Virus record (IMG/VR): IMGVR_UViG_3300021375_000014 | Location: 1 to 64,000 of that record | Origin: a virus | Strand: one strand, 5' to 3' | Length of the DNA: 64,000 nucleotides | Shown here: positions 1 to 64,000 of the stretch, piece by piece | Layout of the letters: each line of letters begins with the position of its first letter | Position numbering within the stretch: the first letter of the stretch is position 1 | Translations under genes and position numbers: made by a program | Notes under the pieces: generated by a model | Databases searched by the model: none | The model's input: the letters and a program-made list of their open reading frames with translations, nothing else | Told to the model about the DNA's origin: nothing

Positions 1-234
1 GTAGCAGCAGAAGAGGCAGCAGCGGCAGAAGCCGCGCGTGTAGCAGCAGAAGAGGCAGCAGCGGCAGAAGCCGCGCGTGTAGCAGCAGAAGAGGCAGCAG
101 CGGCAGAAGCCGCGCGTGTAGCAGCAGAAGAGGCAGCAGCGGCAGAAGCCGCGCGTGTAGCAGCAGCAGAGGCAGCAGCGGCAGAAGCCGCGCGTGTAGC
201 AGCAGCAGAGGCAGCAGCGGCAGAAGCCGCGCGT
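1..234. repeat. Six tandem 39-bp repeats, in frame
   Basis: Six consecutive 39-bp units begin at 1, 40, 79, 118, 157 and 196. The first four are identical; the last two differ from them by one base (GAA to GCA in the fourth codon). Each unit encodes 13 residues, VAAEEAAAAEAAR, so the array adds an Ala/Glu-rich, helix-forming stretch to the surrounding protein. A degenerate part-copy follows to about 252. The array is GC-rich in an otherwise AT-rich genome and runs off the left edge, so its true copy number is unknown. Confidence 0.95.
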
Positions 235-1371
235 GTAGTAGCAGAAGAGGCGGTGGTGGAAGAGGAAGTGATACAAGTTTCTCCTGTTATTAGAACTTTT
301 CGTGTATTACTTATGGCTGCGCCAGTTGTAACAAGTACTTCTGATGAAACTATTTCATCAACAACAGAAACACAAAGTACAACTTTGCCAGTATTAACAT
401 CAAATGTTGTAAAACATGATTCTACAGTTGATAACAACTTACAAACTATCTCTAAAGAAACCTTCACACTGATAACAACACCAATGGATATCATAACAGA
501 AACATTTGTTCGTACTACAGAAACATATGATAATGGTTCAGAGGTAGTAACTGATGGAGATACAACTACCACAACAATCGTGCGAAATGATACTGTCAAA
601 ACATCTAGTAATATTGAATCAGTTATTGGTAGAGTTGATCAGACAGAACAATTGTTAGGAATTGATATGCATAGAAATATGGATATTGAGCAGGGCATCA
701 CAGTTACTAAATCAGAACACAAAATGAATAATGGCTATAGCGCAAAATCAATCGTGAATAGTATTGGAATTGAAGATATCTCAAGTACCGATAATATTGT
801 TACAGGCATAGAATATAATGAAGTCAATACAACTATGATCGGCAGTGATAGTAATGGCAGTATTAGTTCAGACGCAGTAAGATTTGATATTGGTAAAACA
901 TTAAATGACAATGATACAAAATTAACCGCATCATTTAATCATACCACATCTGATATTTCATATTCTAGAGTGGTTGGTGATTATTCAGCCGCTGGTGAAA
1001 CTACATCAACCGATAATTATATTAGTCTTATGTTAGAAAAAGAAACCGGCAATTTTCGTCCATTCGTTGGTTACACAATTGGACAACGAGAAACACAAGG
1101 CTATACTGAAACTGGTAGTGCATTGGCGGTTCTAGATTATGCAACTGAGAAAGATACATATAATTATCCAACAATTGGTCTCAATGTTGAGTATGATGTA
1201 TTTACCGTAAGTGTTCGTCGGGATTTTGATGAATACAATACTACTAGTATTGATTTTGATATTACTAAAAATATCAATGAAAACGCAGAGTTGCTATTAG
1301 GATTTAATCGCAATATATCAACATATGATACTAGTGATTCCGTAACCGCAGGATTATCTTGGACTTTCTAA
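1..1371 (+). CDS. Repeat-bearing protein with beta-barrel-like C-terminus (5' end outside window)
   Basis: The frame is open from base 1, so the gene starts upstream; a GTG at 253 is only an internal codon. Order: Ala/Glu-rich 13-residue repeats (helical, TolA-like in composition), a short hydrophobic stretch (TFRVLLMAAPVV), a Thr/Ser-rich linker, then about 200 residues of alternating polar/hydrophobic strands ending SVTAGLSWTF. A terminal aromatic after amphipathic strands is the signature of outer-membrane beta-barrels such as autotransporter translocators. A phage-made surface or adhesin-like protein is an inference; a fibrous virion protein is the main alternative. A stem and a promoter follow directly. 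Confidence 0.7.
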   Translation, partial: VAAEEAAAAEAARVAAEEAAAAEAARVAAEEAAAAEAARVAAEEAAAAEAARVAAAEAAAAEAARVAAAEAAAAEAARVVAEEAVVEEEVIQVSPVIRTFRVLLMAAPVVTSTSDETISSTTETQSTTLPVLTSNVVKHDSTVDNNLQTISKETFTLITTPMDIITETFVRTTETYDNGSEVVTDGDTTTTTIVRNDTVKTSSNIESVIGRVDQTEQLLGIDMHRNMDIEQGITVTKSEHKMNNGYSAKSIVNSIGIEDISSTDNIVTGIEYNEVNTTMIGSDSNGSISSDAVRFDIGKTLNDNDTKLTASFNHTTSDISYSRVVGDYSAAGETTSTDNYISLMLEKETGNFRPFVGYTIGQRETQGYTETGSALAVLDYATEKDTYNYPTIGLNVEYDVFTVSVRRDFDEYNTTSIDFDITKNINENAELLLGFNRNISTYDTSDSVTAGLSWTF

Positions 1372-1385
1372 GATTAGAAAAACAA

Positions 1386-1413
1386 AAAGTTGTCGATTTA
1401 TATTGACAACTTT
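1386..1413 (+). terminator. Candidate terminator hairpin
   Basis: A perfect 9-bp inverted repeat, AAAGTTGTC (1386-1394) and GACAACTTT (1405-1413) with a 10-base loop, lies 15 bases after the stop codon of the repeat-bearing gene. It is A/T-rich and has only a short T tract, so termination may be weak. Its right arm contains the -35 box of the next promoter. Confidence 0.5.
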
Positions 1414-1431
1414 ACTTATTTATGATAGTAT
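1403..1431 (+). promoter_or_regulatory. Sigma70-like promoter for the clamp gene
   Basis: TTGACA (1403-1408), a 17-base spacer, then TAGTAT (1426-1431), 24 bases before the clamp start codon. The -35 box sits in the right arm of the preceding hairpin. A TATAAT at 1437-1442 lacks a good -35 at the right distance but could be an alternative. Confidence 0.5.
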
Positions 1432-1455
1432 TAACATATAATATAGGAGAACGCA

Positions 1456-2211
1456 ATGCGTGACATTTTAAAAGATATTGTGAAACACACACATTCACTT
1501 GGAATTATTCAAGCAGTAAAAGTGACAACAGACGATAATAGTACAGTACTAGATGCAATGGACGATGACCGCACCGTTGTGCTACGTGCCAAGATGCATG
1601 AACGTGTACCAGAATTTTCAGGTAAATTTGGTATGGGTCGTTTGGGAGTTCTAAATGGTTATCTATCTTATGAAAATCAAAATGAAAATGGGGATCGTAT
1701 TGGTGCTGATATCACAGTGGGCACCACAGAACGAAATGGAGAAGTTGTCCCATCTGAACTAGGATTCTCAATGAAAGGGGTATTTGACTCAACTTATCGT
1801 GTTATTATAAGTGAATTAGTTGATGCCCAAATCAAAACAGCAAACTTCAAAGGTGCAAAATGGGATGTTGAGGTGATGCCATCATCCAAAGCAGTTAAAG
1901 ATTTGCAAACATTTGCAGGTATTCTCAGTTCATATGATCCCCTATTTACAGTAAAAACTGAAGGCAATGACTTGATGTTTCATATAGGTGATGCATCAAC
2001 CGATAAATTAAGTTTGAAATTTGCATCGAATGTAGAAGGAACACTTAGCACAGGTTGGAGTTTTCCACTCTCAACAGTTCTAACAATTTTAAAACTCGGT
2101 GATACTTCATCTATGAGTATTAAAATTTCAGATCAAGGAGCAATGGCAATTCATGTAGATTCTGGTATGGGATTATATGAATATATCTTACCAGCAAAAT
2201 CAGGCAATTAA
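1456..2211 (+). CDS. Probable DNA polymerase sliding clamp (T4 gp45-like)
   Basis: 251 residues, close to T4 gp45 (228). In T4-type phages the clamp is a trimeric ring that tethers the polymerase to DNA and also activates late transcription. The layout fits: an N-terminal domain with an LGVLNGYLSY segment resembling the LNGFLGIL strand of gp45, a central stretch around SSKAVKDLQTFAGIL that parallels the second-domain helix, and a C-terminal strand-rich stretch ending YEYILPA. A good ribosome site (AGGAG, 8 bases upstream) supports the ATG. The assignment is by pattern; overall identity to gp45 is low. Confidence 0.65.
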   Translation: MRDILKDIVKHTHSLGIIQAVKVTTDDNSTVLDAMDDDRTVVLRAKMHERVPEFSGKFGMGRLGVLNGYLSYENQNENGDRIGADITVGTTERNGEVVPSELGFSMKGVFDSTYRVIISELVDAQIKTANFKGAKWDVEVMPSSKAVKDLQTFAGILSSYDPLFTVKTEGNDLMFHIGDASTDKLSLKFASNVEGTLSTGWSFPLSTVLTILKLGDTSSMSIKISDQGAMAIHVDSGMGLYEYILPAKSGN

Positions 2212-2245
2212 TAAAAATGTGTTTATAGCGAGAACTGTGGAGACA

Positions 2246-2280
2246 CGTATACAGAAGTACCTATTGTATTTCTGTATACG
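2246..2280. other. 11-bp perfect inverted repeat between clamp and next gene
   Basis: CGTATACAGAA (2246-2256) pairs exactly with TTCTGTATACG (2270-2280) across a 13-base loop; weaker complementarity extends outwards. No T run follows, so it is not a standard intrinsic terminator. An RNA processing or stability element, or a protein binding site, is possible. Confidence 0.6.
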
Positions 2281-2351
2281 TTCACTTATAACTTTTGCTG
2301 CTAAATCTTTAAACTAAATAAAAATAGTGAAAATAAATACAGGATCTAAAA

Positions 2352-2840
2352 ATGTCATTTTCGAAACCAACACTAAACAAAATATTTACGGCAAACTCTT
2401 CGGTCATTTCAACAATAATGACAAACTTCAAGTCACTTTTAGATTCTCACCAAAGTTATCCACTCAAATCGAGTCTTGTGATGATGCTATTAAGCTTAAT
2501 ATTGTTTATAAGTATAACATTTTGGATGCTAGTAACGTTTGTCTCAAGTTTTTTATTGTTGATAGAAGCGATATTTATGAAGTCACTAGGAATGTTCAGT
2601 CATACAGGAATACCAGGATGGAATATTCATTATACATTAAGTCGATGGTTGAACGTGATGAATGATATTCCTGCTACATACAAGAAGTGGCGGAAATCTG
2701 AATTGACCGAGGATAGTGATTTACATCCAGACTTCACATCTCATTATTCGGAAATGCCCGGAGGACTTGATGAAGTTTCAAAATACAATCGTGGAATTGT
2801 AACAGAAGAACAATTTGAAAATATTAGGAAAAAAGTATGA
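2352..2840 (+). CDS. Small membrane protein, unknown function
   Basis: 162 residues. A long hydrophobic region at about residues 40-80 (LVMMLLSLILFISITFW, then a second run through LVTFVSSFLLLIEAIF) predicts two membrane segments, followed by a soluble tail of about 80 charged residues. AGGAT lies 8 bases before the ATG. The stop overlaps the next start (ATGA), so the three genes from here to 3494 are probably co-translated. No family recognised. Confidence 0.7.
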   Translation: MSFSKPTLNKIFTANSSVISTIMTNFKSLLDSHQSYPLKSSLVMMLLSLILFISITFWMLVTFVSSFLLLIEAIFMKSLGMFSHTGIPGWNIHYTLSRWLNVMNDIPATYKKWRKSELTEDSDLHPDFTSHYSEMPGGLDEVSKYNRGIVTEEQFENIRKKV

Positions 2841-3019
2841 AAGATCCAAATGTAGAAGAAATGGTTAAGGAACTAAGAACACTAATGAAAAATCTTAATA
2901 AATTAAATGTAAAATTGTACAGAGAAGATATTTCATATAGGTTAATTGATGGATATGATGAAAATACAAGATCCAAACATATTGAAATACATCATCTTCA
3001 ACAAACAGTGGAGTATTAA
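2837..3019 (+). CDS. 60-residue helical protein, unknown
   Basis: Starts at the ATGA overlapping the stop of the membrane protein before it. Composed of charged helices (MVKELRTLMKNLNKLNVKLY), likely a short coiled coil. Conserved placement suggests a partner of the adjacent membrane protein, but this is inference. No family recognised. Confidence 0.6.
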   Translation: MKDPNVEEMVKELRTLMKNLNKLNVKLYREDISYRLIDGYDENTRSKHIEIHHLQQTVEY

Positions 3020-3023
3020 TATT

Positions 3024-3494
3024 ATGGGCAAAGTTAAAGACTGGTTCATAACAATGCTTATGGACGCAAAAAGTAAAGAAAAATATATCATTGAAAAATT
3101 ATCAGATGATGATATTAAAACAAAAAAACTTTTAGATTATGATCTAAAACATTCTAACATCACACAAGATGAATTTGATAAACAAACAGCAACACTAGAT
3201 GGTGAGCCGTATATTCGTGTTGTTAACTTAGAAATGGATCCATCATCACCAAGTGCGGGGTATTTTGAACTAGATTTTAATGAACACTTTGTTGAATTTC
3301 TTGCCAATAGCGGATATGAAGGTGTAGAACCAGATGAAATTGTAGATAATTGGTTTAACGATTTATGTCAAAATATTGTAATGGAAGGCCTTGAAGATAA
3401 TGAAGGCATTACAAAAAGCGTTGATTCTACTAGCAAAGAAGGCTTAATTATTCAGAGATTAAAAACTGATAATGATAATGCAGAATACTCTTGA
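3024..3494 (+). CDS. Acidic hypothetical protein
   Basis: 156 residues from the ATG at 3024 (MGKVKDWF), which follows a GTGGAG ribosome site. An upstream in-frame ATG at 2946 would bury the start inside the previous gene and lacks such a site, so it is rejected. Acidic, Asp/Glu-rich, with no membrane segment and no motif I recognise. Its stop codon overlaps the -35 box of the next promoter. Confidence 0.65.
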   Translation: MGKVKDWFITMLMDAKSKEKYIIEKLSDDDIKTKKLLDYDLKHSNITQDEFDKQTATLDGEPYIRVVNLEMDPSSPSAGYFELDFNEHFVEFLANSGYEGVEPDEIVDNWFNDLCQNIVMEGLEDNEGITKSVDSTSKEGLIIQRLKTDNDNAEYS

Positions 3495-3519
3495 CATTAG
3501 TATTTAAATCATCTATGAT
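3491..3519 (+). promoter_or_regulatory. Sigma70-like promoter for exonuclease operon
   Basis: TTGACA at 3491-3496, a 17-base spacer, TATGAT at 3514-3519, 29 bases before the exonuclease ATG. The TGA stop of the upstream gene lies inside the -35 box. It probably drives the overlapping chain of genes from 3549 onwards. Confidence 0.65.
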
Positions 3520-3548
3520 AGAAACATAATTTAAAAACAGAGGTAATA

Positions 3549-4550
3549 ATGGCTACTTTCATTCTTGTTGACAGTCTTAATATGTATCATCGTGCCAAAC
3601 ACGTGACGCATCGTGGTGCAGATATAGATACTAAAATTGGCATGTCATTTCACATTATGATGTCGAGTGTAAAGATGTGTTATAATATGTTTAACGCAGA
3701 TCATGCAGTATTTTGCTTAGAGGGACGTAGTTGGCGTAAAGACTTTTATACACCATATAAAGCACAACGTAGAGCCGCACAAATGGCAAAAAGTGAACGT
3801 GAACAAGAAGAAGATGCTATTATGTTCGGAGCATATGATAGTATGATAAAGTTCTTAGATGAACGAACCAATTGTACACTATTACAAAATCCAGAAGCAG
3901 AAGCAGATGATATGATTGCGCTGTTTATCGAATCACATCCAAACGACCATCATGTTATTATCAGTAGTGATAGCGATTATCAACAATTAATATGTGATAA
4001 TGTAACCATATATGATGGAGTACAAAATCGTATCATTACGCCCGATGGGTTTTTTAAGGATGATAAAAAACGTACTCCTATTAAAGATAAGAAGACTAAA
4101 GAAGTAATGTCGCCACCAGATCCCGAATGGTTACTATTTGAAAAATGTATACGCGGCGATACAAGTGATAATATCTTTAGTGCATATCCTGGATGTCGTA
4201 AGAAAGGCACAAAGAATAAAGTTGGCATGATTGAAGCATTTGAAGATCGTAATACAGGTGGTTTTAATTGGAATAACTTTATGTTACAACGTTGGACAGA
4301 CCATAACGGTGAAGAACATACCGTACGTGATATGTATGAACGTAATAAGAAACTTATTGATCTTACTGCACAGCCACACGATCTTAAAGTAAAATTTATT
4401 GAAACTATTGCCGAGCGCAGTATTCCCAAGAATAAATCAGGGGTTGGCGTAAACTTTCTTCGTTGGTGTGGCGAATGGGATTTACAGAATTTAGCAAAAA
4501 CACCAGATGAAATGGCTGCTATATTAAACAAAGGCTATCCATATGCTTAA
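3549..4550 (+). CDS. 5'-3' exonuclease / flap endonuclease (T4 RNase H type)
   Basis: 333 residues, close to T4 RNase H (305). Members remove RNA primers and 5' flaps in lagging-strand synthesis using two metal ions bound by acidic residues. Visible motifs: N-terminal VDSLNMYHR (Asp8), the arch-region WRKDFYTPYKAQRR, EAEADDMIALF (about 116-126), ISSDSDYQQL (about 138-147) and the helix-hairpin-helix-like RGDTSDNI near 200. All metal-ligand motifs appear intact. AGAGGT precedes the ATG. Overlaps the next gene by 8 bases. Confidence 0.88.
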   Translation: MATFILVDSLNMYHRAKHVTHRGADIDTKIGMSFHIMMSSVKMCYNMFNADHAVFCLEGRSWRKDFYTPYKAQRRAAQMAKSEREQEEDAIMFGAYDSMIKFLDERTNCTLLQNPEAEADDMIALFIESHPNDHHVIISSDSDYQQLICDNVTIYDGVQNRIITPDGFFKDDKKRTPIKDKKTKEVMSPPDPEWLLFEKCIRGDTSDNIFSAYPGCRKKGTKNKVGMIEAFEDRNTGGFNWNNFMLQRWTDHNGEEHTVRDMYERNKKLIDLTAQPHDLKVKFIETIAERSIPKNKSGVGVNFLRWCGEWDLQNLAKTPDEMAAILNKGYPYA

Positions 4551-5250
4551 ATACGTCTTTGATGTGGACGGTACATTGACTCCAAGTAGACAAGTAATTA
4601 ATAAAAAGTTTGCTGTTTGGTTTAAAAAATTCTGTCAATCAAATGACGTTTATCTTGTCACAGGAAGTGATCGTCCAAAAACTCTTGAACAAATAGGTAA
4701 TACAATTTACAACTGCTGTAATCGTGTTTATAATTGTAGCGGCAACGATGTTTGGCAAAGTGAAAAACATATTTGTACAAACGAATGGGCACTTCCAGAA
4801 GATGCACATGACTGGTTAAGTGATCAATTAGCCGAGAGTGATTTTAGTATACGCACAGGTAATCATATCGAAGAACGCCCAGGTATGGTAAACTTTAGTA
4901 TTGTAGGACGTAACGCAAACCAAGAACAACGGCAAGCATGGTTAGCCTATGAGGCTTGGAATGATGATAGACGTAAAATTGCAGATGCGTTTAATATTAT
5001 GTTTCCTGATTTACAAGCAACGGTAGGTGGAGAAACTGGTATTGATATCGGTCCTACTGGATCTGATAAAAGCCAAATACTCAAAGACTTTAATAAGAAC
5101 GATTCAATTATATTCTTTGGCGATGGCATTTTTGATGGTGGAAATGATTTCACACTAGCACAAGCAATTAAGAAAAAAGGTATAGGTAGAGCCCATAAAG
5201 TATCTGGTTGGGAAGAAACTTACAAAATATTAATAGATGTATACAGTTGA
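4543..5250 (+). CDS. HAD-family phosphatase, eukaryotic-type phosphomannomutase-like
   Basis: 235 residues. HAD motif I is FDVDGTLTPSR (nucleophile Asp7, acid Asp9). IEERPGMVNFSIVGRNANQEQR and GGETGIDIGPTGSDKSQIL match the substrate-binding cap and core strands of PMM-type enzymes, and FFGDGIFDGGNDF is the Mg-binding HAD motif IV. PMM interconverts mannose-6-P and mannose-1-P, the precursor of GDP-sugars; a plain sugar-phosphate phosphatase is the alternative. It fits the glycosyltransferase-like genes on the other strand. Overlaps both neighbours, so it is translated with the exonuclease. Confidence 0.8.
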   Translation: MLKYVFDVDGTLTPSRQVINKKFAVWFKKFCQSNDVYLVTGSDRPKTLEQIGNTIYNCCNRVYNCSGNDVWQSEKHICTNEWALPEDAHDWLSDQLAESDFSIRTGNHIEERPGMVNFSIVGRNANQEQRQAWLAYEAWNDDRRKIADAFNIMFPDLQATVGGETGIDIGPTGSDKSQILKDFNKNDSIIFFGDGIFDGGNDFTLAQAIKKKGIGRAHKVSGWEETYKILIDVYS

Positions 5251-5740
5251 AATAATTAAAGACAAGTTTTGGATCGTTGAAGATGCAGGAATAAAACTTG
5301 GCACTATTCGTAGAACCAAGTCTTATGACTTTGAAGTAATCATTCGAGATGATGGCTTTGAAATACTTAGCCTTGATGCTCTAACTTCGAAGTTCGGAAG
5401 TAAAATTCTTGAATCTCGACAAGTTAAAAAAATTGAAAGTGTAGGCAAAGATAGTGGATATTCAATTGATGAAGCGGAAGGTTATCCTTGTAAGCATATT
5501 GCATACAACGTTGAAGTGATAGAATTAAAAGGCAAAAAAATTCCAACATATACCAAGAGTATCACAAGCAAAGTAAGATATGCTGCAGGATACTATGGTG
5601 TACGATTTCCTAGTGACTGGAGATGGTTTTATGGTGGCAAACTTGATACATTAAATTCTTGTAACTTTATAGGTCCATATAAAACAAAATCTGAAATGCA
5701 GGTAGAGACACTCATGGCAAATAAACGGGAAGCAGTATAA
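5237..5740 (+). CDS. Hypothetical protein
   Basis: 167 residues starting inside the 3' end of the HAD gene (14-base overlap). Beta-rich, with basic patches; no membrane segment and no catalytic motif recognised. Strand-specific overlap and position in the exonuclease operon support it being real. Confidence 0.65.
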   Translation: MYTVEIIKDKFWIVEDAGIKLGTIRRTKSYDFEVIIRDDGFEILSLDALTSKFGSKILESRQVKKIESVGKDSGYSIDEAEGYPCKHIAYNVEVIELKGKKIPTYTKSITSKVRYAAGYYGVRFPSDWRWFYGGKLDTLNSCNFIGPYKTKSEMQVETLMANKREAV

Positions 5741-5742
5741 AT

Positions 5743-5931
5743 ATGTCGTATACACAAATAAAAAGTTTTCTTATTTCGATTAATAAATCCGCAATTAGAA
5801 AAGATCCATATGTTCGTATAAGTATGGAAGATGCAGTTAAATTACAAACAGAATTATCTCTACTTCTTATGGAATTAAAAGATACAAACACAGAACCAAA
5901 AACAGTCACATTTGACGGAGGAAAATTTTAA
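5743..5931 (+). CDS. 62-residue hypothetical protein
   Basis: Starts 3 bases after the previous stop and ends on the A of the next ATG. Basic N-terminal half and a predicted helical middle (ISMEDAVKLQTELSLLLMELK). No family recognised. The tight packing is the main evidence that it is expressed. Confidence 0.55.
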   Translation: MSYTQIKSFLISINKSAIRKDPYVRISMEDAVKLQTELSLLLMELKDTNTEPKTVTFDGGKF

Positions 5932-6239
5932 TGCCAGATTTTAACGCAGTTATGATTATAGGACACTTTGTAGTTTCTATATTTCAAATTCCACTGGGAC
6001 AACCACTATATCAATTTATGCCATTTCCAAGTATGGATAAATGCCAAGAATATGTACAATATGTAGTAACACCACCCGCAGGTTTCACTATGGATATAGA
6101 ATACAAAATGTATAAGACCGGACAATGTGTTACAAGAGAAGAATTCCAAAGACAAATGGAATTGTATAATAAACAAAATGCAGCACCATCAACTCCAGAA
6201 TTACCAGAAGACAATAACGATGGATGGGAATTAAGATAA
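5931..6239 (+). CDS. 102-residue hypothetical protein with hydrophobic N-terminus
   Basis: Strong ribosome site (GGAGG, 9 bases upstream). Residues 6-20 (AVMIIGHFVVSIFQI) are hydrophobic and may be a signal anchor. Two cysteines (C28 and C46) could form a disulfide if it is exported. The C-terminus is acidic and Pro-rich. Function unknown. Confidence 0.6.
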   Translation: MPDFNAVMIIGHFVVSIFQIPLGQPLYQFMPFPSMDKCQEYVQYVVTPPAGFTMDIEYKMYKTGQCVTREEFQRQMELYNKQNAAPSTPELPEDNNDGWELR

Positions 6240-6242
6240 ATA
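6235..6242 (+). promoter_or_regulatory. Candidate T4-type late promoter
   Basis: GATAAATA 29 bases before the ATG at 6272. T4 late promoters consist of a TATAAATA -10 element without a -35 box. Spacing to the start codon matches the other GATAAATA sites in this window. It overlaps the stop codon of the preceding gene. Confidence 0.4.
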
Positions 6243-6271
6243 TACTATAATACCAATAAGGAATATAGTTT

Positions 6272-7144
6272 ATGAAATATCTAAGTAAAGCACGTGAAGT
6301 CGTAATTTTAACAATAAAATCAACTTGGATTTATAAACAATTAAGAAAACTTATTGTAAAACCTGTATATTTATTTCTAATTTTAGCAGTTATAATAATG
6401 GGTGGAATACATGTAAAAAATTATGTAAATTTATATATAGCAGAATTTAAAAGATTAAATGATATATCTGTAAAGGCAGAAAATCTAAAAGCAGAACAAG
6501 AAAAGCATTTAGATTTTACTAAGATAGATGATTTCTTATACACATTAACTGGCAGTGTTGGCAGTGGCGATTGTGATCGTATTGTACCTGATATGCCGAT
6601 GGACTTTACTGTAATACTAGAAAGTCCTGGCGGTAATCTCGCAGAAGGATCGTGTATTGCAGCGCATTTCAAATTAAGAAATGTTGTAACAGTTGTACGT
6701 AACACACCAGTAATGAATGCAGACGGTAAAATTATATACTCTCCTGGTAAAATAGGAGATGAATTAGATATCGACCATCTAAAAAATAAAACAGTATGTG
6801 CAAGTGCATGTGGTCTTATATTTTTGGGTGGAGATAGAAGATATCTCATAGGTGATGTATGGTTCGGTATTCACGGACCTGGCACACCAGAACAATTTAT
6901 TAATATAATGCCTGCTAGACAAGCAGAATCAGGAGCATACCGCACTGCTAGTAATCTCTTAGGATTATTAGAAGAACTAGGTGTGGATGATCCAGAAGTT
7001 CGTAAATTGTTTATACAAATCCCAAATCAAACAATGTATTGGTTGAAACCCAATGACTTCCCGGCGAAGCCAGGACTTGTTTCATTAGCTACAAACTATG
7101 TAAATTTTTGGGGTTTAACTACCGCAACACTTAATCCAATATAA
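6272..7144 (+). CDS. Membrane-anchored ClpP-fold serine protease-like protein (COG3904-like)
   Basis: 290 residues. A basic N-terminus is followed by a membrane segment at about 32-48 (VYLFLILAVIIMGGIHV), then a coiled stretch and a ClpP/crotonase-fold domain. ESPGGNLAEG (about 117-126) is the oxyanion/SPGG loop, CASACGLIFLGG (176-187) holds the expected nucleophile Ser178, and FGIHGPG provides a possible His201. Several cysteines suggest a periplasmic, disulfide-containing domain. Such proteins are annotated as periplasmic proteases in bacteria. It directly precedes an SbmA-like transporter, so both may act at the inner membrane. Confidence 0.7.
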   Translation: MKYLSKAREVVILTIKSTWIYKQLRKLIVKPVYLFLILAVIIMGGIHVKNYVNLYIAEFKRLNDISVKAENLKAEQEKHLDFTKIDDFLYTLTGSVGSGDCDRIVPDMPMDFTVILESPGGNLAEGSCIAAHFKLRNVVTVVRNTPVMNADGKIIYSPGKIGDELDIDHLKNKTVCASACGLIFLGGDRRYLIGDVWFGIHGPGTPEQFINIMPARQAESGAYRTASNLLGLLEELGVDDPEVRKLFIQIPNQTMYWLKPNDFPAKPGLVSLATNYVNFWGLTTATLNPI

Positions 7145-7175
7145 GGATAAGGTTGTCTAATAGGAGGACTACAAA

Positions 7176-8213
7176 ATGCTAAAGAGTTTCTTTTGGACTC
7201 CATCCCAATTTTTATACGCCTGGCTAATGCTTGCTTGGCTATTATTCATTGGTTGGTATAACGTTCAAATTCTAGTTTATTATAACGCATGGAATCGTGA
7301 GTTTTATGATGCTATACAAACACTACAAGAGGCGAGATTTTGGGAACTATTCTGGAGTTTCAATCCAGTTAGACTATGGGAGTTTATCACGTTTCGTATG
7401 GACGAAACAACAACCGTTCCCAGTTTCTTAGAAATACTTCTTATCTATGTGCCAATGGCAACGTATGCTACGTGGCAAACACAACGATTTACATTCCGTT
7501 GGAGAGAAGCAAATACACACTACTATCTAAAGCGTTGGGAAAATTCAACAGCGAAAATCGAAGGTGGCTCACAACGTATTCAAGAGGATCTAATGATCTT
7601 TGGCAAAACACTGCAATCTCTATTCACTGGCTTTGTTAATAAGATTTTTATTCTTGCTGCGTTCTTACCAGTGTTATGGACATTAAGTGAAGGTCTTCCT
7701 GTTTGGAATGGTCAAATTATTCCTGGCTTTCTAGTCTGGGCTGCACTTATAATGAGTATCGGCGGAACACTATTATCATTCTTACTAGGTATTAAATTAC
7801 CTGGATTGGAGTATAAAAATCAAGTTGTGGAAGCAAAGTTTCGTAAAAAATTGGTACACAGCGAAGATGATTTTAAAGAACGTTTGTCAGAAGACTTGTT
7901 TCCAATGTTTGCATCAATTAAACGTAACTACTATAGACTATTCAATTACTATATGGGATTCGGCATATGGCAAACAGGATTTTCATTACTAGCGGGTAAT
8001 GTTGCTATTGTAATATTAGCTCCAAGTTACTTTGCACAGTTAATTACATTCGGTGTTCTCATCCAGGTTCTTAATGCATTTGGAAGAGTAGAAGGTGCAC
8101 TAACATTCTTCATCGATAGATGGACAACAATTGTTGATTTTCAATCTGTAATCAAGCGATTAAGAGAGTTTAATAAAGTACTTGATGAAGAAGATAATAA
8201 CGCTGTGACATAA
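7176..8213 (+). CDS. sbmA: SbmA/BacA-family peptide transporter
   Basis: 345 residues, slightly shorter than E. coli SbmA (406). SbmA/BacA are proton-driven inner-membrane dimers that import peptides such as microcins, bleomycin and Pro-rich antimicrobials. Highly recognisable segments: FRWREANTHYYLKRW, IEGGSQRIQEDLM (the SbmA IEGAAQRVQEDTM), FLPVLWTLSE, GIKLPGLEYKNQVVEAKFRKKLV with EDD, and FFIDRWTTIVDFQSVIKRLREF at the end. The N-terminal hydrophobic region is shortened. A strong AGGAGG ribosome site precedes it and a terminator follows. Unusual for a phage. Confidence 0.9.
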   Translation: MLKSFFWTPSQFLYAWLMLAWLLFIGWYNVQILVYYNAWNREFYDAIQTLQEARFWELFWSFNPVRLWEFITFRMDETTTVPSFLEILLIYVPMATYATWQTQRFTFRWREANTHYYLKRWENSTAKIEGGSQRIQEDLMIFGKTLQSLFTGFVNKIFILAAFLPVLWTLSEGLPVWNGQIIPGFLVWAALIMSIGGTLLSFLLGIKLPGLEYKNQVVEAKFRKKLVHSEDDFKERLSEDLFPMFASIKRNYYRLFNYYMGFGIWQTGFSLLAGNVAIVILAPSYFAQLITFGVLIQVLNAFGRVEGALTFFIDRWTTIVDFQSVIKRLREFNKVLDEEDNNAVT

Positions 8214-8235
8214 TAACAGTGCTACTATATCACAT

Positions 8236-8264
8236 TAAAAAGCGTCTTTTAAGGCGCTTTTTTT
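8236..8264 (+). terminator. Intrinsic terminator after sbmA-like gene
   Basis: AAGCGTC pairs with GGCGCTT (one G-U) over a short loop, preceded by an A run and followed by seven Ts. It closes the operon that begins near 3491 or 6235. Confidence 0.85.
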
Positions 8265-8295
8265 ATGTTATATAAGCATATAATTATAAAATTTA

Positions 8296-8303
8296 GATAA
8301 ATA
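8296..8303 (+). promoter_or_regulatory. Candidate T4-type late promoter
   Basis: GATAAATA 27 bases before the ATG at 8331, immediately downstream of the terminator, so a new promoter is needed here. No TTGACA box is present in this gap. Confidence 0.45.
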
Positions 8304-8330
8304 TGTTTAACAATTAAGGAATAAAATACT

Positions 8331-8621
8331 ATGGCAAGACCCAAACCAACAATAATATTAGAGTACACAGACTCTAAAACATATAGAAGCGAACAAGTAC
8401 TTAAAGCAACTGCAATATATGCTGTTTTTTATAAAGGCGAAGCTATAAACTTACGATCACTTAACAGTCTGATTAACTTTCCAGGACCAAAATATAAAAA
8501 GTGTTCATTTTCAAATCCAGGACATGCTTATAACTTAGCAGAAAAATTAAATGATTTATTTAAATGTGACGATTTTGAAGTTTATTTGCTGGATAAAGGA
8601 CAAAAGTTATCTCCTAAGTAA
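8331..8621 (+). CDS. 96-residue hypothetical protein
   Basis: First gene after the terminator, with an AAGGAA ribosome site. Small basic alpha/beta protein with an INFPGPKYKKCSFSNPGHAYNLAEKLNDLF segment split across residues 47-77. No family recognised. The basic charge would suit nucleic-acid binding, but that is a guess. Confidence 0.6.
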   Translation: MARPKPTIILEYTDSKTYRSEQVLKATAIYAVFYKGEAINLRSLNSLINFPGPKYKKCSFSNPGHAYNLAEKLNDLFKCDDFEVYLLDKGQKLSPK

Positions 8622-8633
8622 CTTCATAACATT

Positions 8634-8999
8634 ATGACTAAGACTGAATTAATAACATATCTTAATGTAAATACAAAAGGAAAATGTACTGGCAGAAAGG
8701 AATATAAGGCCAATGACATTTTTATTAGTGAAAAAAAAGATTGTAATAATTTTAGATTAACAACAATGGGCAAAGATGTCATGTCCAAACATTTCGATAC
8801 ATATACTATCAGATTACAAACTGCTGCCAAAATAGAAACTGGTACACAAATAATACAATTAGATAGATATATGGTAACTCCATATTATTTACGTAATGGA
8901 AAACTTATAGTTTTCGAAGAATCATTAGCTGCAGAATTTTTATTACTAGATAGTGATTTCGATCTATGGATACAGAACAAAAAATTTGCTCAATCATAA
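8634..8999 (+). CDS. 121-residue hypothetical protein
   Basis: Follows the previous gene by 12 bases. Basic N-terminal half with several Lys-rich turns, acidic C-terminal half. No motif recognised. It ends 19 bases before the next promoter and has no obvious terminator. Confidence 0.55.
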   Translation: MTKTELITYLNVNTKGKCTGRKEYKANDIFISEKKDCNNFRLTTMGKDVMSKHFDTYTIRLQTAAKIETGTQIIQLDRYMVTPYYLRNGKLIVFEESLAAEFLLLDSDFDLWIQNKKFAQS

Positions 9000-9018
9000 A
9001 ATTCATGTAAAATAACTC

Positions 9019-9047
9019 TTGACTTTCATAACGAATCGCTCTATATA
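9019..9047 (+). promoter_or_regulatory. Sigma70-like promoter with ACGAATCGCT spacer motif
   Basis: TTGACT (9019-9024), a 17-base spacer ending in ACGAATCGCTC, then TATATA (9042-9047). The downstream leader carries TGCATAAGTTAG, which recurs after two other promoters. Member of the shared promoter family described in the findings. Confidence 0.75.
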
Positions 9048-9078
9048 GAATGCATAAGTTAGGCAGAAGGGTAAGAAC

Positions 9079-9318
9079 ATGTCCACAGGTATTAATAACT
9101 TTATGAATGCAATATATGACGCGGTTGGCATCGAAGTTAGTGGTTACTATAAAGATACTCCATTCCTTGGTAAAATTATCTCCACCCGTGCGAAGTATGG
9201 CAATGATATTCAAGTTACGGTCGAAGATGATGATGGTCGCTGGTTTCTTATTGATGCGACCGAACTTCTAAATGGCGACAATGAAATTTATACTAATCTT
9301 CATGTTTATTTTAAATAA
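9079..9318 (+). CDS. 79-residue hypothetical protein
   Basis: Has its own promoter. Small beta-rich protein (YKDTPFLGKIISTR, QVTVEDDDGRWFLIDATELL) resembling a small beta-barrel domain. No family assigned. Single-gene transcription unit from a strong promoter suggests early expression. Confidence 0.65.
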   Translation: MSTGINNFMNAIYDAVGIEVSGYYKDTPFLGKIISTRAKYGNDIQVTVEDDDGRWFLIDATELLNGDNEIYTNLHVYFK

Positions 9319-9331
9319 TTCAAGATAGTTG

Positions 9332-9360
9332 TTGACAATATAAACGAATCACTATATAAA
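9332..9360 (+). promoter_or_regulatory. Sigma70-like promoter with ACGAATCACT spacer motif
   Basis: TTGACA (9332-9337), a 17-base spacer ending ACGAATCACTA, TATAAA (9355-9360). It lies between two short genes with separate promoters. Confidence 0.8.
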
Positions 9361-9391
9361 GAATATGTAGACAGTAATAAAGGAATATGAT

Positions 9392-9700
9392 ATGTTTGTT
9401 GTTAAAACACAAATTCTGGAAAATTATGGTGCACATTCAGCCAATGGCAAATTTTCAAATGGCAATGCTTACTGGAAAATGAAAGGCGGCAATGAATATA
9501 TTGTGAACGATGTAGAACGTCCGCAAGATGCTATGGCATTTATTGCTGCAAAATATATGACAAATGATCTGTATTACAAAGAGTTTCCGCTAGAAGTCGT
9601 TACATGGAAGGAATGGCAAAACGAGTTAATGAATGTTGACGAAGGATATCGTGCTTTTCTAGTAGAACAAGCAATTTCAGTATCACCTCTCCAGACTTAA
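9392..9700 (+). CDS. 102-residue conserved phage hypothetical protein
   Basis: AAGGAA ribosome site. The start FVVKTQILENYGAHSANGKF, together with a later YWKMKGG, looks like a small family I have seen in other large tailed phages without assigned function; that is recollection, not a search. Own promoter, so likely made early. Confidence 0.65.
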   Translation: MFVVKTQILENYGAHSANGKFSNGNAYWKMKGGNEYIVNDVERPQDAMAFIAAKYMTNDLYYKEFPLEVVTWKEWQNELMNVDEGYRAFLVEQAISVSPLQT

Positions 9701-9707
9701 AAAGTTC

Positions 9708-9736
9708 TTGACAGTTCAATCCAACTACGCTATACT
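9708..9736 (+). promoter_or_regulatory. Sigma70-like promoter for moxR-like gene
   Basis: TTGACA (9708-9713), a 17-base spacer, TATACT (9731-9736), 32 bases before the ATG. The spacer does not carry the ACGAATCAC block. Confidence 0.75.
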
Positions 9737-9768
9737 ATAATAGTAATCAATATAGAAAGAGAATCATC

Positions 9769-10896
9769 ATGGCACAAGTTTCAACAGCAGATATGGATGT
9801 ACGGTTAGTTCGCCCAAGTGATATTCGTGAAGAAGTTAACTATGCAATGAATCGTAAGCGTCCTGTATTTATTTGGGGACCTCCAGGCATTGGCAAATCT
9901 GAAATTGTAAGTTCTATTACACAAGAACGCTCAGGCTATATGATTGATATGCGTCTTGCACTTATGGAACCTACTGACTTACGTGGTATTCCTGTTCCAA
10001 ACATGGAGTCTGGACTTATGGAATGGTTGCCGCCAGCGGATCTACCCACTCAAGAACTCGCCGATCAGTTTGAATGTGTTGTTTTATTCTTAGACGAAAT
10101 GAACCAAGCACCACAATCAGTACAGGCTGCAGCATATCAGTTAATTCTTAATCGTCGATTAGGCAATTATCATCTTCCTGATAATGTTCTTATTGTTGCT
10201 GCTGGTAACCGTGAGAGTGACCGTGGTGTTGCATATCGTATGCCTAGTGCACTTGCTAATCGTTTTGTTCACTTAGAAATGACTACAGATTTCGAAGATT
10301 GGCAGACTTGGGCATTACTTAACAATATGAACCCAGAAGTCATAGGCTATGTAACTGCTAACAAAATGGACCTAATGAATTTTGATCCTCGTACGGCATC
10401 ACGTGCATTTGCTACTCCCCGTTCATGGACGTTTGTTTCACAAATGCTTCCGCTGCCTGGCGAAGAAATCAGCACGAGTCGTTTACATGATTTGATTGCT
10501 GGCACAGTAGGTGATGGTATCGCTACCAAGTTCATGGCACATCGTGCAATTGCTGGTAAACTTCCTAATCCATCAGATATCTTAAATGGTACAGTTACCA
10601 CACTTTCATCAGAAGCACGTGAAATCTCTGCTATGTTCTCACTGACTGCATCACTATGTTATGAACTTAAAGATTTTCTAGATCGTAATGGTAAAGAAAA
10701 AATGGAAGAGTTGTATAAAATGGCTGATAATTTCTTCAACTTTATGATGGATAACTTTGAAACTGAAATGACCGTACTTGGTGGTCGCACTGCATTGAAA
10801 GTTTATAAACTACCGCTTGAGCCGCGCAAAGTTCCTTGTATCGAAAAGTTTTTCAAAAAATATGGCAAACTAATCATTGATGCACACAATGCTTAA
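9769..10896 (+). CDS. MoxR-type AAA+ ATPase
   Basis: 375 residues. Walker A GPPGIGKS (37-44), Walker B VVLFLDEMN (104-112), sensor-like AAGNRESDRG (about 149-158) followed by MPSALANRFVH, the typical MoxR core; the C-terminal third is the lid plus a phage-specific helical extension. MoxR ATPases act as chaperones for a VWA-domain partner encoded next door, and such a partner follows at 10990. A perfect terminator separates the two, so they have separate promoters. Target unknown; remodelling of a host or phage complex is inferred. Confidence 0.88.
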   Translation: MAQVSTADMDVRLVRPSDIREEVNYAMNRKRPVFIWGPPGIGKSEIVSSITQERSGYMIDMRLALMEPTDLRGIPVPNMESGLMEWLPPADLPTQELADQFECVVLFLDEMNQAPQSVQAAAYQLILNRRLGNYHLPDNVLIVAAGNRESDRGVAYRMPSALANRFVHLEMTTDFEDWQTWALLNNMNPEVIGYVTANKMDLMNFDPRTASRAFATPRSWTFVSQMLPLPGEEISTSRLHDLIAGTVGDGIATKFMAHRAIAGKLPNPSDILNGTVTTLSSEAREISAMFSLTASLCYELKDFLDRNGKEKMEELYKMADNFFNFMMDNFETEMTVLGGRTALKVYKLPLEPRKVPCIEKFFKKYGKLIIDAHNA

Positions 10897-10900
10897 AAAT

Positions 10901-10927
10901 AAAAAGTGATCTTCGGATCACTTTTTT
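10901..10927 (+). terminator. Intrinsic terminator with UUCG tetraloop
   Basis: AAAAAGTGATC (10901-10911) pairs perfectly with GATCACTTTTT around the extra-stable TTCG loop (10912-10915), ending in six Ts. Very strong terminator, 5 bases after the MoxR stop codon. Confidence 0.95.
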
Positions 10928-10928
10928 C

Positions 10929-10958
10929 TTGACATATTATAAATATATATGATATGTT
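10929..10958 (+). promoter_or_regulatory. Sigma70-like promoter for VWA/metallopeptidase gene
   Basis: TTGACA (10929-10934) begins two bases after the terminator T run; TATGTT at 10953-10958 gives an 18-base spacer. The -10 register is uncertain because the spacer is an AT repeat. Confidence 0.55.
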
Positions 10959-10989
10959 ATTAAAGTAATCAGACACAAGGACGAATCAT

Positions 10990-12330
10990 ATGCGTATCGA
11001 ACCAGAAAAAATTACCACAGAAGACGATTTCAATTCAGTGTTTGATGATTTGCTTAAAGAAAATGGCATTGAAGTTGACGAAAATTCAGAAGAACCTGTA
11101 GTATTTGAATATACAGATCACGAAGTTAAAGAAATGATTGTCTCTGGTCGTGTTCGCTTGCTGATTAAACATCCTTTTTTCGGCACACTTGCTACACGTT
11201 TGAAACTGGTAGAAGCAGAATGGTGTCCAACCGCCGCAGTAGATGGCAAACATTTTTATTATAACACCGATTTCTTTCGCACAATGACACCAGAAGAAAT
11301 TGACTTTATTGTTGGACATGAAGTATTTCACTGCGTATATGATCACTGCGGTATTGGCAGTCGCTTAATGGACTTTGCAGATAATGAACGTGACGCTAAA
11401 CTTTGGAATATCGCGGCTGATTATAAAGTTAACCAAGCAACCGTAGAAGCAAAGATTGGCACAATGCCAAAGCAAGCCTTGTATGATCGCAAGTATTACA
11501 AATCATATACCGAAGAAATTTATCGTGACCTATTTCAACAACAGAAAGATGGCAAAGATTTTAGTGATACTGATACACTTGATGAACATATGTTCGGTGA
11601 TGGTGACGGTTCTGGTGATGGCAGTGGCGAAAATGATCCCACCGGTCGCAAGGCTCCTATCAAAATCACAAAAGAAGAAGCCAAAGAAATTAAAGATCAA
11701 ATGAAACAGGCTGTATTGCAGGCTGCACAAGCATCTGGTTCTGGCAATCTTCCAGGTGATATCAAGCGCATGATTAAAGATATGACAGAGCCTAAAATGG
11801 ATTGGCGTGAATATATTAATCTAAGTATTCAAAGTTCACAAAAAGCAGATTTCACATGGATGCGCCAATCTCGTAAATCACGTAGTATGGGTATATATCT
11901 ACCAGGTATGGACAATGAAGTTATGATTGATGCTGCAATCGGCATTGATGTATCTGGTTCTATATCTAAAGAAATGATCCGCGATTTCTTAGGTGAAATC
12001 TATGGAATCATGCAACAATTTCAAGATTTTCGATTGAAAATCTGGACATTTGATACACAAGTATATGCTGAATCATTTAAAGAATTTACACCTATGAATT
12101 CAGAAGAATTAAAAGAGTATGAAATTATTGGCTGTGGCGGCACTGACTTTGCTTGCAACTGGGACTTTATGGAAGAAAATCAAATTGAACCAGATAAGTT
12201 CATCATGTTTACTGATGGTATGCCATTTGGTAGTTGGGGTAATTCCGCGTATTGTGATACATTATTTGTTATTCATGGTTCACAGCATATTGTGCCACCA
12301 TTTGGCGAATACACATATTACGAATCATAG
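10990..12330 (+). CDS. VWA-like protein with zinc metallopeptidase-like domain (MoxR partner)
   Basis: 446 residues, DUF2201-type organisation. Residues about 45-215 form the metallopeptidase-like domain with HEVFHCVYDH (H110, E111, H114), a zinc-protease HExxH signature. An Asp/Gly/Ser-rich linker (203-215) follows, then the C-terminal VWA-like domain with IGIDVSGSIS (about 318-326), the MIDAS metal site. Pairs with the MoxR ATPase upstream; such pairs are thought to work together in assembly or disassembly of protein complexes. Whether the protease site is active cannot be told. Confidence 0.85.
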   Translation: MRIEPEKITTEDDFNSVFDDLLKENGIEVDENSEEPVVFEYTDHEVKEMIVSGRVRLLIKHPFFGTLATRLKLVEAEWCPTAAVDGKHFYYNTDFFRTMTPEEIDFIVGHEVFHCVYDHCGIGSRLMDFADNERDAKLWNIAADYKVNQATVEAKIGTMPKQALYDRKYYKSYTEEIYRDLFQQQKDGKDFSDTDTLDEHMFGDGDGSGDGSGENDPTGRKAPIKITKEEAKEIKDQMKQAVLQAAQASGSGNLPGDIKRMIKDMTEPKMDWREYINLSIQSSQKADFTWMRQSRKSRSMGIYLPGMDNEVMIDAAIGIDVSGSISKEMIRDFLGEIYGIMQQFQDFRLKIWTFDTQVYAESFKEFTPMNSEELKEYEIIGCGGTDFACNWDFMEENQIEPDKFIMFTDGMPFGSWGNSAYCDTLFVIHGSQHIVPPFGEYTYYES

Positions 12331-12354
12331 TAAAATATAAGTATAAATATAATT

Positions 12355-12894
12355 ATGAGCAATGATACACTATTATTGAATGCTAATGGTGCACCGTTAA
12401 GCGTGACTCCGTTATCAACTTTAACCTGGCAAGAGAGTATAAAACTTATCTGGTTAGATAAGATAAATGTACTTGAATGGCATGATTGGACGGTAAGGTC
12501 GGTTAACCATAGTATGCACGTACCTAGTGTTATTTGTGTTAGGGAATACATGCCACACTCTGGCACAATTAATTTCTGTCGAGCAAATGTTTTTATACGT
12601 GACCGATATACTTGTCAATATTGTCATAATACATTCAATAAAAAAGATTTAACACTTGATCATATATTGCCAAGAAGCAAGGGTGGCAGAACAAATTGGC
12701 ATAATATCGTGAGCGCATGTAAAAAATGTAATCATAGTAAAGGAAATAATTCAAATATTGTACCCAAAGTTATGCCAGATAAACCCAATTTCTATCAAAT
12801 GTATGGAAGTAAAAATTTTACATTAAACATAAAGCACGAAATTTGGCTAAAATATCTAAACTGGCCAGATGAATATGTAAATATGGTTGCATAA
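12355..12894 (+). CDS. HNH endonuclease
   Basis: 179 residues. C-terminal HNH core: RDRYTCQYC (first zinc pair), LTLDHILPRSKGG (catalytic DH), TNWHNIVSACKKCNHSKGN (second zinc pair and N). The N-terminal domain with LNANGAPLSVTPLSTLTWQ split around residue 15 and the NFCRANVFIRDR lead-in match free-standing COG1403-type HNH proteins. Could be a homing endonuclease or a host-DNA nuclease; no intron or split gene is visible next to it. A TATAAATA lies only 5 bases before the ATG, too close to be its promoter. Confidence 0.9.
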   Translation: MSNDTLLLNANGAPLSVTPLSTLTWQESIKLIWLDKINVLEWHDWTVRSVNHSMHVPSVICVREYMPHSGTINFCRANVFIRDRYTCQYCHNTFNKKDLTLDHILPRSKGGRTNWHNIVSACKKCNHSKGNNSNIVPKVMPDKPNFYQMYGSKNFTLNIKHEIWLKYLNWPDEYVNMVA

Positions 12895-12900
12895 AATCAC

Positions 12901-12929
12901 TTGACAACAATCACTTAATATAGTATAAT
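12901..12929 (+). promoter_or_regulatory. Consensus sigma70 promoter
   Basis: TTGACA (12901-12906), a 17-base spacer, TATAAT (12924-12929): both hexamers match consensus. Drives the 12995-15361 gene set ending at thymidylate synthase. Confidence 0.9.
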
Positions 12930-12935
12930 TGTAGT

Positions 12936-12955
12936 ATGAATAAGAGTTTATTCAT
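12936..12955 (+). other. 5'-end mRNA hairpin
   Basis: ATGAATAA (12936-12943) pairs perfectly with TTATTCAT (12948-12955) over loop GAGT. It begins about 7 bases after the -10 box, so the transcript should start with this stem, a configuration known to protect mRNA 5' ends. Confidence 0.55.
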
Positions 12956-12994
12956 ATTATATATAATAAATTGACAAAATAGGAGAAACTTAAT

Positions 12995-13252
12995 ATGTCA
13001 GAAGAAACTCAAGCACCTGAAGTTGCTGCAGAAGCACCAGCAGAAGTACCAGCGGTTACAGTTAACGATCTTGTTAATGTATATGCTATTATTGATCTAG
13101 CATCAAAGCGCGGAGCATTTCAAGCAGGTGAACTATCTGCAGTAGGAAATACTGCAAATCGTGTTAAAGCATTTGTGGATCACGTACAGGCACAAAGTGC
13201 AGCGGCAGCAGAAGTAACTGGTGAAACTGAAACACCTGAAGAAGCAGGTTAA
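12995..13252 (+). CDS. 85-residue conserved T4-like phage protein
   Basis: Ala/Glu/Pro-rich N-terminus followed by a compact domain, VTVNDLVNVYAIIDLASKRG plus AFQAGELSAVGNTANRVKAF, which looks like a small conserved protein of marine T4-like phages; function unknown. Good AGGAG ribosome site behind the consensus promoter. Family memory, not a search result. Confidence 0.65.
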   Translation: MSEETQAPEVAAEAPAEVPAVTVNDLVNVYAIIDLASKRGAFQAGELSAVGNTANRVKAFVDHVQAQSAAAAEVTGETETPEEAG

Positions 13253-13257
13253 CAATT

Positions 13258-13896
13258 ATGGCAACTGCACCATTTATAAAACACGTTGGCAGACATAAGG
13301 GAACAGGACAAAGACTAAGTGTTGTTTTCATGTCTCTTCCTGATGAACCAGAAAATGCTCTAGCAGTGTACAGTGATTCATTGCCGGATCGCTATCACGA
13401 TTCGTATATGGAAGCAATTGAGTCTAATGAAGGCCAAACAACTAATAATCTATATGAAGTTCTTTCACGCAAAGTATTTTGGCATGGCAAAGTTATGTTA
13501 GATACACTCCACGCTGAAGGACATCTTTCAAAGATCCCAACAGATCAGATTATTATGACTCCAAATACACAAACAAATGTACCATTGAATGAAATCAATG
13601 CCGCAATGAATTCTACAGAACAAGAAACAGTCAAATCTGTAGAACCACAAGAATCACGTATTGATTCAAATGTTAAATCGTCAAAGGCAGATGAAAATAA
13701 ACAAATTGCGCAGAATCTTTTGGTACAAGCAAACTTGTTGGCTGCAGACGCAGAAGCAAAAAGACAGGAAGCATATAATTATGATCCTAGTCTGAAACCT
13801 AAAGCAAAAACGTCTAATGCAACAGTAACTGCAAACAAATCTTCAGTTACAGATGTTCCCAAAAAGCGTGGGCGACCAAGAAAGTCAACAGCATAA
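13258..13896 (+). CDS. Hypothetical protein with C-terminal AT-hook-like motif
   Basis: 212 residues. N-terminal domain of about 105 residues (PFIKHVGRHKGTGQRLSVVF and so on), a Gln/Asn/Lys-rich linker, a helix (QIAQNLLVQANLLAADAEAK) and a basic tail with KKRGRPRK, the core of an AT-hook that binds AT-rich DNA in the minor groove. Its stop overlaps the next start. The N-terminal domain is seen in marine T4-like phages; role unknown. Confidence 0.65.
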   Translation: MATAPFIKHVGRHKGTGQRLSVVFMSLPDEPENALAVYSDSLPDRYHDSYMEAIESNEGQTTNNLYEVLSRKVFWHGKVMLDTLHAEGHLSKIPTDQIIMTPNTQTNVPLNEINAAMNSTEQETVKSVEPQESRIDSNVKSSKADENKQIAQNLLVQANLLAADAEAKRQEAYNYDPSLKPKAKTSNATVTANKSSVTDVPKKRGRPRKSTA

Positions 13897-14168
13897 TGTC
13901 TAGTAAGCGTAGTAGTATTTTAAGTAGAATTGAACAAGAACGTATTCGCCAATCAGATTTGGCAGGAAGTGAATATGATGCAAAAAACTCTCCAAATGAC
14001 TGGATTGCTATAACATCTTATTATCTTGCACAAGAAACCAAACGTGCTACTATGCTTACCCCACCAAACGCTGACGATTTCGAAAGAGAATTAATAAAAG
14101 CAGCGGCAGTTATATTAGCGTCACTTGAGCATATTAATGTTATGAAAGAACATGGCCATCTAAGTTAG
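13896..14168 (+). CDS. 90-residue conserved phage protein
   Basis: Starts on the last base of the preceding stop codon (TAATG). Helical: IEQERIRQSDLAGSEYD, then PNDWIAITSYYLA and ELIKAAAVILASLEHI. This pattern recurs in short phage proteins of unknown role; the helix arrangement recalls MazG-like all-alpha NTP pyrophosphatases but the metal-binding EExxE motif is absent. Confidence 0.6.
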   Translation: MSSKRSSILSRIEQERIRQSDLAGSEYDAKNSPNDWIAITSYYLAQETKRATMLTPPNADDFERELIKAAAVILASLEHINVMKEHGHLS

Positions 14169-14176
14169 GGAAATAA

Positions 14177-14491
14177 ATGGAATTTGATAGAGAAGGCGAA
14201 TTTGATAGAATAATGGAAGAAGTAGTTCCTATTAGCATTCCATCTTCATTCATTAAAGGAATTCAAGTAACAATGAAAAATGGCCACATTGTAACACTGA
14301 GTGGTGATGAACTATTAGCCCCGTTGCCGCTGAGTGGTGAATTTAGTTGGGCAGATATGGCAAAGAACTTTGATGCAATTATTGATGTTGAAATATTGCT
14401 TGATATTCCAAACTTACGCGAAAGTGTAGTAACGAGTGTAAAAGAAATTTTAAAAGAACATTTTGAAAGTTATAAGGACAAAGACAAATAA
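14177..14491 (+). CDS. 104-residue hypothetical protein
   Basis: AGGGAA ribosome site; ends directly before the thyA start codon (TAAATG). Acidic N-terminus, a central strand pair (VTMKNGHIVTLSGDELLAPL) and a helical C-terminus. No family recognised. Confidence 0.6.
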   Translation: MEFDREGEFDRIMEEVVPISIPSSFIKGIQVTMKNGHIVTLSGDELLAPLPLSGEFSWADMAKNFDAIIDVEILLDIPNLRESVVTSVKEILKEHFESYKDKDK

Positions 14492-15361
14492 ATGCCAAAC
14501 TATGAAGAAGATGAATACTTAGATTTACTACATCATACACTAGAGAAAGGCGAAACACGTGGTAACGAGCGCACAGGCGTTGGCACTCGATCTATCTTTA
14601 TGACTACAAATAGATACAATCTTAGTAATGGATTTCCTCTATTAACAACTAAACGTGTGCCATTTAAATCAGTTCTAAGTGAATTACTTTGGTTCTTAGA
14701 AGGATCAATGAATGAACGAAGACTTGCTGAAATTCATTATGGCAAACCTAGGGAAGAACTTATTGGCAAAACAACAATATGGACTGCCAACGCAGACTCA
14801 CAAGGCAAAGCATTAGGACACTATAATAGTGACACTAATAAAGACTTGGGTCCAGTCTACGGAGTACAGTGGCGAAACTTTAATGGAATAGATCAAATAA
14901 ATCAGTTAGTACAAGGATTAAAAAATAATCCACAATCACGCAGACATATTTTAAATTCATGGAATGTTAGTGACTTAGATAAAATGGCATTACCTCCATG
15001 CCATGTAATGTCACAGTTCTATGTAAATAATGAAGGAAGATTAAGTTGTAGTTTATACCAACGCAGTGCCGATTTATTTTTAGGTGTACCGTTTAATATT
15101 GCTAGTTATTCGTTACTAACGCATATGATTGCACATGTATGTAAACTTGGTGTAAATGAATTTATTCACGTAATAGGTGATGGTCATATATATAATAATC
15201 ACATAGATGCGGTCAGGACGCAACTGGAGAGGGATCCAGTGTCGTTTCCCACACTTGTAATAAAACGTAGCGTAGATTCTATATTTGATTTTAAAATGGA
15301 AGATTTTGAAATAGTAGGATATGACCCAGGTGATACTATTCGAGCGCCAATGGCAGTATAA
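14492..15361 (+). CDS. thyA: Thymidylate synthase
   Basis: 289 residues, normal ThyA length. Converts dUMP to dTMP with methylene-tetrahydrofolate, supplying DNA precursors. Landmarks: RTGVGTRS (folate/phosphate loop), TTKRVPFKSVLSELLWFLEG, GPVYGVQWR, SRRHILNSWNVSDL, the nucleophile Cys170 in ALPPCHVMSQFYV, YQRSADLFLGVPFNIASYSLL and HVIGDGHIYNNH. All catalytic elements are present. Last gene of its operon; a terminator follows. Confidence 0.97.
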   Translation: MPNYEEDEYLDLLHHTLEKGETRGNERTGVGTRSIFMTTNRYNLSNGFPLLTTKRVPFKSVLSELLWFLEGSMNERRLAEIHYGKPREELIGKTTIWTANADSQGKALGHYNSDTNKDLGPVYGVQWRNFNGIDQINQLVQGLKNNPQSRRHILNSWNVSDLDKMALPPCHVMSQFYVNNEGRLSCSLYQRSADLFLGVPFNIASYSLLTHMIAHVCKLGVNEFIHVIGDGHIYNNHIDAVRTQLERDPVSFPTLVIKRSVDSIFDFKMEDFEIVGYDPGDTIRAPMAV

Positions 15362-15364
15362 AAG

Positions 15365-15390
15365 AAAAGCACCTAATAGGTGCTTTTTTT
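15365..15390. terminator. Bidirectional terminator between thyA and the radical SAM operon
   Basis: AAAAGCACCT (15365-15374) pairs with AGGTGCTTTT (15378-15387), with T runs outward on both strands. It serves the converging thyA operon and the minus-strand operon, whose last stop codon lies at 15389-15391 in the T run. Confidence 0.9.
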
Positions 15391-16501
15391 ATGTCTTACG
15401 TTTTGGTATTTTACTATCTGCACTACTGACACAACTCTTGCTTATGCACGGCATTGGTTTGTCAAATAGTTTAAATCCACTTTCGATGTATCCCAATGGC
15501 TGATCTGAACAACTATAACTGCGTTTTATACTACCATCTGGTTCACGAATTATGATGCCTTGATAACCGCTATTACAACTCCAGCCTTCAAAGTTATTAA
15601 AATTAAATGCATTGAAACGCTCAGCCTGATCCATATACCATTTCTTGCCTTTCGAATCGGTAAATTCAACTTGCATATGCCACGGCACGCTTTTATCATT
15701 TTGACCAATAGCATATGCTGGAACTTGGAAATTGGGTTTGGGTCTATCATTCCATTTACGTTTTACCTCAGTATAAGCAAGTTGCGGCATACCATTCCAC
15801 AATCTTTTCATCTGTTCTTCCGTATATCCATCAACTACACGGCTTGCAGTAGGATCAGATTGCGGCTTCAATGTTACATTGATACCTTGTTCGTGAAAAA
15901 ATAATGCATTGTCCCAATCACGTTCAAACCAGTCTGGCACCATAACCATATTCACTGTAATTTGCACATCATTTTCTTGACATAATATAAGTTTATCTGC
16001 AAACTCTTGCATCTTATCTCTTGTGTTAAGATGTTCAGTATGTAAACTAGCAGTGATACTTGCACGATGAAATGGTTTAACTCTATCTACATAATCCTCA
16101 TGCCATTTAACATTACGTGACATATTAGTTGTCATATGAACACTGGTGTAGTTGGTATTTGATACATCGTCTGCAAGATGTTCCAGAATATCTAAATATC
16201 CTGGATGAAAGGTTGGTTCACCACCAGACAATGAAAAATGAAAACTATTAAATCCGTTTTCACGTGCTTGTCTCTTTATTTCATCTATGGTTCGTAGACA
16301 TAGTTCAGTAGGACGGTGGTCTTTACGGTCACTGCGGGCATAAGGCCAACAGTAGGAGCATTTGTAGTTGCAGAATCTTCCAAGTAACCAACTAACAGTA
16401 AATAGGTCACGGTACAATAAAGTACGCTGACCAACACTAACAATATCGTCAAATGGTATTTTTGTAAAGTCATAGTTAGACCATTTTAAATCTTCGCTCA
16501 T
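15389..16501 (-). CDS. Radical SAM enzyme, family B (core plus C-terminal cysteine domain)
   Basis: 370 residues. [4Fe-4S]-SAM motif CNYKCSYC (C44, C48, C51), SAM-binding SGGEP at about 93-97, then strands typical of the radical SAM barrel. The C-terminal domain (about 250-365) has FEGWSC, SYSC and CISKSC, likely binding an auxiliary cluster. This tail is clearly related to those of the genes at 23175 and 42305, and to the N-terminal half of the gene at 40936. Last gene of the operon; 3 bases after the preceding stop. Reaction unknown. Confidence 0.85.
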   Translation of the reverse strand: MSEDLKWSNYDFTKIPFDDIVSVGQRTLLYRDLFTVSWLLGRFCNYKCSYCWPYARSDRKDHRPTELCLRTIDEIKRQARENGFNSFHFSLSGGEPTFHPGYLDILEHLADDVSNTNYTSVHMTTNMSRNVKWHEDYVDRVKPFHRASITASLHTEHLNTRDKMQEFADKLILCQENDVQITVNMVMVPDWFERDWDNALFFHEQGINVTLKPQSDPTASRVVDGYTEEQMKRLWNGMPQLAYTEVKRKWNDRPKPNFQVPAYAIGQNDKSVPWHMQVEFTDSKGKKWYMDQAERFNAFNFNNFEGWSCNSGYQGIIIREPDGSIKRSYSCSDQPLGYIESGFKLFDKPMPCISKSCVSSADSKIPKRKT

Positions 16502-16504
16502 AAT

Positions 16505-17461
16505 CTATAAGTCCTCTTTAATAAATGTATCACGCTTCATCTGTTTACATACTTGCATACAACGAGGTACAGGATTATCACTATTCCAACTATTAACTAT
16601 ACCTTGCCATACATCGCTACTTATAGCATCTTCAACACTTACATTATTCAAGTTAATTGAATTTTTATAATCAGTATCTCTAAGTAATGTCTCATAACTA
16701 TCTTTGGTATTACCACTTACGCCATACTCCAATGTCTTTGCATTTAGATGACAACAAGGAATAACATCACCTGTATGGTTTATAAAAATTCGTTTTTGAT
16801 TTCCATACTTACAACTTACATAAGGAATTTCTGGTGCAGTATCAATCTTCTCTGTATTTGCTGCTTTTACATTTCCAGTAGTGTCTTTACGATGGCTAAT
16901 AATAGTTTTGAAGTTTTTAAAACCCTCAGCCGTGGCTTTATTTTTGGCTTTCTCCAATTGATGTTCGTTATGTTCGAACACGATAAACTGCCATACACTT
17001 TTGCCACCAGCTGCATTGAAAGATCGATAGTTTTGTTCTACTTTTTTGAAATTACTACCCTGCCGATATACTTCACTTAGTTCATCACTGCCGTCAATTC
17101 CCCAAGTAACATTATGGCTACTTGGTAAAATACCTGCTAACTCAGTCCACCAGTTAGTAGTTCGCAAACTACCGTTTGTTGCAATATTGATGTGCGTATT
17201 CCAATCAGCAAAATGACGGATAATATCAAAAAACTGTGGATGACTTGTTGGTTCGTCTATACTGCCACAAAAGTTTACAATTTTAATACTAGGAAATAAT
17301 TCTTTTTTAAATTTTTCACGTATAGTTTCTATTGTAAGATATTCTTTATTGATAAGATCATCAGCGTGTTTGGATATAACTCGCAAACAACCTTTGCACT
17401 CAATATTACAAAAACTAGTAAGTTCTATATCTAACCATTCTATTGTATCCATACTCCACAT
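16505..17461 (-). CDS. Radical SAM enzyme, family A (SPASM-like; CGxxxDP motif)
   Basis: 318 residues. Cluster motif CNIECKGC (C18, C22, C25). Where most radical SAM enzymes have GGEP, this one has NFCGSIDEPTSHP. C-terminal cysteines (VSCKYGNQKRIFI, VIPCCHL, CMQVCKQM) form a SPASM-like auxiliary cluster domain. Closely parallel to the genes at 22136 and 24203 (shared YRQ, HNEHQ and AGG segments). AGGGAG, 9 bases upstream, fixes the start. Substrate unknown; SPASM enzymes often act on peptides or proteins. Confidence 0.85.
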   Translation of the reverse strand: MWSMDTIEWLDIELTSFCNIECKGCLRVISKHADDLINKEYLTIETIREKFKKELFPSIKIVNFCGSIDEPTSHPQFFDIIRHFADWNTHINIATNGSLRTTNWWTELAGILPSSHNVTWGIDGSDELSEVYRQGSNFKKVEQNYRSFNAAGGKSVWQFIVFEHNEHQLEKAKNKATAEGFKNFKTIISHRKDTTGNVKAANTEKIDTAPEIPYVSCKYGNQKRIFINHTGDVIPCCHLNAKTLEYGVSGNTKDSYETLLRDTDYKNSINLNNVSVEDAISSDVWQGIVNSWNSDNPVPRCMQVCKQMKRDTFIKEDL

Positions 17462-17465
17462 ATTA

Positions 17466-18653
17466 TTATTCTCCCTGCATTGAATTATTTTTTAGATGGT
17501 AACCCAATTTCGAGTAATTATCAGTTACATAGTTACGAATATCGTTCCATAATTCACTATCTATATCACCAAAACTAGTTCCACGTATCAAGTCTAAGTG
17601 TTCTGTGTATTTTATAAACTCAGTCATTAGTGTATATGTAGTTAATGGATCATTCTCAGGCTGTGATAATATACTACGTATAGTGTCGTGATGTGGCAAA
17701 TTAATATATTTTTGTCGTATACTCCATGGCAGATTTTTAATATTTAATTTTTCTGGCCAAGTTAATGGTGATACTACATCACATTCTTCAACTAAATCAC
17801 CTAGATCATCATTTAATTTAAAGTAACTAGTTAAGTTGTAAATCTGTATAGTTTGACTGATTGTATATTTCCAATTTGGATAATCTTTCCCTATGATTCT
17901 ATAACGTTTTATAGTGTCCTTTAGTTTACTGTATGTACTATTAGTACGAATATAATCATTGATTTCACCAACACTGTCAATACTAAATTGCCAAACAATG
18001 TTAGGAAAATGCTTGACAAGATCAAACCAATACTGTTTGGTGGCAGTTGCATTAGTTGTTATCATAATATCAATGTCAGTATTGTTGCACTCTATTAACT
18101 TAGTTAAAATATCAAAACATTGTGGAGTTAAACTAGGTTCACCTCCTAATAGACGAAGTTCTTTGATGTCTTTAAGATGCTCACTGATTAATCCACTATT
18201 TACTTCTGTAATTGAAGGATTAATAAACTTTTCTTTTGCTATTTGACTACTAGCAATCTCATTACACATTCGACATTTAAGATTACACTTATTACTTAAC
18301 CGTAAGTCTAACGCAGAAGGAATGGAGGTATCTGTTATCTTATTTTTTTCATAGTGGTTAAGATATTTTTTATTCCTATCCTGCCTTTCACTCACAATCC
18401 CTAGATCTTCATTTCGATAACACGTTGCACAACTTGGATGCTCTGTATTTTCAAGCATCATCGTGCGCAAATTATTAAATTCACTATCAGCAAATAAACT
18501 ACGCATATTATCATGGCTACTGTATTTTACGCCTATGTAATTCGGATCTTGTACACAACAACTTTTAACACTGCCATCAGGATCAACATTTAGACTCGTA
18601 AAAGGAGCAACACAAAATTTAGATATGTTGTCTATTTCAGATTTATACCTCAT
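17466..18653 (-). CDS. Twitch-domain radical SAM enzyme, family C
   Basis: 395 residues from the ATG at 18653, which has an AGGAA site; an in-frame ATG at 18683 lacks one and lies deeper in the upstream gene. The N-terminal twitch-like cluster domain (FCVAPF, DGSVKSCC, CATCYRNE) precedes the radical SAM core, CNLKCRMC (C123, C127, C130), with LLGGEP. N-terminal twitch before the core is the hallmark of the twitch-domain radical SAM proteins common in phage genomes. Overlaps the upstream gene by 11 bases. Substrate unknown. Confidence 0.85.
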   Translation of the reverse strand: MRYKSEIDNISKFCVAPFTSLNVDPDGSVKSCCVQDPNYIGVKYSSHDNMRSLFADSEFNNLRTMMLENTEHPSCATCYRNEDLGIVSERQDRNKKYLNHYEKNKITDTSIPSALDLRLSNKCNLKCRMCNEIASSQIAKEKFINPSITEVNSGLISEHLKDIKELRLLGGEPSLTPQCFDILTKLIECNNTDIDIMITTNATATKQYWFDLVKHFPNIVWQFSIDSVGEINDYIRTNSTYSKLKDTIKRYRIIGKDYPNWKYTISQTIQIYNLTSYFKLNDDLGDLVEECDVVSPLTWPEKLNIKNLPWSIRQKYINLPHHDTIRSILSQPENDPLTTYTLMTEFIKYTEHLDLIRGTSFGDIDSELWNDIRNYVTDNYSKLGYHLKNNSMQGE

Positions 18654-19899
18654 GCCAATATTTCCTGAATTCTGGATAAACATCTAATATATTAGTTCCG
18701 TGGTGTTGGTCTTGTGCATTAGCGTATTCAATAAAGTCATCCCAATAATGATACCAATCCTCGCCATTCATATAATTAATTACGTTGTCACCAAATTTCT
18801 TCCATCGCTCAAATGATCTGTTTACAAATTTTTGTGAGTGATTATAAGATTGCATCCATTCTCTATCTCCATTAATCAATTCATCCCAATCATTTGTTAC
18901 TTTTTCTTTTAATGCCGGTGGTAACAATTTAGGATTTAATGGTTGAGGAAACTGAACAATACTTGTGTGATAATCAACTCCCATTGAATAATAATACTTG
19001 GCGATTTCAGTTGCTCTGGTAATATTTAATAAATTGGCTGTCATTGTTGCACTTAGTTGAATATTGCTTAACTGTAGTGCTTTTTTTATATTATCTTCTG
19101 CTATCGATAAATTACCTCGCACTCTAACGTATTCGTATATTTCAGGATACGCATCCAAACTAACTCGTATACTAACACGCTTAAAATGCTTCCACAAATC
19201 TAGTATACTTTTTCCCTTGTATTCTAGTGTACTAAAATTACTATTATATTGTAATGTAATATGGTTTGCTTCAGGTAAAATACGCTCTAAAAAATCATAA
19301 TGCTTATCATGGAACAAAGGCTCTCCGCCTGTAATCATCAATTCAGTAAGGTTAGGACTAAGTGAAACCACTTCATCAATTATCTCTTGTGTTAGACTAA
19401 CATGATTTTCAAGTTCCCTGTATGTTCCAACTTTTTTCATTTGCCCCATTAATATAGGATCTCGTTTCGCCTTCTGTTCCCATATGCTACTATATGTAGG
19501 TGAACAATGTCTGCACATTAAATTACAAATATTATCAAAACGTATTTCAATACTTTGTAGATTTTCAATTGGGTAACTGCCATCTTCTTCAATATTATTG
19601 ATAATAGTATTACTATCAACATCGGGATACATTTCAGACGCATTTTGGCGTAAACTTTTAGCACCACTACGTTCTAAATCCCAACAACTTATACATCCTT
19701 TATGCTGAACTCCATTTACTAATTCGGTTCGCACTTTACGTAACTGGTCGCCATTCCAAGTATCTGCAAGTGTATCTGTTAGAAAATCTCCAACCTTATC
19801 TGGATATCGCCAACATGCACTCAACTTGCCTTCATTTTTGATGTTAATATGATGGAAAGGCATTATGCAAAATGTATCACTCTTATTCTTATCAGCCAT
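18643..19899 (-). CDS. Twitch-domain radical SAM enzyme, family C, altered twitch cysteines
   Basis: 418 residues. N-terminal FCIMPFHHI, GKLSACW and CISCWDLE correspond to the twitch domain, but the usual CC pair is C-W here, so one cluster ligand is missing or replaced. Radical SAM motif CNLMCRHC (C125, C129, C132), then ITGGEP at about 188. The long C-terminal part is rich in aromatic residues. Starts immediately after the preceding TAA with AAGGA 8 bases upstream. Confidence 0.83.
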   Translation of the reverse strand: MADKNKSDTFCIMPFHHINIKNEGKLSACWRYPDKVGDFLTDTLADTWNGDQLRKVRTELVNGVQHKGCISCWDLERSGAKSLRQNASEMYPDVDSNTIINNIEEDGSYPIENLQSIEIRFDNICNLMCRHCSPTYSSIWEQKAKRDPILMGQMKKVGTYRELENHVSLTQEIIDEVVSLSPNLTELMITGGEPLFHDKHYDFLERILPEANHITLQYNSNFSTLEYKGKSILDLWKHFKRVSIRVSLDAYPEIYEYVRVRGNLSIAEDNIKKALQLSNIQLSATMTANLLNITRATEIAKYYYSMGVDYHTSIVQFPQPLNPKLLPPALKEKVTNDWDELINGDREWMQSYNHSQKFVNRSFERWKKFGDNVINYMNGEDWYHYWDDFIEYANAQDQHHGTNILDVYPEFRKYWHEV

Positions 19900-21309
19900 T
19901 TATATATCCTTAAATATGTCTTTCATCTCTACAAAGGTAGAACTGAAACTATTGTTGCGCTGCCTATCACATAGACTTAAATATTCTTTTAATTCTGGTA
20001 ACCTAATGCTCCAGTCTTCACTTTCCATAAATTGTAACATGCCTTGAAGACGTTTTATTCCGTATTCAGCTTCGATAAAATTTTCTTGTGTTATATTTTC
20101 CTTATGCCAACTTGGGATACCTTTTTCCCAATTCTCTTCCCACCATGGATAGAACTCTTCATACTTTTTACGTATTTCTGCTTTGAACCATTCGGGTAAT
20201 ACTTTAACGTTTAGGTGCGGAGGATGATAAACAAAGTGATAGTTAATACCACCTGCGCCAAACGGCCACATGTTTATTTTCGTAAAACCCTGTTCTAGTT
20301 TCCATCTGATGAAATCAGGTAAGTAGTAAATGTTTAAAGCCTGCACAGCACATGCAACTGTTACTTCTACATTGTCACTTGTTTGTGTATCTAATATATG
20401 AAATACTTCTTCCTGTCTGCTCCAGTTACTAGGATATCGAATATAATCATTCATACTCCCAATACTATCAACACTATAGTGAAAGCGTACTAATTTAAAT
20501 TCTTTCCATAGATCAAATAAATCATCTCTCCACTCTACGCCATTTGAGTTATAACGTAGTTCTAGATTCTTTGCATAACCATTACTAATTGCATGTTCAA
20601 GTATTTCGTAGTGTTCTTCAATAATAAGACTTTCGCCACCTGCAAAATATATCTGTTGCATACTAGGCATCTGTTCGTAAAACTGTTTCCAAAATTTTGG
20701 GTTTTGCTTGTGCCAATTATAACTACTTCTATTAGTACTACCTTTATCAGCCCACTGCATTGTTTCCTTTAGCGATTCGTTTTTTACCTCCGGAAAAATC
20801 TTTTTGTAATCTTTAATCCAACCACTACTATCATGTGGACTACACATCACACATGCTAATTGACACTTAGTACCAAATCTTAAATCAATATATGCTAACT
20901 GTGGAGGGACACCACCGTCTTCAGATGTGTTTTCGATAAGTTCATCAACATTTACACGTTTACTCCAATAATTTGTTTCCCACATACGTTTACTATTATG
21001 TCCCGATGCCTCTTCTTTGTAACACTTCATACAACTAGGAGGCTTTTCACCATTAAGCATTTGTAGTCGTACATTCTTCATGTAATTAGAATTCCAAGCA
21101 GTTTCGAAGTCACTAACATTTAGATTGTTTGGTTTGCCATCGTCTGTTTTCAGAATTCCAATTTGCCCGCCATTAACTTTATCATTGGTTGGACCAACGC
21201 TACTTGCATTTGCAGTACAACATACTCGCATACTGCCATCAGGACGAGTGCTAAGGTGTACCCATGGCAACAGACAAAATGTATCACTTGGATATTTTTT
21301 TTCAGACAT
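19900..21309 (-). CDS. Twitch-domain radical SAM enzyme, family C
   Basis: 469 residues. Twitch domain FCLLPWVHL, DGSMRVCC, CMKCYKEE; radical SAM motif CQLACVMC (C149, C153, C156); GGES in place of GGEP. A 40-residue insertion (SVGPTNDKVNGGQ and on) sits inside the twitch domain. The Trp/Pro-rich C-terminal third resembles that of the gene at 39199. First gene behind the consensus promoter at 21336, with GGAG 12 bases before the ATG. Confidence 0.85.
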   Translation of the reverse strand: MSEKKYPSDTFCLLPWVHLSTRPDGSMRVCCTANASSVGPTNDKVNGGQIGILKTDDGKPNNLNVSDFETAWNSNYMKNVRLQMLNGEKPPSCMKCYKEEASGHNSKRMWETNYWSKRVNVDELIENTSEDGGVPPQLAYIDLRFGTKCQLACVMCSPHDSSGWIKDYKKIFPEVKNESLKETMQWADKGSTNRSSYNWHKQNPKFWKQFYEQMPSMQQIYFAGGESLIIEEHYEILEHAISNGYAKNLELRYNSNGVEWRDDLFDLWKEFKLVRFHYSVDSIGSMNDYIRYPSNWSRQEEVFHILDTQTSDNVEVTVACAVQALNIYYLPDFIRWKLEQGFTKINMWPFGAGGINYHFVYHPPHLNVKVLPEWFKAEIRKKYEEFYPWWEENWEKGIPSWHKENITQENFIEAEYGIKRLQGMLQFMESEDWSIRLPELKEYLSLCDRQRNNSFSSTFVEMKDIFKDI

Positions 21310-21335
21310 TTGGTGTTTACTCCGTTATTATACGT

Positions 21336-21364
21336 ATTATACTAACATTTTAAATGATTGTCAA
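21336..21364 (-). promoter_or_regulatory. Perfect sigma70 promoter inside the radical SAM operon
   Basis: Reading the minus strand: TTGACA (21364-21359), a 17-base spacer, TATAAT (21341-21336). Both hexamers are consensus. It gives the five distal radical SAM genes (19900 to 15389) their own strong, host-type transcription start. Confidence 0.88.
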
Positions 21365-21369
21365 TATAA

Positions 21370-22152
21370 TTAATCATTAATTATTTCTCCATACGCCCAT
21401 TCACGTTCCTGACACCACCAACAAGTATTACACGTTTTAGTCCAGTTATCGGTTTTATGACCATCCCCTTCACAACTACGAGTGATCTTATCTAGTGTAT
21501 CAAGTATACCGAGGTTATCTGCCAACCACATTGTTACACGTTTATCTGCATTACGAAATGGTTCAACATATCTACAATCATCACCATTTGCATTGTGTAC
21601 CACAGTACAACTATCTATTGCAACTGCCGGACTGTTAGGGTCATTGTGGTCACGTTTTACTTCTCTATACTGGTGCATATTATCGATAGTCATAGGCACA
21701 GGCGGATTTTTAGTGACACCATTATAATCATGTACTCTACACACTTGATTATTTGGCATTTCTGCTTTTCGAATTGGATTATAATTTTGCGAAACTAAGT
21801 TTTTTTGTGCAGCAAGATATGTTGCACTTCCATTTTCCCACCAGTTTATTGCATCTAACCACTGTTTGTCTCTGATATCAGCATCTGGTATTTCTTTTCT
21901 AACCCAATCTATAATAGTATCTACTATTGGTCTATTATCAACCCGATAAAGCCATGTTCTGTCATCATCTGGATTTGCACGAACTACTGTAATAGGTTGA
22001 ATTATAGCATTAGGATTTGTTTCTGCGCATGTTTGTGCAACCATATACAATAATAGTGCACTATCAAATCCGCCACTAGTGCGAACTGTTATCATTTGTG
22101 ATTCTACCGGTATATAAACTGTACCATATGGTGTATTATAAATTTTGTTCAT
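21370..22152 (-). CDS. QueC-like PP-loop ATPase
   Basis: 260 residues. N-terminal PP-loop SGGFDS (26-31) binds ATP as in N-type ATP pyrophosphatases; the C-terminus has SCEG and CNTCWWCQER (C227, C241, C244, C247), matching the four-Cys zinc site of QueC. QueC makes 7-cyano-7-deazaguanine; QueC-like relatives attach such groups or adenylate other acids. The middle third is unlike canonical QueC, so the substrate is probably different. Overlaps the radical SAM gene at 22136 by 17 bases. No FolE, QueD or QueE partner lies in this window. Confidence 0.75.
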   Translation of the reverse strand: MNKIYNTPYGTVYIPVESQMITVRTSGGFDSALLLYMVAQTCAETNPNAIIQPITVVRANPDDDRTWLYRVDNRPIVDTIIDWVRKEIPDADIRDKQWLDAINWWENGSATYLAAQKNLVSQNYNPIRKAEMPNNQVCRVHDYNGVTKNPPVPMTIDNMHQYREVKRDHNDPNSPAVAIDSCTVVHNANGDDCRYVEPFRNADKRVTMWLADNLGILDTLDKITRSCEGDGHKTDNWTKTCNTCWWCQEREWAYGEIIND

Positions 22153-23224
22153 TGTGATCCTCTATCTTGAATTTTGCAATTGGTTTTGTTTCTTGGACTT
22201 TCTTACTACATGTGCTGGCACATTTAACCATCTTACTTCCGCAACTTGTACCATAATCTGAATCAAAACTTCCTACTAAATCTTTTTTATAAAATGGATG
22301 ATTTAATATGTCATTAACACTATGCAGATCCAACCTATTCCAATCAGGTGAATTATATTCACTATACATAGTTTTACTTACCTGATGCCAATGTGTATTA
22401 TGACCGCCGAATTCAGTATTTCTAATAAAACAGCAAGGCCACAGACGCGCATTGAAATCAATAAAATACATTTTTTGTCTTTGAAAGAAACAATCAATTG
22501 GATCGTTTTCAACACTTTTCTTTGATATAAAAAACTTATCAAGATCGTCTGGGCTTGAATTATTATATTGTTTATCTTCCGCCTGTAGCCTCTGTATGTC
22601 TTCTATTTCCCAATTATTCTCAGATATCATACTTCGGTCTAACCTATGTATGAAATTCTTAAATCCCATCTGCTTGCTTTTCTCACTTGCTTCTTCAACT
22701 TGATGTTTGTTCCATGGAAATACCAAATATTGCCAGCCCGCATCTCCGCCCGCGTGAATGAAAGATTCTGCATTTTCCATAATTCGATTAAAATTAGTTC
22801 TTTGTCTATATAAATGATTGGTATCGTGTAAACCATCTATACTAAATTTCAATTGGTGCCGGTCAAACTGTTGTAGTATTTCAGCAGTTTCAGCCCAGTA
22901 ACTTGGATTTCTAATACTACCATTAGTATGTATCCAAACTTTTTTTATTCCACATTTCAGTGCTAACCTAAGAATATCATTAAATTGAGGATGCATGAAA
23001 GGATCATCAACTGTTCCACAAAAGTCCAAATCTGTAACTGTCTCAAACTCATTTAAGAATTTTTCAATCACATCTAGTTGTAGGATCTTTTTATCTGGAA
23101 TAGTTGGCATCTTATCATTGAAATTTAGATGATTGGTACGTGCACAGCCGAAACACAGCGCATTACACATACTACTAATCTCTAGTTGTAATCGTGTAGG
23201 CTCCGGTAGATACATCTGTGTCAA
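22136..23224 (-). CDS. Radical SAM enzyme, family A (CGxxxDP motif)
   Basis: 362 residues from a TTG with GGAG 9 bases upstream; an ATG three codons later is the alternative. Cluster motif CNALCFGC (C20, C24, C27); FCGTVDDPFMHP replaces GGEP. SPASM-like C-terminus with IDCFF, WPCCF, SCGSKMVKC and STC. Very similar to the genes at 16505 and 24203. Overlaps the QueC-like gene downstream and the radical SAM gene upstream by 50 bases, so translation is coupled. Confidence 0.85.
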   Translation of the reverse strand: MTQMYLPEPTRLQLEISSMCNALCFGCARTNHLNFNDKMPTIPDKKILQLDVIEKFLNEFETVTDLDFCGTVDDPFMHPQFNDILRLALKCGIKKVWIHTNGSIRNPSYWAETAEILQQFDRHQLKFSIDGLHDTNHLYRQRTNFNRIMENAESFIHAGGDAGWQYLVFPWNKHQVEEASEKSKQMGFKNFIHRLDRSMISENNWEIEDIQRLQAEDKQYNNSSPDDLDKFFISKKSVENDPIDCFFQRQKMYFIDFNARLWPCCFIRNTEFGGHNTHWHQVSKTMYSEYNSPDWNRLDLHSVNDILNHPFYKKDLVGSFDSDYGTSCGSKMVKCASTCSKKVQETKPIAKFKIEDHNEQNL

Positions 23225-24206
23225 TGTACTTATCTCCTTTTTTCATATTTTTAATCTTAGTTGTTTGTAAATCAGTCAGACAACCACATAAGTTCCACTT
23301 ACATTTTACTGGTAGTAATGGAATACTATAATTTTTATCCCTAATATTACCATATTTTAAGTTCTTAAAACACTGGCTACCTGGTTTAATCCAACCATTA
23401 TGTTGAACTACCAGTGTTTCAACTCCCATATAACAATACCAATCTTTCCAATCATTTAGTTTTGGTAATAGTATTTCATTTTCTATACTTTTAATTTTTA
23501 CTGGTTCTTCTCCGTCTTTTCTCCACTGCATTATGCTTTGTTGTTTTTTATTTGGTGTTCCGTGTAATGTCTGCAAAGAATTCATTGTTGCTAATTGTAC
23601 ATCTGTGTACGGTTGTAAGTCATGCTTCCGTATTGATATTCTAACAGGCTTGTATTGTAAACTAATATTATGGGTTAAATTATCATACAAATATTTATAT
23701 GTGGCAACACACCCATCAAATTGTGCAATATCCATCATAACATGCAATGATATATTTATACCCGATTGTTGAACTTGATTAAATTTTTCAACAATCTTTT
23801 CTTTTTTGGTCTGCCCCTCATGAATACTTACAATAAGCAAATCGAATAAATGTGCTCTATCAGTCCACCATTTTGTGCCGCGTGTGCCGTTAGTTAATAA
23901 TCGGATTATATTATTTTCATTTATATTTTTAATATACTCACAAACTTTATCCACCTCTGGCCATAATGCAGGCTCACCACCATGAAAATTAAAAAACATT
24001 ATTTTTTTCTGTGGGACACATATTTTTTCCCATATAAAATCAATGAACCTAACACAATCATCAAAATCATGCCAGGGAACTCCGCCATCCCAACATGCTG
24101 GATCACAGTAAGAGCATTGAAAATTACAAGTGTTTCCTGCAGCCCAATCAATGATTATTGCATTTTCTGACGCGGGTTCAAAATAATCATATTCATCTTT
24201 TGTCAT
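23175..24206 (-). CDS. Radical SAM enzyme, family B
   Basis: 343 residues. Motif CNFQCSYC (C27, C31, C34), FHGGEP at about 74-79, then a barrel with IRLLTNGTRGTKWW. The tail has DWYCYMG, SQCF and CKWNLCGC: the family B auxiliary cysteine domain. Most similar to the gene at 42305. Starts at an ATGA overlap with the upstream stop. Confidence 0.85.
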   Translation of the reverse strand: MTKDEYDYFEPASENAIIIDWAAGNTCNFQCSYCDPACWDGGVPWHDFDDCVRFIDFIWEKICVPQKKIMFFNFHGGEPALWPEVDKVCEYIKNINENNIIRLLTNGTRGTKWWTDRAHLFDLLIVSIHEGQTKKEKIVEKFNQVQQSGINISLHVMMDIAQFDGCVATYKYLYDNLTHNISLQYKPVRISIRKHDLQPYTDVQLATMNSLQTLHGTPNKKQQSIMQWRKDGEEPVKIKSIENEILLPKLNDWKDWYCYMGVETLVVQHNGWIKPGSQCFKNLKYGNIRDKNYSIPLLPVKCKWNLCGCLTDLQTTKIKNMKKGDKYIDTDVSTGAYTITTRD

Positions 24207-25288
24207 CTGAATTGTTCCTTAAACGGATCAAATTCGGATCCACACTTCATTGCGCATACTCCCAACTTACCGTCACTTAAACTAGATTTACTCCAACTGT
24301 CTGTAATGCTATTTAATAATGTACCATCCATAACATTTTTTATATCATTGGTAATAACATTAATTCCATCTTTACCACCAGATGAATCAATGTGATCCCA
24401 AATCTGCTCTACACGATAATCTTTATGCCACCATTTATACATACGTCCAGCAGTCCAACAACATGGCATTAATAATCCCTCAGCAGTAACAAAAATCTCA
24501 TTCTTTTCTACTGCCTTACATTTAATAGAACACTTATCATAATAGTCTCTCATTGACCCATAAGATTTTTCTATTTCTTTTTGTTTTAATAATGCAATAT
24601 TCTGATTATCAATACTTTTTGGTTTCGCAATCATTGTTGTTTTTTCACCCTTGCGATTTTGAGCCTGATGTGTCTCTTTAGATGTTTCACCACTTGCAAC
24701 TATAAATCTTCCAGATTTTTTCTTTTGAAACTTTTCACATCCCCATTCAATAGCAAGTGCTTCTGCTTCTGCAACCTGATGTTCATTGTGTTGGAATATC
24801 AAAAAATCCCATCTCGCTCTACCACCGGCAGAAATAAATGTACGCATATTACGTTCTACATTATCCCAAACAACATTTTGTCTATAAAGATGATTAGTAT
24901 CACGGAGACCATCAACACTAAATATTACTGCACCTTTATTATTAATAACACCGGCCAATTCTTCCCACCATTCTGAATTCTTTGCACCGGCATTTGTATT
25001 CATACTTAGCCACATTGTAGAATTATGTTCTCTAAAGTATTTAAATACTTCTAATGTATCTCTAGCAACAATGGGATCACCAAGATTGCCACACATATAC
25101 ATAGCGTCTAATTGTCCTATAAACTCCGGAGAGAATATCTTTTTACAATCGTCTATTGATAGTTCTGCATTAGTAATATGTCTATTGTCAACCCCACCGT
25201 TTTCATTTCGATCACACATAGGACACGCTGCTTGGCAACGTTGAGTTATTTCTAGATGAACTTGTTTTATGTTACTATATCTATACAA
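24203..25288 (-). CDS. Radical SAM enzyme, family A (CGxxxDP-like motif)
   Basis: I place the start at the TTG at 25288 (361 residues), because it puts 17 residues before the first cluster cysteine as in its paralogues, has GGGGA 10 bases upstream and overlaps the previous stop by 8 bases; an ATG at 25369 would overlap by 89. Motif CQAACPMC (C18, C22, C25); MCGNLGDP in place of GGEP; SPASM-like cysteines DKCSIKC, MPCCW, CAMKC. Shares DTNHLYRQ and HNEHQV with 22136. Directly follows the second QueC-like gene. Confidence 0.83.
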   Translation of the reverse strand: MYRYSNIKQVHLEITQRCQAACPMCDRNENGGVDNRHITNAELSIDDCKKIFSPEFIGQLDAMYMCGNLGDPIVARDTLEVFKYFREHNSTMWLSMNTNAGAKNSEWWEELAGVINNKGAVIFSVDGLRDTNHLYRQNVVWDNVERNMRTFISAGGRARWDFLIFQHNEHQVAEAEALAIEWGCEKFQKKKSGRFIVASGETSKETHQAQNRKGEKTTMIAKPKSIDNQNIALLKQKEIEKSYGSMRDYYDKCSIKCKAVEKNEIFVTAEGLLMPCCWTAGRMYKWWHKDYRVEQIWDHIDSSGGKDGINVITNDIKNVMDGTLLNSITDSWSKSSLSDGKLGVCAMKCGSEFDPFKEQFR

Positions 25289-25946
25289 GTCTACCAAATC
25301 CCCATTGTCTTTCTTTACAAAACCAACATTTGCCACAGTGATGTGTAAAATCAGTGGTGTGAATTTCACAACTTCTAGTCAATGGGAATATTTCCTCTAA
25401 TATTCCCAATGTAACATAATGTTCACACACACCTTTTTTATCAGTATTGATCAACGGGCGTGTACTAAATCCATTAGTATAAGATTTTTTTTCTTTGCCA
25501 CGTTGACGTTCATTATACCATGCTGAATTAAATTCGCTAGGATCTACTAGTTCAGGTGCTTGCTCTGCGCTAGGGTTAGCAGTTATTCCAGCATAGTGGG
25601 ACTGTAAACCATATGATTTGTAAGCATTGATTACCAAAATGTCTTGGTCTTTAACATAGTTTGTATCACTCCTTACTGGCCCAGCGATATGAGTACTAAA
25701 GGTATAGTTGACAAGCGATTCAATTTTTGATATAACCTGTTTAGAAAATATTTCCTGAAATGGTTTTTTTTCACTCACTCCAGTTATAGGATAAATTTTT
25801 AAATCTGGACGTTCCGCTTCTGCATATTTGGCCAACATATAGGCTACTAATGCACTATCTGCCCCGCCTGATATTTTTAATCCTATTTTAGTAATGTTAG
25901 AATCTATACTCATTGTATAGTCATCTTGTGTGTTTTTAAATAGCAT
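25281..25946 (-). CDS. QueC-like PP-loop ATPase (second copy)
   Basis: 221 residues, close to canonical QueC length. PP-loop SGGADS (26-31); C-terminal RSCE and CGKCWFCKERQWGFG (C193, C204, C207, C210) as the zinc site. Related to the gene at 21370, but shorter and divergent in the middle. GGGA precedes the ATG. Paired with the family A radical SAM gene at 24203, as the other QueC-like gene is paired with the one at 22136. Predicted to activate an acid or amide by adenylation; substrate unknown. Confidence 0.77.
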   Translation of the reverse strand: MLFKNTQDDYTMSIDSNITKIGLKISGGADSALVAYMLAKYAEAERPDLKIYPITGVSEKKPFQEIFSKQVISKIESLVNYTFSTHIAGPVRSDTNYVKDQDILVINAYKSYGLQSHYAGITANPSAEQAPELVDPSEFNSAWYNERQRGKEKKSYTNGFSTRPLINTDKKGVCEHYVTLGILEEIFPLTRSCEIHTTDFTHHCGKCWFCKERQWGFGRLV

Positions 25947-25984
25947 CTATTTTCCCATTATAAATTCAACTTTTAAAGTAATAT

Positions 25985-26902
25985 TTACTTATATCCTATT
26001 ATCATAAATCGCTTATACTTATCAAGTTTTAATTCACCACTATATAATATATTTTGCATAGGCGCCATTACTACAAACTCTGCAATGTTATTTATACAAT
26101 TGACATGTTCCTCTACTTCAAAAAAGTTATTGCTTTGTAGTATAACTAGTTTACCATCTGGTATTAGATCATACCACGCTGCAAAGTTCGCAATATGTTC
26201 GCAACTAGTATTAATTATAGTGTCAGGAGAATCTACAATAGGATAACTCATACGATTGTTCGTTTTACTCCAACATTGCCAAGTATGTTGAGTATAATCA
26301 ATATCTAGTATGTCTGCTGTTATGCTTTTAAACTTCCATTGATTCGAAAACCAAGGATTATTAAAAACTTCTGCAATGTCTACACAAGTTTCGTCAATGT
26401 CAAAACTGCGGATTTTGTCTACTTTAATGTCGCTTTCAAACAGCATGGTTGCAAGAGTAGCGTACCATCCTGCACATAAGAAAACAGTACCTAAATCTAC
26501 ATTACACTTTTTAAGTTCATGTACTAACCAAAGTTTACTTCGCAACTGTCCTCGACTGAAACAGTCATTCCATATTTCGGTATTGTTAACAAAAAAACTT
26601 TTGAACGCTGCTGTAAATTGTGTATCAACATAACGATCTAATACTGGCCACAACTTCCAAGTGTTGTCTTCTAGTATAAGTTTACGCAAGTCCTCGTCGT
26701 CCGTAAGTCTAAAAATACTGTGCAGATTTTGTTCAAGCACTGCTCTGCGCAAGTCTTCTAGTTCTCCGTTTATTGCGGCTGGCAGCAATCTAAAAATACT
26801 TGAAATATCTTGATCAATATATGCTCTGCGTAAATCAGCAAGGTTACTATTAGTAGGATATAGTAGTTCAAATCTATCTAATAATTCAAATGTTTTGAGC
26901 AT
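25985..26902 (-). CDS. Methyltransferase-like protein with N-terminal repeats
   Basis: 305 residues. Residues about 20-90 contain three copies of a roughly 25-residue helical repeat built on DLRRAxxxQDxxSIFRL. The rest looks like a class I SAM-dependent methyltransferase fold: VFLCAGWYATLATML at the SAM loop, RSFDIDETCVDIAE at the second strand acid, DTIINTSCEHI at the catalytic region. Homologous to the protein at 26903. The glycine-rich loop is poor (one Gly), so SAM binding is uncertain. Confidence 0.6.
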   Translation of the reverse strand: MLKTFELLDRFELLYPTNSNLADLRRAYIDQDISSIFRLLPAAINGELEDLRRAVLEQNLHSIFRLTDDEDLRKLILEDNTWKLWPVLDRYVDTQFTAAFKSFFVNNTEIWNDCFSRGQLRSKLWLVHELKKCNVDLGTVFLCAGWYATLATMLFESDIKVDKIRSFDIDETCVDIAEVFNNPWFSNQWKFKSITADILDIDYTQHTWQCWSKTNNRMSYPIVDSPDTIINTSCEHIANFAAWYDLIPDGKLVILQSNNFFEVEEHVNCINNIAEFVVMAPMQNILYSGELKLDKYKRFMIIGYK

Positions 26903-27832
26903 TTACTTAATACCGATTTTCATATAATAATTTATCCCATTTATTTTTTGTACACCGGAATATAGTTCTGTTGTTAACTGAAACTTGCGATTAAATGCTA
27001 TTGAGCTAGTGAATGGTCTACATGAATCATCACTGCTACTGCCAACTAATACAACATATCGTGTCGTTGGAACCATTCTCCACCAATCTTCATAGTGTTC
27101 AATATTGCTAATATTAGTATTAATTATAACATTAGGAATTTCATCAAATGGATTACTCAAACTGCCATCCGGTAAAGTAGTAATAAATGTGTTACTAATG
27201 TAATTTATATTAAATATATCTTGTGTGGCAGATTTAAAGTTCCAATCTTCTAGCAATTTATCTTTCATCATCGAATCTGCCATGAATTGGCCGGATGGGT
27301 TTAAATCAAAACTACGAATATTTTGAAATATTAACGAACTATCCAAAAAGCTTGTACCTAATAATCCAATGCCACCATCTAAGATATAAATTGTCCCTAG
27401 ATACTTTGCTGCAAATATATTTGTCATCTGGGATATTATCCAACTGTTTATAGTACCATTAACGTCAGTAAGATAGGATGACATGTCAAAATTAGGAAAA
27501 TCATAAATCAAATCTTTAATTCTGCGTATCATCATGCCACTCTGAGAAACATTTATACTATGATAAGCAAGATAATCCATTGCACACCTATAGTTACCAA
27601 GCTGCTGTGAAGTATTATCTTCTGTATACAAATTACTCATGTACTGATAATCATACTTCTGTATTTTTGAATTTGTAGATATTATAACATCAGGATCAGA
27701 TACAATTTCATTTGTTTCTTCAATTATAAGTGTTGGATTTGTGTTGTTATTCAATTCATCATACACAACTGAGTTTGTTTTGAGTGTATTTGTTTTTCTT
27801 CTTGCTGCTCTTTTGTTTCTGACACTACTCAT
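26903..27832 (-). CDS. Methyltransferase-like protein
   Basis: 309 residues from the ATG at 27832, which overlaps the upstream stop; an in-frame TTG at 27844 has no spacing for a ribosome site. A basic, disordered N-terminus of about 65 residues precedes the domain. YILDGGIGLLGTSF, RSFDLNPSGQF and NVIINTNISNIEHYEDWW align with the 25985 protein, so the two are paralogues. Likely class I methyltransferase fold. Stops one base before the next start. Confidence 0.6.
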   Translation of the reverse strand: MSSVRNKRAARRKTNTLKTNSVVYDELNNNTNPTLIIEETNEIVSDPDVIISTNSKIQKYDYQYMSNLYTEDNTSQQLGNYRCAMDYLAYHSINVSQSGMMIRRIKDLIYDFPNFDMSSYLTDVNGTINSWIISQMTNIFAAKYLGTIYILDGGIGLLGTSFLDSSLIFQNIRSFDLNPSGQFMADSMMKDKLLEDWNFKSATQDIFNINYISNTFITTLPDGSLSNPFDEIPNVIINTNISNIEHYEDWWRMVPTTRYVVLVGSSSDDSCRPFTSSIAFNRKFQLTTELYSGVQKINGINYYMKIGIK

Positions 27833-28916
27833 AATATCTATCAAACCTTTCTTTTAGCCAATTATAATCATTTATTTTATTTAATTCTATGATGTTTTCT
27901 TTATTTTCTTCACCATATTTTCGGCCTGCAATCGCACCAGCAATGGCGTATTCGCCAAATTTTTTGTTTTTTCCTATCGCTGTCCAAGTAAACAATCGTT
28001 CATTTGTTTCTGTATCTACTTGTCCCTTAATGGTCTTACTCGACAACTTAGTACATTCCCTGAACGCACTTTTCCAAGCATTAAATGGATCGGTGTTAAA
28101 CTTAGTCACATTAGATATATCCGGCATTAACTTAAAATGTTCTGATATACTAGTAGTAAAATCTATATTCCAATCAGTTGCATTTCTCAGTAATGCTGTT
28201 GGAAATAATTTAACACCGCCATATCCATACACCAAGTCATTGATAGGATTAATTGAATGCCATGCATGCACGACTGTACGATCCCATATGGGTGCATAAT
28301 AATCAAAATTAAAATCTGGAGAAATAATAGCATCTGCATCTATTACGTAAAACATATCAGTTTCGGCAATCATTGCTGCTTTTTTGTGTGCATTAAAAAT
28401 TCCAGTAACACCGTGGACACGCTTTGCATATGGAAAACGTTCTAATATTGTTTGATAATTTTCATCAGCAAACTCTTCATCATAACTTAAATAAATTATA
28501 TCGTACAGTTTAATATTAGAATTAACACCACAGAGATCGTGTTTAATATATTCACCAGATAATAGATATAAATCATTTTCAATATTGTCTACATCATGAT
28601 TTTTATGTAACAATCTAATGCCTATATCGTGGCCGTGTTCATTTCTTATACCTGTATCGCCGCTCCAAATATGTGATAAATTATTATCCCATTCAGAAGG
28701 TCGGAAGTTCCAATCAAAGTCCGTTAAATTTATTTGATTATCGATTATCCAATAGTACTGAGTATTAACGTGCTTTTTTATTTCTTTGTGTAAATCATGT
28801 ACATTATTATTTGTTTTAACAATCTGTACATTTGGAATCTTTTCCTTGACTTTTTTATATTGTTCAATCACTTGAACGTGTAAGTCATCTATTATATAAA
28901 AACAATCGTATGCCAT
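27825..28916 (-). CDS. Glycosyltransferase-like protein
   Basis: 363 residues. The central segment DIIYLSYDEEF, PYAKRVHGVTGIFNAHKKAA and FYVIDADAII reads as a GT-A-type nucleotide-sugar transferase with a DxD metal motif (IDADA). The same block is in the protein at 43521 (YLSYDEP, IDGDN), so these are paralogues. The N-terminal 130 residues are an extra domain with a second WIIDNQ segment, possibly a degenerate repeat of the same fold. Acceptor unknown. Confidence 0.65.
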   Translation of the reverse strand: MAYDCFYIIDDLHVQVIEQYKKVKEKIPNVQIVKTNNNVHDLHKEIKKHVNTQYYWIIDNQINLTDFDWNFRPSEWDNNLSHIWSGDTGIRNEHGHDIGIRLLHKNHDVDNIENDLYLLSGEYIKHDLCGVNSNIKLYDIIYLSYDEEFADENYQTILERFPYAKRVHGVTGIFNAHKKAAMIAETDMFYVIDADAIISPDFNFDYYAPIWDRTVVHAWHSINPINDLVYGYGGVKLFPTALLRNATDWNIDFTTSISEHFKLMPDISNVTKFNTDPFNAWKSAFRECTKLSSKTIKGQVDTETNERLFTWTAIGKNKKFGEYAIAGAIAGRKYGEENKENIIELNKINDYNWLKERFDRYYE

Positions 28917-28949
28917 TGATATCCCATTAATTATTATTATTATATCATA

Positions 28950-30485
28950 TTAATCATCGTGTGTAAAGACTTTTATTCCATAATGATTAGAAAATTCTCG
29001 GGCATCATTTATATCATTGACTATAGGTTGTCCTTTTATATTCAATGATGTATTAACTAACATTGGACATCCAGTGTTCTTTTTAAATTCAGTTAATAAT
29101 TCATACAATCCAGCATGTTGGCTCTTGTTTACTGTTTGTACCCTTGAAGTGCCATCTATATGCACAATAGCCGGAAACTTTTCTGGATATTTGCATTTAG
29201 CAACAAACTGCATATACGGAGATTCTATAATGTTTTCTGGCATGTCAAAATAATCGTGTACATCTTCTTCTAATATCATAGGAGCAAATGGACGAAATTT
29301 CTGTCTATGCTTAATATTATTCATTCTATCTTTAATAGTATCTCCACGTGGATCTGCTGTAAGTGTGCGATTACCTAATGCTCTTGGACCAAACTCCGCG
29401 CGTCCGTTAGCGATGCCAATTATTTCACCATCTAGCAATGCTTTTAGGGCACGTTTAACAGGATAAGAACCCGCAATATTATGTCCCAGATACGGAGTAT
29501 GTAATTTAGTTCTCTTATTAAAAAATAAAGATCCACTTGCTCCAATACAACTGCCAGCATCACCAGGATTAGGCATAATCCATATATTTTTAAATCTATC
29601 AGTGATAGAACTATTAGCACTACAGTTAAGTGCACATCCTCCCATCAGTACCAAGTTTTCACATTTTGTGTTTTTACGGGCGTATTCTATTATTTTGACT
29701 AACATCTGCGTATATATATGTTGTGTTGCTGCCGCGATATCAAATTTGTCTTGTTCACTCGTTAACTCAGATAGAAAATCATTACATCCTCTGTGTAGAT
29801 TTTTTTTAAAATTAACAATATGATAAAATTTACTCGTATGATCATTTAATTTTATTCCAAATTTATCATACATGTGATTTACTATCGTTTTGCCTCTTAC
29901 CTGTCTGGTAATGTCTCCATATGCCGCCATACCCATAAGTATATACTCATCTTCTTGTGGTTTTAAACCCAATCTTGCTGTCATCGCACTGTAAAATAAA
30001 CCAATACTATCAGGATAAACTTGTGAATAAATTTTTTCTAGATTATTACAATTACCTTTCCATATAGTTAATGTTTCTAATTCACCTATACTATCAATTA
30101 CTACTACAACAGCATTATTAAACGGACTAGTAAAATATCCACTTGCAGCGTGGGTATAATGATGCGATTGATATATTATCGGAATGTTTCGAAGTTGTGA
30201 AAATGATTTTAAATAACGTTTCGGCAGTTCGTTCATATCAAATGCTAACGAATATTGGCCAGCAACAAATTGTCTCCACTTTTTTACATATGGACGTTCA
30301 TACCACGCTATTACATCAGGCGTACCATACGAGAGGGCTTCTTGAATTATTTCTGCATTCAAGTTAGGATCATTTTTAATTTTAGAATAGCGTTCACTAT
30401 GACTAGCGAATAAAATTTCACTGTCTTTAATGACGCTGACCGCAGCATCATGGTTTAATGCACCTGATATACCTAATACAATCAT
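28950..30485 (-). CDS. Carbamoyltransferase (NodU/TobZ/CmcH family)
   Basis: 511 residues, near the family length (about 560). The family transfers carbamoyl from carbamoyl phosphate through carbamoyl-AMP onto hydroxyl groups of sugars or antibiotics. Visible: N-terminal GISGALNHDAAVSVI (His12), SHHYTHAASGYF (H108, H109, H112), VVVIDSIGE, LMGGCALNCSANS, GRAEFGPRALGNRTLTADPR and the C-terminal KFRPFAPMI. Both the ASKHA-like N-domain and the C-terminal YrdC-like domain are represented. Start overlaps the stop of a 37-residue gene (ATGA). Confidence 0.92.
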   Translation of the reverse strand: MIVLGISGALNHDAAVSVIKDSEILFASHSERYSKIKNDPNLNAEIIQEALSYGTPDVIAWYERPYVKKWRQFVAGQYSLAFDMNELPKRYLKSFSQLRNIPIIYQSHHYTHAASGYFTSPFNNAVVVVIDSIGELETLTIWKGNCNNLEKIYSQVYPDSIGLFYSAMTARLGLKPQEDEYILMGMAAYGDITRQVRGKTIVNHMYDKFGIKLNDHTSKFYHIVNFKKNLHRGCNDFLSELTSEQDKFDIAAATQHIYTQMLVKIIEYARKNTKCENLVLMGGCALNCSANSSITDRFKNIWIMPNPGDAGSCIGASGSLFFNKRTKLHTPYLGHNIAGSYPVKRALKALLDGEIIGIANGRAEFGPRALGNRTLTADPRGDTIKDRMNNIKHRQKFRPFAPMILEEDVHDYFDMPENIIESPYMQFVAKCKYPEKFPAIVHIDGTSRVQTVNKSQHAGLYELLTEFKKNTGCPMLVNTSLNIKGQPIVNDINDAREFSNHYGIKVFTHDD

Positions 30486-30595
30486 TTATATATAAACGGA
30501 TCACGCTTACGTAGTTCTGCTAAACGTTTTTTTAATCGTTTTTTCTCTTTATACATTGTATAAGGATAAATTATTATTTGCCATATTTTTTTCAT
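30482..30595 (-). CDS. 37-residue basic protein
   Basis: ATG at 30595 lies two bases after the preceding stop; TGA overlaps the carbamoyltransferase ATG. Reads MKKIWQIIIYPYTMYK, then Lys/Arg-rich helix, ending RKRDPFIYK. Similar tiny proteins with a KRDPFIY ending occur in marine T4-like phages (memory, not a search). The hydrophobic start and basic helix suggest membrane association. Confidence 0.6.
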   Translation of the reverse strand: MKKIWQIIIYPYTMYKEKKRLKKRLAELRKRDPFIYK

Positions 30596-30597
30596 TC

Positions 30598-30867
30598 TTA
30601 TTCTATTCCTATATTTACTAGTATTATTAATATTATTACAGTGAGAACTTTTACTATAAACATTTTGCCTATACCTTTTCCAGTATCTTCAACTACTGGC
30701 TTCCAAGTTTCTAATCTGCCTATTTTTTTCCATTCTTCTTTAGATGTCCACAATCCACCGACATGTTTGAGCCATTGCTTAAACGTTTTGTCATCGTGTC
30801 TCTTGCGTTCAGTATGCCACGCATCTAATATTTCAAAAATAGTCTTAATTCCCATAATAATTCTCAA
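30598..30867 (-). CDS. Small protein with C-terminal membrane anchor
   Basis: 89 residues (85 if it starts at the second ATG, MGIKTIF). A charged helical N-terminus (AWHTERKRHDDKTFKQWLKH) is followed by a 20-residue hydrophobic tail, MFIVKVLTVIILIILVNIG. Tail-anchored topology. Overlaps the upstream stop. Function unknown. Confidence 0.6.
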   Translation of the reverse strand: MRIIMGIKTIFEILDAWHTERKRHDDKTFKQWLKHVGGLWTSKEEWKKIGRLETWKPVVEDTGKGIGKMFIVKVLTVIILIILVNIGIE

Positions 30868-31133
30868 TTAATGTAATGTATTTCAAACCAGGTTAGCATT
30901 TCTTTTCCTTCTTCTGGAGTAGCATTAAACCATTCACCATGTACGCGACGATGTGCATATTCCCGGTGTAGTTTTTTCTCCAATTTAACAACATCACCAT
31001 CTATATGAATTGTTTCAATAATATTGAGTTTTTTTGCATTTCCAGTTTGTAGTGTTTTGAGTCTTTTTTCTGGATTATTACTAAATCCAAATTTACACAA
31101 TTCTGCTCCATCAGATATACAATATATATACAT
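30864..31133 (-). CDS. GIY-YIG-like (T5orf172/MUG113) domain protein
   Basis: 89 residues. MYIYCISDG is the GIY-YIG-like first strand, CKFGFSNNPEKRLKTLQTGN the second strand with conserved Arg, KLEKKLHREYAHRRVHGEWF the Glu/His region. This matches the compact T5orf172/MUG113 variant of the GIY-YIG nuclease superfamily. Many such phage proteins have no tested nuclease activity. ATG overlaps the upstream stop. Confidence 0.75.
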   Translation of the reverse strand: MYIYCISDGAELCKFGFSNNPEKRLKTLQTGNAKKLNIIETIHIDGDVVKLEKKLHREYAHRRVHGEWFNATPEEGKEMLTWFEIHYIN

Positions 31134-31864
31134 TATCCATTTCCCGATCTTGTACGTTCAATATCATCGAATATAATTTTAGCCCAATCTTTATGTGCTA
31201 CATCATTGGGATGTAAAAATTTTTCATCTCCCTCTATGTCATAATATAGATTCAAATCATACATATAAGTAAAAAATGTCTGGTCTTCATATAGGTATTG
31301 CATATCTATTTGTTTCATAACATTTTCCATCTCATAGGTCTTGCATATTTCTGAAAATCTAGTGGGATCAATAAGATTAGGAGTTAGATTTAAAGAGTTA
31401 AATAATACATATTCTAGTTCTGCATTTTTTAAAAAGTTCTGAAGTGTAATAACATTGATAAGATACTGATGAAAATCATACACTGGTGACCAAAAATGCT
31501 TCATGTATAATTCATTTAGTTTCTTTAAATCATCATTTGTATTAGCATCAAGTCTTATATTACCATGATATTCAATCGCAGGTATATTGTGTATCAATAA
31601 ATTTTTATCTTCAATAAAATGTTCTTTTCTATTTGGAGTTGTTAATCCAATAGCAACAAACGGACGTTCACCATTGGCAAGCATATCACTTATTGTTTTA
31701 ATTGCTGTACGAACAATATAAAAATTAGAAACTCCTCGATCCGCTTCTGTTTTCGTCTCTTGTCTATCAAATCCTAATAGTTCAGCCAATTCATATGGCC
31801 AAGCAGTTTCTTTATTTGCTAGTCCAGTACCATATGTAAAACTACATCCATTCGCATATAACAT
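31133..31864 (-). CDS. SGNH-hydrolase-like protein
   Basis: 243 residues. N-terminal NGCSFTYG places the nucleophile Ser8 as in SGNH/GDSL esterases; FVAIGLTTPNR may hold block III, and LHPNDVAHKDWAK near the C-terminus supplies the Asp/His pair. The family deacylates or acylates carbohydrates and lipids. First gene of its operon, behind a late-type promoter. A relative lies at 33781. Confidence 0.7.
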   Translation of the reverse strand: MLYANGCSFTYGTGLANKETAWPYELAELLGFDRQETKTEADRGVSNFYIVRTAIKTISDMLANGERPFVAIGLTTPNRKEHFIEDKNLLIHNIPAIEYHGNIRLDANTNDDLKKLNELYMKHFWSPVYDFHQYLINVITLQNFLKNAELEYVLFNSLNLTPNLIDPTRFSEICKTYEMENVMKQIDMQYLYEDQTFFTYMYDLNLYYDIEGDEKFLHPNDVAHKDWAKIIFDDIERTRSGNG

Positions 31865-31897
31865 TTTTTATACATCCTTCTTTATTATATTCGTAGT

Positions 31898-31905
31898 TAT
31901 TTATC
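31898..31905 (-). promoter_or_regulatory. Candidate T4-type late promoter of the radical SAM operon
   Basis: GATAAATA on the minus strand, 33 bases before the SGNH-like start codon: the same spacing as the sites before gp25 and the tail block. It lies between divergent genes, 13 bases from the -35 box of the plus-strand promoter. Confidence 0.45.
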
Positions 31906-31917
31906 TTGAGAAAAAGG

Positions 31918-31946
31918 TTGACATTATAGACGAATCACTTTATAAA
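31918..31946 (+). promoter_or_regulatory. Sigma70-like promoter with ACGAATCACT spacer motif
   Basis: TTGACA (31918-31923), a 17-base spacer ending ACGAATCACTT, TATAAA (31941-31946). Its leader carries TGTATAAGTTAGATAG, shared with the promoters at 9019 and 32622. Confidence 0.8.
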
Positions 31947-31974
31947 GAATGTATAAGTTAGATAGGAAATCATC

Positions 31975-32172
31975 ATGCACAAGAAAAACAGTTATTTCTT
32001 CAAAACAAAAGAAGAGGCTCTTTCGTATATCAAAGGTTTCAATACAAAAGAAACTGGGCGGCCAGACCGCGACACATACATCCGTGGACCATTTGCGCAC
32101 GATAGTGGCCATGACGCTGACGATCCAAATCGTCAAGTTGGATTTGTTGTTCATGTAGAAAAATATAGTTGA
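31975..32172 (+). CDS. 65-residue hypothetical protein
   Basis: AGGAA ribosome site behind the promoter. N-terminal helix (TKEEALSYIKGFNTKETG), then a His/Asp-rich turn (GPFAHDSGHDADDP) and a strand end. The His/Asp cluster might bind metal. An earlier ATG at 31949 in another frame lies upstream of the likely transcription start and is not used. Confidence 0.6.
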   Translation: MHKKNSYFFKTKEEALSYIKGFNTKETGRPDRDTYIRGPFAHDSGHDADDPNRQVGFVVHVEKYS

Positions 32173-32183
32173 AGACGGGTTTT

Positions 32184-32345
32184 ATGATTTATACTTGGCA
32201 AATATTCTACAATGATATCTTTCTTGGATATCAATATGCAATGACTGAATACTCAGCCCGAGAAAAGGCATTTATGACGGGTGGCAGTGCTAGTAAATAT
32301 ACTGGCGCCAATTTAGATAATATAAAAGTAGTGAGAATAAATTAA
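32184..32345 (+). CDS. 53-residue phage protein
   Basis: ATG at 32184, stop at 32343-32345. Reads MIYTWQIFYNDIFLGYQYAM, then SAREKAFMTGGSASKYTG. The strand-helix pattern followed by GSASKYTG is common in short proteins of marine T4-like phages. It follows the 31975 gene by 11 bases. Confidence 0.55.
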   Translation: MIYTWQIFYNDIFLGYQYAMTEYSAREKAFMTGGSASKYTGANLDNIKVVRIN

Positions 32346-32363
32346 TGTCATTGAAAAAGAATA

Positions 32364-32392
32364 TTGACAACCCCGACGAATCACTTTATACT
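32364..32392 (+). promoter_or_regulatory. Sigma70-like promoter with ACGAATCACT spacer motif
   Basis: TTGACA (32364-32369), a 17-base spacer ending ACGAATCACTT, TATACT (32387-32392). Confidence 0.8.
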
Positions 32393-32423
32393 AGTTAAGT
32401 AATCAAAAGAAAGAGAAGATAAT

Positions 32424-32618
32424 ATGAATATTATAGATTTCACAAAAGTAACTGATATTGAATTTGAAGGCGTTGACATGGCAGACTATCCTAAGTTCTG
32501 CGATGCGTATATTGAATCTGCTGTTATCAATGGCGTTGAAGCCACAGAAGAAGAACTTGACGTAATCAACAATGACTATTCGTTTGTTTACGAAAAACTA
32601 CAGGAATGGTTGTATTAA
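32424..32618 (+). CDS. 64-residue conserved phage protein
   Basis: AGAGAAG ribosome site. Acidic protein: FEGVDMADYPKFCDAYIESA, then ATEEELDVINNDYSFVYEKL. This DYPxFCDAYI signature occurs in a small phage family of unknown role (recollection). Strong negative charge could mean DNA mimicry, unproven. Confidence 0.65.
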   Translation: MNIIDFTKVTDIEFEGVDMADYPKFCDAYIESAVINGVEATEEELDVINNDYSFVYEKLQEWLY

Positions 32619-32621
32619 ATC

Positions 32622-32650
32622 TTGACAATCATTACGAATCACTATATAAA
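32622..32650 (+). promoter_or_regulatory. Sigma70-like promoter with ACGAATCACT spacer motif
   Basis: TTGACA (32622-32627), a 17-base spacer ending ACGAATCACTA, TATAAA (32645-32650); leader TGCATAAGTTAGATAG. Confidence 0.8.
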
Positions 32651-32683
32651 GAGTGCATAAGTTAGATAGTTAAGGAGAACATT

Positions 32684-32836
32684 ATGTGGTCAGTAGCAGC
32701 GAAGAACTTTGGTGAAAATGCAGACAGTATGCATGTCAGTGGGTTAACATATGAAAATGCACGTGCATTACATTCCAGTCTTAGTAACAGTGGTGAATGG
32801 GCTGAAGTTCGTAGTTACAAAGTGGAGGCAGTATAA
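32684..32836 (+). CDS. 50-residue hypothetical protein
   Basis: AAGGAG, 8 bases upstream of the ATG at 32684; the TAA stop shares its last base with the next ATG. Sequence begins MWSVAAKNFGENADSMHVSG and has a central helix ENARALHSSLSNSGEW. First of three coupled genes. Confidence 0.6.
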   Translation: MWSVAAKNFGENADSMHVSGLTYENARALHSSLSNSGEWAEVRSYKVEAV

Positions 32837-33033
32837 TGGATGCTACATTCGCTTGGTTTTGCAATGATATGATTAATCTAACCTATAGATCAGAAAACAA
32901 AAAAGAAAGCGGTGAAATTGATTGGAATTTTGTCGATAGCGATCTTTTCGAAAAGTGGCAAGTTCTCTTAGACGGAGAAACATATTCTGAATATTTTGAT
33001 CGTGCGGCTGATATGGTGGAGAATATACAATGA
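32836..33033 (+). CDS. 65-residue acidic hypothetical protein
   Basis: Translationally coupled to both neighbours (TAATG before, ATGA after). Acidic and aromatic-rich: MDATFAWFCNDMINLTYR, then DSDLFEKWQVLLDGE. Function unknown. Confidence 0.6.
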   Translation: MDATFAWFCNDMINLTYRSENKKESGEIDWNFVDSDLFEKWQVLLDGETYSEYFDRAADMVENIQ

Positions 33034-33773
33034 TTGATCCTATTAAATTTTGTAATCCCGAATTAAAAGAAAATGGTGCTTATATTAAACCAAAAACAAA
33101 ACAAGAAGTTCTTGCTTTGGCAATTGCAGCACAACGTATTAACGGCGAATATTTAAAACGTGGCGGAAAGTCAGACTTTGTTACTAGAATCGAAGATGGT
33201 GAAAAAGTCCAACGATACACACGTATTAAAGAAAGCAATCGACATGTTATTCAAACATTAGAAGAGGTAGTTCCAAATATTCTAGAAGATACTGAGTTAT
33301 TGAATGCCGCACAATCAATGCTTGATAATCTGAATATGGAATTTATGTTCAAAGTTCTCGGTGATAATATGAACGATTTTGAAACCAGTATTCATGAATT
33401 TTTGGCAGAAAATGATGATGAATTATATATTCAAAAGCATATGGGTATTATCGCTTTTATTCCTGAATATGTAAAACGTGATACTAATAAAAAGAATTTA
33501 GAAGAACGTTCGGTTGGGTCTGAATACGTTGGAAGTAAAGGTGATAAAGTTACTATAGATATTGAGATTGTTTCCAAACGTCAGGCAACTGCCTGGGCTG
33601 GATGGAATGTAAATGCTATTACTTCCGATGGTAATCGCGTTTCATTCTTTACTACTAAAGATGATTTATCAGAAATGACTGGAATTTTTAGTATCACTGC
33701 AAAAGTTAAAGATTGCGGCACTGTTTGGGGCAATTCTGATATTAAAGAGACCAGATTGAATTACGTGAAGTAA
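33030..33773 (+). CDS. Hypothetical protein with C-terminal OB-like domain
   Basis: 247 residues. The N-terminal 150 residues are helical. The C-terminal 95 (EYVGSKGDKVTIDIEIVSKR, then WNVNAITSDGNRVSFFTTKDDL, ending TRLNYVK) follow the strand pattern of an OB-like module that recurs at the end of diverse phage proteins. Nucleic-acid binding is possible but not shown. Converges with the minus-strand operon 7 bases downstream; no terminator is visible. Confidence 0.6.
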   Translation: MIDPIKFCNPELKENGAYIKPKTKQEVLALAIAAQRINGEYLKRGGKSDFVTRIEDGEKVQRYTRIKESNRHVIQTLEEVVPNILEDTELLNAAQSMLDNLNMEFMFKVLGDNMNDFETSIHEFLAENDDELYIQKHMGIIAFIPEYVKRDTNKKNLEERSVGSEYVGSKGDKVTIDIEIVSKRQATAWAGWNVNAITSDGNRVSFFTTKDDLSEMTGIFSITAKVKDCGTVWGNSDIKETRLNYVK

Positions 33774-33780
33774 TAAGAAT

Positions 33781-34764
33781 TTATAAATCAATACAATTAG
33801 AAAAATGATGCGCTATCTTTTTATGATAGACAGGACTAGGATGTAAAACCCAATTATTAAAGTCATGATATATATTTTCATTATCTGGTAAAAATATATC
33901 ATTGATTGATATATCTGATTTTAAATTCAAAGGAGCCAAATCTCTGCCAGCCCCATATTTACAAAAAGGTTCACTAGCGTCAATAAACCATGGCTTTTCT
34001 ATATTATAGTTAATATTATAATTCCTGCATATATCTTTTATACTATTATGATAAAAATCATACTTGTCAGATTCTTGTAGTAGGTACGTTTGAATTTCTT
34101 TAAAAGAATATCCATGTTCACTTATTTTAAATTTCAGTGTTCCCAAATCATTATTGCGTTTCTTTAGATCATCCAATGTATCGATCATTAATGGTCTATA
34201 AAAAGTATTCCCATCATACGTTCTTTTATGTTCCGCTCTTCCCTCAAAGAATCCAAGATTTATAATATCACTAGGAGGGTAATCAACATGTTTTATCCAA
34301 TTTAATAAAATTCTATAAGCAGTGTTTATACCAGTACCACTAAGTCCATAATTAATTACTTTTCGTTCCGTATAGTTCTGTAATTGATTTGTCCATCTTC
34401 TATTTTCGGGTACCCCTATACCTTCAGTAAAACTACAACCAAAGCACCATATTTCATTTTGTGTATTATTTTTTGTATAATCGAAACTGCTTCGGAAGTC
34501 ATAATTATTGTAACTATATTTCCATTTACAAAATTCATCTACAGTGTAGTTGTCAATGCCAATTGTAAAAATTTCTTTCAATTTATCTTTATATGATTGT
34601 TCATGTTTTAGAACTGATTCGATAGTTCTCTCTTCGTCATTTCTATTATTACTGAATTTACCGTGCGATGTCTTTTGTTCTATTAATATATCTTTGCTCG
34701 TTACTTTTCTTCCAAAATCTGGATATATTCCACGTGCGTACAGTTCAAACTTCATTTCTAACAC
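33781..34764 (-). CDS. SGNH-hydrolase-like protein (second copy)
   Basis: 327 residues. IWCFGCSFTEGIG at about 108-119 contains the candidate nucleophile Ser; NYGLSGTGINTAYR may be block II and IINLGFFEGR block III; HPSPVYHKKIAHHF near the C-terminus supplies the His. Resembles the 31133 protein in motif order, with an N-terminal extension of about 100 residues. Last gene of the second radical SAM operon. Confidence 0.65.
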   Translation of the reverse strand: MLEMKFELYARGIYPDFGRKVTSKDILIEQKTSHGKFSNNRNDEERTIESVLKHEQSYKDKLKEIFTIGIDNYTVDEFCKWKYSYNNYDFRSSFDYTKNNTQNEIWCFGCSFTEGIGVPENRRWTNQLQNYTERKVINYGLSGTGINTAYRILLNWIKHVDYPPSDIINLGFFEGRAEHKRTYDGNTFYRPLMIDTLDDLKKRNNDLGTLKFKISEHGYSFKEIQTYLLQESDKYDFYHNSIKDICRNYNINYNIEKPWFIDASEPFCKYGAGRDLAPLNLKSDISINDIFLPDNENIYHDFNNWVLHPSPVYHKKIAHHFSNCIDL

Positions 34765-34807
34765 TTTCGCTGGTAAAAATATAGGTTTCTAAGTTTTTTT
34801 CTAAAAT

Positions 34808-35605
34808 TCATATATCTATCAACAAATTTTTATTTTTTTCATTAACAGGTAGATTAGTTATTCGTAATAATTCATCAATATGAATGTTTTTACTTTTTAG
34901 CATTTCATCGAACATCTCATACTCACTTAGTTTTGTAACTTTTTTGGAATCCAAATTTGAATTATCCAGGAGGGTATTTGCATCATATTGTTCATGTAAA
35001 TTGTCATAATCCAATCCAAAAATTTCCAAGTCTTTTGTTGTAAATATTAAGTCTTCGTACCAAATATTAGTTACTTCATATTTTTTTGTTAAATTGTACC
35101 AATGACTAATTAATTTACAGATATAAATTATATCTTTTACTTCTACACTGAGATGGTCAAATTCTTGTATATCAATTTCGTGTATAACATTCCATACTCC
35201 TGTCTGTTTACTTTTTAAAAATGAAATTACTGTATGTTTCCAATTTTTTCTACCAATAGAAAATAAATTAGTAGTGTCACGTATAGTTTGATAGTCCATT
35301 TCAAACATTAAGTCATTTATTATTATTTTCCAAACAGTATATATATCTTTTTCGTTATAATCATATAAACTCTTTACTACAGTGTTAGTAGTAGTCACAT
35401 CTCTATAATTTTTTACTTCTCCTGGATTCCAATCTACATCTGTAATTAAGTCGTTAGTAAACACAAAGTTGCCACCAAAATCAGGTCCGCTGTGGCGAAA
35501 TCTAGGATAAAATCGCATGTTAAAATAACGCTGTAACAAATACATCAAATACGTTGATCCAGATCTTGGATGTGCTAATAGAACAAATTGTTTATAATTC
35601 TTCAT
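34808..35605 (-). CDS. Sulfotransferase-like protein
   Basis: 265 residues. N-terminal VLLAHPRSGSTYLMYLLQ is the 5'-phosphosulfate-binding loop of PAPS-dependent sulfotransferases. A central region near IYICKLISHWYNLTKKY resembles the 3'-phosphate-binding helix. Would transfer sulfate from PAPS to a hydroxyl group of a glycan or small molecule. ATGA overlap with the gene upstream couples it to the CMP-sugar-synthetase-like gene. Confidence 0.75.
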   Translation of the reverse strand: MKNYKQFVLLAHPRSGSTYLMYLLQRYFNMRFYPRFRHSGPDFGGNFVFTNDLITDVDWNPGEVKNYRDVTTTNTVVKSLYDYNEKDIYTVWKIIINDLMFEMDYQTIRDTTNLFSIGRKNWKHTVISFLKSKQTGVWNVIHEIDIQEFDHLSVEVKDIIYICKLISHWYNLTKKYEVTNIWYEDLIFTTKDLEIFGLDYDNLHEQYDANTLLDNSNLDSKKVTKLSEYEMFDEMLKSKNIHIDELLRITNLPVNEKNKNLLIDI

Positions 35606-36246
35606 TTGTAATACCTATATAAAGTCTGTGCTAATTCAAATTCTTCACGCACATCAATGTCAATTGCTTCAAATTGGTTCATAGTAAAATATTCAAACTC
35701 CAGAGGTATCATATATTTAGCTTCACGCAAGTCTTGCATTTTACACACTGTCCCTGCATAAGGGAACATATATACTGGATCAATGCCCTGGCTATATGGG
35801 TGCCATAAACCGAATGAAAAGTTAATAGGACGCTTATTCACATCCAAATAATAATGAGTACTTGCATGTACTGCTATTTGATTTTTACCACTATATATAT
35901 AGGCATCATATAATTCTTTATAACGATTAAATAATGGACAACACACAAAAGTATAAACAACATCTTGGTTATCGTCAACTGGAACATCATTATATATTTG
36001 CTCTAGTACATATGAAAATCTTGTAACATTATTACAATACTTCGCATCTCGGTGAATATAAGTTACATTTTCAGTATCTGAAACTTCTTTATCATCTGTA
36101 CTTATGTAAACGTGTTCTGCTCCTGCTGCGAATAATTGTTCTAGTTTAATGTCTACCAGTGTTTTGTCACCATCAAATATATTGTGATGCTTACCTGGTA
36201 GTCGATCACTTGTCTTTTTGTAATTTGTTACTCCTACAAATCCCAT
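35602..36246 (-). CDS. CMP-sugar synthetase-like nucleotidyltransferase (NeuA/KdsB-like)
   Basis: 214 residues, the usual length for CMP-Neu5Ac/CMP-Kdo synthetases. SDRLPGKHHNIF parallels the R-x-PGK nucleotide loop, VYISTDDKEVSD the second strand, TFVCCPLF the core, and AIDIDVREEFELAQTLY the C-terminal metal-binding DID motif. The N-terminus is shortened at GFVGVTNYKK. Activates an acidic sugar for transfer; which one is unknown. Confidence 0.72.
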   Translation of the reverse strand: MGFVGVTNYKKTSDRLPGKHHNIFDGDKTLVDIKLEQLFAAGAEHVYISTDDKEVSDTENVTYIHRDAKYCNNVTRFSYVLEQIYNDVPVDDNQDVVYTFVCCPLFNRYKELYDAYIYSGKNQIAVHASTHYYLDVNKRPINFSFGLWHPYSQGIDPVYMFPYAGTVCKMQDLREAKYMIPLEFEYFTMNQFEAIDIDVREEFELAQTLYRYYK

Positions 36247-36247
36247 T

Positions 36248-37135
36248 TTAATATCTTTCTATAAAACAATTATTGTTACCATATTCTAATAATCTGCGAA
36301 CCAATATCGGGTCATCCGTTATTTTAAATTTTGTTTCTTTTTTCATACCAGGGAATGTGACACGTACTGTATCACTATCATCCGGTAATATGACATTGCA
36401 ATTTTCTGCAAATCGTACTAAGTCAAAGTCCGGATCTCTTACATATCCTCGCTGATCAGGCTGACTCCAACCATCATGATAACTATAAAGATGCAAATGA
36501 GATACTAACCCTTCGATTTTTTCAATGAATCCCAACAGTTTTCCATCATAACTAGATTCTAGTTGTGATATGGTAGTTATATATTTATTAACATCAATAG
36601 TATTAATTGGTATGTTAATACGACTATTATCTTTGGGTATCATTACTATAACTCGTAGCGGCTTATCTATTATCTGGTGTGCTTGTGCTAACGTACTGCC
36701 TGGATGAATAGTGTTATGGACAATATTACTCAAGACTGGTGGCGACTTGACTTCGGTATTAACTAATTCAGATGCTAACAATACAAGTCTTAAAAAACGA
36801 CTGAATAGATTATTGTAATCTTCCTGGTCGAGGGTATCAATTATTTCAAGGTCTTTAAGAAAACTTAATCCAGTTAACACTCCATTACCACTAGGTATAC
36901 TATGATACTTTTCTTGAAGATTACCCAAATTCCACAAGTAACTCATATTATATTTCCTTGCATCAATAAAACAATCTAGTAAGGTAAATTCATCCAATAC
37001 CTGTAGCCAATCTGCGTATGTTGGCTGTGCTACAGTTCTCCAACTATGCGAGGGATGAGATAATAATGCATAATCTACATCATCATCTCTTCTGTTTAGA
37101 AAAATATCATTAAATAATTTATTTTCATCATTCAT
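36248..37135 (-). CDS. Hypothetical protein of the radical SAM operon
   Basis: 295 residues from the ATG at 37135 that overlaps the upstream stop; a longer frame to 37183 starts inside that gene. Mixed alpha/beta, with a central PLRVIVMIPK strand, IHPGSTLAQAHQI and a C-terminal VRFAENCNVILPDDSDTVRV. No family or catalytic motif recognised. Tight coupling to a radical SAM gene before it and an NTP-transferase after it places it in the same pathway. Confidence 0.65.
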   Translation of the reverse strand: MNDENKLFNDIFLNRRDDDVDYALLSHPSHSWRTVAQPTYADWLQVLDEFTLLDCFIDARKYNMSYLWNLGNLQEKYHSIPSGNGVLTGLSFLKDLEIIDTLDQEDYNNLFSRFLRLVLLASELVNTEVKSPPVLSNIVHNTIHPGSTLAQAHQIIDKPLRVIVMIPKDNSRINIPINTIDVNKYITTISQLESSYDGKLLGFIEKIEGLVSHLHLYSYHDGWSQPDQRGYVRDPDFDLVRFAENCNVILPDDSDTVRVTFPGMKKETKFKITDDPILVRRLLEYGNNNCFIERY

Positions 37136-39272
37136 TATGTAGAGTAATCCCATCAAATTCTGATATATTACCAGATGCTTCAAATACTTGTTTTTCGAAT
37201 GACATGTCTTCTCTTTTTATTTCATAATGTTCTATCGTTTTATCATCATTCTGTGCAACGTGTTCAAACTTATACCAGCATTTAAATTCATAATCTCCGT
37301 TGTCATTGACATTCCATGATGCTTCACCCGATAACATTGTGGCAAGGTTCATACCAAATTCTTCCATATCTAATTCTGGATCCCATATCATTTTAAAACT
37401 ATGACCACCAAACGCTTTATACATAATCCACATATGAGGTAGATTTTCGTTTGCTAAACTTGCAGCAAATTGAACTTGTATGTGGTCATGCTTGAATTTA
37501 TTAAAATCTTGCTTGTCCTGTTGCGGAATATAATCTACATATTTTCCTGGATTATTCCATTTAAAATCTACAAACTTATCAAATCCGGGGCGGCTCTGGG
37601 CATTGATTACTGAGCCTTCTGCTTCATTAACACACATAGATAGCCATTGGTTCACGTATTTTAATCTAATTGCACGATGCAGGACGGTATTTTCATATCC
37701 ATGGGTATACCAATTACTCATAAATTTATTATCCCACGGCTTTTCATTCCATGCTATATTATAGTCTTTCCAATTCTTATTCATATCACTAAGAGGTGCA
37801 TCGCCACAAGTCATACCAGGGCTAATAACAGTTACCCAATTTCTAGTATTATATAATACATGTAGGCTATGACACCAATCGGCAGTAGTTTCAGTAGGAA
37901 AACCTATTACCCAGTTTACATGATTTTCAATATTTGCAATTCTGGCGTCACGCAGATTGTCTTCTATTTCCCAAACTTTAATTTTCTTCTTCATTTCGTC
38001 TAATACTTTTTCGCTTCCACTTTCAACTCCAAAACTTAATAGACTACAGCCACTTGCTTTAATTTTATGAAAGAAATCCAAATCCATTCTACCGTCACAC
38101 CTTGCATAACTATTCCATCGTATATCCATTTTTCTTTCAATGATTTGGTCCACTAAGTCTCTAAAACTTTTCAAGTTGCCGTTAACTAAACTATCAACAA
38201 ACCAAAATCTATTTGTTCCATATGTATCAATTTGATGCTGCATTTCATCAATAACATTATGACTGTCACGTGATCGAAATTTCCAAAAATGCGTCTCACT
38301 GCAGAAACTACACAATGCAATACAACCTCTGCTAGTTTCTATACTTACTCCACCCTGCGTAGTATATTCATTGAGATTATAGTCACTGTAATCTGGAAAT
38401 GGCAGTTGATTAAGGTCTAATCTGCTTTTGACCCCGCCAAAATCATAAGGGCCTTCTGCTATTGGATAGTCACGATGATTGTCTAAAAAGCCTAAAAGCA
38501 TTTCTTCTCCTTCGCCTATAATACGAACATCAAATGAATTTATTATATCAACCAAATGCTCGAGGTGACGATGCTCGGGATTAGGATCTCTATCATCTAG
38601 CCAGTCTTGAAAGGATTCTGGACCACCTATTATTATGCATATCTCAGGTGCTAATCTTTTTAATTCTTTCATCATATATGAGGTAGGTAGAAGATTGGTT
38701 GCATACATACTAAATCCAACAAATTGAGAACCATCAGCAATTATCTGCTGTATAGTTTCATCAAGTAACGGTTTGAGTGCATCTCTAATATAATTATCAT
38801 AATTAGGGACCTGCCAATGATCCCAATAAATTGCATCCCACGGATCATAATTTAACATTCTTTTAAGATGATGATATGCTTTTATATTTGTATCATGTAC
38901 ATTAACTTCATATCCGTTATGTCGAAGCAACGCAGATAATCGTGCAGCATTATATGGGGGGAAGACAACACCCCATGCAGGACATACAACAAATGATATT
39001 TTACTATCAGCAAGTGGTTTGTTTAGGGAACTCCAATATTGATATTTAATATCTGATTCGTGTTGTAGTGACCACGGTATATATTTCTTTTCAACATCCG
39101 GATTGTCTAGTTTGCCAAGATGACTATTAGCATGCCGCATTTCTTCTTCATGCTGAATAACACTCAGAACAATTTGATCTCTATCTTCACTATCAAAATT
39201 AAATTTTGTGCGCTTTAGATTTTTTGTTGGAGTAGTCTGCAAGTTTTGTTCTTTGTTTTCTTTGTTCGGCAT
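37128..39272 (-). CDS. Radical SAM enzyme with N-terminal B12-binding-like domain, family D
   Basis: 714 residues. Residues about 90-265 form the Rossmann-like domain of B12-dependent radical SAM enzymes (FPPYNAARLSALLRHNGYEV, IIIGGPES, IIGEGEE), but the cobalamin DxHxxG signature is replaced by DTNIKA. Radical SAM motif CIALCSFC (C317, C321, C324), then a barrel with FVDSLVNGN, LLSFGVESGSEKVLDEM and WVIGFPTET. A C-terminal 230 residues of unknown fold follow. Overlaps the preceding gene by 74 bases. Cobalamin use is doubtful. Confidence 0.85.
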   Translation of the reverse strand: MPNKENKEQNLQTTPTKNLKRTKFNFDSEDRDQIVLSVIQHEEEMRHANSHLGKLDNPDVEKKYIPWSLQHESDIKYQYWSSLNKPLADSKISFVVCPAWGVVFPPYNAARLSALLRHNGYEVNVHDTNIKAYHHLKRMLNYDPWDAIYWDHWQVPNYDNYIRDALKPLLDETIQQIIADGSQFVGFSMYATNLLPTSYMMKELKRLAPEICIIIGGPESFQDWLDDRDPNPEHRHLEHLVDIINSFDVRIIGEGEEMLLGFLDNHRDYPIAEGPYDFGGVKSRLDLNQLPFPDYSDYNLNEYTTQGGVSIETSRGCIALCSFCSETHFWKFRSRDSHNVIDEMQHQIDTYGTNRFWFVDSLVNGNLKSFRDLVDQIIERKMDIRWNSYARCDGRMDLDFFHKIKASGCSLLSFGVESGSEKVLDEMKKKIKVWEIEDNLRDARIANIENHVNWVIGFPTETTADWCHSLHVLYNTRNWVTVISPGMTCGDAPLSDMNKNWKDYNIAWNEKPWDNKFMSNWYTHGYENTVLHRAIRLKYVNQWLSMCVNEAEGSVINAQSRPGFDKFVDFKWNNPGKYVDYIPQQDKQDFNKFKHDHIQVQFAASLANENLPHMWIMYKAFGGHSFKMIWDPELDMEEFGMNLATMLSGEASWNVNDNGDYEFKCWYKFEHVAQNDDKTIEHYEIKREDMSFEKQVFEASGNISEFDGITLHNE

Positions 39273-40935
39273 TATTCATTCTCTCTATGGCGCCTGCTAG
39301 GTCAGGTAAACTTTCTTTCCAATCTTCGTTTCGTAACTTATCTAATTTTATAGTTGTTTCTTTAAATTTATTCCAAATTTTACTATCTGGTTCTTTACTC
39401 CACATTTGCGCTAATACTTGACGTAATGAATGTTCAGTAATTTCACACCATAACATACCATGCGTAGTACATCTTGCATCAGGCCAACGTTTCCATATAT
39501 GACTGATAAATCTATTATATAATTCATCAACCTCTTGCTTTAGCCTGTCGGGTAAATGGTGTATACTATATTCTTCAGGTCCGTAAACCAAATGTACATG
39601 AATTTCATTGTTAAGTCTAGTATAATTTTGTTCCTTCATCCAATACATAAAATCCGGTAAATGAAATACATTCATTACACTACATGTAAGAGTTATTTTG
39701 CCTGTTAAGTTGTCTAGTCCTGTCGCAGTATCAATCTCATTGAGAATGCGTTCAGTTTTATTCCACTTACCAGGATGTCGGATATATTCAAAATGACTAT
39801 ACATCCCGTCTAAACTAAGTCCCAATGAAACATCTTTAAATTGTTTCCATAATTTAAAATAACTTTTAGTACTTGCTGCTGCATTAGTGTTATATTCTAA
39901 GGTAACATTCTTGGAATGTCCAGCATCTATTATATTTTCTAAAAGTTCTTTATGTTTATGATTGATGGTAGGTTCGCCACCAGTAAAGTAAATTCGTTTA
40001 ATATCAGTAATATTATTATTAATATCGCTCCATAATCTAGAATCTTCGTACCAACTTTTCATATGTGGTATTTCAAGTTGTCCTTTTTTATTTGTTATAA
40101 TTGCAGCTTTTTCGCCGTCTAAATCAATTATAATATTAGTGTTGCCATCGTCTTCTTGAATAGATTTATAATCTTTATACCACAAGTCACTATTTGATGG
40201 GCCACAAGTTCTACATTTTAGATTACACTTATTGCCAAATCTCAAATCCCACCATTCAATAGGAAAGTCAGCATGGGATATCGTACCGTCTTCATCTGTC
40301 ATATCAAGTGCTTTTGCCATTGTATCTGGAAATGATTGATTGGCATATGCGCGCCTAGAAGACGGTATATTTGTATCGGATGAATCTTCTTCTTCCCAAC
40401 ATAGTTTACAAACAGAACTTCGTTTTCCTTTAAGCATGTCACTTCTGACTGTTTTCCACAACTTTGCATTACGATGCTCCGAAATGTTGTCATTGTAGTT
40501 TAGTAATCTACCGTCATCTTTTTTTATCAATCCTACATTTGATAGTGAATCATTAAAAATCATTTGGCAACACGCTCTGATTGTACCGTTTGCATTTGTT
40601 CCAGCATGAACCCAAGGAATACTACAAAATGTTTTATGCATTGGGTGGGATTTATCTACTTGTTTAGGTTTAGAAGCCTCTAATTTTTTAAATTCTTTTA
40701 ACCATGCAGCAAAATCAATATTACTATTTTTATATATCAATTTTTCTATATCATCATTGCAACGATCAGTATTCAACACAGCATATAATACTATCGGATC
40801 CGTGTCAAACTGAGCAACTGATTCTAACACATTTAGTGGACAATCTTCATGTTCTACCATAGCAATACGTTCGGCTGCAGTACGTCTTATACTACTATCT
40901 AAATTAAACATGTTTTTATTAATTAAATCTACCAT
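39199..40935 (-). CDS. Twitch-domain radical SAM enzyme with HEAT-like N-terminus, family C
   Basis: 578 residues, about 110 longer than its relatives. Residues 10-85 look like helical HEAT-type repeats (SSIRRTAAERIAMVE, CPLNVLESVAQFDTDPIVLY). The twitch domain follows (FCSIPWVHA, GTIRACC, CKLCWEEE), then CNLKCRTC (C237, C241, C244) and FTGGEP at about 318. Best matches the 19900 protein in its C-terminal half. TAG of the gene before is immediately followed by this ATG. Confidence 0.85.
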   Translation of the reverse strand: MVDLINKNMFNLDSSIRRTAAERIAMVEHEDCPLNVLESVAQFDTDPIVLYAVLNTDRCNDDIEKLIYKNSNIDFAAWLKEFKKLEASKPKQVDKSHPMHKTFCSIPWVHAGTNANGTIRACCQMIFNDSLSNVGLIKKDDGRLLNYNDNISEHRNAKLWKTVRSDMLKGKRSSVCKLCWEEEDSSDTNIPSSRRAYANQSFPDTMAKALDMTDEDGTISHADFPIEWWDLRFGNKCNLKCRTCGPSNSDLWYKDYKSIQEDDGNTNIIIDLDGEKAAIITNKKGQLEIPHMKSWYEDSRLWSDINNNITDIKRIYFTGGEPTINHKHKELLENIIDAGHSKNVTLEYNTNAAASTKSYFKLWKQFKDVSLGLSLDGMYSHFEYIRHPGKWNKTERILNEIDTATGLDNLTGKITLTCSVMNVFHLPDFMYWMKEQNYTRLNNEIHVHLVYGPEEYSIHHLPDRLKQEVDELYNRFISHIWKRWPDARCTTHGMLWCEITEHSLRQVLAQMWSKEPDSKIWNKFKETTIKLDKLRNEDWKESLPDLAGAIERMNNAEQRKQRTKLADYSNKKSKAHKI

Positions 40936-42315
40936 CTACTGTTCCTTAAAAAATTCTATTTCATTATCACTGTAATTTACAAGAGATTCCGAATTATTTA
41001 TATCACGAATAGGAACTAAACTAAGTGAGCCCTTCATGCGTCCGTTTGCACCAGGCGTATGCCACTGTGAAATATTGAGTATTTTATCACGCATTGTTTC
41101 TGCTCTTTCTAGAAATCCTGGTGGGGTCATTAGTTTTATCTCAAGCCAATTATCTTCGTCAACTTTATCATGATGATCCATAATTATTTTACAATTTTCA
41201 ATGAATCTTTCTTCGTTGCCTCGGTATAGATCCATACTAGCAAAATGTGCACTCATATTAACACTATTAATATATTTTATTGCTTCACTCCAGAATTTTG
41301 TACTTCGACTGCCATTTGTAGTTACCAATATCCATTGATTTCGAGACTTTAAATATTTTAAAATGTCAATGAATTGCGGATGCATTGTAGGTTCACCTCC
41401 ACCAAAATTCCATCTGATTTGTTCGCCGTTGCCCCAATTATCGATAATCATATCGATAGTATTTATAACAGTTTCATATGATGGAAACTTTTCAGTATTA
41501 CTATGAACTGCCGGCCAACAATAGTCACATGCATAATTACATCGTCTTCCAATGTCCCATAAGATTTGATATGGAATAGGAAAGTTCATTTCTACTCCAA
41601 CGCTTTCATCTATATTATCAGTGAGATAATTCTTGCCACCACGTTTAGTGCCATCATATTGATTATGTGTCACATCCAGTAACTTCATATGTTCTACGGT
41701 TTTTGCTTTACTTAAAATTACATCCGCACCGCAGCCACAACTCTTAAAAGGACAAACTGTATAATTTTCAGGTATATCAATACCTTCACGAATATTGCCT
41801 AACAACCCCCAATTTTTCGGTATGTCATCTAATGTACTTTCCCATTTCCATGCACTTGCAGTTGTATCAATATTATCTGTTTGTATATTCTTTCCTAAAT
41901 TCTTGAAAAAAGTTTCTTCTGCTTCTTTTAATGCATCTTGTAGTTTAATATGTTGTTCGCATGTTTCCCAACCGTTCTTAGGCAACGGCCAACCACCTAT
42001 TGTATTTTCATTATACCATTCAATATGCGGATAAGAACCAAATATTCTTTCACGCTCAACCCTCCATCCTTCTACAGTTGTATCATGATGTGCAGTACTA
42101 TTTCTATGACTACTGGCACAGTTGCCATTCCATATATTACCATCATAATCTATATAAAGTCCACGCACTCCGGCACTACACTGCCATCCCTTCCATTTGT
42201 TATGTTCTCTTGCAATAGCCTCATCCACACTCATTCTAATAAACTTACCATTCGTATCATACACACGTAGTTGTTTATTATCTAATGGAATCCGAGGATC
42301 TGATTTAATCGGCAT
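40936..42315 (-). CDS. Radical SAM enzyme, family B, with domains in swapped order
   Basis: 459 residues. The N-terminal 215 residues (YDTNGKFIRMSVDEAIAREH, WKGWQCSAG, WNGNC, VCPFKSCGCG; C46, C66, C188, C193, C195) correspond to the C-terminal auxiliary domain of the 15389 and 42305 proteins. The radical SAM core comes after it: CNYACDYC (C259, C263, C266), FGGGEPTMHP. So the domain order is auxiliary-core instead of core-auxiliary. Overlaps the previous gene by 11 bases. Confidence 0.83.
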   Translation of the reverse strand: MPIKSDPRIPLDNKQLRVYDTNGKFIRMSVDEAIAREHNKWKGWQCSAGVRGLYIDYDGNIWNGNCASSHRNSTAHHDTTVEGWRVERERIFGSYPHIEWYNENTIGGWPLPKNGWETCEQHIKLQDALKEAEETFFKNLGKNIQTDNIDTTASAWKWESTLDDIPKNWGLLGNIREGIDIPENYTVCPFKSCGCGADVILSKAKTVEHMKLLDVTHNQYDGTKRGGKNYLTDNIDESVGVEMNFPIPYQILWDIGRRCNYACDYCWPAVHSNTEKFPSYETVINTIDMIIDNWGNGEQIRWNFGGGEPTMHPQFIDILKYLKSRNQWILVTTNGSRSTKFWSEAIKYINSVNMSAHFASMDLYRGNEERFIENCKIIMDHHDKVDEDNWLEIKLMTPPGFLERAETMRDKILNISQWHTPGANGRMKGSLSLVPIRDINNSESLVNYSDNEIEFFKEQ

Positions 42316-43312
42316 CTTCTAAGACCTCATATCTATTTTTAGGAAGTAATTTTTTACTCATAATATCAAAGTTACAATGACACATACTTTTTGTGCACAT
42401 TACAGGCTTAGTTGGCCATTTGATATTCTTTGGTAACTTCATATTACCAAGAGTTCCGCCCACTCTACACCAGCCAATCATTACACTACCATCAAAGTCT
42501 ACTACAATCTGTTCTATTCCACTCCAACACAACCAACCTTTCCAGTTGTTTGTCTTATCATTAATAAAACGATGTGCACTGCTATTTTCACTTAAATTAT
42601 TAACATCATCGTGCATTTGCATACTACCACGATATATAGGCCAAGACTTTGTATGTTCTATATTACTTGCTAGATCATGCCATTGTCTATCAATGTATCC
42701 TATTTGTGCATCAGTATAAGTATAAAGTGTTTCACCAAAATCTATAATTAACGGTTGCAAAGCAAGGCTAATATTTGGAATACTAATAACGGTTTCAGCA
42801 AGGTCTTGACAGATTGGCCATATTTCAGGATCATAATGCATCATTATGTTTACATGGGTACGACATTGTTCACTCATAATCTTAACTACGTTAAGAAAAT
42901 GTTCGGCATCGCCTTCTTCTGGATGAAAGCTTAAGCAAACATGATCGAATTTCTCTTTGTTCTTTTCCCACCACCGTACGGTACGACTTCCATTACTGAT
43001 AAATCCAATGTCGTGTCCAATAGATTTAATATATTCAGCACACTTAATAAAATCTTTCCATAAGGTTACTTCTCCTCCAGTAAATTCGAAATATACTTTA
43101 CGAGGGGAATAATGTTCTACAGTGGCATCAATGAATTCATGAATAATTTTAAAATCATTCCATCCAAAACTACCATCATTTAGTATACTAGGACAATATG
43201 AACAAGTAAAATTGCACATATTACCCAAATTCCAATTCACAACTACCCAATCTTTACACTCACTGTGATGATGATCTAGTCGATTATAAAAGTCTTGTGG
43301 TCCTAAGGGCAT
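42305..43312 (-). CDS. Radical SAM enzyme, family B
   Basis: 335 residues. Motif CNFTCSYC (C33, C37, C40); FTGGEV where GGEP is expected; FISNGSRTVRWW; C-terminal auxiliary domain WKGWLCWSG, GWCRVGG and CTKSMCHC. Closest relative is the 23175 protein. Directly follows a 59-residue gene (stop then start). Confidence 0.85.
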   Translation of the reverse strand: MPLGPQDFYNRLDHHHSECKDWVVVNWNLGNMCNFTCSYCPSILNDGSFGWNDFKIIHEFIDATVEHYSPRKVYFEFTGGEVTLWKDFIKCAEYIKSIGHDIGFISNGSRTVRWWEKNKEKFDHVCLSFHPEEGDAEHFLNVVKIMSEQCRTHVNIMMHYDPEIWPICQDLAETVISIPNISLALQPLIIDFGETLYTYTDAQIGYIDRQWHDLASNIEHTKSWPIYRGSMQMHDDVNNLSENSSAHRFINDKTNNWKGWLCWSGIEQIVVDFDGSVMIGWCRVGGTLGNMKLPKNIKWPTKPVMCTKSMCHCNFDIMSKKLLPKNRYEVLEDAD

Positions 43313-43492
43313 CTACTTATCTTTGTCCATTTTATTATTCATTTGTTCTTCCAAACGTTGCACAGATTGTAATATTTCCCATAGTTTCCAATCCATAGTT
43401 TTTGCTAATTCTAAAATTTCAGCATTAAATTCATTGTTATTTTCTTTGACTTCATCAATTGGTGCATCCAATAGTCTTATTTTCTTAACCAT
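43313..43492 (-). CDS. 59-residue helical protein upstream of radical SAM gene
   Basis: ATG at 43492 with GGAG 7 bases before; TAG immediately precedes the radical SAM ATG. Sequence MVKKIRLLDAPIDEVKENNN leads into a long helix with DWKLWEILQSVQRLEEQ. No cysteines and no core-peptide-like tail. A short coiled-coil helper is likely; a peptide substrate for the adjacent enzyme is possible but unproven. Confidence 0.65.
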   Translation of the reverse strand: MVKKIRLLDAPIDEVKENNNEFNAEILELAKTMDWKLWEILQSVQRLEEQMNNKMDKDK

Positions 43493-43520
43493 AATTATCT
43501 CCTAGGTTATAATTTTATTT

Positions 43521-44477
43521 TTATCTATCCCAACCGGTTGATTTTTCAGTTGCCAGTGGATTTCCTACACGCTTGGGATTTATGTAAACTAATTTAAAAA
43601 AGTTTGACATTTCTGCTGTTGGATCACATAATTCCATTCCTAGCATTTCTGATAATTTATCACCTAATTCTAATGATTTATCATATAACAAGTCTTCATC
43701 GAATTCAGAATTGTCTGACAAAAATTCTGGATATATATCATCATGAAAATAAGATTTGAACCAATCATAATCACTAATACTTTCAGTGATAAAGGTTTCA
43801 TCGAAGTTGACACGATAACATCCCAGACGCGCACCATATATTGCCCATAAACCATTTTCTATATCTGCACCAATATTACACCAGGTAAGTAATCGATGAT
43901 AATTCTTTGGCCAAACTTTAGTTTTAAATTTAGAAGGTTCAATAATTTTGCCTTCATCCAACGACATTTTAACACCTTCACGAAAACCACTACGAAATGC
44001 TTGAAATGGTGATCCACTATTAAATATCATTGAATATGTATTATTCATTTGCTTGTAATCTAAATCCCAACAAAAGTCAAGTTTTTTAGTTTCATTATCT
44101 GCATTCTCATGAGTCCGCATATCTAACACAAGTTGTACAGGCCAGCATTTAATGCCACCATTGCCATATACTAATCCATTTGTTATGTTCTTTGCGCCCC
44201 AGGATATTACACTTTTACTTATATCAATGTTGGTAGGAAAATTCAATACAAGATCAAAGAATTTTTCATCAACGATATTATCACCATCAATAGTTATAAA
44301 TCTATCTGATTTACTTTCACGCGCACAAGCCTTATGTGCATTATCAAATCCTTTTACGCCATCAATACGTTTTGCGTGTGGATACTTCTTCAATAAATCG
44401 ACATAATGCTCTTCTTTGTTAGGTTCATCATAACTAAGATAAAAAATATCTAAGTCTTTAATTGTAATTGTAGTCAT
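43521..44477 (-). CDS. Glycosyltransferase-like protein
   Basis: 318 residues. Begins with the block also found in the 27825 protein: DIFYLSYDEPNKEEHY, YPHAKRIDGVKGFDNAHKAC and ITIDGDNIVD, with DGD as a DxD-type metal motif. The following GLVYGNGGIKCWP is shared as well (VYGYGGVKLFP). Acceptor and donor are unknown. ATGA overlap with the upstream gene. Confidence 0.65.
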   Translation of the reverse strand: MTTITIKDLDIFYLSYDEPNKEEHYVDLLKKYPHAKRIDGVKGFDNAHKACARESKSDRFITIDGDNIVDEKFFDLVLNFPTNIDISKSVISWGAKNITNGLVYGNGGIKCWPVQLVLDMRTHENADNETKKLDFCWDLDYKQMNNTYSMIFNSGSPFQAFRSGFREGVKMSLDEGKIIEPSKFKTKVWPKNYHRLLTWCNIGADIENGLWAIYGARLGCYRVNFDETFITESISDYDWFKSYFHDDIYPEFLSDNSEFDEDLLYDKSLELGDKLSEMLGMELCDPTAEMSNFFKLVYINPKRVGNPLATEKSTGWDR

Positions 44478-45046
44478 AATAATCTTTTATCCTTTATTGA
44501 ATAAGTTTCTAGTATCTCTTCAGTTATATACATACTTATGTCATCGTATTTATGTATGTAGTTAATTGTATATTTTTCACCAGAAATTAACTTTTCATAA
44601 TTTAAATTTACAGCATCAATTATAAAATCAGGCTCGTCTTTTAATGTAATATAGAAATTTTGATTTAACTTAGCAAGCAATGTGGTGTCTACCGATATAT
44701 CTTTTGCTAACTGAAATGAAAATCCTGTGTCAATAATATCAATAATAATTGTCGGATTAAACATTGTTTTCAATTTTTGTATATTATTTTTTATATGTAT
44801 AGGTTTTTTTCTATCTTTTTGAACAATATAATAACTCACTGTATCATTTTTGTAAATGACATGGAAATCATCAATTTTTCGTGTGCCATCTAATAAAATA
44901 CTAATATCAGAAGTTTTAAAGTATGCATATGTATTATTACTATCAGAACACACACGGTTTTCAAATGATTCGATTGTGCCATTATCGTCAAAATAAACTA
45001 TCTTGTAATCATCAGAGTCCTTTATATTTTTTATACACTCGAACAT
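44474..45046 (-). CDS. Hypothetical protein in glycosyltransferase cluster
   Basis: 190 residues, beta-rich, with many Asp/Asn/Tyr residues. No recognised motif, signal or membrane segment. Overlaps the genes on both sides (4 and 16 bases), so it is part of the same translation-coupled set. Confidence 0.6.
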   Translation of the reverse strand: MFECIKNIKDSDDYKIVYFDDNGTIESFENRVCSDSNNTYAYFKTSDISILLDGTRKIDDFHVIYKNDTVSYYIVQKDRKKPIHIKNNIQKLKTMFNPTIIIDIIDTGFSFQLAKDISVDTTLLAKLNQNFYITLKDEPDFIIDAVNLNYEKLISGEKYTINYIHKYDDISMYITEEILETYSIKDKRLL

Positions 45047-45891
45047 AATACTACATCCTCATATTTTTCAATAATTGAATCTGTGAGCCAATCTTTTTCT
45101 ACATAATGAAATGGCATTATTATTTCTTGATTATTAACAACAATTCTCAAATCATCAGTTACATAACTTGGCAATGTTTTATTCCAAGCAGAAGATATAC
45201 TTCTATTTGGTATATTCTGTACGTGACTTTTCATATGTACAAATTTGGGAACAACTGAGTTGATAGTAATAGAACTATTTGATGGGAACAACTTTGCAGC
45301 CAGAGAGAATGCAATATCAGCACTTATCCAATCTTGCCCTTCATCATCCAAGTATGCATTATAGTAATAATCCCAATTTTCCATAATATCTTGAACTAAT
45401 CTAAAGTATTGAAATGATTTTTTAGATTTATTAAAGTAAGTAAAATTACTGTATATGTCAGGAAGTTCACAACTTGTAAATTTTTTACGATAATAATCAC
45501 TTGTTACTGGTTTATCTCTAAATGTTCTGGCATTGGAACATAAGCATACATCCGATGAGGCTAGAATGTCCCACCAATGATCGACTGACGCAGTAAACAA
45601 CTGGTCAGAATCGAGTATAATAGTTTGGTCGAATGGAGACATATGAATATATTTCCATTTATTTTCTATTTTCCATGTCGAAGATGCCGCATTATCTTTC
45701 CAGGGTATATCAATTATGTGGTCAAATATATCGATATGCTTTTGTTCTAATCTATCGCCAGTCTTGTTATCAACACAAAGACAAACTAAATTTTCTTCTT
45801 GTGTTGCTTTTATACTCAGCGCCAACGCATATGACAATCGCAAGTGGTCAACATCTGAATTTTGAGCAATTATAATGTAACCTCTACTCAA
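45031..45891 (-). CDS. Glycosyltransferase-like protein (GT8-like fold)
   Basis: 286 residues. Starts at a TTG overlapping the upstream TGA. GYIIIAQNSDVDHLRLSYALALSIK split over residues 4-28, KYIHMSPFDQTIILDSDQLF with DSD as a DxD motif, and an HYVEKDWL end resemble GT-A retaining transferases of the GT8 type. Paralogue of the 45888 protein. Donor and acceptor unknown. Confidence 0.6.
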   Translation of the reverse strand: MSRGYIIIAQNSDVDHLRLSYALALSIKATQEENLVCLCVDNKTGDRLEQKHIDIFDHIIDIPWKDNAASSTWKIENKWKYIHMSPFDQTIILDSDQLFTASVDHWWDILASSDVCLCSNARTFRDKPVTSDYYRKKFTSCELPDIYSNFTYFNKSKKSFQYFRLVQDIMENWDYYYNAYLDDEGQDWISADIAFSLAAKLFPSNSSITINSVVPKFVHMKSHVQNIPNRSISSAWNKTLPSYVTDDLRIVVNNQEIIMPFHYVEKDWLTDSIIEKYEDVVLCSSV

Positions 45892-46748
45892 TTTGCCATA
45901 CCATATTCAAAGAAACTGTCTATATTTTTCATAATGCTTCCCTTGTTCATTATGTGCAAATCAGTATTCTGAATCCTAACCATATTGCCACTTTTTTTAT
46001 TCATCTTAGTAAGCATTAAAATATTAGTCGGACTATCAATTCTAAAGATTCTATCTGTATCAAAACTATTCATCAAGCAATTTATAGGCAATTTAGGAAC
46101 AATATCATTCATACCATTTGTAATAATATGAAGTGCAATTGAAAACGTATGGTCATTACGATATAATTTTATATCACAGGAATACTTTTTATAATACCAC
46201 TTCCAATTATTTTTTATGATATCAACCATACTAAATAACATTGAAGTAAATTCACTCTTTCTAAAATAAAGTAACGTTGCCCAATACATGTCAATGCTGG
46301 TGTTAGATATTTTAATAACGCTATCTAAATTATTGTTAGAAATATCAGAATAGTTTTTAGTAATCATGAAATCGTTTTTACTTCCCCATACACCATCCAA
46401 TACATCAGACATTATAAAATAATCACAATCAATTACTAGAGTTTCATCATACGGTGATAAGTTATAAACATTTCCTCTATTAGTATTAATAAATTTCGCA
46501 TTTACTGAATCACTATAAGTATCATGATATTTACGAGTAGTGGCATCAGTGGGAACTGGTACTATGATGGTTCTATCAAAATACATATTAACTAATTCTT
46601 CATTGCCAGATAATGATTCTTTATCTGTAACTAAACATATTTCATGAAATCCAGACAAGTTTCTTCTTGCATAGCCTGCACTTGCACATGCTATCATAAC
46701 ATAATCTATATACTTATTATTATGGGAAAATATTATTATACCATTCAT
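45888..46748 (-). CDS. Glycosyltransferase-like protein (paralogue)
   Basis: 286 residues, the same length as its neighbour at 45031. IIIFSHNNKYIDYVMIACASAG at the start and NLSPYDETLVIDCDYFIM (DCD as DxD) parallel that protein, so this is a tandem duplication that has diverged. The metal motif is retained. ATG overlaps the upstream TAA. Confidence 0.58.
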   Translation of the reverse strand: MNGIIIFSHNNKYIDYVMIACASAGYARRNLSGFHEICLVTDKESLSGNEELVNMYFDRTIIVPVPTDATTRKYHDTYSDSVNAKFINTNRGNVYNLSPYDETLVIDCDYFIMSDVLDGVWGSKNDFMITKNYSDISNNNLDSVIKISNTSIDMYWATLLYFRKSEFTSMLFSMVDIIKNNWKWYYKKYSCDIKLYRNDHTFSIALHIITNGMNDIVPKLPINCLMNSFDTDRIFRIDSPTNILMLTKMNKKSGNMVRIQNTDLHIMNKGSIMKNIDSFFEYGMAN

Positions 46749-47092
46749 TATATTTCTAATGCTATTTCAATTTTTGATGAACTACGCAACTGTTCATACT
46801 GCATATAAAAATCATTCACAACTTCAAAATATTTACAAGAGACAGTTTCTAATAGTTCGACAATATCATTTATTCTAATAGGCAAATTATTTCTATCTAG
46901 AATGACAATGGTTTTCTTATTATTTTGTACAGCATAATTCAAGAATCCAATAAATTCTTGAGTTATATCAAACGATCCACCATTTTCATGATGTATTAGA
47001 GCAGTTGAAACTTTATCTTGCATAATCTTTTTATTAAGATTAAATGTACACAATGTGTTTCTATAGGATAAAATATCTTGTAAATCTTCCAT
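46748..47092 (-). CDS. First gene of the second radical SAM operon, unknown
   Basis: 114 residues from the ATG at 47092. A longer frame reaches 47155, but its extra start lies inside the promoter, so it is rejected. Middle segment KKTIVILDRNNLPIRINDIVELL is a strand-helix unit. No family recognised. Its promoter is the only sigma70-type one seen for the operon. Confidence 0.6.
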   Translation of the reverse strand: MEDLQDILSYRNTLCTFNLNKKIMQDKVSTALIHHENGGSFDITQEFIGFLNYAVQNNKKTIVILDRNNLPIRINDIVELLETVSCKYFEVVNDFYMQYEQLRSSSKIEIALEI

Positions 47093-47123
47093 TATAATAA
47101 TTCCACTAATATTAATCTCTTCT

Positions 47124-47152
47124 ACTATATCATAGCAAGACCAATATGTCAA
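47124..47152 (-). promoter_or_regulatory. Sigma70-like promoter of the second radical SAM operon
   Basis: On the minus strand: TTGACA (47152-47147), a 17-base spacer, TATAGT (47129-47124), 31 bases before the ATG at 47092. Thirteen or more overlapping genes follow without a visible terminator. Confidence 0.75.
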
Positions 47153-47172
47153 CATAAATTATTAATAATTTA

Positions 47173-48216
47173 TTAATCTGATATTTCTGAAATATCAGAT
47201 ATTATATTATAAATTGGCATTTCAGTGATAACGCCAAGACTACTACTATCAGAATCATCAGCACGTTTCTGTGATAATTTAATTGATAAATCTCCAATAA
47301 CATAATCTCCATTTGTAGTTCCAATTGGATCTGTTGGCAATACACCATCACCACAGTAATAACCGCCATAGCTAAGTTCGGTTGAAGTGTCACAATTTGT
47401 CATTGTTACATTAATTTCTATATTAGCATCGCCAGAAAGTTTAGCGTAAACAGTTACTGAATTTCCATTAAAACTTGGATTTTCTAACGCAGAATACACA
47501 CGATTATAAATCTGTTGCCAGTCTGCAGTTAGACTTGTAAATCCAGGTCCAGACGTGCCAATTCCAGTTGATGAAACGGTTTGGGAATGTCCAATAATTA
47601 TAACACCGATTGAATCAAATAGATTACTCCATGCGATACTAGGAATATATAATGGAGCACTATCTATTAATAAGTCGGCAGTAATTCTAATATCGCCGCC
47701 AGCATTAAAGTGCCACCGTCTTGCATCTTCACTTGCAAATTTAGTATTAAATATTATATTCTTACCTATATTCGAAGTTTTCCATAACTCATCTGGATCA
47801 TTTGTTTCTAAATTATCAACATATGTTTGCTGCACACTAGAAACATTGTTTTGAACTGACATTTTTCCTAAATTAGAAGTTAATTTATTTGTTCTAATAG
47901 ATTCTATATCTGTACGAATCGTATCGATATGATATATTATATCATCTAAAGAATCAAAATCGCCTTCGAATATATTACTAAGCGTAGTGAGTGTTGTTCC
48001 TTGATGCGATGCAGAAAAAGTCATTGCATAAAAAAGTTCCATCCAGTTCTTTTTAAGTAATCTCTGCCCTTTATTAACATGATTAACAAAAAGTTGGTCT
48101 TGTCCATATCCAGAATCACCTGCGCCTATACCAACAATTTCATTTATATCGTTTGCTAATAAATTAAAATCATCAGATGTGAATTGACTACTTATGGGAT
48201 AACTTTGCGGGGACAT
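47173..48216 (-). CDS. Virion (tail) structural protein
   Basis: 347 residues. The N-terminal 75 residues are helical; the rest is beta-rich with Ser/Thr/Gly/Asn repeats typical of tail-associated proteins. The segment HFNAGGDIRITADL is a common fold marker of phage tail and fibre proteins. Follows the next structural gene by 10 bases in a three-gene or larger unit behind the late-type promoter. Exact role unknown. Confidence 0.65.
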   Translation of the reverse strand: MSPQSYPISSQFTSDDFNLLANDINEIVGIGAGDSGYGQDQLFVNHVNKGQRLLKKNWMELFYAMTFSASHQGTTLTTLSNIFEGDFDSLDDIIYHIDTIRTDIESIRTNKLTSNLGKMSVQNNVSSVQQTYVDNLETNDPDELWKTSNIGKNIIFNTKFASEDARRWHFNAGGDIRITADLLIDSAPLYIPSIAWSNLFDSIGVIIIGHSQTVSSTGIGTSGPGFTSLTADWQQIYNRVYSALENPSFNGNSVTVYAKLSGDANIEINVTMTNCDTSTELSYGGYYCGDGVLPTDPIGTTNGDYVIGDLSIKLSQKRADDSDSSSLGVITEMPIYNIISDISEISD

Positions 48217-48226
48217 TCACCACTCC

Positions 48227-48901
48227 TTAATTTACTTGAATCGTTATGGTATAGTCAATAATAATTGTTCTATTTGCTGACAACAATACCGGATGGAATG
48301 TGACATGAGTCAACATTGTTGTTTTTGATTCATCCATGTCGCCATTAGTAGTTACTCCAGCCATTAGTCCTATTTCATCAATTGTAAACGCATTCACACT
48401 TAGTGTATCTGGCGAACTATCTGTTTCTGGTAAATTTAAACTGGGATCAACTATTTTAACTGCATCTTCATATGCGGTGTGGTTAACTTCAACAGAACAT
48501 ACAATCTTAGCAGTATTTGCGGGAACGGATTCATTACTATCCATCTCCTCACCTGCATAATAAACTGTATTAACTGTCTCCTGTTCATACACCTTTGCAT
48601 AAAGCGTTGAATTACTTGCAGTTATGGGAAGTTGATCATAATTTCCAAAAACTCTAGGTGCACGATATTCTAATGTAGTGGTAGAGTTACTACCACCATT
48701 GCCGAAAGCCATCCAATTAACTATGGGAGGCGCGCCAGCAGAGTTAACGCTTGTAGGTTTACCTGCTAGTGCGGATGCAAGAACATAAGCCATATTACCT
48801 GGATGTATCGCATTCTTTTTTTCCAAGAGTACCTTTCCAGTATCTTTATCATATATTTTAACTTTACCAACTATCTGGGATGTCACTTCATCATTAAACA
48901 T
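48227..48901 (-). CDS. Virion (tail/baseplate-associated) structural protein
   Basis: 224 residues. Begins with VKIYDKDTGKVLLEKKNAIHPGN split over 14-36, then ALAGKPTSVN and VNWMAFGNGG, and ends with paired beta strands (TIIIDYTITIQVN). The AIHPGNMA opening and GNGG loop are seen in tail proteins of T4-like marine phages. First gene after a late-type promoter 34 bases upstream. Confidence 0.68.
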   Translation of the reverse strand: MFNDEVTSQIVGKVKIYDKDTGKVLLEKKNAIHPGNMAYVLASALAGKPTSVNSAGAPPIVNWMAFGNGGSNSTTTLEYRAPRVFGNYDQLPITASNSTLYAKVYEQETVNTVYYAGEEMDSNESVPANTAKIVCSVEVNHTAYEDAVKIVDPSLNLPETDSSPDTLSVNAFTIDEIGLMAGVTTNGDMDESKTTMLTHVTFHPVLLSANRTIIIDYTITIQVN

Positions 48902-48935
48902 TTCGGTCTCTCTTCTTTGTTATATCAGAACTTAA

Positions 48936-48947
48936 AGTATTTATCAT
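48936..48947 (-). promoter_or_regulatory. T4-type late promoter (ATGATAAATACT)
   Basis: Minus-strand ATGATAAATACT, 34 bases before the tail gene ATG. The identical 12-mer stands 31 bases before gp25. Both precede virion genes, as expected of a T4-like late promoter. Confidence 0.6.
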
Positions 48948-48963
48948 TTTAGTTATATACATA

Positions 48964-51900
48964 TTATATTATGTGCTTATCTACTTGTTCTGCCATAAAC
49001 TGTATTGTTTCGATGTTTGATACTATATGTACAGTATCACCAACTTGAATATCTAGGCATGTGCCGTTAAATAATCCACGTTCATTAATTTGTAATACGC
49101 TTCCATCTTTTTTATTATAGTGCATAAACTCTAATTTATTTTCGGCATTTTCAACTATTATTAGATAAACAGTGTTTGCAATTGCGTGTTTAAACTTTGT
49201 TTCATCTGCAATCTCGATATTTCTATAACCGTGGTCATTTGTTACTGCTACTACTGTATCGGTATCAATACTATGCATAAAGTGTCCACGTCCAAGTCTA
49301 TCATACACTATAAATGAACGCTTGTCAATTACTGCAGTACCAATACCGCCCACAATACTTGAATCATATTCATCCACTCTTACAATTGCAGACTCTAAAA
49401 TTCTACTATCTACTAGTCCAGTATCTATACCACCTTTCGTCGCAGTAACTTCGTATGGATGACGTAATAATGCACCTTGCTCGTAGCTACCATCTGCTAT
49501 ATTTGGATGGTCATCATCTGGTGCAATACCACCATCATATGTATTATAATCGTACCTACTATAATCGCCACCCAAATCAATTTTTAAATTCATATGATGT
49601 GAACTATCTACATCAGCATTAACAGTTTCACTTAGCGGATAAATTCTGTCAGTGTTTCTAAGTTTAACATGATATGGTTTTGCTTCCAATACATACTCAA
49701 TTGTATCATCAAATGTATCGTTCTGATATATTGCATATTGTCTTAATGGTTTGTTCATTAAGATTAAGTCAATATAACTCGTTTTGAACAACCACTCAGG
49801 ATGTTCTCTTTCAGTATACATGTATGATAACATATCAAAAAATAAATCTTTAATAACTTTATTTTCTGAATAAGAATAAAGCATATTAATAAATTCGTGC
49901 ACTTGTACATTAATAACATTAGTGTAATATTGTGAAATAGTATTAGCATTTCCTGTCTGACCAGGTATTGCAATATTATTAAAATCTATATTAAGCGCAC
50001 CGTTAATCTTGTTAACCATAGTGATTTCTTCAGGTGAACCATAACCAAAGTAAACTTCTTCATACTCAGGATTTACTACACCAAAAGAACGTATACCAGA
50101 ATTAAACATACTAATCATATCAATATCTCGGGTATTACTCAGATATTCAAATTGAGTTATTTCTTTGTAATCTGGATGTTTATACCAATCAATTGAATTG
50201 AAAATGTAGTGGTTTAATTTAATGTAATCTTTGTAAAATGGATATTCGGTTTCTATTAACACAGTGCCTAACATCGTGTTTACAACTGTTGAAAAATTAT
50301 TTCTAGCATTTGTCAGGTTTTTATACCAAGAGTTGGAGATTGCGCCGACTTGATAAACTCTGACAACATCACCTACTATAACATTGAATGTGTTATTAAT
50401 TCTTAATTCGGTGCCATTTAAGTTAAAGTTTGTAAGTTCTAAGAACTCATTATTAACTGAAATTGCAAGATTTTCGGGCGACAAGTCAAGCAAGAAATCA
50501 ATTGAAAGTAATGCGCCATCATTGTCTAAATTTGGGTAATCGATTATAATTTGTTTTAAATTTTCAATTTTAGAATCTGCAATACTATTTTTAAAATCTT
50601 CTAAATATTTGGACATTATAGGCTTTGTAGATTCTCTTGATAATAGTTCCCAGTCATCGTGCCTGCCTTGATTATTAGATGCAATGCTATATTCAGTTGT
50701 CACTGTTATTGTACTATTTAATGACCGAGAGTTATAATTTAAGATTATAGTATTATTATCAATTGGTATAAATTTATGTTTAATTTGTCCAGTCTCAATA
50801 ATCATTTTAATTTCATCAGTACTATATTCTTTTTCGTATCTAGGCAATGTACCAATTGAAGTCCAATAATAATATGTTGTTACTTCTTTATTCTTAACTG
50901 GATCCCATTCTTTTTCTTGATTGAACCAAGTAATACCAACAGGAAGTACATTGTTCTTAACCCATTGCTTGATCTCTACTACCGAACCGTCAACAATTTT
51001 ACCCCAGTTACGCATTGCATACTCAACCGAGATATTGCCATTGGCATCACCATAATCATTGTATCTATAAAAACGTGTGCTAGTAGTATCCCACCAAATT
51101 TCACCTAAATGTTCTTCTAACCACAAATCGTTACTTAGATATTCATCATACTTAGCAGGATCATTCCAATCTACATAATCAATATCTTTCATGACTTTGC
51201 CAGGTAATTTTAAGTTTAGCGGATCATACAATGTATGAATTATATGTTCTTCTCCATCTGTTACGATAACTCTGTTAACATTGCTAACATCTACTTCATT
51301 TGCTTTTCTATTAACAATTTCAATATTACCAATCGCGGTTCTATTCAGTACTGCCCAATCGTTTAGACCGGGATATGAGTCTGCCCATATTTTACTAGCA
51401 GTATTTAATCCTAAATCATTATAGAATTCATCAAATGTCGCACCATTATATCCTGGAGTAAATCTAACTGATTTCCATCTCATAACTTTAAAGTTTGCAT
51501 TACTGGTAACACTGGTATATTCTGTGTAAAACCCTATCTTGTCTAACAAATTTTGAGAAGTGCCAGCAAAAGATAATTGTAATGCCGGACTTGTTATAAT
51601 GAAACGTCCATCAGATGATATACTTGCTGTTAACGTAGATGATTGTTGATTAATTATATCTCTAAATGTAAGAAGTGATGAATTTGCTAGACCCGAAGTT
51701 AAATATTCCCCTTCGGATATTCCTAAATCATCTAGTGGATTACCAGTTACATCAGAAATAATTACCTTAAATTCATCACCTGATATCAATAATCGATCAA
51801 CAAATGCTATACTAGCAACTAAATTAGTTTCAAGTGATAGTATAGAATTTATATCATCTACAATATTATCCAACATGTTAGAAGTTATCGTATTAGAAGT

Positions 51901-54900
51901 GAATCCTAGACGCACCATTGATCCATTATTCAAAGGATCAGATACCACCAACGTAGAACCTATAGAAATAATTTTTAATTTACCAGTTTCAACTGTTGCA
52001 TTAACATCTGGTATACTCAAGTCATTTATTTGCTGTGCAATACTTGCGGCAGTAGGCGGCAATTCGGATTGATATGTAGTACTAGGAAAACCAAACAAAC
52101 TAAATTCGTTTCCACCTAGTGTCATAGTAGGCAACAATGTGGATATAACCAATTTATCAACATTAATGTTAGCAGTAACATCATCCTGTAAATTTATCTG
52201 TTCTGCCAAATTACCTAATTTAGTTTCTGTATATGGCGTTGCAGTAATTAAACCTAACTCGATTGCTGCTTGTCCTTGAATTGTCACCGAAGGTGCAGAC
52301 GAAGTTAAAACTAATACGTTTCCAATATCTTGTGCACTCACATCTGCAGATGCTATATTAATAGTATCTACTATATCAGTTAATGTTATAGTAGTACCAC
52401 TGTAAACAAATGCTATTGTTTGTCCGTTAATTTGAATAGATTTAGTTTCATCAAAAGTTGGTGACACAACTGTACCCGTTACTGTAATATCCTGTATTAC
52501 ATAACTTGATGATGCAGCACTGCCTACCTGTACAGACAATTCAGAACCTGAACTTATGTTATCTTCTGTAGTAAGTGTTGATGTTGCTTCAATCGTACCA
52601 TTATCTGTTGCTTCCACAACAAGGGCAACATCATTAATAGTAATGCTATCGCCGTCATTTGAGGTGACGTTATTAGTTGCGTGGATGCTGTTTCCAGAAA
52701 ATGTTATTAATGTGTTTGTATTTTTTATAATATCATTTTGATCATAAACAATTATAGATATCTGCTCTCCCGATGTTACGATTGGATTAGATGTAGCATC
52801 TGCACCGCCAATTGTTATATCAGTAGTAGAAATCGTATCTTCTATATATGTATAACTATTACCATCAATAACTAAAACTTCACCTTCAATAATCTGTACA
52901 TTTGAATTCAGACTGATTGCTTCAACGCCAGCATTTTCACTGGTAGGTACAAATATACTATTCTGGGAACTTGCGTCGATTTCAACTGTAACCGGTTCAA
53001 AATCAGTATCAAATACCAGATATTTGTAAACAGTTATACCGTCGAATGATTCAGTGCCATCGTCTACAATGTTATAATATCCGTTTAATTCTGGATCAAT
53101 TTCTTCATTAATTATTCGCAAATAAACTGTTTCTGTAGTATCAATAGACGAAGTGACAACAATGTATAATTGAGAATCCTCTGTTTCACCGATATAAGAT
53201 ATTTCAGATACTTCACTGAGTTTTCTTACATCCCAATCTCTAAGATTATCGAATTGTATCCAAGCCAAATCACCTTCATAATAATTTTCACTTACCGTTG
53301 TTTCTAATATTGTTGAGTTTCTAACAATATAATTCACATCTTTGCTATCTACGTATCCTGTCGTTTTTATAGGTGTAGTTCTTCTAGTTGTTTTGTATTC
53401 AAATAAATTTTGATTATCATATGTAATAGAGAACGGATCACGGTATATCAACGCAGTATTAATATTTTTACTAACCGATGCATTTCTATTTAAGTTTCCA
53501 TACTCGCCTAATTTAAATGCCCATACGTCATTTGAACTTACCTCACTGAAATTAGAATTGGTATTAACAATTTTATTTAAACTACCAGGCGTTCCTTTAT
53601 CACTGATAAAACCTTTATAAAATTCTAATTGAGATTCGCGTTCCATTAAATGATTTGACAGATATGCTCGTGGCGTAAATCCTATATGACTTGCTTTAAT
53701 GAGATTAACGTTTGATAAACTTTGGTCTACAATCGTGTCTCTGTGGAACTTGGTATCCGCTACCATGGTCTCAAAATTTGGTATTAATGTGTTTTGATAA
53801 ACTATATAACCGTCAGTACTTAGTGTTCCATCCCAGTCGCTAGTTCTGTTACAATCAATAATCATGCGCAAGTTTCTATTGTGTGAGATTGGATCATATA
53901 TTATATCTCCATAGTTGTCAACACGATCAACAACGTAGGCGTGTTCAACATCAACAATATCAATTTTCATTCCATAAACTGGAATTGTCGATTCCCACAT
54001 TATAGCATCGCCATCGGAATAGAATGTTATTGCTGTATTAGATATTTGTCTACCAGCACTATCAAGTACTCTATAGAAATTCTTATTTGTTTCACGCTGT
54101 ACACTTGCAACACCGTATGGTGCAGAGAAACGACCAGACAATAATATTGGAGTTAGAGTAATAAATTCACCTACATCATGATTTTCTGCACTCCAATCTA
54201 GAAATTTAACTAATAAGTTTTCAAAATCTACATTTTCGCCCAACTCATTTGTATCTGTGAAACTCCAACCCACCGCATTTAAATAATCTTGATACCCAAT
54301 CAACAGTTGTGCAATTTCATCAAGTGAGTAAAGTACATCGCCATAATTGTGGGTACGAATTTGATCTGGTAATGTTTCCTTGTATCCGGTTGCAGTCACT
54401 TGATTGACTCTGGGCCATGATACCAACCGTTTCCAATAATCATCCAGGTCATCATTAAACGCTGCAGAACCGGTGTGATCCGAGAGAGAAATATAAGGTA
54501 CCCCATCATAAACAGTGTAAGAATCTAGCGTGTAAAATGAACCTGCTTGCCAATCATTAATGATTGCTTCATCTCCTAGTGTGCTCCACGATTTGGCCGG
54601 TGATGTGGTATCCCAGTTCATACTATAAAATTGTGGATTAAATTCATCATATCCATTAATTCTATATCCGTAATTTTTGACTTGTGGTTGAGATATCAAT
54701 GTCCACGCATTGTAATCAAAATTAATCACAGTAGATAATTCTTTATCTGTTGGTTGAACTATTTTTCTTTTATAATATCTATTATCAGAAGAATTATAAA
54801 CAACATCACCCTGACGATAAGATTGTATATCTGATAAACTATATATCGGATATGATACATCTAGCGATACTTTTTCTATTACAATAGCACTAAAACTCTC

Positions 54901-57900
54901 ACTGCGATTTGGTTCACCTGTATGGATGAACAAGTCATAGTTGTCTTTTGGTATTTCAGTATATCTAGAATTAGATAATGCTGAATTTTCACTGCTTAAT
55001 GTGAAGTTATTAACAAACCCACCTAACTTAGATCCTAATTTGAATTCATAACCGTTTTGTTCGTTTGTAATCGTATCAGTATTAATTCCTTCTACTTTGT
55101 GATATATTCTAATAATACCGTTTAATTCACTTGCATATAGATCAATAATTTCGAATGGCTTAGTAATCATTGACAATAAAAATTCAATGAACGGATATTC
55201 ACTGCTACGTCTCCACGCTTGTTCGATTGGCGAGCCGTCTCCGAATTCCCAGTCCTGATCCATCTTTGCAGTATCATCAGCCGATAATTGAGAATTGAAA
55301 AATAAATCATTGACATTTTTTAAATTACCAAAGTTGTCTATTGGAATTGGCCATGTTGTAGAATAAGTTGTTTTTAAATCATTCCAGAATTCTAGTTCAG
55401 TGTAACGTGCTGGATTAGTTTCAAAGCCATCGGGTATAGTACTATATCCAACCGTGACCCAGGGTTCTAATAATGGCATGTCTGTGCCGTAAGCATATTG
55501 GAATATACCTCTCCAATATCCAGGAGAAAGATCGTTGCTCACACGATAATTCCAAGTCTTATAGTCAACAACATCAAAATCAGTGTTATAAAGATTGTCG
55601 ATATTATTTCTCAGCATCCATTTCTTAAAAAATGGATACATTGTAAACTTCTTTTCATTTAATGAATATTCAGTAGTACTGTCTCTGTACATACCATATT
55701 TTGTATTACCGAGAGTTGTATTTTTAGTATTTTGTTCTATACGATTATAAACTAATTTCTCAAACAATAATAAAATAGAATCTGTTCTATCGCCCCAACA
55801 TAATGTTTTAGAGCCATCGTGTCCTACTATCATTGTTTGTGGGGTATTAAATTCTTGATCAATAATATATCTAGGCTTATAAACAGCAGATATACCAAGT
55901 TTTGCCGCGCTAGGTGGAATAAATGTTTCTTGTATTAATTTAAAATATCTAACTTCAATAACATCTCCATCTGAAATTACAGTATCACCAAATGAAATTT
56001 CAACACCGTTAATTAAATTAACATCAGTATTAAGTACTCCGTTGACATATACTGATATATTATTTTCGTCTACTATTTCAGTGGATATACTTGCAGGTAT
56101 AAATTGCGTTGTTGATCCTGGAACAACTGGATCAATGTTCGCAGTTATATAATGTGTTGGAAAACTACCATAATTTATCATACGACTACCAGTAAACACA
56201 CTAATGTTTTCTCTCTTGACTAGCGCAATTGCTGCAATTGCTTCTTCAAGAATAAAATCATCAGATTTAGATGTACTTGCAGCATCAGATAGAATATTCT
56301 GTATCGTTGTTATTAATTTATTTTTATAATTATTATACGACACTGAAAGATATTCAACCGCAGCAAATGGATTATAATCGTCCCGAGTTATTGAAAAATA
56401 AGCATTCTTAATATCAATACTATTGCGAACCATAACAGAGCCATACTTATTATTGCGCATTTTATCTGTGTTGTCGCCAATATTACGATAATTATTCACA
56501 GCATTTGGATTTCCTGTTAATCCTATTGTAGTTGATAACTGGCGCAACATATGTTCATAGACTGTAGAAAATGTAAAGTTTCTATTATTATGAAATAAAT
56601 TATCTGGATTATACTCAAGTGATGGATCAACACGTTGCCACGCTCCGTCTCCATCAACAAAAACATTATCTTTTGTCGTGAAATCAACATAAACATAACC
56701 TGTCACCGGCTCAGAAAATGAAATTCTATTAGAATCATAAACATAGTTGCCTATTTGTTTAATACCATCTACATATACATCTATTGTTTCAGAAGATTTT
56801 GGTTCTTGTAATAACTCCAACTGCGTGTGTGTTGCAGATCCATATTCATGTCGTAAATTTCTATAATCAAATTCTGATTTAATATAAAGTTGTTGATATG
56901 ATGTTCCAGATTTAAAACTGGTATTATCCGGCATATCAATATTAAATGTGAATTCACTGGCATAATCACCAGGTGTTAATAATGCACGAATTGATAAGAA
57001 CATATCTATAATACTATCTTCATCTTCTACATAATGAAATATCTTATAATCATTTAGATAATTTAATTCAGCATCATACATTTTAAATGTTGGTACAGAC
57101 CAGGCATCGGCTGCACTACTAATATCACTTAGTTCTAAATTCTTATCAAATTCAATAATTGGTCTTTTTGCTTGTTTAACATAAGGCAAACTATCATCAT
57201 TAATATACATACGAATGTCTTCATAATGATACCATGAATTTCTATCACTCCACCAATTTGTTTTGGTTGCTCTATCAGTATTTTTATCGATTGTTATATA
57301 ATGTGTGTCGTTACTATTTCCTAAATTAAATACAAATTCTTCACCGTCATATAATTCCCAATCAGGTGTACTAGACTGTGAATTGGCTCTGTATTCTATT
57401 AAACTTAGTAATCCGACTGATGTATCAGAAAATCTTAGTGCATAAGGATTAACATCAATATTCCATCTATCATAGATAGTGTCTTTAAGGACAAAAGTTT
57501 GATTATTTTTTAATAATGTAATACGTAGTTCATTTGTATTTACATATGTATCGCCTATGGTGGGCGATATAGGTCTTTGGTCTGTTGCATTAAATGCTGA
57601 AGCGCCGGGATCATCAGAACCAACACGTGCCCATCCTTCAATACTATCCTTTTTCCAATAAACTAGACTTGACTGTTGTATTACAATAGCATAATCACCA
57701 TCTTCACCAAACGAAGAATTAGGCAAATACTCGGCTAATAGATATTCAGAATTACTTTTCAGTACATATGGTTTTTGTTTTATCCAACCTGTTAGTCCTG
57801 CTTCATATTCTTTAAATTCATATAGAGCATATTCACTAGTAAATCCATTATCTATCCAATAATATAATTCCCAATTAATAAACTTATCAATGTCAACTGG

Positions 57901-58251
57901 TAGGTTAATAGTATATACATCCGATTTAAATAATCTTCTGTGATCATTTGTAAGTGCGCCTTTATTATACAGTGAGTTTAATAAATCGTCATAAAATACA
58001 TTGTCTCCTATAGCAGTATTTGAGAATACTGGTTCAAAACCGTAATTGTCTCTTTGAAATAGATGCTCTGGAAATGATACATATGCATCGGTTTCACTAT
58101 ACACGCCACGTTCTTTTCTGCCAATAAACGCTTTAGTTTTTTCTATATTACCCTTAGAAAATGCTCTTTCTAATGTAGAGTCAAAAATTGTTTCCAATTC
58201 TTTATTCTGCAGGTGCACTGGTAAGAGATTATAAATTTTATTATTTGCCAT
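48964..58251 (-). CDS. Giant tail/baseplate structural protein (3095 residues)
   Basis: The N-terminal part (NLLPVHLQNKELETIFDSTLERAF, split over 6-30) matches the opening of large baseplate-associated proteins in marine T4-like phages. Most of the chain is beta-rich with recurring YVNGV or YVDGIK units. Residues about 1900-2255 hold several repeats ending in strand-turn units like TFRDIINQQSSTLTASISSDGRFIITS, comparable to the IN motif of flagellar hook proteins. Follows gp6 by 3 bases; co-transcribed. Likely a large fibre-like or wedge-peripheral component. Confidence 0.75.
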   Translation of the reverse strand: MANNKIYNLLPVHLQNKELETIFDSTLERAFSKGNIEKTKAFIGRKERGVYSETDAYVSFPEHLFQRDNYGFEPVFSNTAIGDNVFYDDLLNSLYNKGALTNDHRRLFKSDVYTINLPVDIDKFINWELYYWIDNGFTSEYALYEFKEYEAGLTGWIKQKPYVLKSNSEYLLAEYLPNSSFGEDGDYAIVIQQSSLVYWKKDSIEGWARVGSDDPGASAFNATDQRPISPTIGDTYVNTNELRITLLKNNQTFVLKDTIYDRWNIDVNPYALRFSDTSVGLLSLIEYRANSQSSTPDWELYDGEEFVFNLGNSNDTHYITIDKNTDRATKTNWWSDRNSWYHYEDIRMYINDDSLPYVKQAKRPIIEFDKNLELSDISSAADAWSVPTFKMYDAELNYLNDYKIFHYVEDEDSIIDMFLSIRALLTPGDYASEFTFNIDMPDNTSFKSGTSYQQLYIKSEFDYRNLRHEYGSATHTQLELLQEPKSSETIDVYVDGIKQIGNYVYDSNRISFSEPVTGYVYVDFTTKDNVFVDGDGAWQRVDPSLEYNPDNLFHNNRNFTFSTVYEHMLRQLSTTIGLTGNPNAVNNYRNIGDNTDKMRNNKYGSVMVRNSIDIKNAYFSITRDDYNPFAAVEYLSVSYNNYKNKLITTIQNILSDAASTSKSDDFILEEAIAAIALVKRENISVFTGSRMINYGSFPTHYITANIDPVVPGSTTQFIPASISTEIVDENNISVYVNGVLNTDVNLINGVEISFGDTVISDGDVIEVRYFKLIQETFIPPSAAKLGISAVYKPRYIIDQEFNTPQTMIVGHDGSKTLCWGDRTDSILLLFEKLVYNRIEQNTKNTTLGNTKYGMYRDSTTEYSLNEKKFTMYPFFKKWMLRNNIDNLYNTDFDVVDYKTWNYRVSNDLSPGYWRGIFQYAYGTDMPLLEPWVTVGYSTIPDGFETNPARYTELEFWNDLKTTYSTTWPIPIDNFGNLKNVNDLFFNSQLSADDTAKMDQDWEFGDGSPIEQAWRRSSEYPFIEFLLSMITKPFEIIDLYASELNGIIRIYHKVEGINTDTITNEQNGYEFKLGSKLGGFVNNFTLSSENSALSNSRYTEIPKDNYDLFIHTGEPNRSESFSAIVIEKVSLDVSYPIYSLSDIQSYRQGDVVYNSSDNRYYKRKIVQPTDKELSTVINFDYNAWTLISQPQVKNYGYRINGYDEFNPQFYSMNWDTTSPAKSWSTLGDEAIINDWQAGSFYTLDSYTVYDGVPYISLSDHTGSAAFNDDLDDYWKRLVSWPRVNQVTATGYKETLPDQIRTHNYGDVLYSLDEIAQLLIGYQDYLNAVGWSFTDTNELGENVDFENLLVKFLDWSAENHDVGEFITLTPILLSGRFSAPYGVASVQRETNKNFYRVLDSAGRQISNTAITFYSDGDAIMWESTIPVYGMKIDIVDVEHAYVVDRVDNYGDIIYDPISHNRNLRMIIDCNRTSDWDGTLSTDGYIVYQNTLIPNFETMVADTKFHRDTIVDQSLSNVNLIKASHIGFTPRAYLSNHLMERESQLEFYKGFISDKGTPGSLNKIVNTNSNFSEVSSNDVWAFKLGEYGNLNRNASVSKNINTALIYRDPFSITYDNQNLFEYKTTRRTTPIKTTGYVDSKDVNYIVRNSTILETTVSENYYEGDLAWIQFDNLRDWDVRKLSEVSEISYIGETEDSQLYIVVTSSIDTTETVYLRIINEEIDPELNGYYNIVDDGTESFDGITVYKYLVFDTDFEPVTVEIDASSQNSIFVPTSENAGVEAISLNSNVQIIEGEVLVIDGNSYTYIEDTISTTDITIGGADATSNPIVTSGEQISIIVYDQNDIIKNTNTLITFSGNSIHATNNVTSNDGDSITINDVALVVEATDNGTIEATSTLTTEDNISSGSELSVQVGSAASSSYVIQDITVTGTVVSPTFDETKSIQINGQTIAFVYSGTTITLTDIVDTINIASADVSAQDIGNVLVLTSSAPSVTIQGQAAIELGLITATPYTETKLGNLAEQINLQDDVTANINVDKLVISTLLPTMTLGGNEFSLFGFPSTTYQSELPPTAASIAQQINDLSIPDVNATVETGKLKIISIGSTLVVSDPLNNGSMVRLGFTSNTITSNMLDNIVDDINSILSLETNLVASIAFVDRLLISGDEFKVIISDVTGNPLDDLGISEGEYLTSGLANSSLLTFRDIINQQSSTLTASISSDGRFIITSPALQLSFAGTSQNLLDKIGFYTEYTSVTSNANFKVMRWKSVRFTPGYNGATFDEFYNDLGLNTASKIWADSYPGLNDWAVLNRTAIGNIEIVNRKANEVDVSNVNRVIVTDGEEHIIHTLYDPLNLKLPGKVMKDIDYVDWNDPAKYDEYLSNDLWLEEHLGEIWWDTTSTRFYRYNDYGDANGNISVEYAMRNWGKIVDGSVVEIKQWVKNNVLPVGITWFNQEKEWDPVKNKEVTTYYYWTSIGTLPRYEKEYSTDEIKMIIETGQIKHKFIPIDNNTIILNYNSRSLNSTITVTTEYSIASNNQGRHDDWELLSRESTKPIMSKYLEDFKNSIADSKIENLKQIIIDYPNLDNDGALLSIDFLLDLSPENLAISVNNEFLELTNFNLNGTELRINNTFNVIVGDVVRVYQVGAISNSWYKNLTNARNNFSTVVNTMLGTVLIETEYPFYKDYIKLNHYIFNSIDWYKHPDYKEITQFEYLSNTRDIDMISMFNSGIRSFGVVNPEYEEVYFGYGSPEEITMVNKINGALNIDFNNIAIPGQTGNANTISQYYTNVINVQVHEFINMLYSYSENKVIKDLFFDMLSYMYTEREHPEWLFKTSYIDLILMNKPLRQYAIYQNDTFDDTIEYVLEAKPYHVKLRNTDRIYPLSETVNADVDSSHHMNLKIDLGGDYSRYDYNTYDGGIAPDDDHPNIADGSYEQGALLRHPYEVTATKGGIDTGLVDSRILESAIVRVDEYDSSIVGGIGTAVIDKRSFIVYDRLGRGHFMHSIDTDTVVAVTNDHGYRNIEIADETKFKHAIANTVYLIIVENAENKLEFMHYNKKDGSVLQINERGLFNGTCLDIQVGDTVHIVSNIETIQFMAEQVDKHII

Positions 58252-58254
58252 TTT

Positions 58255-61200
58255 TTATTCGCCCAATAATTCTGATGCTACTATACTGGATATAATTTTA
58301 ACATCTGAAGATGTTGTTATACTCAAGAATATTTCTGTAGGTTCACTAGTAATACTTAGCAAGTTTGCAAACTCGCTTGTTTGATATTTTGGTGTAATTA
58401 CAACTGAAGAAATATGATTAGGTAATGATGTGTGAATGTAAGATGCTAATTCCGAGAAGTAGAATGTTTCGCCAAAATCCCAATTGTCTATATCAAAGAA
58501 AGTATTAACTGCATTTGCTACTGCAGTTTTTATTTCACTATCGCTATACGATGTGCCTGATTTTTTAACAACTTTGAACACTGTTTGGTTTTCGGGTGCT
58601 GCAAAAGAGCCAAAGAGATATTTAAACTTAACCGGTATATAACTTATATGATCTGATATACTTGCTTTGGAATTAATACCTTTCATGATATTAGTTAGTT
58701 CATAATTATTGGGAGGCAAAGGAACTACATCTGAGAATCCGCCATCTATCCAAGCATTTACTCTTCTGACATAATCTGTACTTAATATATACATATCAAT
58801 GATATTACTTGTACTTGGATCAATTCTCTTATCGATATCAGCATAGTGATCCCATCTGAATGTCATGAATTTATCTTCGACATAACTTCTACCTATAACA
58901 ATTCTATATTGATTGCCAGCATAAATTATTTTATCCTTTTCGGGTGAGTTTACTAGTGTATATTGATTGGCGGGTAGTTCTTCCCATCCTTCGCCAGATC
59001 GTCTTTGCCACTCACCTTCATTAATATCAAGATCATTACTTTCTATATAGAATCTTATTATTGCGGTTTCAGGTATTCTATCTGACTGCGCTTGATTTGT
59101 AGCTACAATTCGATCACTAACACGTTCATATTGAATGCCATCAACATCAGTATATTGTTCTAAAACGATGTGAGAGAATTCAACTTCTGATGTATCTCCC
59201 AATTCAGGATTATCGACATTATCAATATTAGTAAATACTTGCAGCATACCATGTGGATTACGATCAATATCAACACTCGTTAATTTAACTTTTGTATAGT
59301 CAACGTAGCCAGCGGGTGTTAAATATGAATCATATACATATGACTCTACATCCGCATATGCTTGTAGTCTATCAGAACCTTTTGGCGATAGAGTGCGCTC
59401 TACCCGTACTAAGAAATCTGAAATTTCAGCAGTGCCGCCAATACTTCTAATATTAATAATTGAACCTACTCCTGGATCAACTGTCCAGAAAATAATTTTA
59501 TAAGATCCATTATTCTGTATTACTTCACAGTCAGTTAAATTAATTTGATTGTTATTAACATCGGTCAATATTAAATTATTTAAATTAATATTATCTGCTG
59601 GAAAGTTTATTTCGCCGAATGCGAATTGTTTCCAATATACATCATCATCTGGATTATCCGGATCGGTTCCATCTAGATTATGATTTCTTATTGACCAGCC
59701 ACTAGCAGTCATATCTGTAAAAGTAAATTCATAATTAGCGCCGTCAAATGATCTACCGAACTCAGTTTGTACACCAGTATCACCTGATTCTGCGGTGTCT
59801 ATTGTTTTACCAGATGGCAATTCGGATGTGTCTACCCACGCAAAATTATTAGGATATGCAAGATCAAAATATGCATTAGTTAGGTTGCCTTTAAAACCTT
59901 GGTTTTCAAATTCAAGTGGTGTATAGGTACTGGTGTATGTAAAACCGTCAGGAATATTACCACTATCATCAATTGTCACAATCGTAGTTGAATATACATA
60001 TTCATCACTATTTTCTACATCACTATTGTCATCATAATCATTTAGAGTTAATAAGTCACTCAGATTATCTTTATCATAACTAACTGTGTATTCAGGTGTT
60101 TCACCGATAACAGTATCAGATGACGGGGCAACTGGAGCAATTGGATATTCAACGCCTAAAGGTGATATAAGTTTATGTTGCGTACTATTAACGGTATACA
60201 TTTCAGAATTATTAACAAAGTCATGTGTAATAACTGCTCCAGTTGAAGAAAAATCTGCATCAAATGTAACAGTATTATCGCCGGGCACTACTATATTACT
60301 AAGTTGTGCAGTACCTATATTAATTAATTCATCAAGTCCTGACGAACTGTCATTTGCTAGGGTAGTATAATATTTCAAAAATAGTTTATCTCGTTCTGCA
60401 AGACTAGTTTCATTATCTACAACCAATTTGTTATTATTATAAAAGAATTTTACTTGTTTTTTACTATCAAAAACTATTTTCTTACCTGTAAATCTAGCAA
60501 CATATTCTGCTTCATTTTCTCTGACGCCTGGAATATATGTGAATTCTATATATACATCTTTTCCTTCAACTAATGCAACATCATTTACTTCATCGTGTAA
60601 TTTCCATTCCCAAACAGATGTATTACTTTTAGGTACATACTTTATGATAAAGCTCTGAATTGACAAGTCTTCTATTTTATTAATTTTAATATTTTTAATT
60701 TCATCTGCTTCGAAACGTGATCTATATGCACGTACTATTTTTTCAATACTACCAGCAGTTTCGGGTAGAAGATTTTCAATAAAATATGAATCAACTGCTG
60801 ATCCAGCAACGCTACTTTCAATATTTTTAATTTTAGTCCAGGATAATTCTTTTTCATTCGCACTCTGGGTTAAAATATGATCACCAGGATATAGAAATAC
60901 TGTGCCTAATGTGTTCGATGATACTGTATCAATTATACTAGCATTAGTACTACGCACTGTAAAATTCAATGATGGTGTTAATATGGTAGATGCTGGATTA
61001 TACATATTTTCGAAATAATATAGATTCATCAGACTAGGATGCTTTAATACTTCAGTAATTTTGTTTCTAATGAAATTATCAATTTGTCCATTCTGTCGAT
61101 TAAAACTTAGATTCATTGAAATAATATCATCTTCCAAGAATATACTACCATCTGTGCCAGTCGCACTTAGATTACTGTGATTCCCAGTAACATCGTCCAT

Positions 61201-62598
61201 TTCAAAGAAACGGGATTTGCCAGAGAATGTAGTATTAATTGCTTTTGATTTTGATATAACATTTGCACCAAGAGTAAGAGGATATATATTATAATCCTGT
61301 GCGTTTACCATTCTGTCTTGTGCGTAATATGCTCTTGGTGCAATACGTCTAACACTTTCAAATGTTTCAGCGGCATAGTTTTCACTAAAGTCACTTGTTG
61401 TGGTCATTGTTATTGTTAGATCATATGGACGGTCATCACCGCCAATATATGGTATAGTAATTGCAACTTCTGATATATCGTTTGCATTAACCGTGAAATT
61501 TACATTTTCTGTTTGTCTGTACCAAATACGATAATTTCCATATGCAGCATTACCAAATATACCATCGGGAAAATTAATTGCGATACTATTGTCAATATTG
61601 GTAGTAACACTTGCTAGATCGCCACTACCGGTTCTTAATGAATTATATATAGCAGTTTCTCTACTATCATTATCGACTTTTGTTACAGTGGATGTATAAT
61701 TTCTATTGCTATCTGTACGTTGAATCCAAACGTCTGTGTTCGATATATCAATAACATCAATATTTTGTGTTCTATTAGATAATTTCAAATCATATGTATA
61801 ATCATTAAAGTTCATTTCACCGGCTTTTGCATATACAAAAAATCCAGTTCGGTCACTGGCTGGTCCTAGATTATCATTACGATTAATAATTGTGAAGTTT
61901 TTAGAAGATCTGGGTTCTGCTTCGCCAATAATTTCATCTACTATCTCTACTTTAGTAGTTTCGAATTTTCTATTACTGCCAGCAATGGTTGCATTAAAAG
62001 GATAATTAAAACGTTTAACCTGTGGATTTTCATTAATTTCATATATATTATTTTCGATGTTTAGAATATTTAGAGTTGCTATTGGGTCTTGAATTTTAGA
62101 ATTTTTAGAAAACGATGAGTCTAATATTGTTATAAAGTTTTCATACCAATCAGCGTTATTTGCATCATTCCAATTGACTGTGGTATTTGCTAAAGAATTG
62201 CCTTCATTATCTGCTACATCTTGATTTGTGGTGACACTAGTAATTTTCATATAACCACGTGCATTGATAGGCCGAGTTTTAATATAACCTAAATTCTTTG
62301 CCATTCGAAGAATTGATTCACGGCGTTCTGCAGTATCTAAGAAATTTTCACGGGTATTCATATCCAATCTAAAAGATAATGAATGACCTAGATAAGCAAC
62401 CAAGTCTAAGATTGCAATAAACTCAGAACTAGCAATAAAATCATTGAATTTATCAGGGTATGTTTGCTGTACATAAGCAAGTAATGCTTCACGTATTGTA
62501 TCAAAATCATATGCTTTGAGACTAATATTACTATAGGCAGTATAAACTGCACTCCAACTTTCACTGGCGAATAAGTTATCAACTCTTTCTTGGCTCAT
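58255..62598 (-). CDS. 6: Baseplate wedge protein gp6-like, enlarged
   Basis: 1447 residues, more than twice T4 gp6 (660). The N-terminus shows the gp6/baseplate-J pattern: FDTIREALLAYVQQTYPDKF, FIAILDLVAYLGHSLSFRLD and NTRENFLDTAERRESILRMAKN. The C-terminus has the matching J-type end (FKVVKKSGTSYSDSEIKTAV, then WDFGETFYFSELASYIH). The middle about 800 residues are beta-rich insertions. gp6 ties the wedge to the hub. Follows gp25 by 1 base, as in many T4-like genomes. Confidence 0.85.
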   Translation of the reverse strand: MSQERVDNLFASESWSAVYTAYSNISLKAYDFDTIREALLAYVQQTYPDKFNDFIASSEFIAILDLVAYLGHSLSFRLDMNTRENFLDTAERRESILRMAKNLGYIKTRPINARGYMKITSVTTNQDVADNEGNSLANTTVNWNDANNADWYENFITILDSSFSKNSKIQDPIATLNILNIENNIYEINENPQVKRFNYPFNATIAGSNRKFETTKVEIVDEIIGEAEPRSSKNFTIINRNDNLGPASDRTGFFVYAKAGEMNFNDYTYDLKLSNRTQNIDVIDISNTDVWIQRTDSNRNYTSTVTKVDNDSRETAIYNSLRTGSGDLASVTTNIDNSIAINFPDGIFGNAAYGNYRIWYRQTENVNFTVNANDISEVAITIPYIGGDDRPYDLTITMTTTSDFSENYAAETFESVRRIAPRAYYAQDRMVNAQDYNIYPLTLGANVISKSKAINTTFSGKSRFFEMDDVTGNHSNLSATGTDGSIFLEDDIISMNLSFNRQNGQIDNFIRNKITEVLKHPSLMNLYYFENMYNPASTILTPSLNFTVRSTNASIIDTVSSNTLGTVFLYPGDHILTQSANEKELSWTKIKNIESSVAGSAVDSYFIENLLPETAGSIEKIVRAYRSRFEADEIKNIKINKIEDLSIQSFIIKYVPKSNTSVWEWKLHDEVNDVALVEGKDVYIEFTYIPGVRENEAEYVARFTGKKIVFDSKKQVKFFYNNNKLVVDNETSLAERDKLFLKYYTTLANDSSSGLDELINIGTAQLSNIVVPGDNTVTFDADFSSTGAVITHDFVNNSEMYTVNSTQHKLISPLGVEYPIAPVAPSSDTVIGETPEYTVSYDKDNLSDLLTLNDYDDNSDVENSDEYVYSTTIVTIDDSGNIPDGFTYTSTYTPLEFENQGFKGNLTNAYFDLAYPNNFAWVDTSELPSGKTIDTAESGDTGVQTEFGRSFDGANYEFTFTDMTASGWSIRNHNLDGTDPDNPDDDVYWKQFAFGEINFPADNINLNNLILTDVNNNQINLTDCEVIQNNGSYKIIFWTVDPGVGSIINIRSIGGTAEISDFLVRVERTLSPKGSDRLQAYADVESYVYDSYLTPAGYVDYTKVKLTSVDIDRNPHGMLQVFTNIDNVDNPELGDTSEVEFSHIVLEQYTDVDGIQYERVSDRIVATNQAQSDRIPETAIIRFYIESNDLDINEGEWQRRSGEGWEELPANQYTLVNSPEKDKIIYAGNQYRIVIGRSYVEDKFMTFRWDHYADIDKRIDPSTSNIIDMYILSTDYVRRVNAWIDGGFSDVVPLPPNNYELTNIMKGINSKASISDHISYIPVKFKYLFGSFAAPENQTVFKVVKKSGTSYSDSEIKTAVANAVNTFFDIDNWDFGETFYFSELASYIHTSLPNHISSVVITPKYQTSEFANLLSITSEPTEIFLSITTSSDVKIISSIVASELLGE

Positions 62599-62599
62599 T

Positions 62600-62959
62600 T
62601 TATTCTCTTTCTAAATTTACTGTAAGTTCAACTTGTTCACCAGTTGGAATAATAGAAACTGATAATTTTATGTTTAAACTGTGGTCATCGTCTGTTATAT
62701 TAAGAGTGTTAATCATTACTCTAGGATCTTCATCTATTATAGAATTTATATCAATGTCAATCAAATCTTTAATTTCCGGCGTCAATGGTTCAAAAATTAA
62801 ATCATGAATGATACTGCCATATGTTGGCATCATAACACGCTCGCCTTTGCGCGTCATTAAATGATTCATTAAATCTTCAATAATCAAATCTTTGCCATAA
62901 AGATTATGATTTATTGCTTTTTTATTTTTTGTACTAAATCCTGCAAAATTAACTGCCAT
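62600..62959 (-). CDS. 25: Baseplate wedge protein gp25-like
   Basis: 119 residues from the ATG at 62959, with a GAGAG ribosome site; a TTG at 62971 would be the alternative. gp25/lysozyme-like fold: DLIIEDLMNHLMTRKGERVM, then MPTYGSIIHDLIFEPL and the C-terminal strand DHSLNIKLSVSIIPTGEQV. RKGERxMxPxYG is the family signature. gp25 belongs to the wedge and sheath initiation complex with gp6 and gp53. Confidence 0.92.
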   Translation of the reverse strand: MAVNFAGFSTKNKKAINHNLYGKDLIIEDLMNHLMTRKGERVMMPTYGSIIHDLIFEPLTPEIKDLIDIDINSIIDEDPRVMINTLNITDDDHSLNIKLSVSIIPTGEQVELTVNLERE

Positions 62960-62990
62960 TGGTTCTCTCAATTTTTAATATTTCGTTAAG

Positions 62991-63002
62991 AGTATTTATC
63001 AT
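62991..63002 (-). promoter_or_regulatory. T4-type late promoter (ATGATAAATACT)
   Basis: Minus-strand ATGATAAATACT, 31 bases before the gp25 ATG; same 12-mer as at 48936. Likely start of late transcription for gp25, gp6 and the giant protein. Confidence 0.6.
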
Positions 63003-63033
63003 CGTATAAACTACGTATATTTAGAAAAAGTAC

Positions 63034-63062
63034 TTGACAATTAATAATTTTTACTATACTAT
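63034..63062 (+). promoter_or_regulatory. Sigma70-like promoter for clpP operon
   Basis: TTGACA (63034-63039), a 17-base spacer, TACTAT (63057-63062). Back-to-back with the gp25 late promoter. Confidence 0.7.
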
Positions 63063-63084
63063 GAATATAATAGGAGTATTATCG

Positions 63085-63294
63085 ATGACTGATAAAAATA
63101 AAATAATACCACTTAATATTTTTAAGAAAAGTAAAGATCGTGATGTATCATTAATGCAAACAATAACTACAGAAGAAATGTTTCGATTGGAAATAAATGA
63201 ACTTCAGAAAAATTTATATGCAGCCTATGATCGAATTACAGAACTAAATGAAGAAATACGAAAACTTAAATCTACAAAAACAAACAAGGAATAA
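63085..63294 (+). CDS. 69-residue coiled-coil protein
   Basis: ATG at 63085 with AGGAG 8 bases upstream; an in-frame ATG at 63034 lies in the -35 box and is rejected. Long charged helix (TTEEMFRLEINELQKNLYAA, then YDRITELNEEIRKLKS). Ends 3 bases before clpP. A ClpP adaptor role is conceivable only from position. Confidence 0.65.
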   Translation: MTDKNKIIPLNIFKKSKDRDVSLMQTITTEEMFRLEINELQKNLYAAYDRITELNEEIRKLKSTKTNKE

Positions 63295-63297
63295 TTA

Positions 63298-63894
63298 ATG
63301 CCAAATCTAGTACCAATGGTTGTAGACCAATCTGCGAATGGTGAACGAAGTTATGATATCTTTTCACGGCTTCTTAAGGAACGTGTACTGTTTTTAACAG
63401 GAGAAGTCAATGACTATCAAGCAGATTTACTTTGTGCACAATTTCTATTTTTAGAAAGCGAAAATCCAGAAAAAGATATTCACTTTTACATCAACTCTCC
63501 TGGCGGAGTAGTGACTGCTGGCATGGCGATTTATGATACTATGCAATTTATTAAGCCAGATGTTAGTACAACGGTCATGGGACAAGCGTGTTCAATGGGA
63601 TCACTATTAGCGACTGCTGGTGCACCAGGAAAAAGATATATTCTGCCTAATGCAAGACATATGATTCATCAACCCAGTGGCGGGGCAGGTGGTCAAGCAA
63701 CTGATATGGAAATTCAAGTTAAAGAAATCTTGAAAATGAAACGTTCACTAACTGAAATTTATGTTAAACATAATAGTTCTGGAAAAACACTTGATGAAAT
63801 GCTGGCAGCAATGGAACGTGATAATTTTATGGATCCACAAGAGGCACTAGCGTATGGTTTGGTAGACCAAGTTATAGAACAACGACCCGTTTAG
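63298..63894 (+). CDS. clpP: ATP-dependent Clp protease proteolytic subunit
   Basis: 198 residues, full ClpP length. Catalytic triad visible: Ser99 in GQACSMGS, His124 in HMIHQP, Asp175 in MERDNF; oxyanion SPGG loop at 67-70. ClpP forms a tetradecameric barrel fed by ClpA/X-type ATPases; no such ATPase is in this window, so it may use the host partner or a distant phage one. Its stop overlaps the stop of a converging gene. Confidence 0.95.
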
Positions 63895-64000
63895 CTAAAT
63901 CCAGGAACGTAACTAAACATTTTTGCAGTCTGAATTCTTAAAGCGGCAAGTCGGTGATCGACTTTGCCGTTTTTTCTTTTAATATTACTCTGTATTTCAT
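63891..64000 (-). CDS. C-terminus of a protein extending beyond the window
   Basis: The minus-strand frame is open from the right edge to a TAA at 63893-63891. It ends [20 protein letters not shown] then YVPGFS: a protein-like tail with no stops in 35 codons. The stop overlaps the clpP stop, so the two genes converge. Probably another structural-side gene of the minus strand, but the family cannot be told. Confidence 0.5.
63941..63976 (+). terminator. Terminator after clpP, inside opposing gene
   Basis: CGGCAAGTCG pairs with CGACTTTGCCG (one bulged base) across GTGAT, followed by TTTTTT: a typical intrinsic terminator for the clpP transcript. On the other strand the same bases are codons of the converging gene. 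Confidence 0.75.

Follow-up and report, generated by a model that had tools for sequence, protein, structure and literature searches.

What would a phage make with twelve radical SAM (rSAM) enzymes encoded within 28 kb, and on what substrate would they act? The window analysed here is a stretch of 64,000 nucleotides (positions 1 to 64,000 of the IMG/VR record IMGVR_UViG_3300021375_000014), and its source record is a 95,949-bp sequence from a T4-like myovirus, an uncultured ocean phage. Between 15,389 and 43,312 it holds twelve long rSAM open reading frames of four architectures, each with an intact CxxxCxxC motif; these genes, and all others described below from g15389 to g47173, lie on the minus strand. 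A search of the whole record with the Radical_SAM profile PF04055 recovers eleven of the twelve at E <= 0.001, ten of them over the Pfam cut-off and g24203 among those recovered with 28.7 bits, just below it. The remaining gene, g22136, has no Pfam match and is recognised through its homology to PHROG 21308 (1.7e-19) and to g16505 (29% identity over 340 aa, E 1e-39, in an all-against-all comparison), so that the count of twelve in the initial annotation stands. Entire genomes of the Bdellovibrionota type, 1.5-4.5 Mb in size, contain only 9-56 rSAM genes, and the density in these 28 kb is therefore far above background.

The four families proposed earlier are regained by all-against-all blastp and phmmer. 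Family A consists of g16505 (16505-17461), g22136 (22136-23224) and g24203 (24203-25288), the last with its start placed by alignment with its orthologues; its open reading frame opens at 25369, and TTG at 25288, which matches the orthologue starts, is the likeliest start codon instead of GTG at 25369. Within this family g16505 is a radical SAM/SPASM protein with both Pfam models over cut-off (SPASM PF13186, 24.1 bits against 21.5), and the SPASM model has no match in g22136 or g24203. Family B comprises g15389 (15389-16501; Radical_SAM 59 bits), with an rSAM core and a C-terminal auxiliary Cys domain, together with g23175 (23175-24206; 32 bits), g42305 (42305-43312; 39.5 bits) and g40936 (40936-42315). 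The last has the swapped domain order that had been read from its motifs, with the auxiliary Cys motif at residue 43 and the core at residue 259, and this permuted order is kept in 13 other loci, whose matches span residues 1-459. We tried prokaryotic viperin as an identity for family B and rejected it, as NF038283 gives at most 53 bits against a cut-off of 180 and covers the rSAM core alone. Family C contains g17466 (17466-18683; 263 bits), g18643 (18643-19899; 326 bits), g19900 (19900-21309; 421 bits) and g39199 (39199-40935; 341 bits), all of which pass the whole-protein cut-off of 170 bits of the NCBIfam N-twitch rSAM model NF033640, a model that defines an architecture and not a function. 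Family D is g37128 (37128-39272) alone, a B12-binding rSAM by its Pfam B12-binding and Radical_SAM matches, for which the nearest NCBIfam models are B12 rSAMs of the P- and C-methyltransferase type, every one below cut-off. Searches of solved structures with the rSAM profiles return generic rSAM matches only (viperin, SkfB, NifB).

What is new here is the structure of the set, a conserved rSAM trio with nine accessory genes, and not rSAM abundance. Clear orthologues of g15389 (B1), g24203 (A1) and g19900 (C1) occur in 110, 131 and 120 loci, respectively, including 19, 16 and 17 in Bdellovibrionota, and the other nine genes are patchy, with orthologues in 2-14 loci each (14 for g16505). Core orthologues share 45-90% identity and paralogues within the window 23-32%; by this comparison the paralogues are old and specialised, as a multi-step pathway would predict. 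The 125 loci fetched with A1 contain C1 in 98 cases, the gene with a methyltransferase fold in 95 and that with a glycosyltransferase fold in 83, in each case no more than about 10 kb away. The trio is also present in Bdellovibrionota chromosomes, accompanied by GT-A-fold and methyltransferase-fold proteins and sometimes almost alone; one near-minimal island (L117) holds the glycosyltransferase-fold gene, C1, B1 and A1 only. In the B1 tree the bacterial sequences are split from the viral clade with support of 100/100, one long-branched viral row excepted. The genes are not scattered in relatives, since the 51 B1-fetched loci with full flanks carry 4-12 rSAM genes each (mean 7.1) and large related phage records 8-23, in agreement with the co-occurrence expected earlier. 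The suggestion of a stepwise pathway on one scaffold keeps its footing in the age and specialisation of the paralogues, but there is no fixed set of twelve, only the conserved trio and a variable remainder.

Two further proteins travel with the trio as core partners. The first, g25985 (25985-26902), combines an N-terminal helical domain with a class I methyltransferase fold; its AlphaFold model (pLDDT 95) finds SAM methyltransferases as the top Foldseek matches (E 2.5e-8 to 1e-6), and by this Rossmann-like fold it is predicted to be a class I SAM methyltransferase. Nicotianamine synthase and CntL are also among the matches, and its activity may instead be that of an aminocarboxypropyl-transferase. 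A paralogue, g26903 (26903-27844; 27% identity over 169 aa), lies beside it. The second partner, g27825 (27825-28916), is a tandem GT-A-fold protein (pLDDT 87) for which Foldseek returns GT2-type glycosyltransferases, SunS and ppGalNAcT (E 2e-6 to 1e-3), with a low global TM because the query has two domains. The residues D193 and D195 of its DxD motif are conserved in the family alignment, and fold and motif together predict GT-A glycosyltransferase activity for it and for its paralogue g43521. The labels methyltransferase-like and glycosyltransferase-like are thus upheld by predicted folds, although family models give them no support.

The carbamoyltransferase named in the initial annotation, at 28950-30485, is a NodU-type O-carbamoyltransferase that matches both the N and C models of Pfam Carbam_trans (160 and 185 bits). 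Its start is overlapped by a 37-aa open reading frame ending in DPFIYK (30482-30595), overlooked in the initial annotation, whose position is kept in relatives. Upstream follow an SGNH-type protein recognised by inspection of its sequence (31133-31864; Pfam DUF6071, 34 bits against 27), an SGNH/GDSL-like protein (33781-34764; Lipase_GDSL_2, 22.9 against 32.9, under the Pfam cut-off), a Stf0-type sulfotransferase-like protein (34808-35605; 24.7 against 22), a previously overlooked cytidylyltransferase-like protein of the CMP-sugar type (35602-36246; CTP_transf_3, 23.9 against 22.6) and g36248 (36248-37183), which lacks a significant family match and has two relatives, one at 86% in a scan and one at 60% (locus L237), too few to inform function. 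Two PP-loop ATPases, at 21370-22152 and 25281-25946 (25% identical), had been called QueC-like. The first has an invariant SGGxD motif and an invariant QueC-type C-terminal Cys motif in its alignment, features common to QueC itself, and both pass the Pfam QueC model (24.1 and 24.7 bits against 22), mainly with their C-terminal parts; TIGR00364, the equivalog for QueC as 7-cyano-7-deazaguanine synthase, reaches only 18.4 and 18.9 bits, far under its cut-off of 150, again over the C-terminal part only.

The initial annotation had considered the scaffold of such a pathway not to be visible, but a candidate lies immediately beyond the coordinates that it covered. In relatives the block at 43521-48216 keeps its synteny with rSAM genes; here it contains g43521 (43521-44477; 34% identical to g27825), an unassigned protein that is syntenic in relatives (g44474, 44474-45046), a GT8-type, glycogenin-like glycosyltransferase (g45031, 45031-45891), its paralogue g45888 (45888-46748; 23% over 233 aa), a small conserved protein (g46748, 46748-47155) and the fibre-type protein g47173 of the GYGQ family (47173-48216). 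The profile of the g45031 family finds glycogenin in the PDB at E 1e-6, a likeness that covers about 105 N-terminal positions and does not imply the substrate. A scan with g45031 fetched 79 loci, in which g43521 is present in 74, g45888 in 78, g46748 in 76 and the GYGQ family in 76, within four genes of the glycosyltransferase in 57 of them. The GYGQ proteins are rich in Ser and Thr (20% in g47173, 24% across the family), and the order that recurs is fibre genes, GYGQ, three glycosyltransferases and then rSAM genes; the last occur in 69 of the 79 loci, and all 210 of them lie downstream of the glycosyltransferase on the same strand, the nearest one at a median distance of 1.7 kb. In relatives, genes for fibre proteins that bear S74 or G2 autoprocessing domains sit directly upstream, and 11 of the 79 loci contain genes for UDP-sugar dehydrogenases. 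In one Bdellovibrionales chromosome (L112) the block recurs with its gene order unchanged, beside an apparent pheT. Position, composition and fibre neighbours suggest that the GYGQ protein is a virion component.

The product of the cluster is probably an unusually elaborate chemical coat for the virus particle, or else for the host surface, and no cultured phage has yet shown chemistry of this kind. As to substrate and product, we infer, tentatively and at somewhat less than even odds, that the region from 15.4 to 48.2 kb is a late, plastic host-recognition locus that makes a heavily modified glycoconjugate, most likely placed on g47173. The glycogenin-like and GT-A glycosyltransferases would glycosylate this Ser/Thr-rich, putative virion protein while it is still in the cytosol of the host. 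The conserved radical chemistry, be it dehydrogenation, epimerisation or C-H functionalisation, would fall to the trio, with the sugar or the attachment residue as its target. The nine accessory rSAMs, together with the carbamoyl-, sulfo-, cytidylyl- and methyl-transferases, would vary the decoration between phages, and amide formation on a carboxylate by the PP-loop ATPases might be among these variations. We consider it possible, if somewhat doubtful, that this amounts to an undescribed virion-decoration system, in which glycogenin-like enzymes glycosylate a fibre protein and an rSAM cascade rebuilds the sugar or the attachment residue, with a radical core of three common to Bdellovibrionota and a variable outer set providing phage-specific surface chemistry. 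If the fibre is indeed decorated in this way, virus surfaces would be the site of an extensive radical chemistry that is still unexplored, with a bearing on phage-host binding, and rSAM families of unassigned function would gain a testable substrate; the three-gene core of Bdellovibrionota is small enough for reconstitution.

The coat may instead be that of the host. A pelagimyophage host-recognition cluster downstream of VrlC, the same kind of genomic place, contains tail fibres, GT8 glycosyltransferases and variable rSAM cassettes, and its GT8 genes were read by the authors as modifiers of the host O-chain (PMC7029224); a conserved rSAM trio and the GYGQ-glycosyltransferase-rSAM order do not figure in the sections of that report on this cluster. 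By analogy, the locus would remodel host O-antigen or capsule during infection, for instance to block superinfection, with phage-made enzymes acting on nucleotide- or lipid-linked sugars destined for export by the host. Genes of the cytidylyltransferase, sulfotransferase, carbamoyltransferase and SGNH types are typical of surface polysaccharide loci, and some Bdellovibrionota islands (L113 and L120, by inspection) adjoin NDP-sugar and glycosyltransferase genes. On the other hand, a search of the cluster for a multi-span flippase or polymerase of Wzx/Wzy-type glycan export found none, and neither these, nor a ligase, nor any other multi-span membrane protein is seen there, since the only predicted span is a single TM-like segment in one 89-aa protein. 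Host exporters could supply these steps, but the tight order on one strand, which in most relatives follows a fibre-type gene, fits a host glycan less well, and we regard this alternative as rather unlikely, though worth serious consideration.

A protein, and not a glycan, could also be the main product. SPASM and twitch rSAMs frequently have peptide substrates, and those of the cluster may for this reason modify protein directly, altering amino-acid side chains of GYGQ, or those of a small partner protein, much as RiPP maturases do. Among the NCBIfam rSAM models that come nearest, all of them below cut-off, many describe maturases of peptides or metalloenzymes; the profile A2 matches SkfB in the PDB, and a highly conserved 74-aa protein, HHNS, overlaps the methyltransferase-fold and A1 genes in 77 loci and would be such a partner. 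Neither the window nor the Bdellovibrionota islands contain HHNS, however; the searches, all of a general kind, brought up no RRE or PqqD-like protein; and the glycosyltransferases and nucleotide-sugar genes would be left unexplained, which makes maturation without a glycan an unlikely account.

Returning to the decorated fibre, its single pathway is set against the idea that unrelated rSAM cassettes piled up in a recombination hot spot, as most of the rSAM genes, nine out of twelve, have a patchy distribution (2-14 loci) and the pelagimyophage host-recognition region is described as plastic (PMC7029224). The conservation of the trio with its glycosyltransferase-fold and methyltransferase-fold partners across phages and bacteria, and the strict order and strand behind the glycosyltransferase block, make such an accumulation improbable. 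Most B1-fetched phages do not have the glycosyltransferase block within 10 kb of B1, so the trio and the block may be separable systems in one hot spot; the rSAMs that adjoin the block are mostly divergent N-twitch paralogues (about 20-30% identity) and not the trio.

A hypermodified nucleobase, offered earlier as an option and here taken as 7-deazaguanine-based DNA made with the QueC-like ATPases, could draw on the presence of two such ATPases and of an adjoining thymidylate synthase-like gene read from the sequence (14492-15361), but we reject it as the main reading and hold it to be very improbable, given the partial QueC matches (18-19 bits against 150), the lack of QueD/PTPS in the (incomplete) 95,949-bp record, the location of PTPS, in the 6 of 13 searched records that have it, at a distance from the rSAM clusters that is usually tens of kb, and the occurrence of the trio in bacterial chromosomes without QueC-like genes.

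Every short open reading frame in intergenic space was clustered in a search for RiPP-type precursors; it yielded the HHNS protein and the 37-aa DPFIY open reading frame, neither of which makes a convincing precursor in the case of this window.

Among known phages, Campylobacter phages CP220 and CPt10 are likewise rich in rSAMs, with 11 and 12 such genes, of which five belong to an exchangeable module (PMC2853527), and tblastn detects relatives of family A in them at 22.5% identity; their module differs in that it encodes a glycine amidinotransferase, and it has been interpreted as serving non-essential metabolism (PMC2853527). The marine T4-like genome TARA_ERS488813_N000010 has 12 rSAM genes, a likeness by count alone, as the relevant section of that report gives the number in an Fe-S context without families, operon or substrate (PMC5332604). 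Searches of cultured phages at the level of near DNA identity and by tblastn yielded nothing closely related to the cluster genes: the member genes compared with 50,697 cultured-phage records gave distant rSAM relatives only, and g15389, the QueC-like and the glycosyltransferase-type proteins had no match, CP220 included. Literature searches pairing rSAM with glycan and phage, or with carbamoyltransferase and LPS, found no report, and one for Bdellovibrio, radical SAM and phage found no such cluster in titles and abstracts. Environmental contigs with parts of the locus nevertheless number in the hundreds, with at least 536 and at least 542 matches in two scans, and single phage records with the locus carry up to 23 rSAM genes.

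The 64,000 bases analysed are part of a 95,949-base virus record that, judged from its gene content, is a fragment of a T4-like myovirus, because PHROG matches identify baseplate wedge proteins (58,255-62,971) and a virion structural protein (within 48,964-58,251), and a capsid and recombination gene set, assigned by inspection, lies past 64 kb in the same record. The initial annotation had claimed twelve radical SAM (rSAM) genes in four families between 15389 and 43312, and both number and grouping are reproduced here: the CxxxCxxC motif is present in 12 ORFs, comprising three SPASM-like proteins (family A), four with a core and an auxiliary Cys domain (B, the permuted g40936 among them), four N-twitch proteins that score well over the NF033640 cut-off (C) and one B12-binding rSAM (D). 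Pfam Radical_SAM detects 11 of the 12 in the record, 10 above the curated cut-off; g22136, the one it misses, is clearly homologous to g16505 and has a match in a PHROG rSAM family. The swapped domain order noted earlier in g40936 is confirmed and is not an assembly accident, since 13 other loci encode full-length counterparts. The start of g24203 is probably the TTG at 25288. In L073, L079, L088, L089, L096 and L112, the family B auxiliary Cys domain is a separate small gene, which in L112 directly follows a core-only rSAM gene and reads as a split rSAM enzyme.

The rSAM count itself is not new, because 11 and 12 such genes occur in Campylobacter phages CP220 and CPt10 (PMC2853527) and 12 in one marine T4-like genome of 183 kb (PMC5332604), compared with 12 in the window. 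Variable rSAM cassettes are described for the host-recognition cluster of pelagimyophages (PMC7029224), and rSAM-rich phage loci close to tail genes are a known kind. The top counts in this analysis, 20, 23 and 21 radical-SAM matches, are found in the related phage records L023, L043 and L046 (170-198 kb).

Scanning IMG/VR with a QueC-like protein, g15389 and g24203, and GTDB genomes with g15389, we gathered about 195 loci. Clear orthologues of g24203 (A1), g19900 (C1) and g15389 (B1) occur in 131, 120 and 110 of these, and those of the other nine window rSAMs in just 2-14 loci each; near-duplicate contigs and query choice inflate these counts, and the pattern holds across queries. A g19900 orthologue lies within about 10 kb in 76 of 117 g15389 loci and 98 of 125 g24203 loci, and g24203 is accompanied by the methyltransferase-fold (MT-fold) gene g25985 in 95/125 and by the GT-fold gene g27825 in 83/125. 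Identity is 23-32% between paralogues in the window and 45-90% between core orthologues; on this comparison, the paralogues are therefore old and probably not redundant. Among 50,697 cultured-phage records, tblastn gave no match to g15389 or to the GT-fold, QueC-like and GT8-like proteins, and the sole relatives present were distant ones of the family A, N-twitch and B12-rSAM types.

Of the 25 GTDB genome matches to g15389, nearly all come from MAGs of Bdellovibrionota or Oligoflexia; a few others (L101, L125, L116, L118 and L104) may represent phage contigs that were binned. When genomes were drawn evenly from the phylum, g15389 occurred in 17 of 291, a count to which several seed genomes contribute. 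The bacterial trio islands are compact, some on contigs of 350-940 kb, and the L117 island consists of GT-fold, C1, B1 and A1 alone, with no other cluster gene. Similar islands occur in L105, L107 and L115, and L103 and L109 have an additional, different PP-loop ATPase. The g15389 tree separates viral from bacterial sequences with support of 100/100, except for one long-branched viral row (L018) outside, a split that fits one or a few ancient transfers. In the literature searched, we found no trio common to phages and Bdellovibrionota.

Immediately upstream of the rSAM cluster in transcription, and outside the coordinates first annotated, lies a minus-strand block (43,521-48,216) of g47173, g46748, g45888, g45031, g44474 and g43521, in which g47173 represents GYGQ, a fibre-type family with 24% Ser + Thr, g45031 has a profile match to glycogenin and g43521 is a GT-fold paralogue. 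To test the link between block and rSAM genes, we fetched loci with g45031 glycosyltransferase peptides alone and analysed 79, although the query alignment was built mainly from rSAM-fetched loci and taking the 80 best matches favoured close relatives. GYGQ is present in 76 of the 79 (at most four genes from the glycosyltransferase in 57), g45888 in 78, g46748 in 76 and g43521 in 74; at least one rSAM gene occurs in 69 and at least three in 45. The 210 rSAM genes of these loci are all on the glycosyltransferase's strand and downstream of it, with none upstream. Most of those adjoining the block are diverged paralogues of the N-twitch type, and few of these loci have the trio within 10 kb. Block and trio could form separate modules of a single system or could be neighbours in a shared hot spot. 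In L112, a Bdellovibrionales chromosome, the block recurs with its gene order unchanged, adjoining an apparent pheT gene (by reading). Upstream of the block, relatives encode fibre-type proteins with S74 endosialidase-chaperone or G2 autoproteolytic domains. GYGQ, queried with its L153 relative, had no tblastn match in the 50,697 cultured-phage records, and neither the GYGQ-glycosyltransferase-rSAM operon nor the GYGQ protein as candidate scaffold appeared in the literature searched.

Structure prediction gives g25985 a helical domain and a class I methyltransferase fold (pLDDT 95); because its fold matches include nicotianamine synthase and CntL, both aminocarboxypropyl-transferring, this predicted methyltransferase-fold protein may transfer either methyl or aminocarboxypropyl groups. 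The g27825 model (pLDDT 87) has two GT-A-like domains with a conserved DxD, and matches GT2-type enzymes, the SunS peptide glycosyltransferase and polypeptide GalNAc-transferases. As the most economical reading, we infer a late operon decorating a fibre-type protein with rebuilt sugars: cytosolic glycosyltransferases would act on the protein soon after its synthesis, with the sugars being rebuilt by rSAM enzymes, PP-loop ATPases and group transferases. UDP-sugar dehydrogenases, whose genes occur in relatives, would supply uronic acids, whose carboxylate an amidating PP-loop ATPase could plausibly use. A search of the cluster proteins for membrane spans found a span-like segment in just one 89-aa protein, and this lack of membrane proteins argues against an exported, self-contained polymer. 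Close behind sugar decoration of the fibre stands remodelling of the host O-antigen, the published view for related loci, followed by direct side-chain modification of a protein; deazaguanine modification of DNA is unlikely. The conserved trio and gene order contradict a reading of the locus as nothing but a hot spot of unrelated cassettes, though such a reading may fit some of the accessory genes.

Several small proteins and side genes accompany these clusters. A highly conserved 74-aa protein with the motif FNKxAHHNSQNWY (L193:2740-2961 and 76 further loci) lies, in phages, between the MT-fold and A1 genes, often overlapping both; absent from the window and the Bdellovibrionota islands and matching no family, it is a possible substrate or partner. 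Small PFIY-ending proteins accompany carbamoyltransferases elsewhere; in the window, a 37-aa minus-strand ORF with C-terminal DPFIYK (30482-30595) overlaps the carbamoyltransferase start, and about 20 relatives have a similar short ORF beside a carbamoyltransferase or GT-fold gene. By reading, the window also encodes a small GIY-YIG- or T5orf172-like protein inside the cluster (30864-31133) and a ClpP-like protease (63298-63894), and outside it the record encodes a short SDR-like protein (G000:C1:74554-75156) that by eye resembles an SDR family recurring in relatives' rSAM clusters. The rSAM cluster of phage contig L018 contains a porphobilinogen deaminase gene (HemC, 217 bits; 5880-6713), with class III aminotransferase and UDP-glucose dehydrogenase genes nearby. 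Near the cluster in L145 (1120-2788), an AMP-binding ligase gene adjoins a weakly FeeM-like (N-acyl amino acid synthase) gene, and the two families recur in 19 and 30 loci, respectively.

Follow-up and report, generated by a model that had tools for sequence, protein, structure and literature searches.

Arrays of radical SAM (rSAM) genes in T4-like phages have been termed highly unusual and have stood unexplained since 2010 (PMC2853527). The T4-like Campylobacter phages CP220 and CPt10 carry 11-12 rSAMs and possess an interchangeable cluster of five rSAMs with nucleotide-sugar-transferase-like genes (PMC2853527). The hypervariable region of the pelagimyophage Mosig EXVC030M (61-70 kb) has rSAMs, a carbamoyltransferase, a methyltransferase, a nitroreductase and an Asp/Asn hydroxylase, and adjoins tail-fibre genes (PMC7029224). 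QueC (7-cyano-7-deazaguanine synthase) is often annotated in virus gene surveys (PMC9301287). Closely comparable proteins are Cap9, a type IV CBASS protein (PDB 9nto; PMC11996544, PMC13279940, PMC13329287), and QatC of the Qat defence system, a member of the QueC family whose substrate site is remodelled (PMC13279940, PMC13329287). CmoY of Synechococcus phage S-B43 is an asparagine-synthetase-like amide ligase that acts on 5-carboxymethylcytosine in DNA (PMC12783734).

The locus described here lies in a window of 64,000 nt within a 95.9-kb record, possibly a fragment, from an aquatic T4-like phage. The 96-kb record has eleven Pfam rSAM matches, and eight rSAMs lie in one unbroken minus-strand run of 14 genes (15389-30485). 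The sequence-only reading had singled out two QueC-like genes, each paired with an rSAM; these are not isolated pairs, as both sit amid this run. The Mosig region shares with it the carbamoyltransferase, a similar methyltransferase (mA, below) and rSAMs, but lacks a QueC-like gene, and identity is about 24%. CP220 and CPt10 differ in having an amidinotransferase, and the stretch compared has no gene annotated as QueC-like; rSAM identity is only 24.5%. Multi-rSAM phage modules were already known; what is new is this module's version and its QueC-like family.

Layout and conservation of the island

The first gene of the run is carb (28950-30485; all features given here are on the minus strand), a carbamoyltransferase of the NodU/CmcH type (PF16861, 185 bits; PF02543, 159.6 bits). 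It is followed by gt (27825-28916), a conserved island protein with homologues in 68 of 80 island loci, which gave neither a Pfam nor a PDB profile match and is tentatively regarded as GT-A-like by eye (DADAIISPDF). The core gene mA (25985-26902; present in 62 of 80 loci; AF2 pLDDT 91.2) matches the class I SAM-dependent methyltransferase fold, and mB (26903-27844) is its paralogue (20% identity, alignment A3). The QueC-like genes QA (25281-25946) and QB (21370-22152) flank three rSAMs, of which rS2 (23175-24206; PF04055, 32.3 bits) carries CX3CX2C and a GGE motif. Downstream of QB, the N-twitch rSAMs rS4 (19900-21309), rS5 (18643-19899) and rS6 (17466-18683) pass the NF033640 cut-off of 170 with 421, 326 and 263 bits; rS4 is the best conserved island gene, with at least 595 viral relatives. 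The run ends with the rSAM rS8 (15389-16501; PF04055, 59.4 bits).

The rSAMs beside the QueC-like genes, rS1 (24203-25369) at QA and rS3 (22136-23224) at QB, had both been assigned to the CGxxxDP type. This was borne out by their motifs (CQAACPMC and MCGNLGDP in rS1; CNALCFGC and FCGTVDDP in rS3; a C-terminal PCC/C/C cluster set in both), and rS7 (16505-17461) is a third member. All three contain CX3CX2C, which is invariant across an alignment of 18 sequences and places them in the rSAM superfamily. They are supported by PHROG rSAM matches (phrog_21308; 1.7e-19 for rS3 and 1.7e-33 for rS7), while Pfam fails rS3 and puts rS1 slightly below cut-off. The peptide maturase SkfB is among the closest solved relatives of the island rSAMs; this would fit a peptide substrate and counts against the amide ligation proposed below.

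Three sites, all consensus matches only, were seen along the run: a promoter-like TTTACA-17-TATAAT (11/12, its second hexamer preceded by TG) between carb and gt (28939-28967), a perfect match to a sigma70-type promoter (TTGACA-17-TATAAT) in the QB-rS4 gap (21336-21364), and an intrinsic-terminator-like hairpin with a 10-bp stem directly 3' of rS8 (15365-15387). Two putative units, gt-mB-mA-QA-rS1-rS2-rS3-QB and rS4-rS8, may be bracketed by them.

For comparison, the best 80 relatives each were fetched for a QueC-like set and an rSAM-anchored (rS4) set. The island has a recurrent order of carbamoyltransferase, gt, methyltransferase, CGxxxDP rSAMs and N-twitch rSAMs (carb before gt in 13/13; gt-mA, 58/58; mA-CGxxxDP, 60/60; mA-QueC-like, 35/35). 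Recurrent tailoring genes encode carbamoyltransferase, UDP-glucose dehydrogenase, class III aminotransferase, SDR, Asp/Asn hydroxylase, nitroreductase and AdoMet decarboxylase, and are predicted to be of sugar or small-molecule type; sulfotransferase-like and cytidylyltransferase-like genes lie close by. A recurrent ordered island of about nine rSAMs per locus (median 9) is thereby defined in aquatic viruses, with the QueC-like, ligase-like gene as an optional module in 48 of 80 rSAM-anchored loci (60%); together, the ordered island and its optional module give a minimal gene set for expression. DNA hypermodification via a hydroxymethylase was considered and rejected: the neighbouring thymidylate synthase retains the Asn typical of FNIASY, judged by eye against known enzymes, and DNA hypermodification is therefore unsupported.

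The QueC-like proteins QA and QB

QA (221 aa) carries SGGADS and Cys 193/204/207/210 and QB (260 aa) SGGFDS and Cys 227/241/244/247, in agreement with the earlier statement that both ATPases keep SGGxDS and a four-Cys site; they are 26% identical. Both pass the PF06508 gathering cut-off of 22 bits (24.7 and 24.1 bits, respectively) through the C-terminal Cys4 part only, and a six-frame search left them under it (20.2 and 17.8 bits). Throughout the 82 aligned family members the loop and the C-terminal Cys4 site are retained, bar one SGGxDT. SGG, D30, R147, K170, the four Cys and E212 are invariant, and no other Cys is.

Cap9 was the top solved match in both the profile and the fold search (best fold for the QA model, AF2 pLDDT 93.5; TM-score 0.51/0.61). 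Thiolases, NAD synthetases and asparagine synthetases were weaker profile matches, single-protein PDB searches gave no useful match, and PADLOC returned weak QueC and viperin matches only. The family resembles Cap9 (motifs from PMC13329287) in its compact PP-loop core, SGGxDS, CE followed by CxxCxxC, and a P-x5-K motif; for the Cap9 pattern CE(x)nCxxCxxC plus PF(x)4K, SCE was present in 74 of 86 members and P[FLWVM]x4K in 81 of 86. It differs in that the Cap9 substrate motif H(x)4YxDCxxxF is missing (YxDC in 0/86 members), in the invariant R147 and a WWCxERxW end, and in that the gene neighbours scanned are rSAM islands instead of a known CBASS operon, no CD-NTase gene having been seen among them. 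QatC, which has both N- and C-terminal extensions and a length of about 400 aa, is larger than either QA or QB. With QueC the fold, SGGxDS and the Cys4 site are shared, but Cys-Glu replaces the Cys-Tyr of QueC, and the preQ0 motifs and pathway genes are absent. Judged by these motifs QA and QB are built like QueC but appear to lack its substrate site; adenylation is suggested by the fold.

The family was found in at least 532 IMG/VR contigs and 6 cellular contigs and is thus virus-dominated. A tblastn search with four QueC-like proteins gave no match among 50,697 cultured phages. The proteins form a further, virus-dominated branch of the QueC family, in addition to the clusters of PMC13329287.

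Adjacency of QueC-like and rSAM genes

The overlaps first described for the two pairs need partial revision. The 17 nt shared by rS3 and QB stand, but the 89 nt shared by QA and rS1 are mostly a start-codon artefact, arising because the longest ORF was taken. An in-frame TTG at 25288 is the probable true start of rS1; with it the overlap would be 8 nt and CX3CX2C would lie at residue 18, much as in orthologue L017. Overlaps are found at 69% of QueC-like/rSAM, 78% of rSAM/rSAM and 79% of rSAM/other junctions in such islands, and the QueC-like/rSAM overlap is nothing special there. A fusion of the two domains was sought, but none was present among the loci examined, where no ORF longer than 300 aa had the Cys signature.

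A neighbourhood search for a QueC-like gene plus an rSAM, suggested at the outset, showed the arrangement to be widespread: 46 of the 87 non-redundant family members have an rSAM within 100 nt, and in the rSAM-anchored set 63 of 67 QueC-like genes adjoin one (52.8 expected; p 0.0005). Another 33 of the 87 have no rSAM nearby, and therefore the enzyme cannot in general depend on an rSAM neighbour. By type, the neighbours in the rSAM-anchored set were N-twitch in 47 cases (30.7 expected) and CGxxxDP in 16 (20.2 expected). Two tests rejected a preference for CGxxxDP rSAMs in the family as a whole; it was found afterwards inside the QA and QB clades, where a CGxxxDP neighbour is present in 15 of 17 non-redundant loci versus 12 of 75 other members (Fisher 2.6e-8). 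The argument from two pairs to direct cooperation thus gains support within these clades and loses it for the family at large, whose preferred neighbour is N-twitch. The island is the conserved unit, and a dedicated QueC-like/CGxxxDP pair is confined to clades.

It is quite possible, although we do not favour it, that adjacency reflects dense packing, the QueC-like protein being a pathway step or part of unrelated phage biology without direct rSAM cooperation. Random orders of the 14-gene run put both QueC-like genes beside some rSAM in 70% of cases (beside a CGxxxDP rSAM in 14%), overlaps are equally common between other island genes, rS1-type genes adjoin a QueC-like gene in just 8 of 75 non-redundant cases (rS3-type in 1/15), and an rSAM-free QueC-like clade adjoins the T4-like terminase gene. 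Packing accounts poorly, however, for the CGxxxDP neighbour of the QA and QB clades, which persists through order flips, subtype switches and differing island positions, or for one N-twitch subgroup that adjoins a QueC-like gene in 10/10 cases and a wider one that does so in 14/18.

Proposed function and alternatives

We give an even chance to QA and QB being carboxylate-activating amide ligases that perform an optional tailoring step on an rSAM-made island product. The rSAMs, with gt, the methyltransferase and the carbamoyltransferase, would make a scaffold or alter an existing one. A carboxylate on this scaffold would be adenylated by the QueC-like enzyme at the expense of ATP; displacement of AMP by an amine, either ammonia or an amino compound, would yield an amide, or a nitrile if the cycle were repeated as QueC does. 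As the product, a modified saccharide or small molecule placed on the phage or host surface is most likely. CmoY is similar in being a phage ATP-dependent amide ligase whose carboxyl handle comes from a neighbouring phage enzyme, but it belongs to another protein family, targets DNA and has no rSAM island. A broader version is rather doubtful: this phage-specific QueC branch might be a general carboxylate-activating coupler that pairs with exchangeable rSAM classes as part of a viral assembly line of combinatorial design, so that each of many uncultured T4-like phages would modify surfaces or virions with its own radical-derived amide or conjugate.

Other activities of the same fold have to be weighed against amide ligation. 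A Cap9-like, perhaps QatC-like, enzyme would modify a phage or host protein by attaching an adenylated carboxylate, from a nucleobase or another acid, to its N-terminus or to an amine. This fits the rank of Cap9 in both searches, the common CE and P[FLWVM]x4K motifs, and the twitch/SPASM-like character of many island rSAMs, a type known for acting on peptides. We nevertheless consider it unlikely, with YxDC missing in 86/86 members and a TM-score to Cap9 of just 0.51/0.61; a Met-Gly acceptor N-terminus, as in Cap9 and QatB partners, was also sought in the island proteins, and no island gene class conserves one. Sulfur transfer, in which the Cys cluster would thiolate the island product or a tRNA as in TtuA/NcsA, ThiI or LarE, could draw on profile matches to NcsA (3.9e-5) and ThiI (1.2e-4), fold matches to NcsA (7.1e-5) and TilS (4.6e-5), and the thiolases among the weaker profile matches. 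It seems improbable given that the invariant C-terminal C...CxxCxxC is of the QueC/Cap9 type, with no further invariant Cys, and that Cap9 outscores these enzymes in both searches.

Least credible is that QA and QB are fast-evolving preQ0 synthases supplying 7-deazaguanine for phage DNA or tRNA, as PF06508 scores slightly over cut-off and the frequency of QueC annotations in virus surveys might imply. YPDC, YxQxHxxE and VPxRN each occur in 0 of 86 members, and the two proteins score 18.4 and 18.9 bits against TIGR00364, far under its equivalog cut-off of 150.3. FolE and QueD, noted as missing from the sequence, were indeed not found in the 95.9-kb record, which may be incomplete, and neither was TGT. 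Nor do relatives regularly adjoin them: FolE is present in 5 of 50 related records and QueD in 6 of 50, mostly distant from the QueC-like gene, and TGT in 0 of 34. The view that this is not the canonical preQ0 pathway is upheld, and such genes may be miscounted as queC in surveys of virus metabolic genes.

Two QueC-like genes in an island of radical SAM genes

The 95,949-base source record carries T4-like portal, major head protein, late sigma factor and gp46-like genes. An unbroken minus-strand run at 15389–30485 holds carbamoyltransferase (carb), tentatively GT-A-like (gt) and methyltransferase-fold (mA, with its paralogue mB) genes, two QueC-like genes (QA and QB) and eight radical SAM (rSAM) genes, in the order carb, gt, mB, mA, QA, rS1, rS2, rS3, QB, rS4, rS5, rS6, rS7, rS8. 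Pfam gave 11 rSAM matches across the whole record and missed rS3, an additional one. The QB–rS4 gap has a perfect match to a sigma70-type promoter, the carb–gt interval an 11/12 match, and a terminator-like hairpin follows rS8 directly; gt-to-QB and rS4-to-rS8 may thus be two transcription units. A thymidylate synthase gene of ordinary appearance (14492–15361, plus strand) faces the island end.

QA (25281–25946, minus; SGGADS) and QB (21370–22152, minus; SGGFDS) both have four cysteines in the QueC arrangement. They adjoin rS1 (24203–25369, minus) and rS3 (22136–23224, minus) respectively, each with CX3CX2C, a C-terminal PCC/C/C set and CG(x)3DP in the place occupied by GGE in other rSAMs of the run. 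The four ORFs, the SGGxDS and four-Cys sites of QA and QB and the CGxxxDP type of both partners are as the sequence-only reading had described them. The QA/rS1 overlap it reported exists, but its 89 nt hold only if rS1 is opened at the earliest start codon; with an in-frame TTG (25288) as start the overlap shrinks to 8 nt and the length of rS1 suits the orthologue in the related locus L017.

QA and QB share 26% identity, fall on separate branches of the family tree and have opposite gene orders (Q-rSAM for QA, rSAM-Q for QB), so the two associations are independent of each other and do not go back to duplication of one block. When the order of the run's genes was shuffled, both QueC-like genes touched some rSAM in 70% of cases and a CGxxxDP rSAM in 14%; the window alone is therefore weak evidence for a dedicated pair.

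Elsewhere in the window, a second rSAM cluster (37128–43312, minus) adds four rSAMs, of which one (37128–39272) has a B12-binding domain, and GDSL-like (33781), sulfotransferase-like (34808) and cytidylyltransferase-like (35602) genes lie close to it. An SbmA/BacA-like peptide transporter gene (7176–8213, plus; PF05992, 265 bits) is also present on this phage record. Positions 48964–58251 (minus) encode a 3095-aa protein whose N-terminal 2000 residues show about 27% identity (62% covered) to a large Pseudomonas jumbo phage protein, annotated as virion structural in some phages.

A divergent branch of the QueC family

QA and QB barely exceed the Pfam QueC cut-off, and the C-terminal cysteine part alone gives the match. 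In IMG/VR, alignment-based scans detected at least 532 relatives; GTDB genome contigs yielded 6, and tblastn with four family members as queries found none in 50,697 cultured phages. All six cellular matches (L095–L100) are contigs of metagenome-assembled genomes. L098 is laid out much like viral loci L054–L060, so viral contigs may have ended up in cellular bins in some cases.

The family signature comprises SGGxDS, G[IVT]TxNPP, an invariant Arg, P[FLW]x4K, T[RY]SCE and CGxCWWCxERxW, and none of 86 members has the canonical QueC motifs YxQxHxxE, VPxRN and YPDC (PMC13329287). The predicted single-chain fold of QA is of high confidence (pLDDT 93.5). Its top solved match by both profile and fold search, at a modest TM-score (0.51/0.61), is Cap9, a CBASS enzyme that couples deazaguanine to protein (PMC11996544). 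Cys-Glu and Px5K are common to Cap9 and the family, but the YxDC motif of Cap9 is gone. Given this pattern of motif loss and retention, with Cap9 as best match, these proteins form a divergent branch of the QueC family whose substrate site has changed.

The sequence-only reading had set the genes apart from the canonical preQ0 pathway, and the motif loss agrees with this, as does the absence of FolE, QueD and TGT from the 95,949-base record. Related records have FolE in 5/50, QueD in 6/50 and TGT in 0/34; by coordinates, FolE and QueD are mostly distant from the QueC-like gene where present.

Association with radical SAM genes across loci

Co-occurrence with rSAM genes recurs elsewhere. A same-strand rSAM stands no more than 100 nt away from 46 of the 87 non-redundant members and within 3 kb of another 8, and the remaining 33 have none nearby; these counts, like the other locus counts, derive from the best 80 loci per scan, many of them fragmentary contigs. 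On the family tree the contexts are mixed yet clustered (14 changes vs 28 in shuffles). One rSAM-free clade (L056, L067, L071, L091 and relatives) lies in a T4-like structural module beside the terminase large subunit gene. Two or three QueC-like genes lie close together, with no directly adjoining rSAM, in L023 (4297–7455), L025, L026, L043 and L045; the second copy in L026 is strongly divergent.

The N-twitch rSAM gene rS4 was taken as anchor so that the QueC-like gene did not choose the loci. These 80 loci have a median of 9 rSAMs, and 48 contain a QueC-like gene. Gene order is conserved (carb–gt 13/13, gt–mA 58/58, mA–CGxxxDP 60/60, mA–QueC-like 35/35). QueC-like genes adjoin an rSAM in 63/67 cases vs 52.8 expected (p 0.0005; ORF calls were mechanical and the loci are related). 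The favoured neighbours are N-twitch (47 vs 30.7 expected) and rS8-like rSAMs (24 vs 14.7 expected); one N-twitch subgroup adjoins a QueC-like gene in 10/10 non-redundant cases, and the wider subgroup in 14/18.

A preference for the CGxxxDP type appears within the QA clade (at least 39% identity) and QB clade, where such an rSAM adjoins the QueC-like gene in 15/17 non-redundant loci vs 12/75 for other members (Fisher p 2.6e-8, computed on related, non-independent loci), but the rS4-anchored sample shows no such preference (16 vs 20.2 expected). In L021, L022 and L137 the pair is found at a distance from the methyltransferase end, so position by itself does not account for every case. The partner subtype varies in these clades (rS1, rS3, rS7 and others), as does the order (QA-rS1 in the window, rS1-Q in L018 and L159), and rS1-type and rS3-type rSAMs adjoin a QueC-like gene in 8/75 and 1/15 cases. 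We read the coupling as real but exchangeable within the island: the two copies are independent, as the sequence-only reading had it, and a dedicated pairing is confined to the clades.

Candidate chemistry and phage relatives

PP-loop ATPases such as QueC, Cap9, asparagine synthetase and NAD synthetase adenylate a carboxylate or amide oxygen, and by analogy the QueC-like enzymes would be expected to begin in the same way. The islands also contain genes for carbamoyltransferase, a methyltransferase fold, UDP-glucose dehydrogenase, class III aminotransferase, SDR, Asp/Asn hydroxylase, cupin, nitroreductase and AdoMet decarboxylase. Together with the sulfotransferase-like and cytidylyltransferase-like genes near the second cluster, this gene content suggests tailoring of sugars or small molecules. 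The most economical proposal is that an amide would be formed from an rSAM-derived or uronate carboxylate; the QueC-like enzymes may alternatively carry out protein conjugation or thiolation.

The literature searched, mostly outside subscription journals, held no description of this family or its rSAM pairing. Multi-rSAM modules have been described in the Campylobacter T4-like phages CP220 and CPt10, where they were regarded as highly unusual and as interchangeable clusters (PMC2853527). Pelagimyophages have rSAM cassettes inside a hypervariable host-recognition region (PMC7029224). In the cultured Pelagibacter (SAR11) phage Mosig EXVC030M (L183, 50458–74952), a distantly similar island that lacks QueC adjoins tail-fibre and VrlC genes, which makes this phage a possible experimental handle. 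The cultured jumbo Vibrio phage K566 (L182, 156937–173536) carries several adjoining rSAM genes, distant relatives of rS4.
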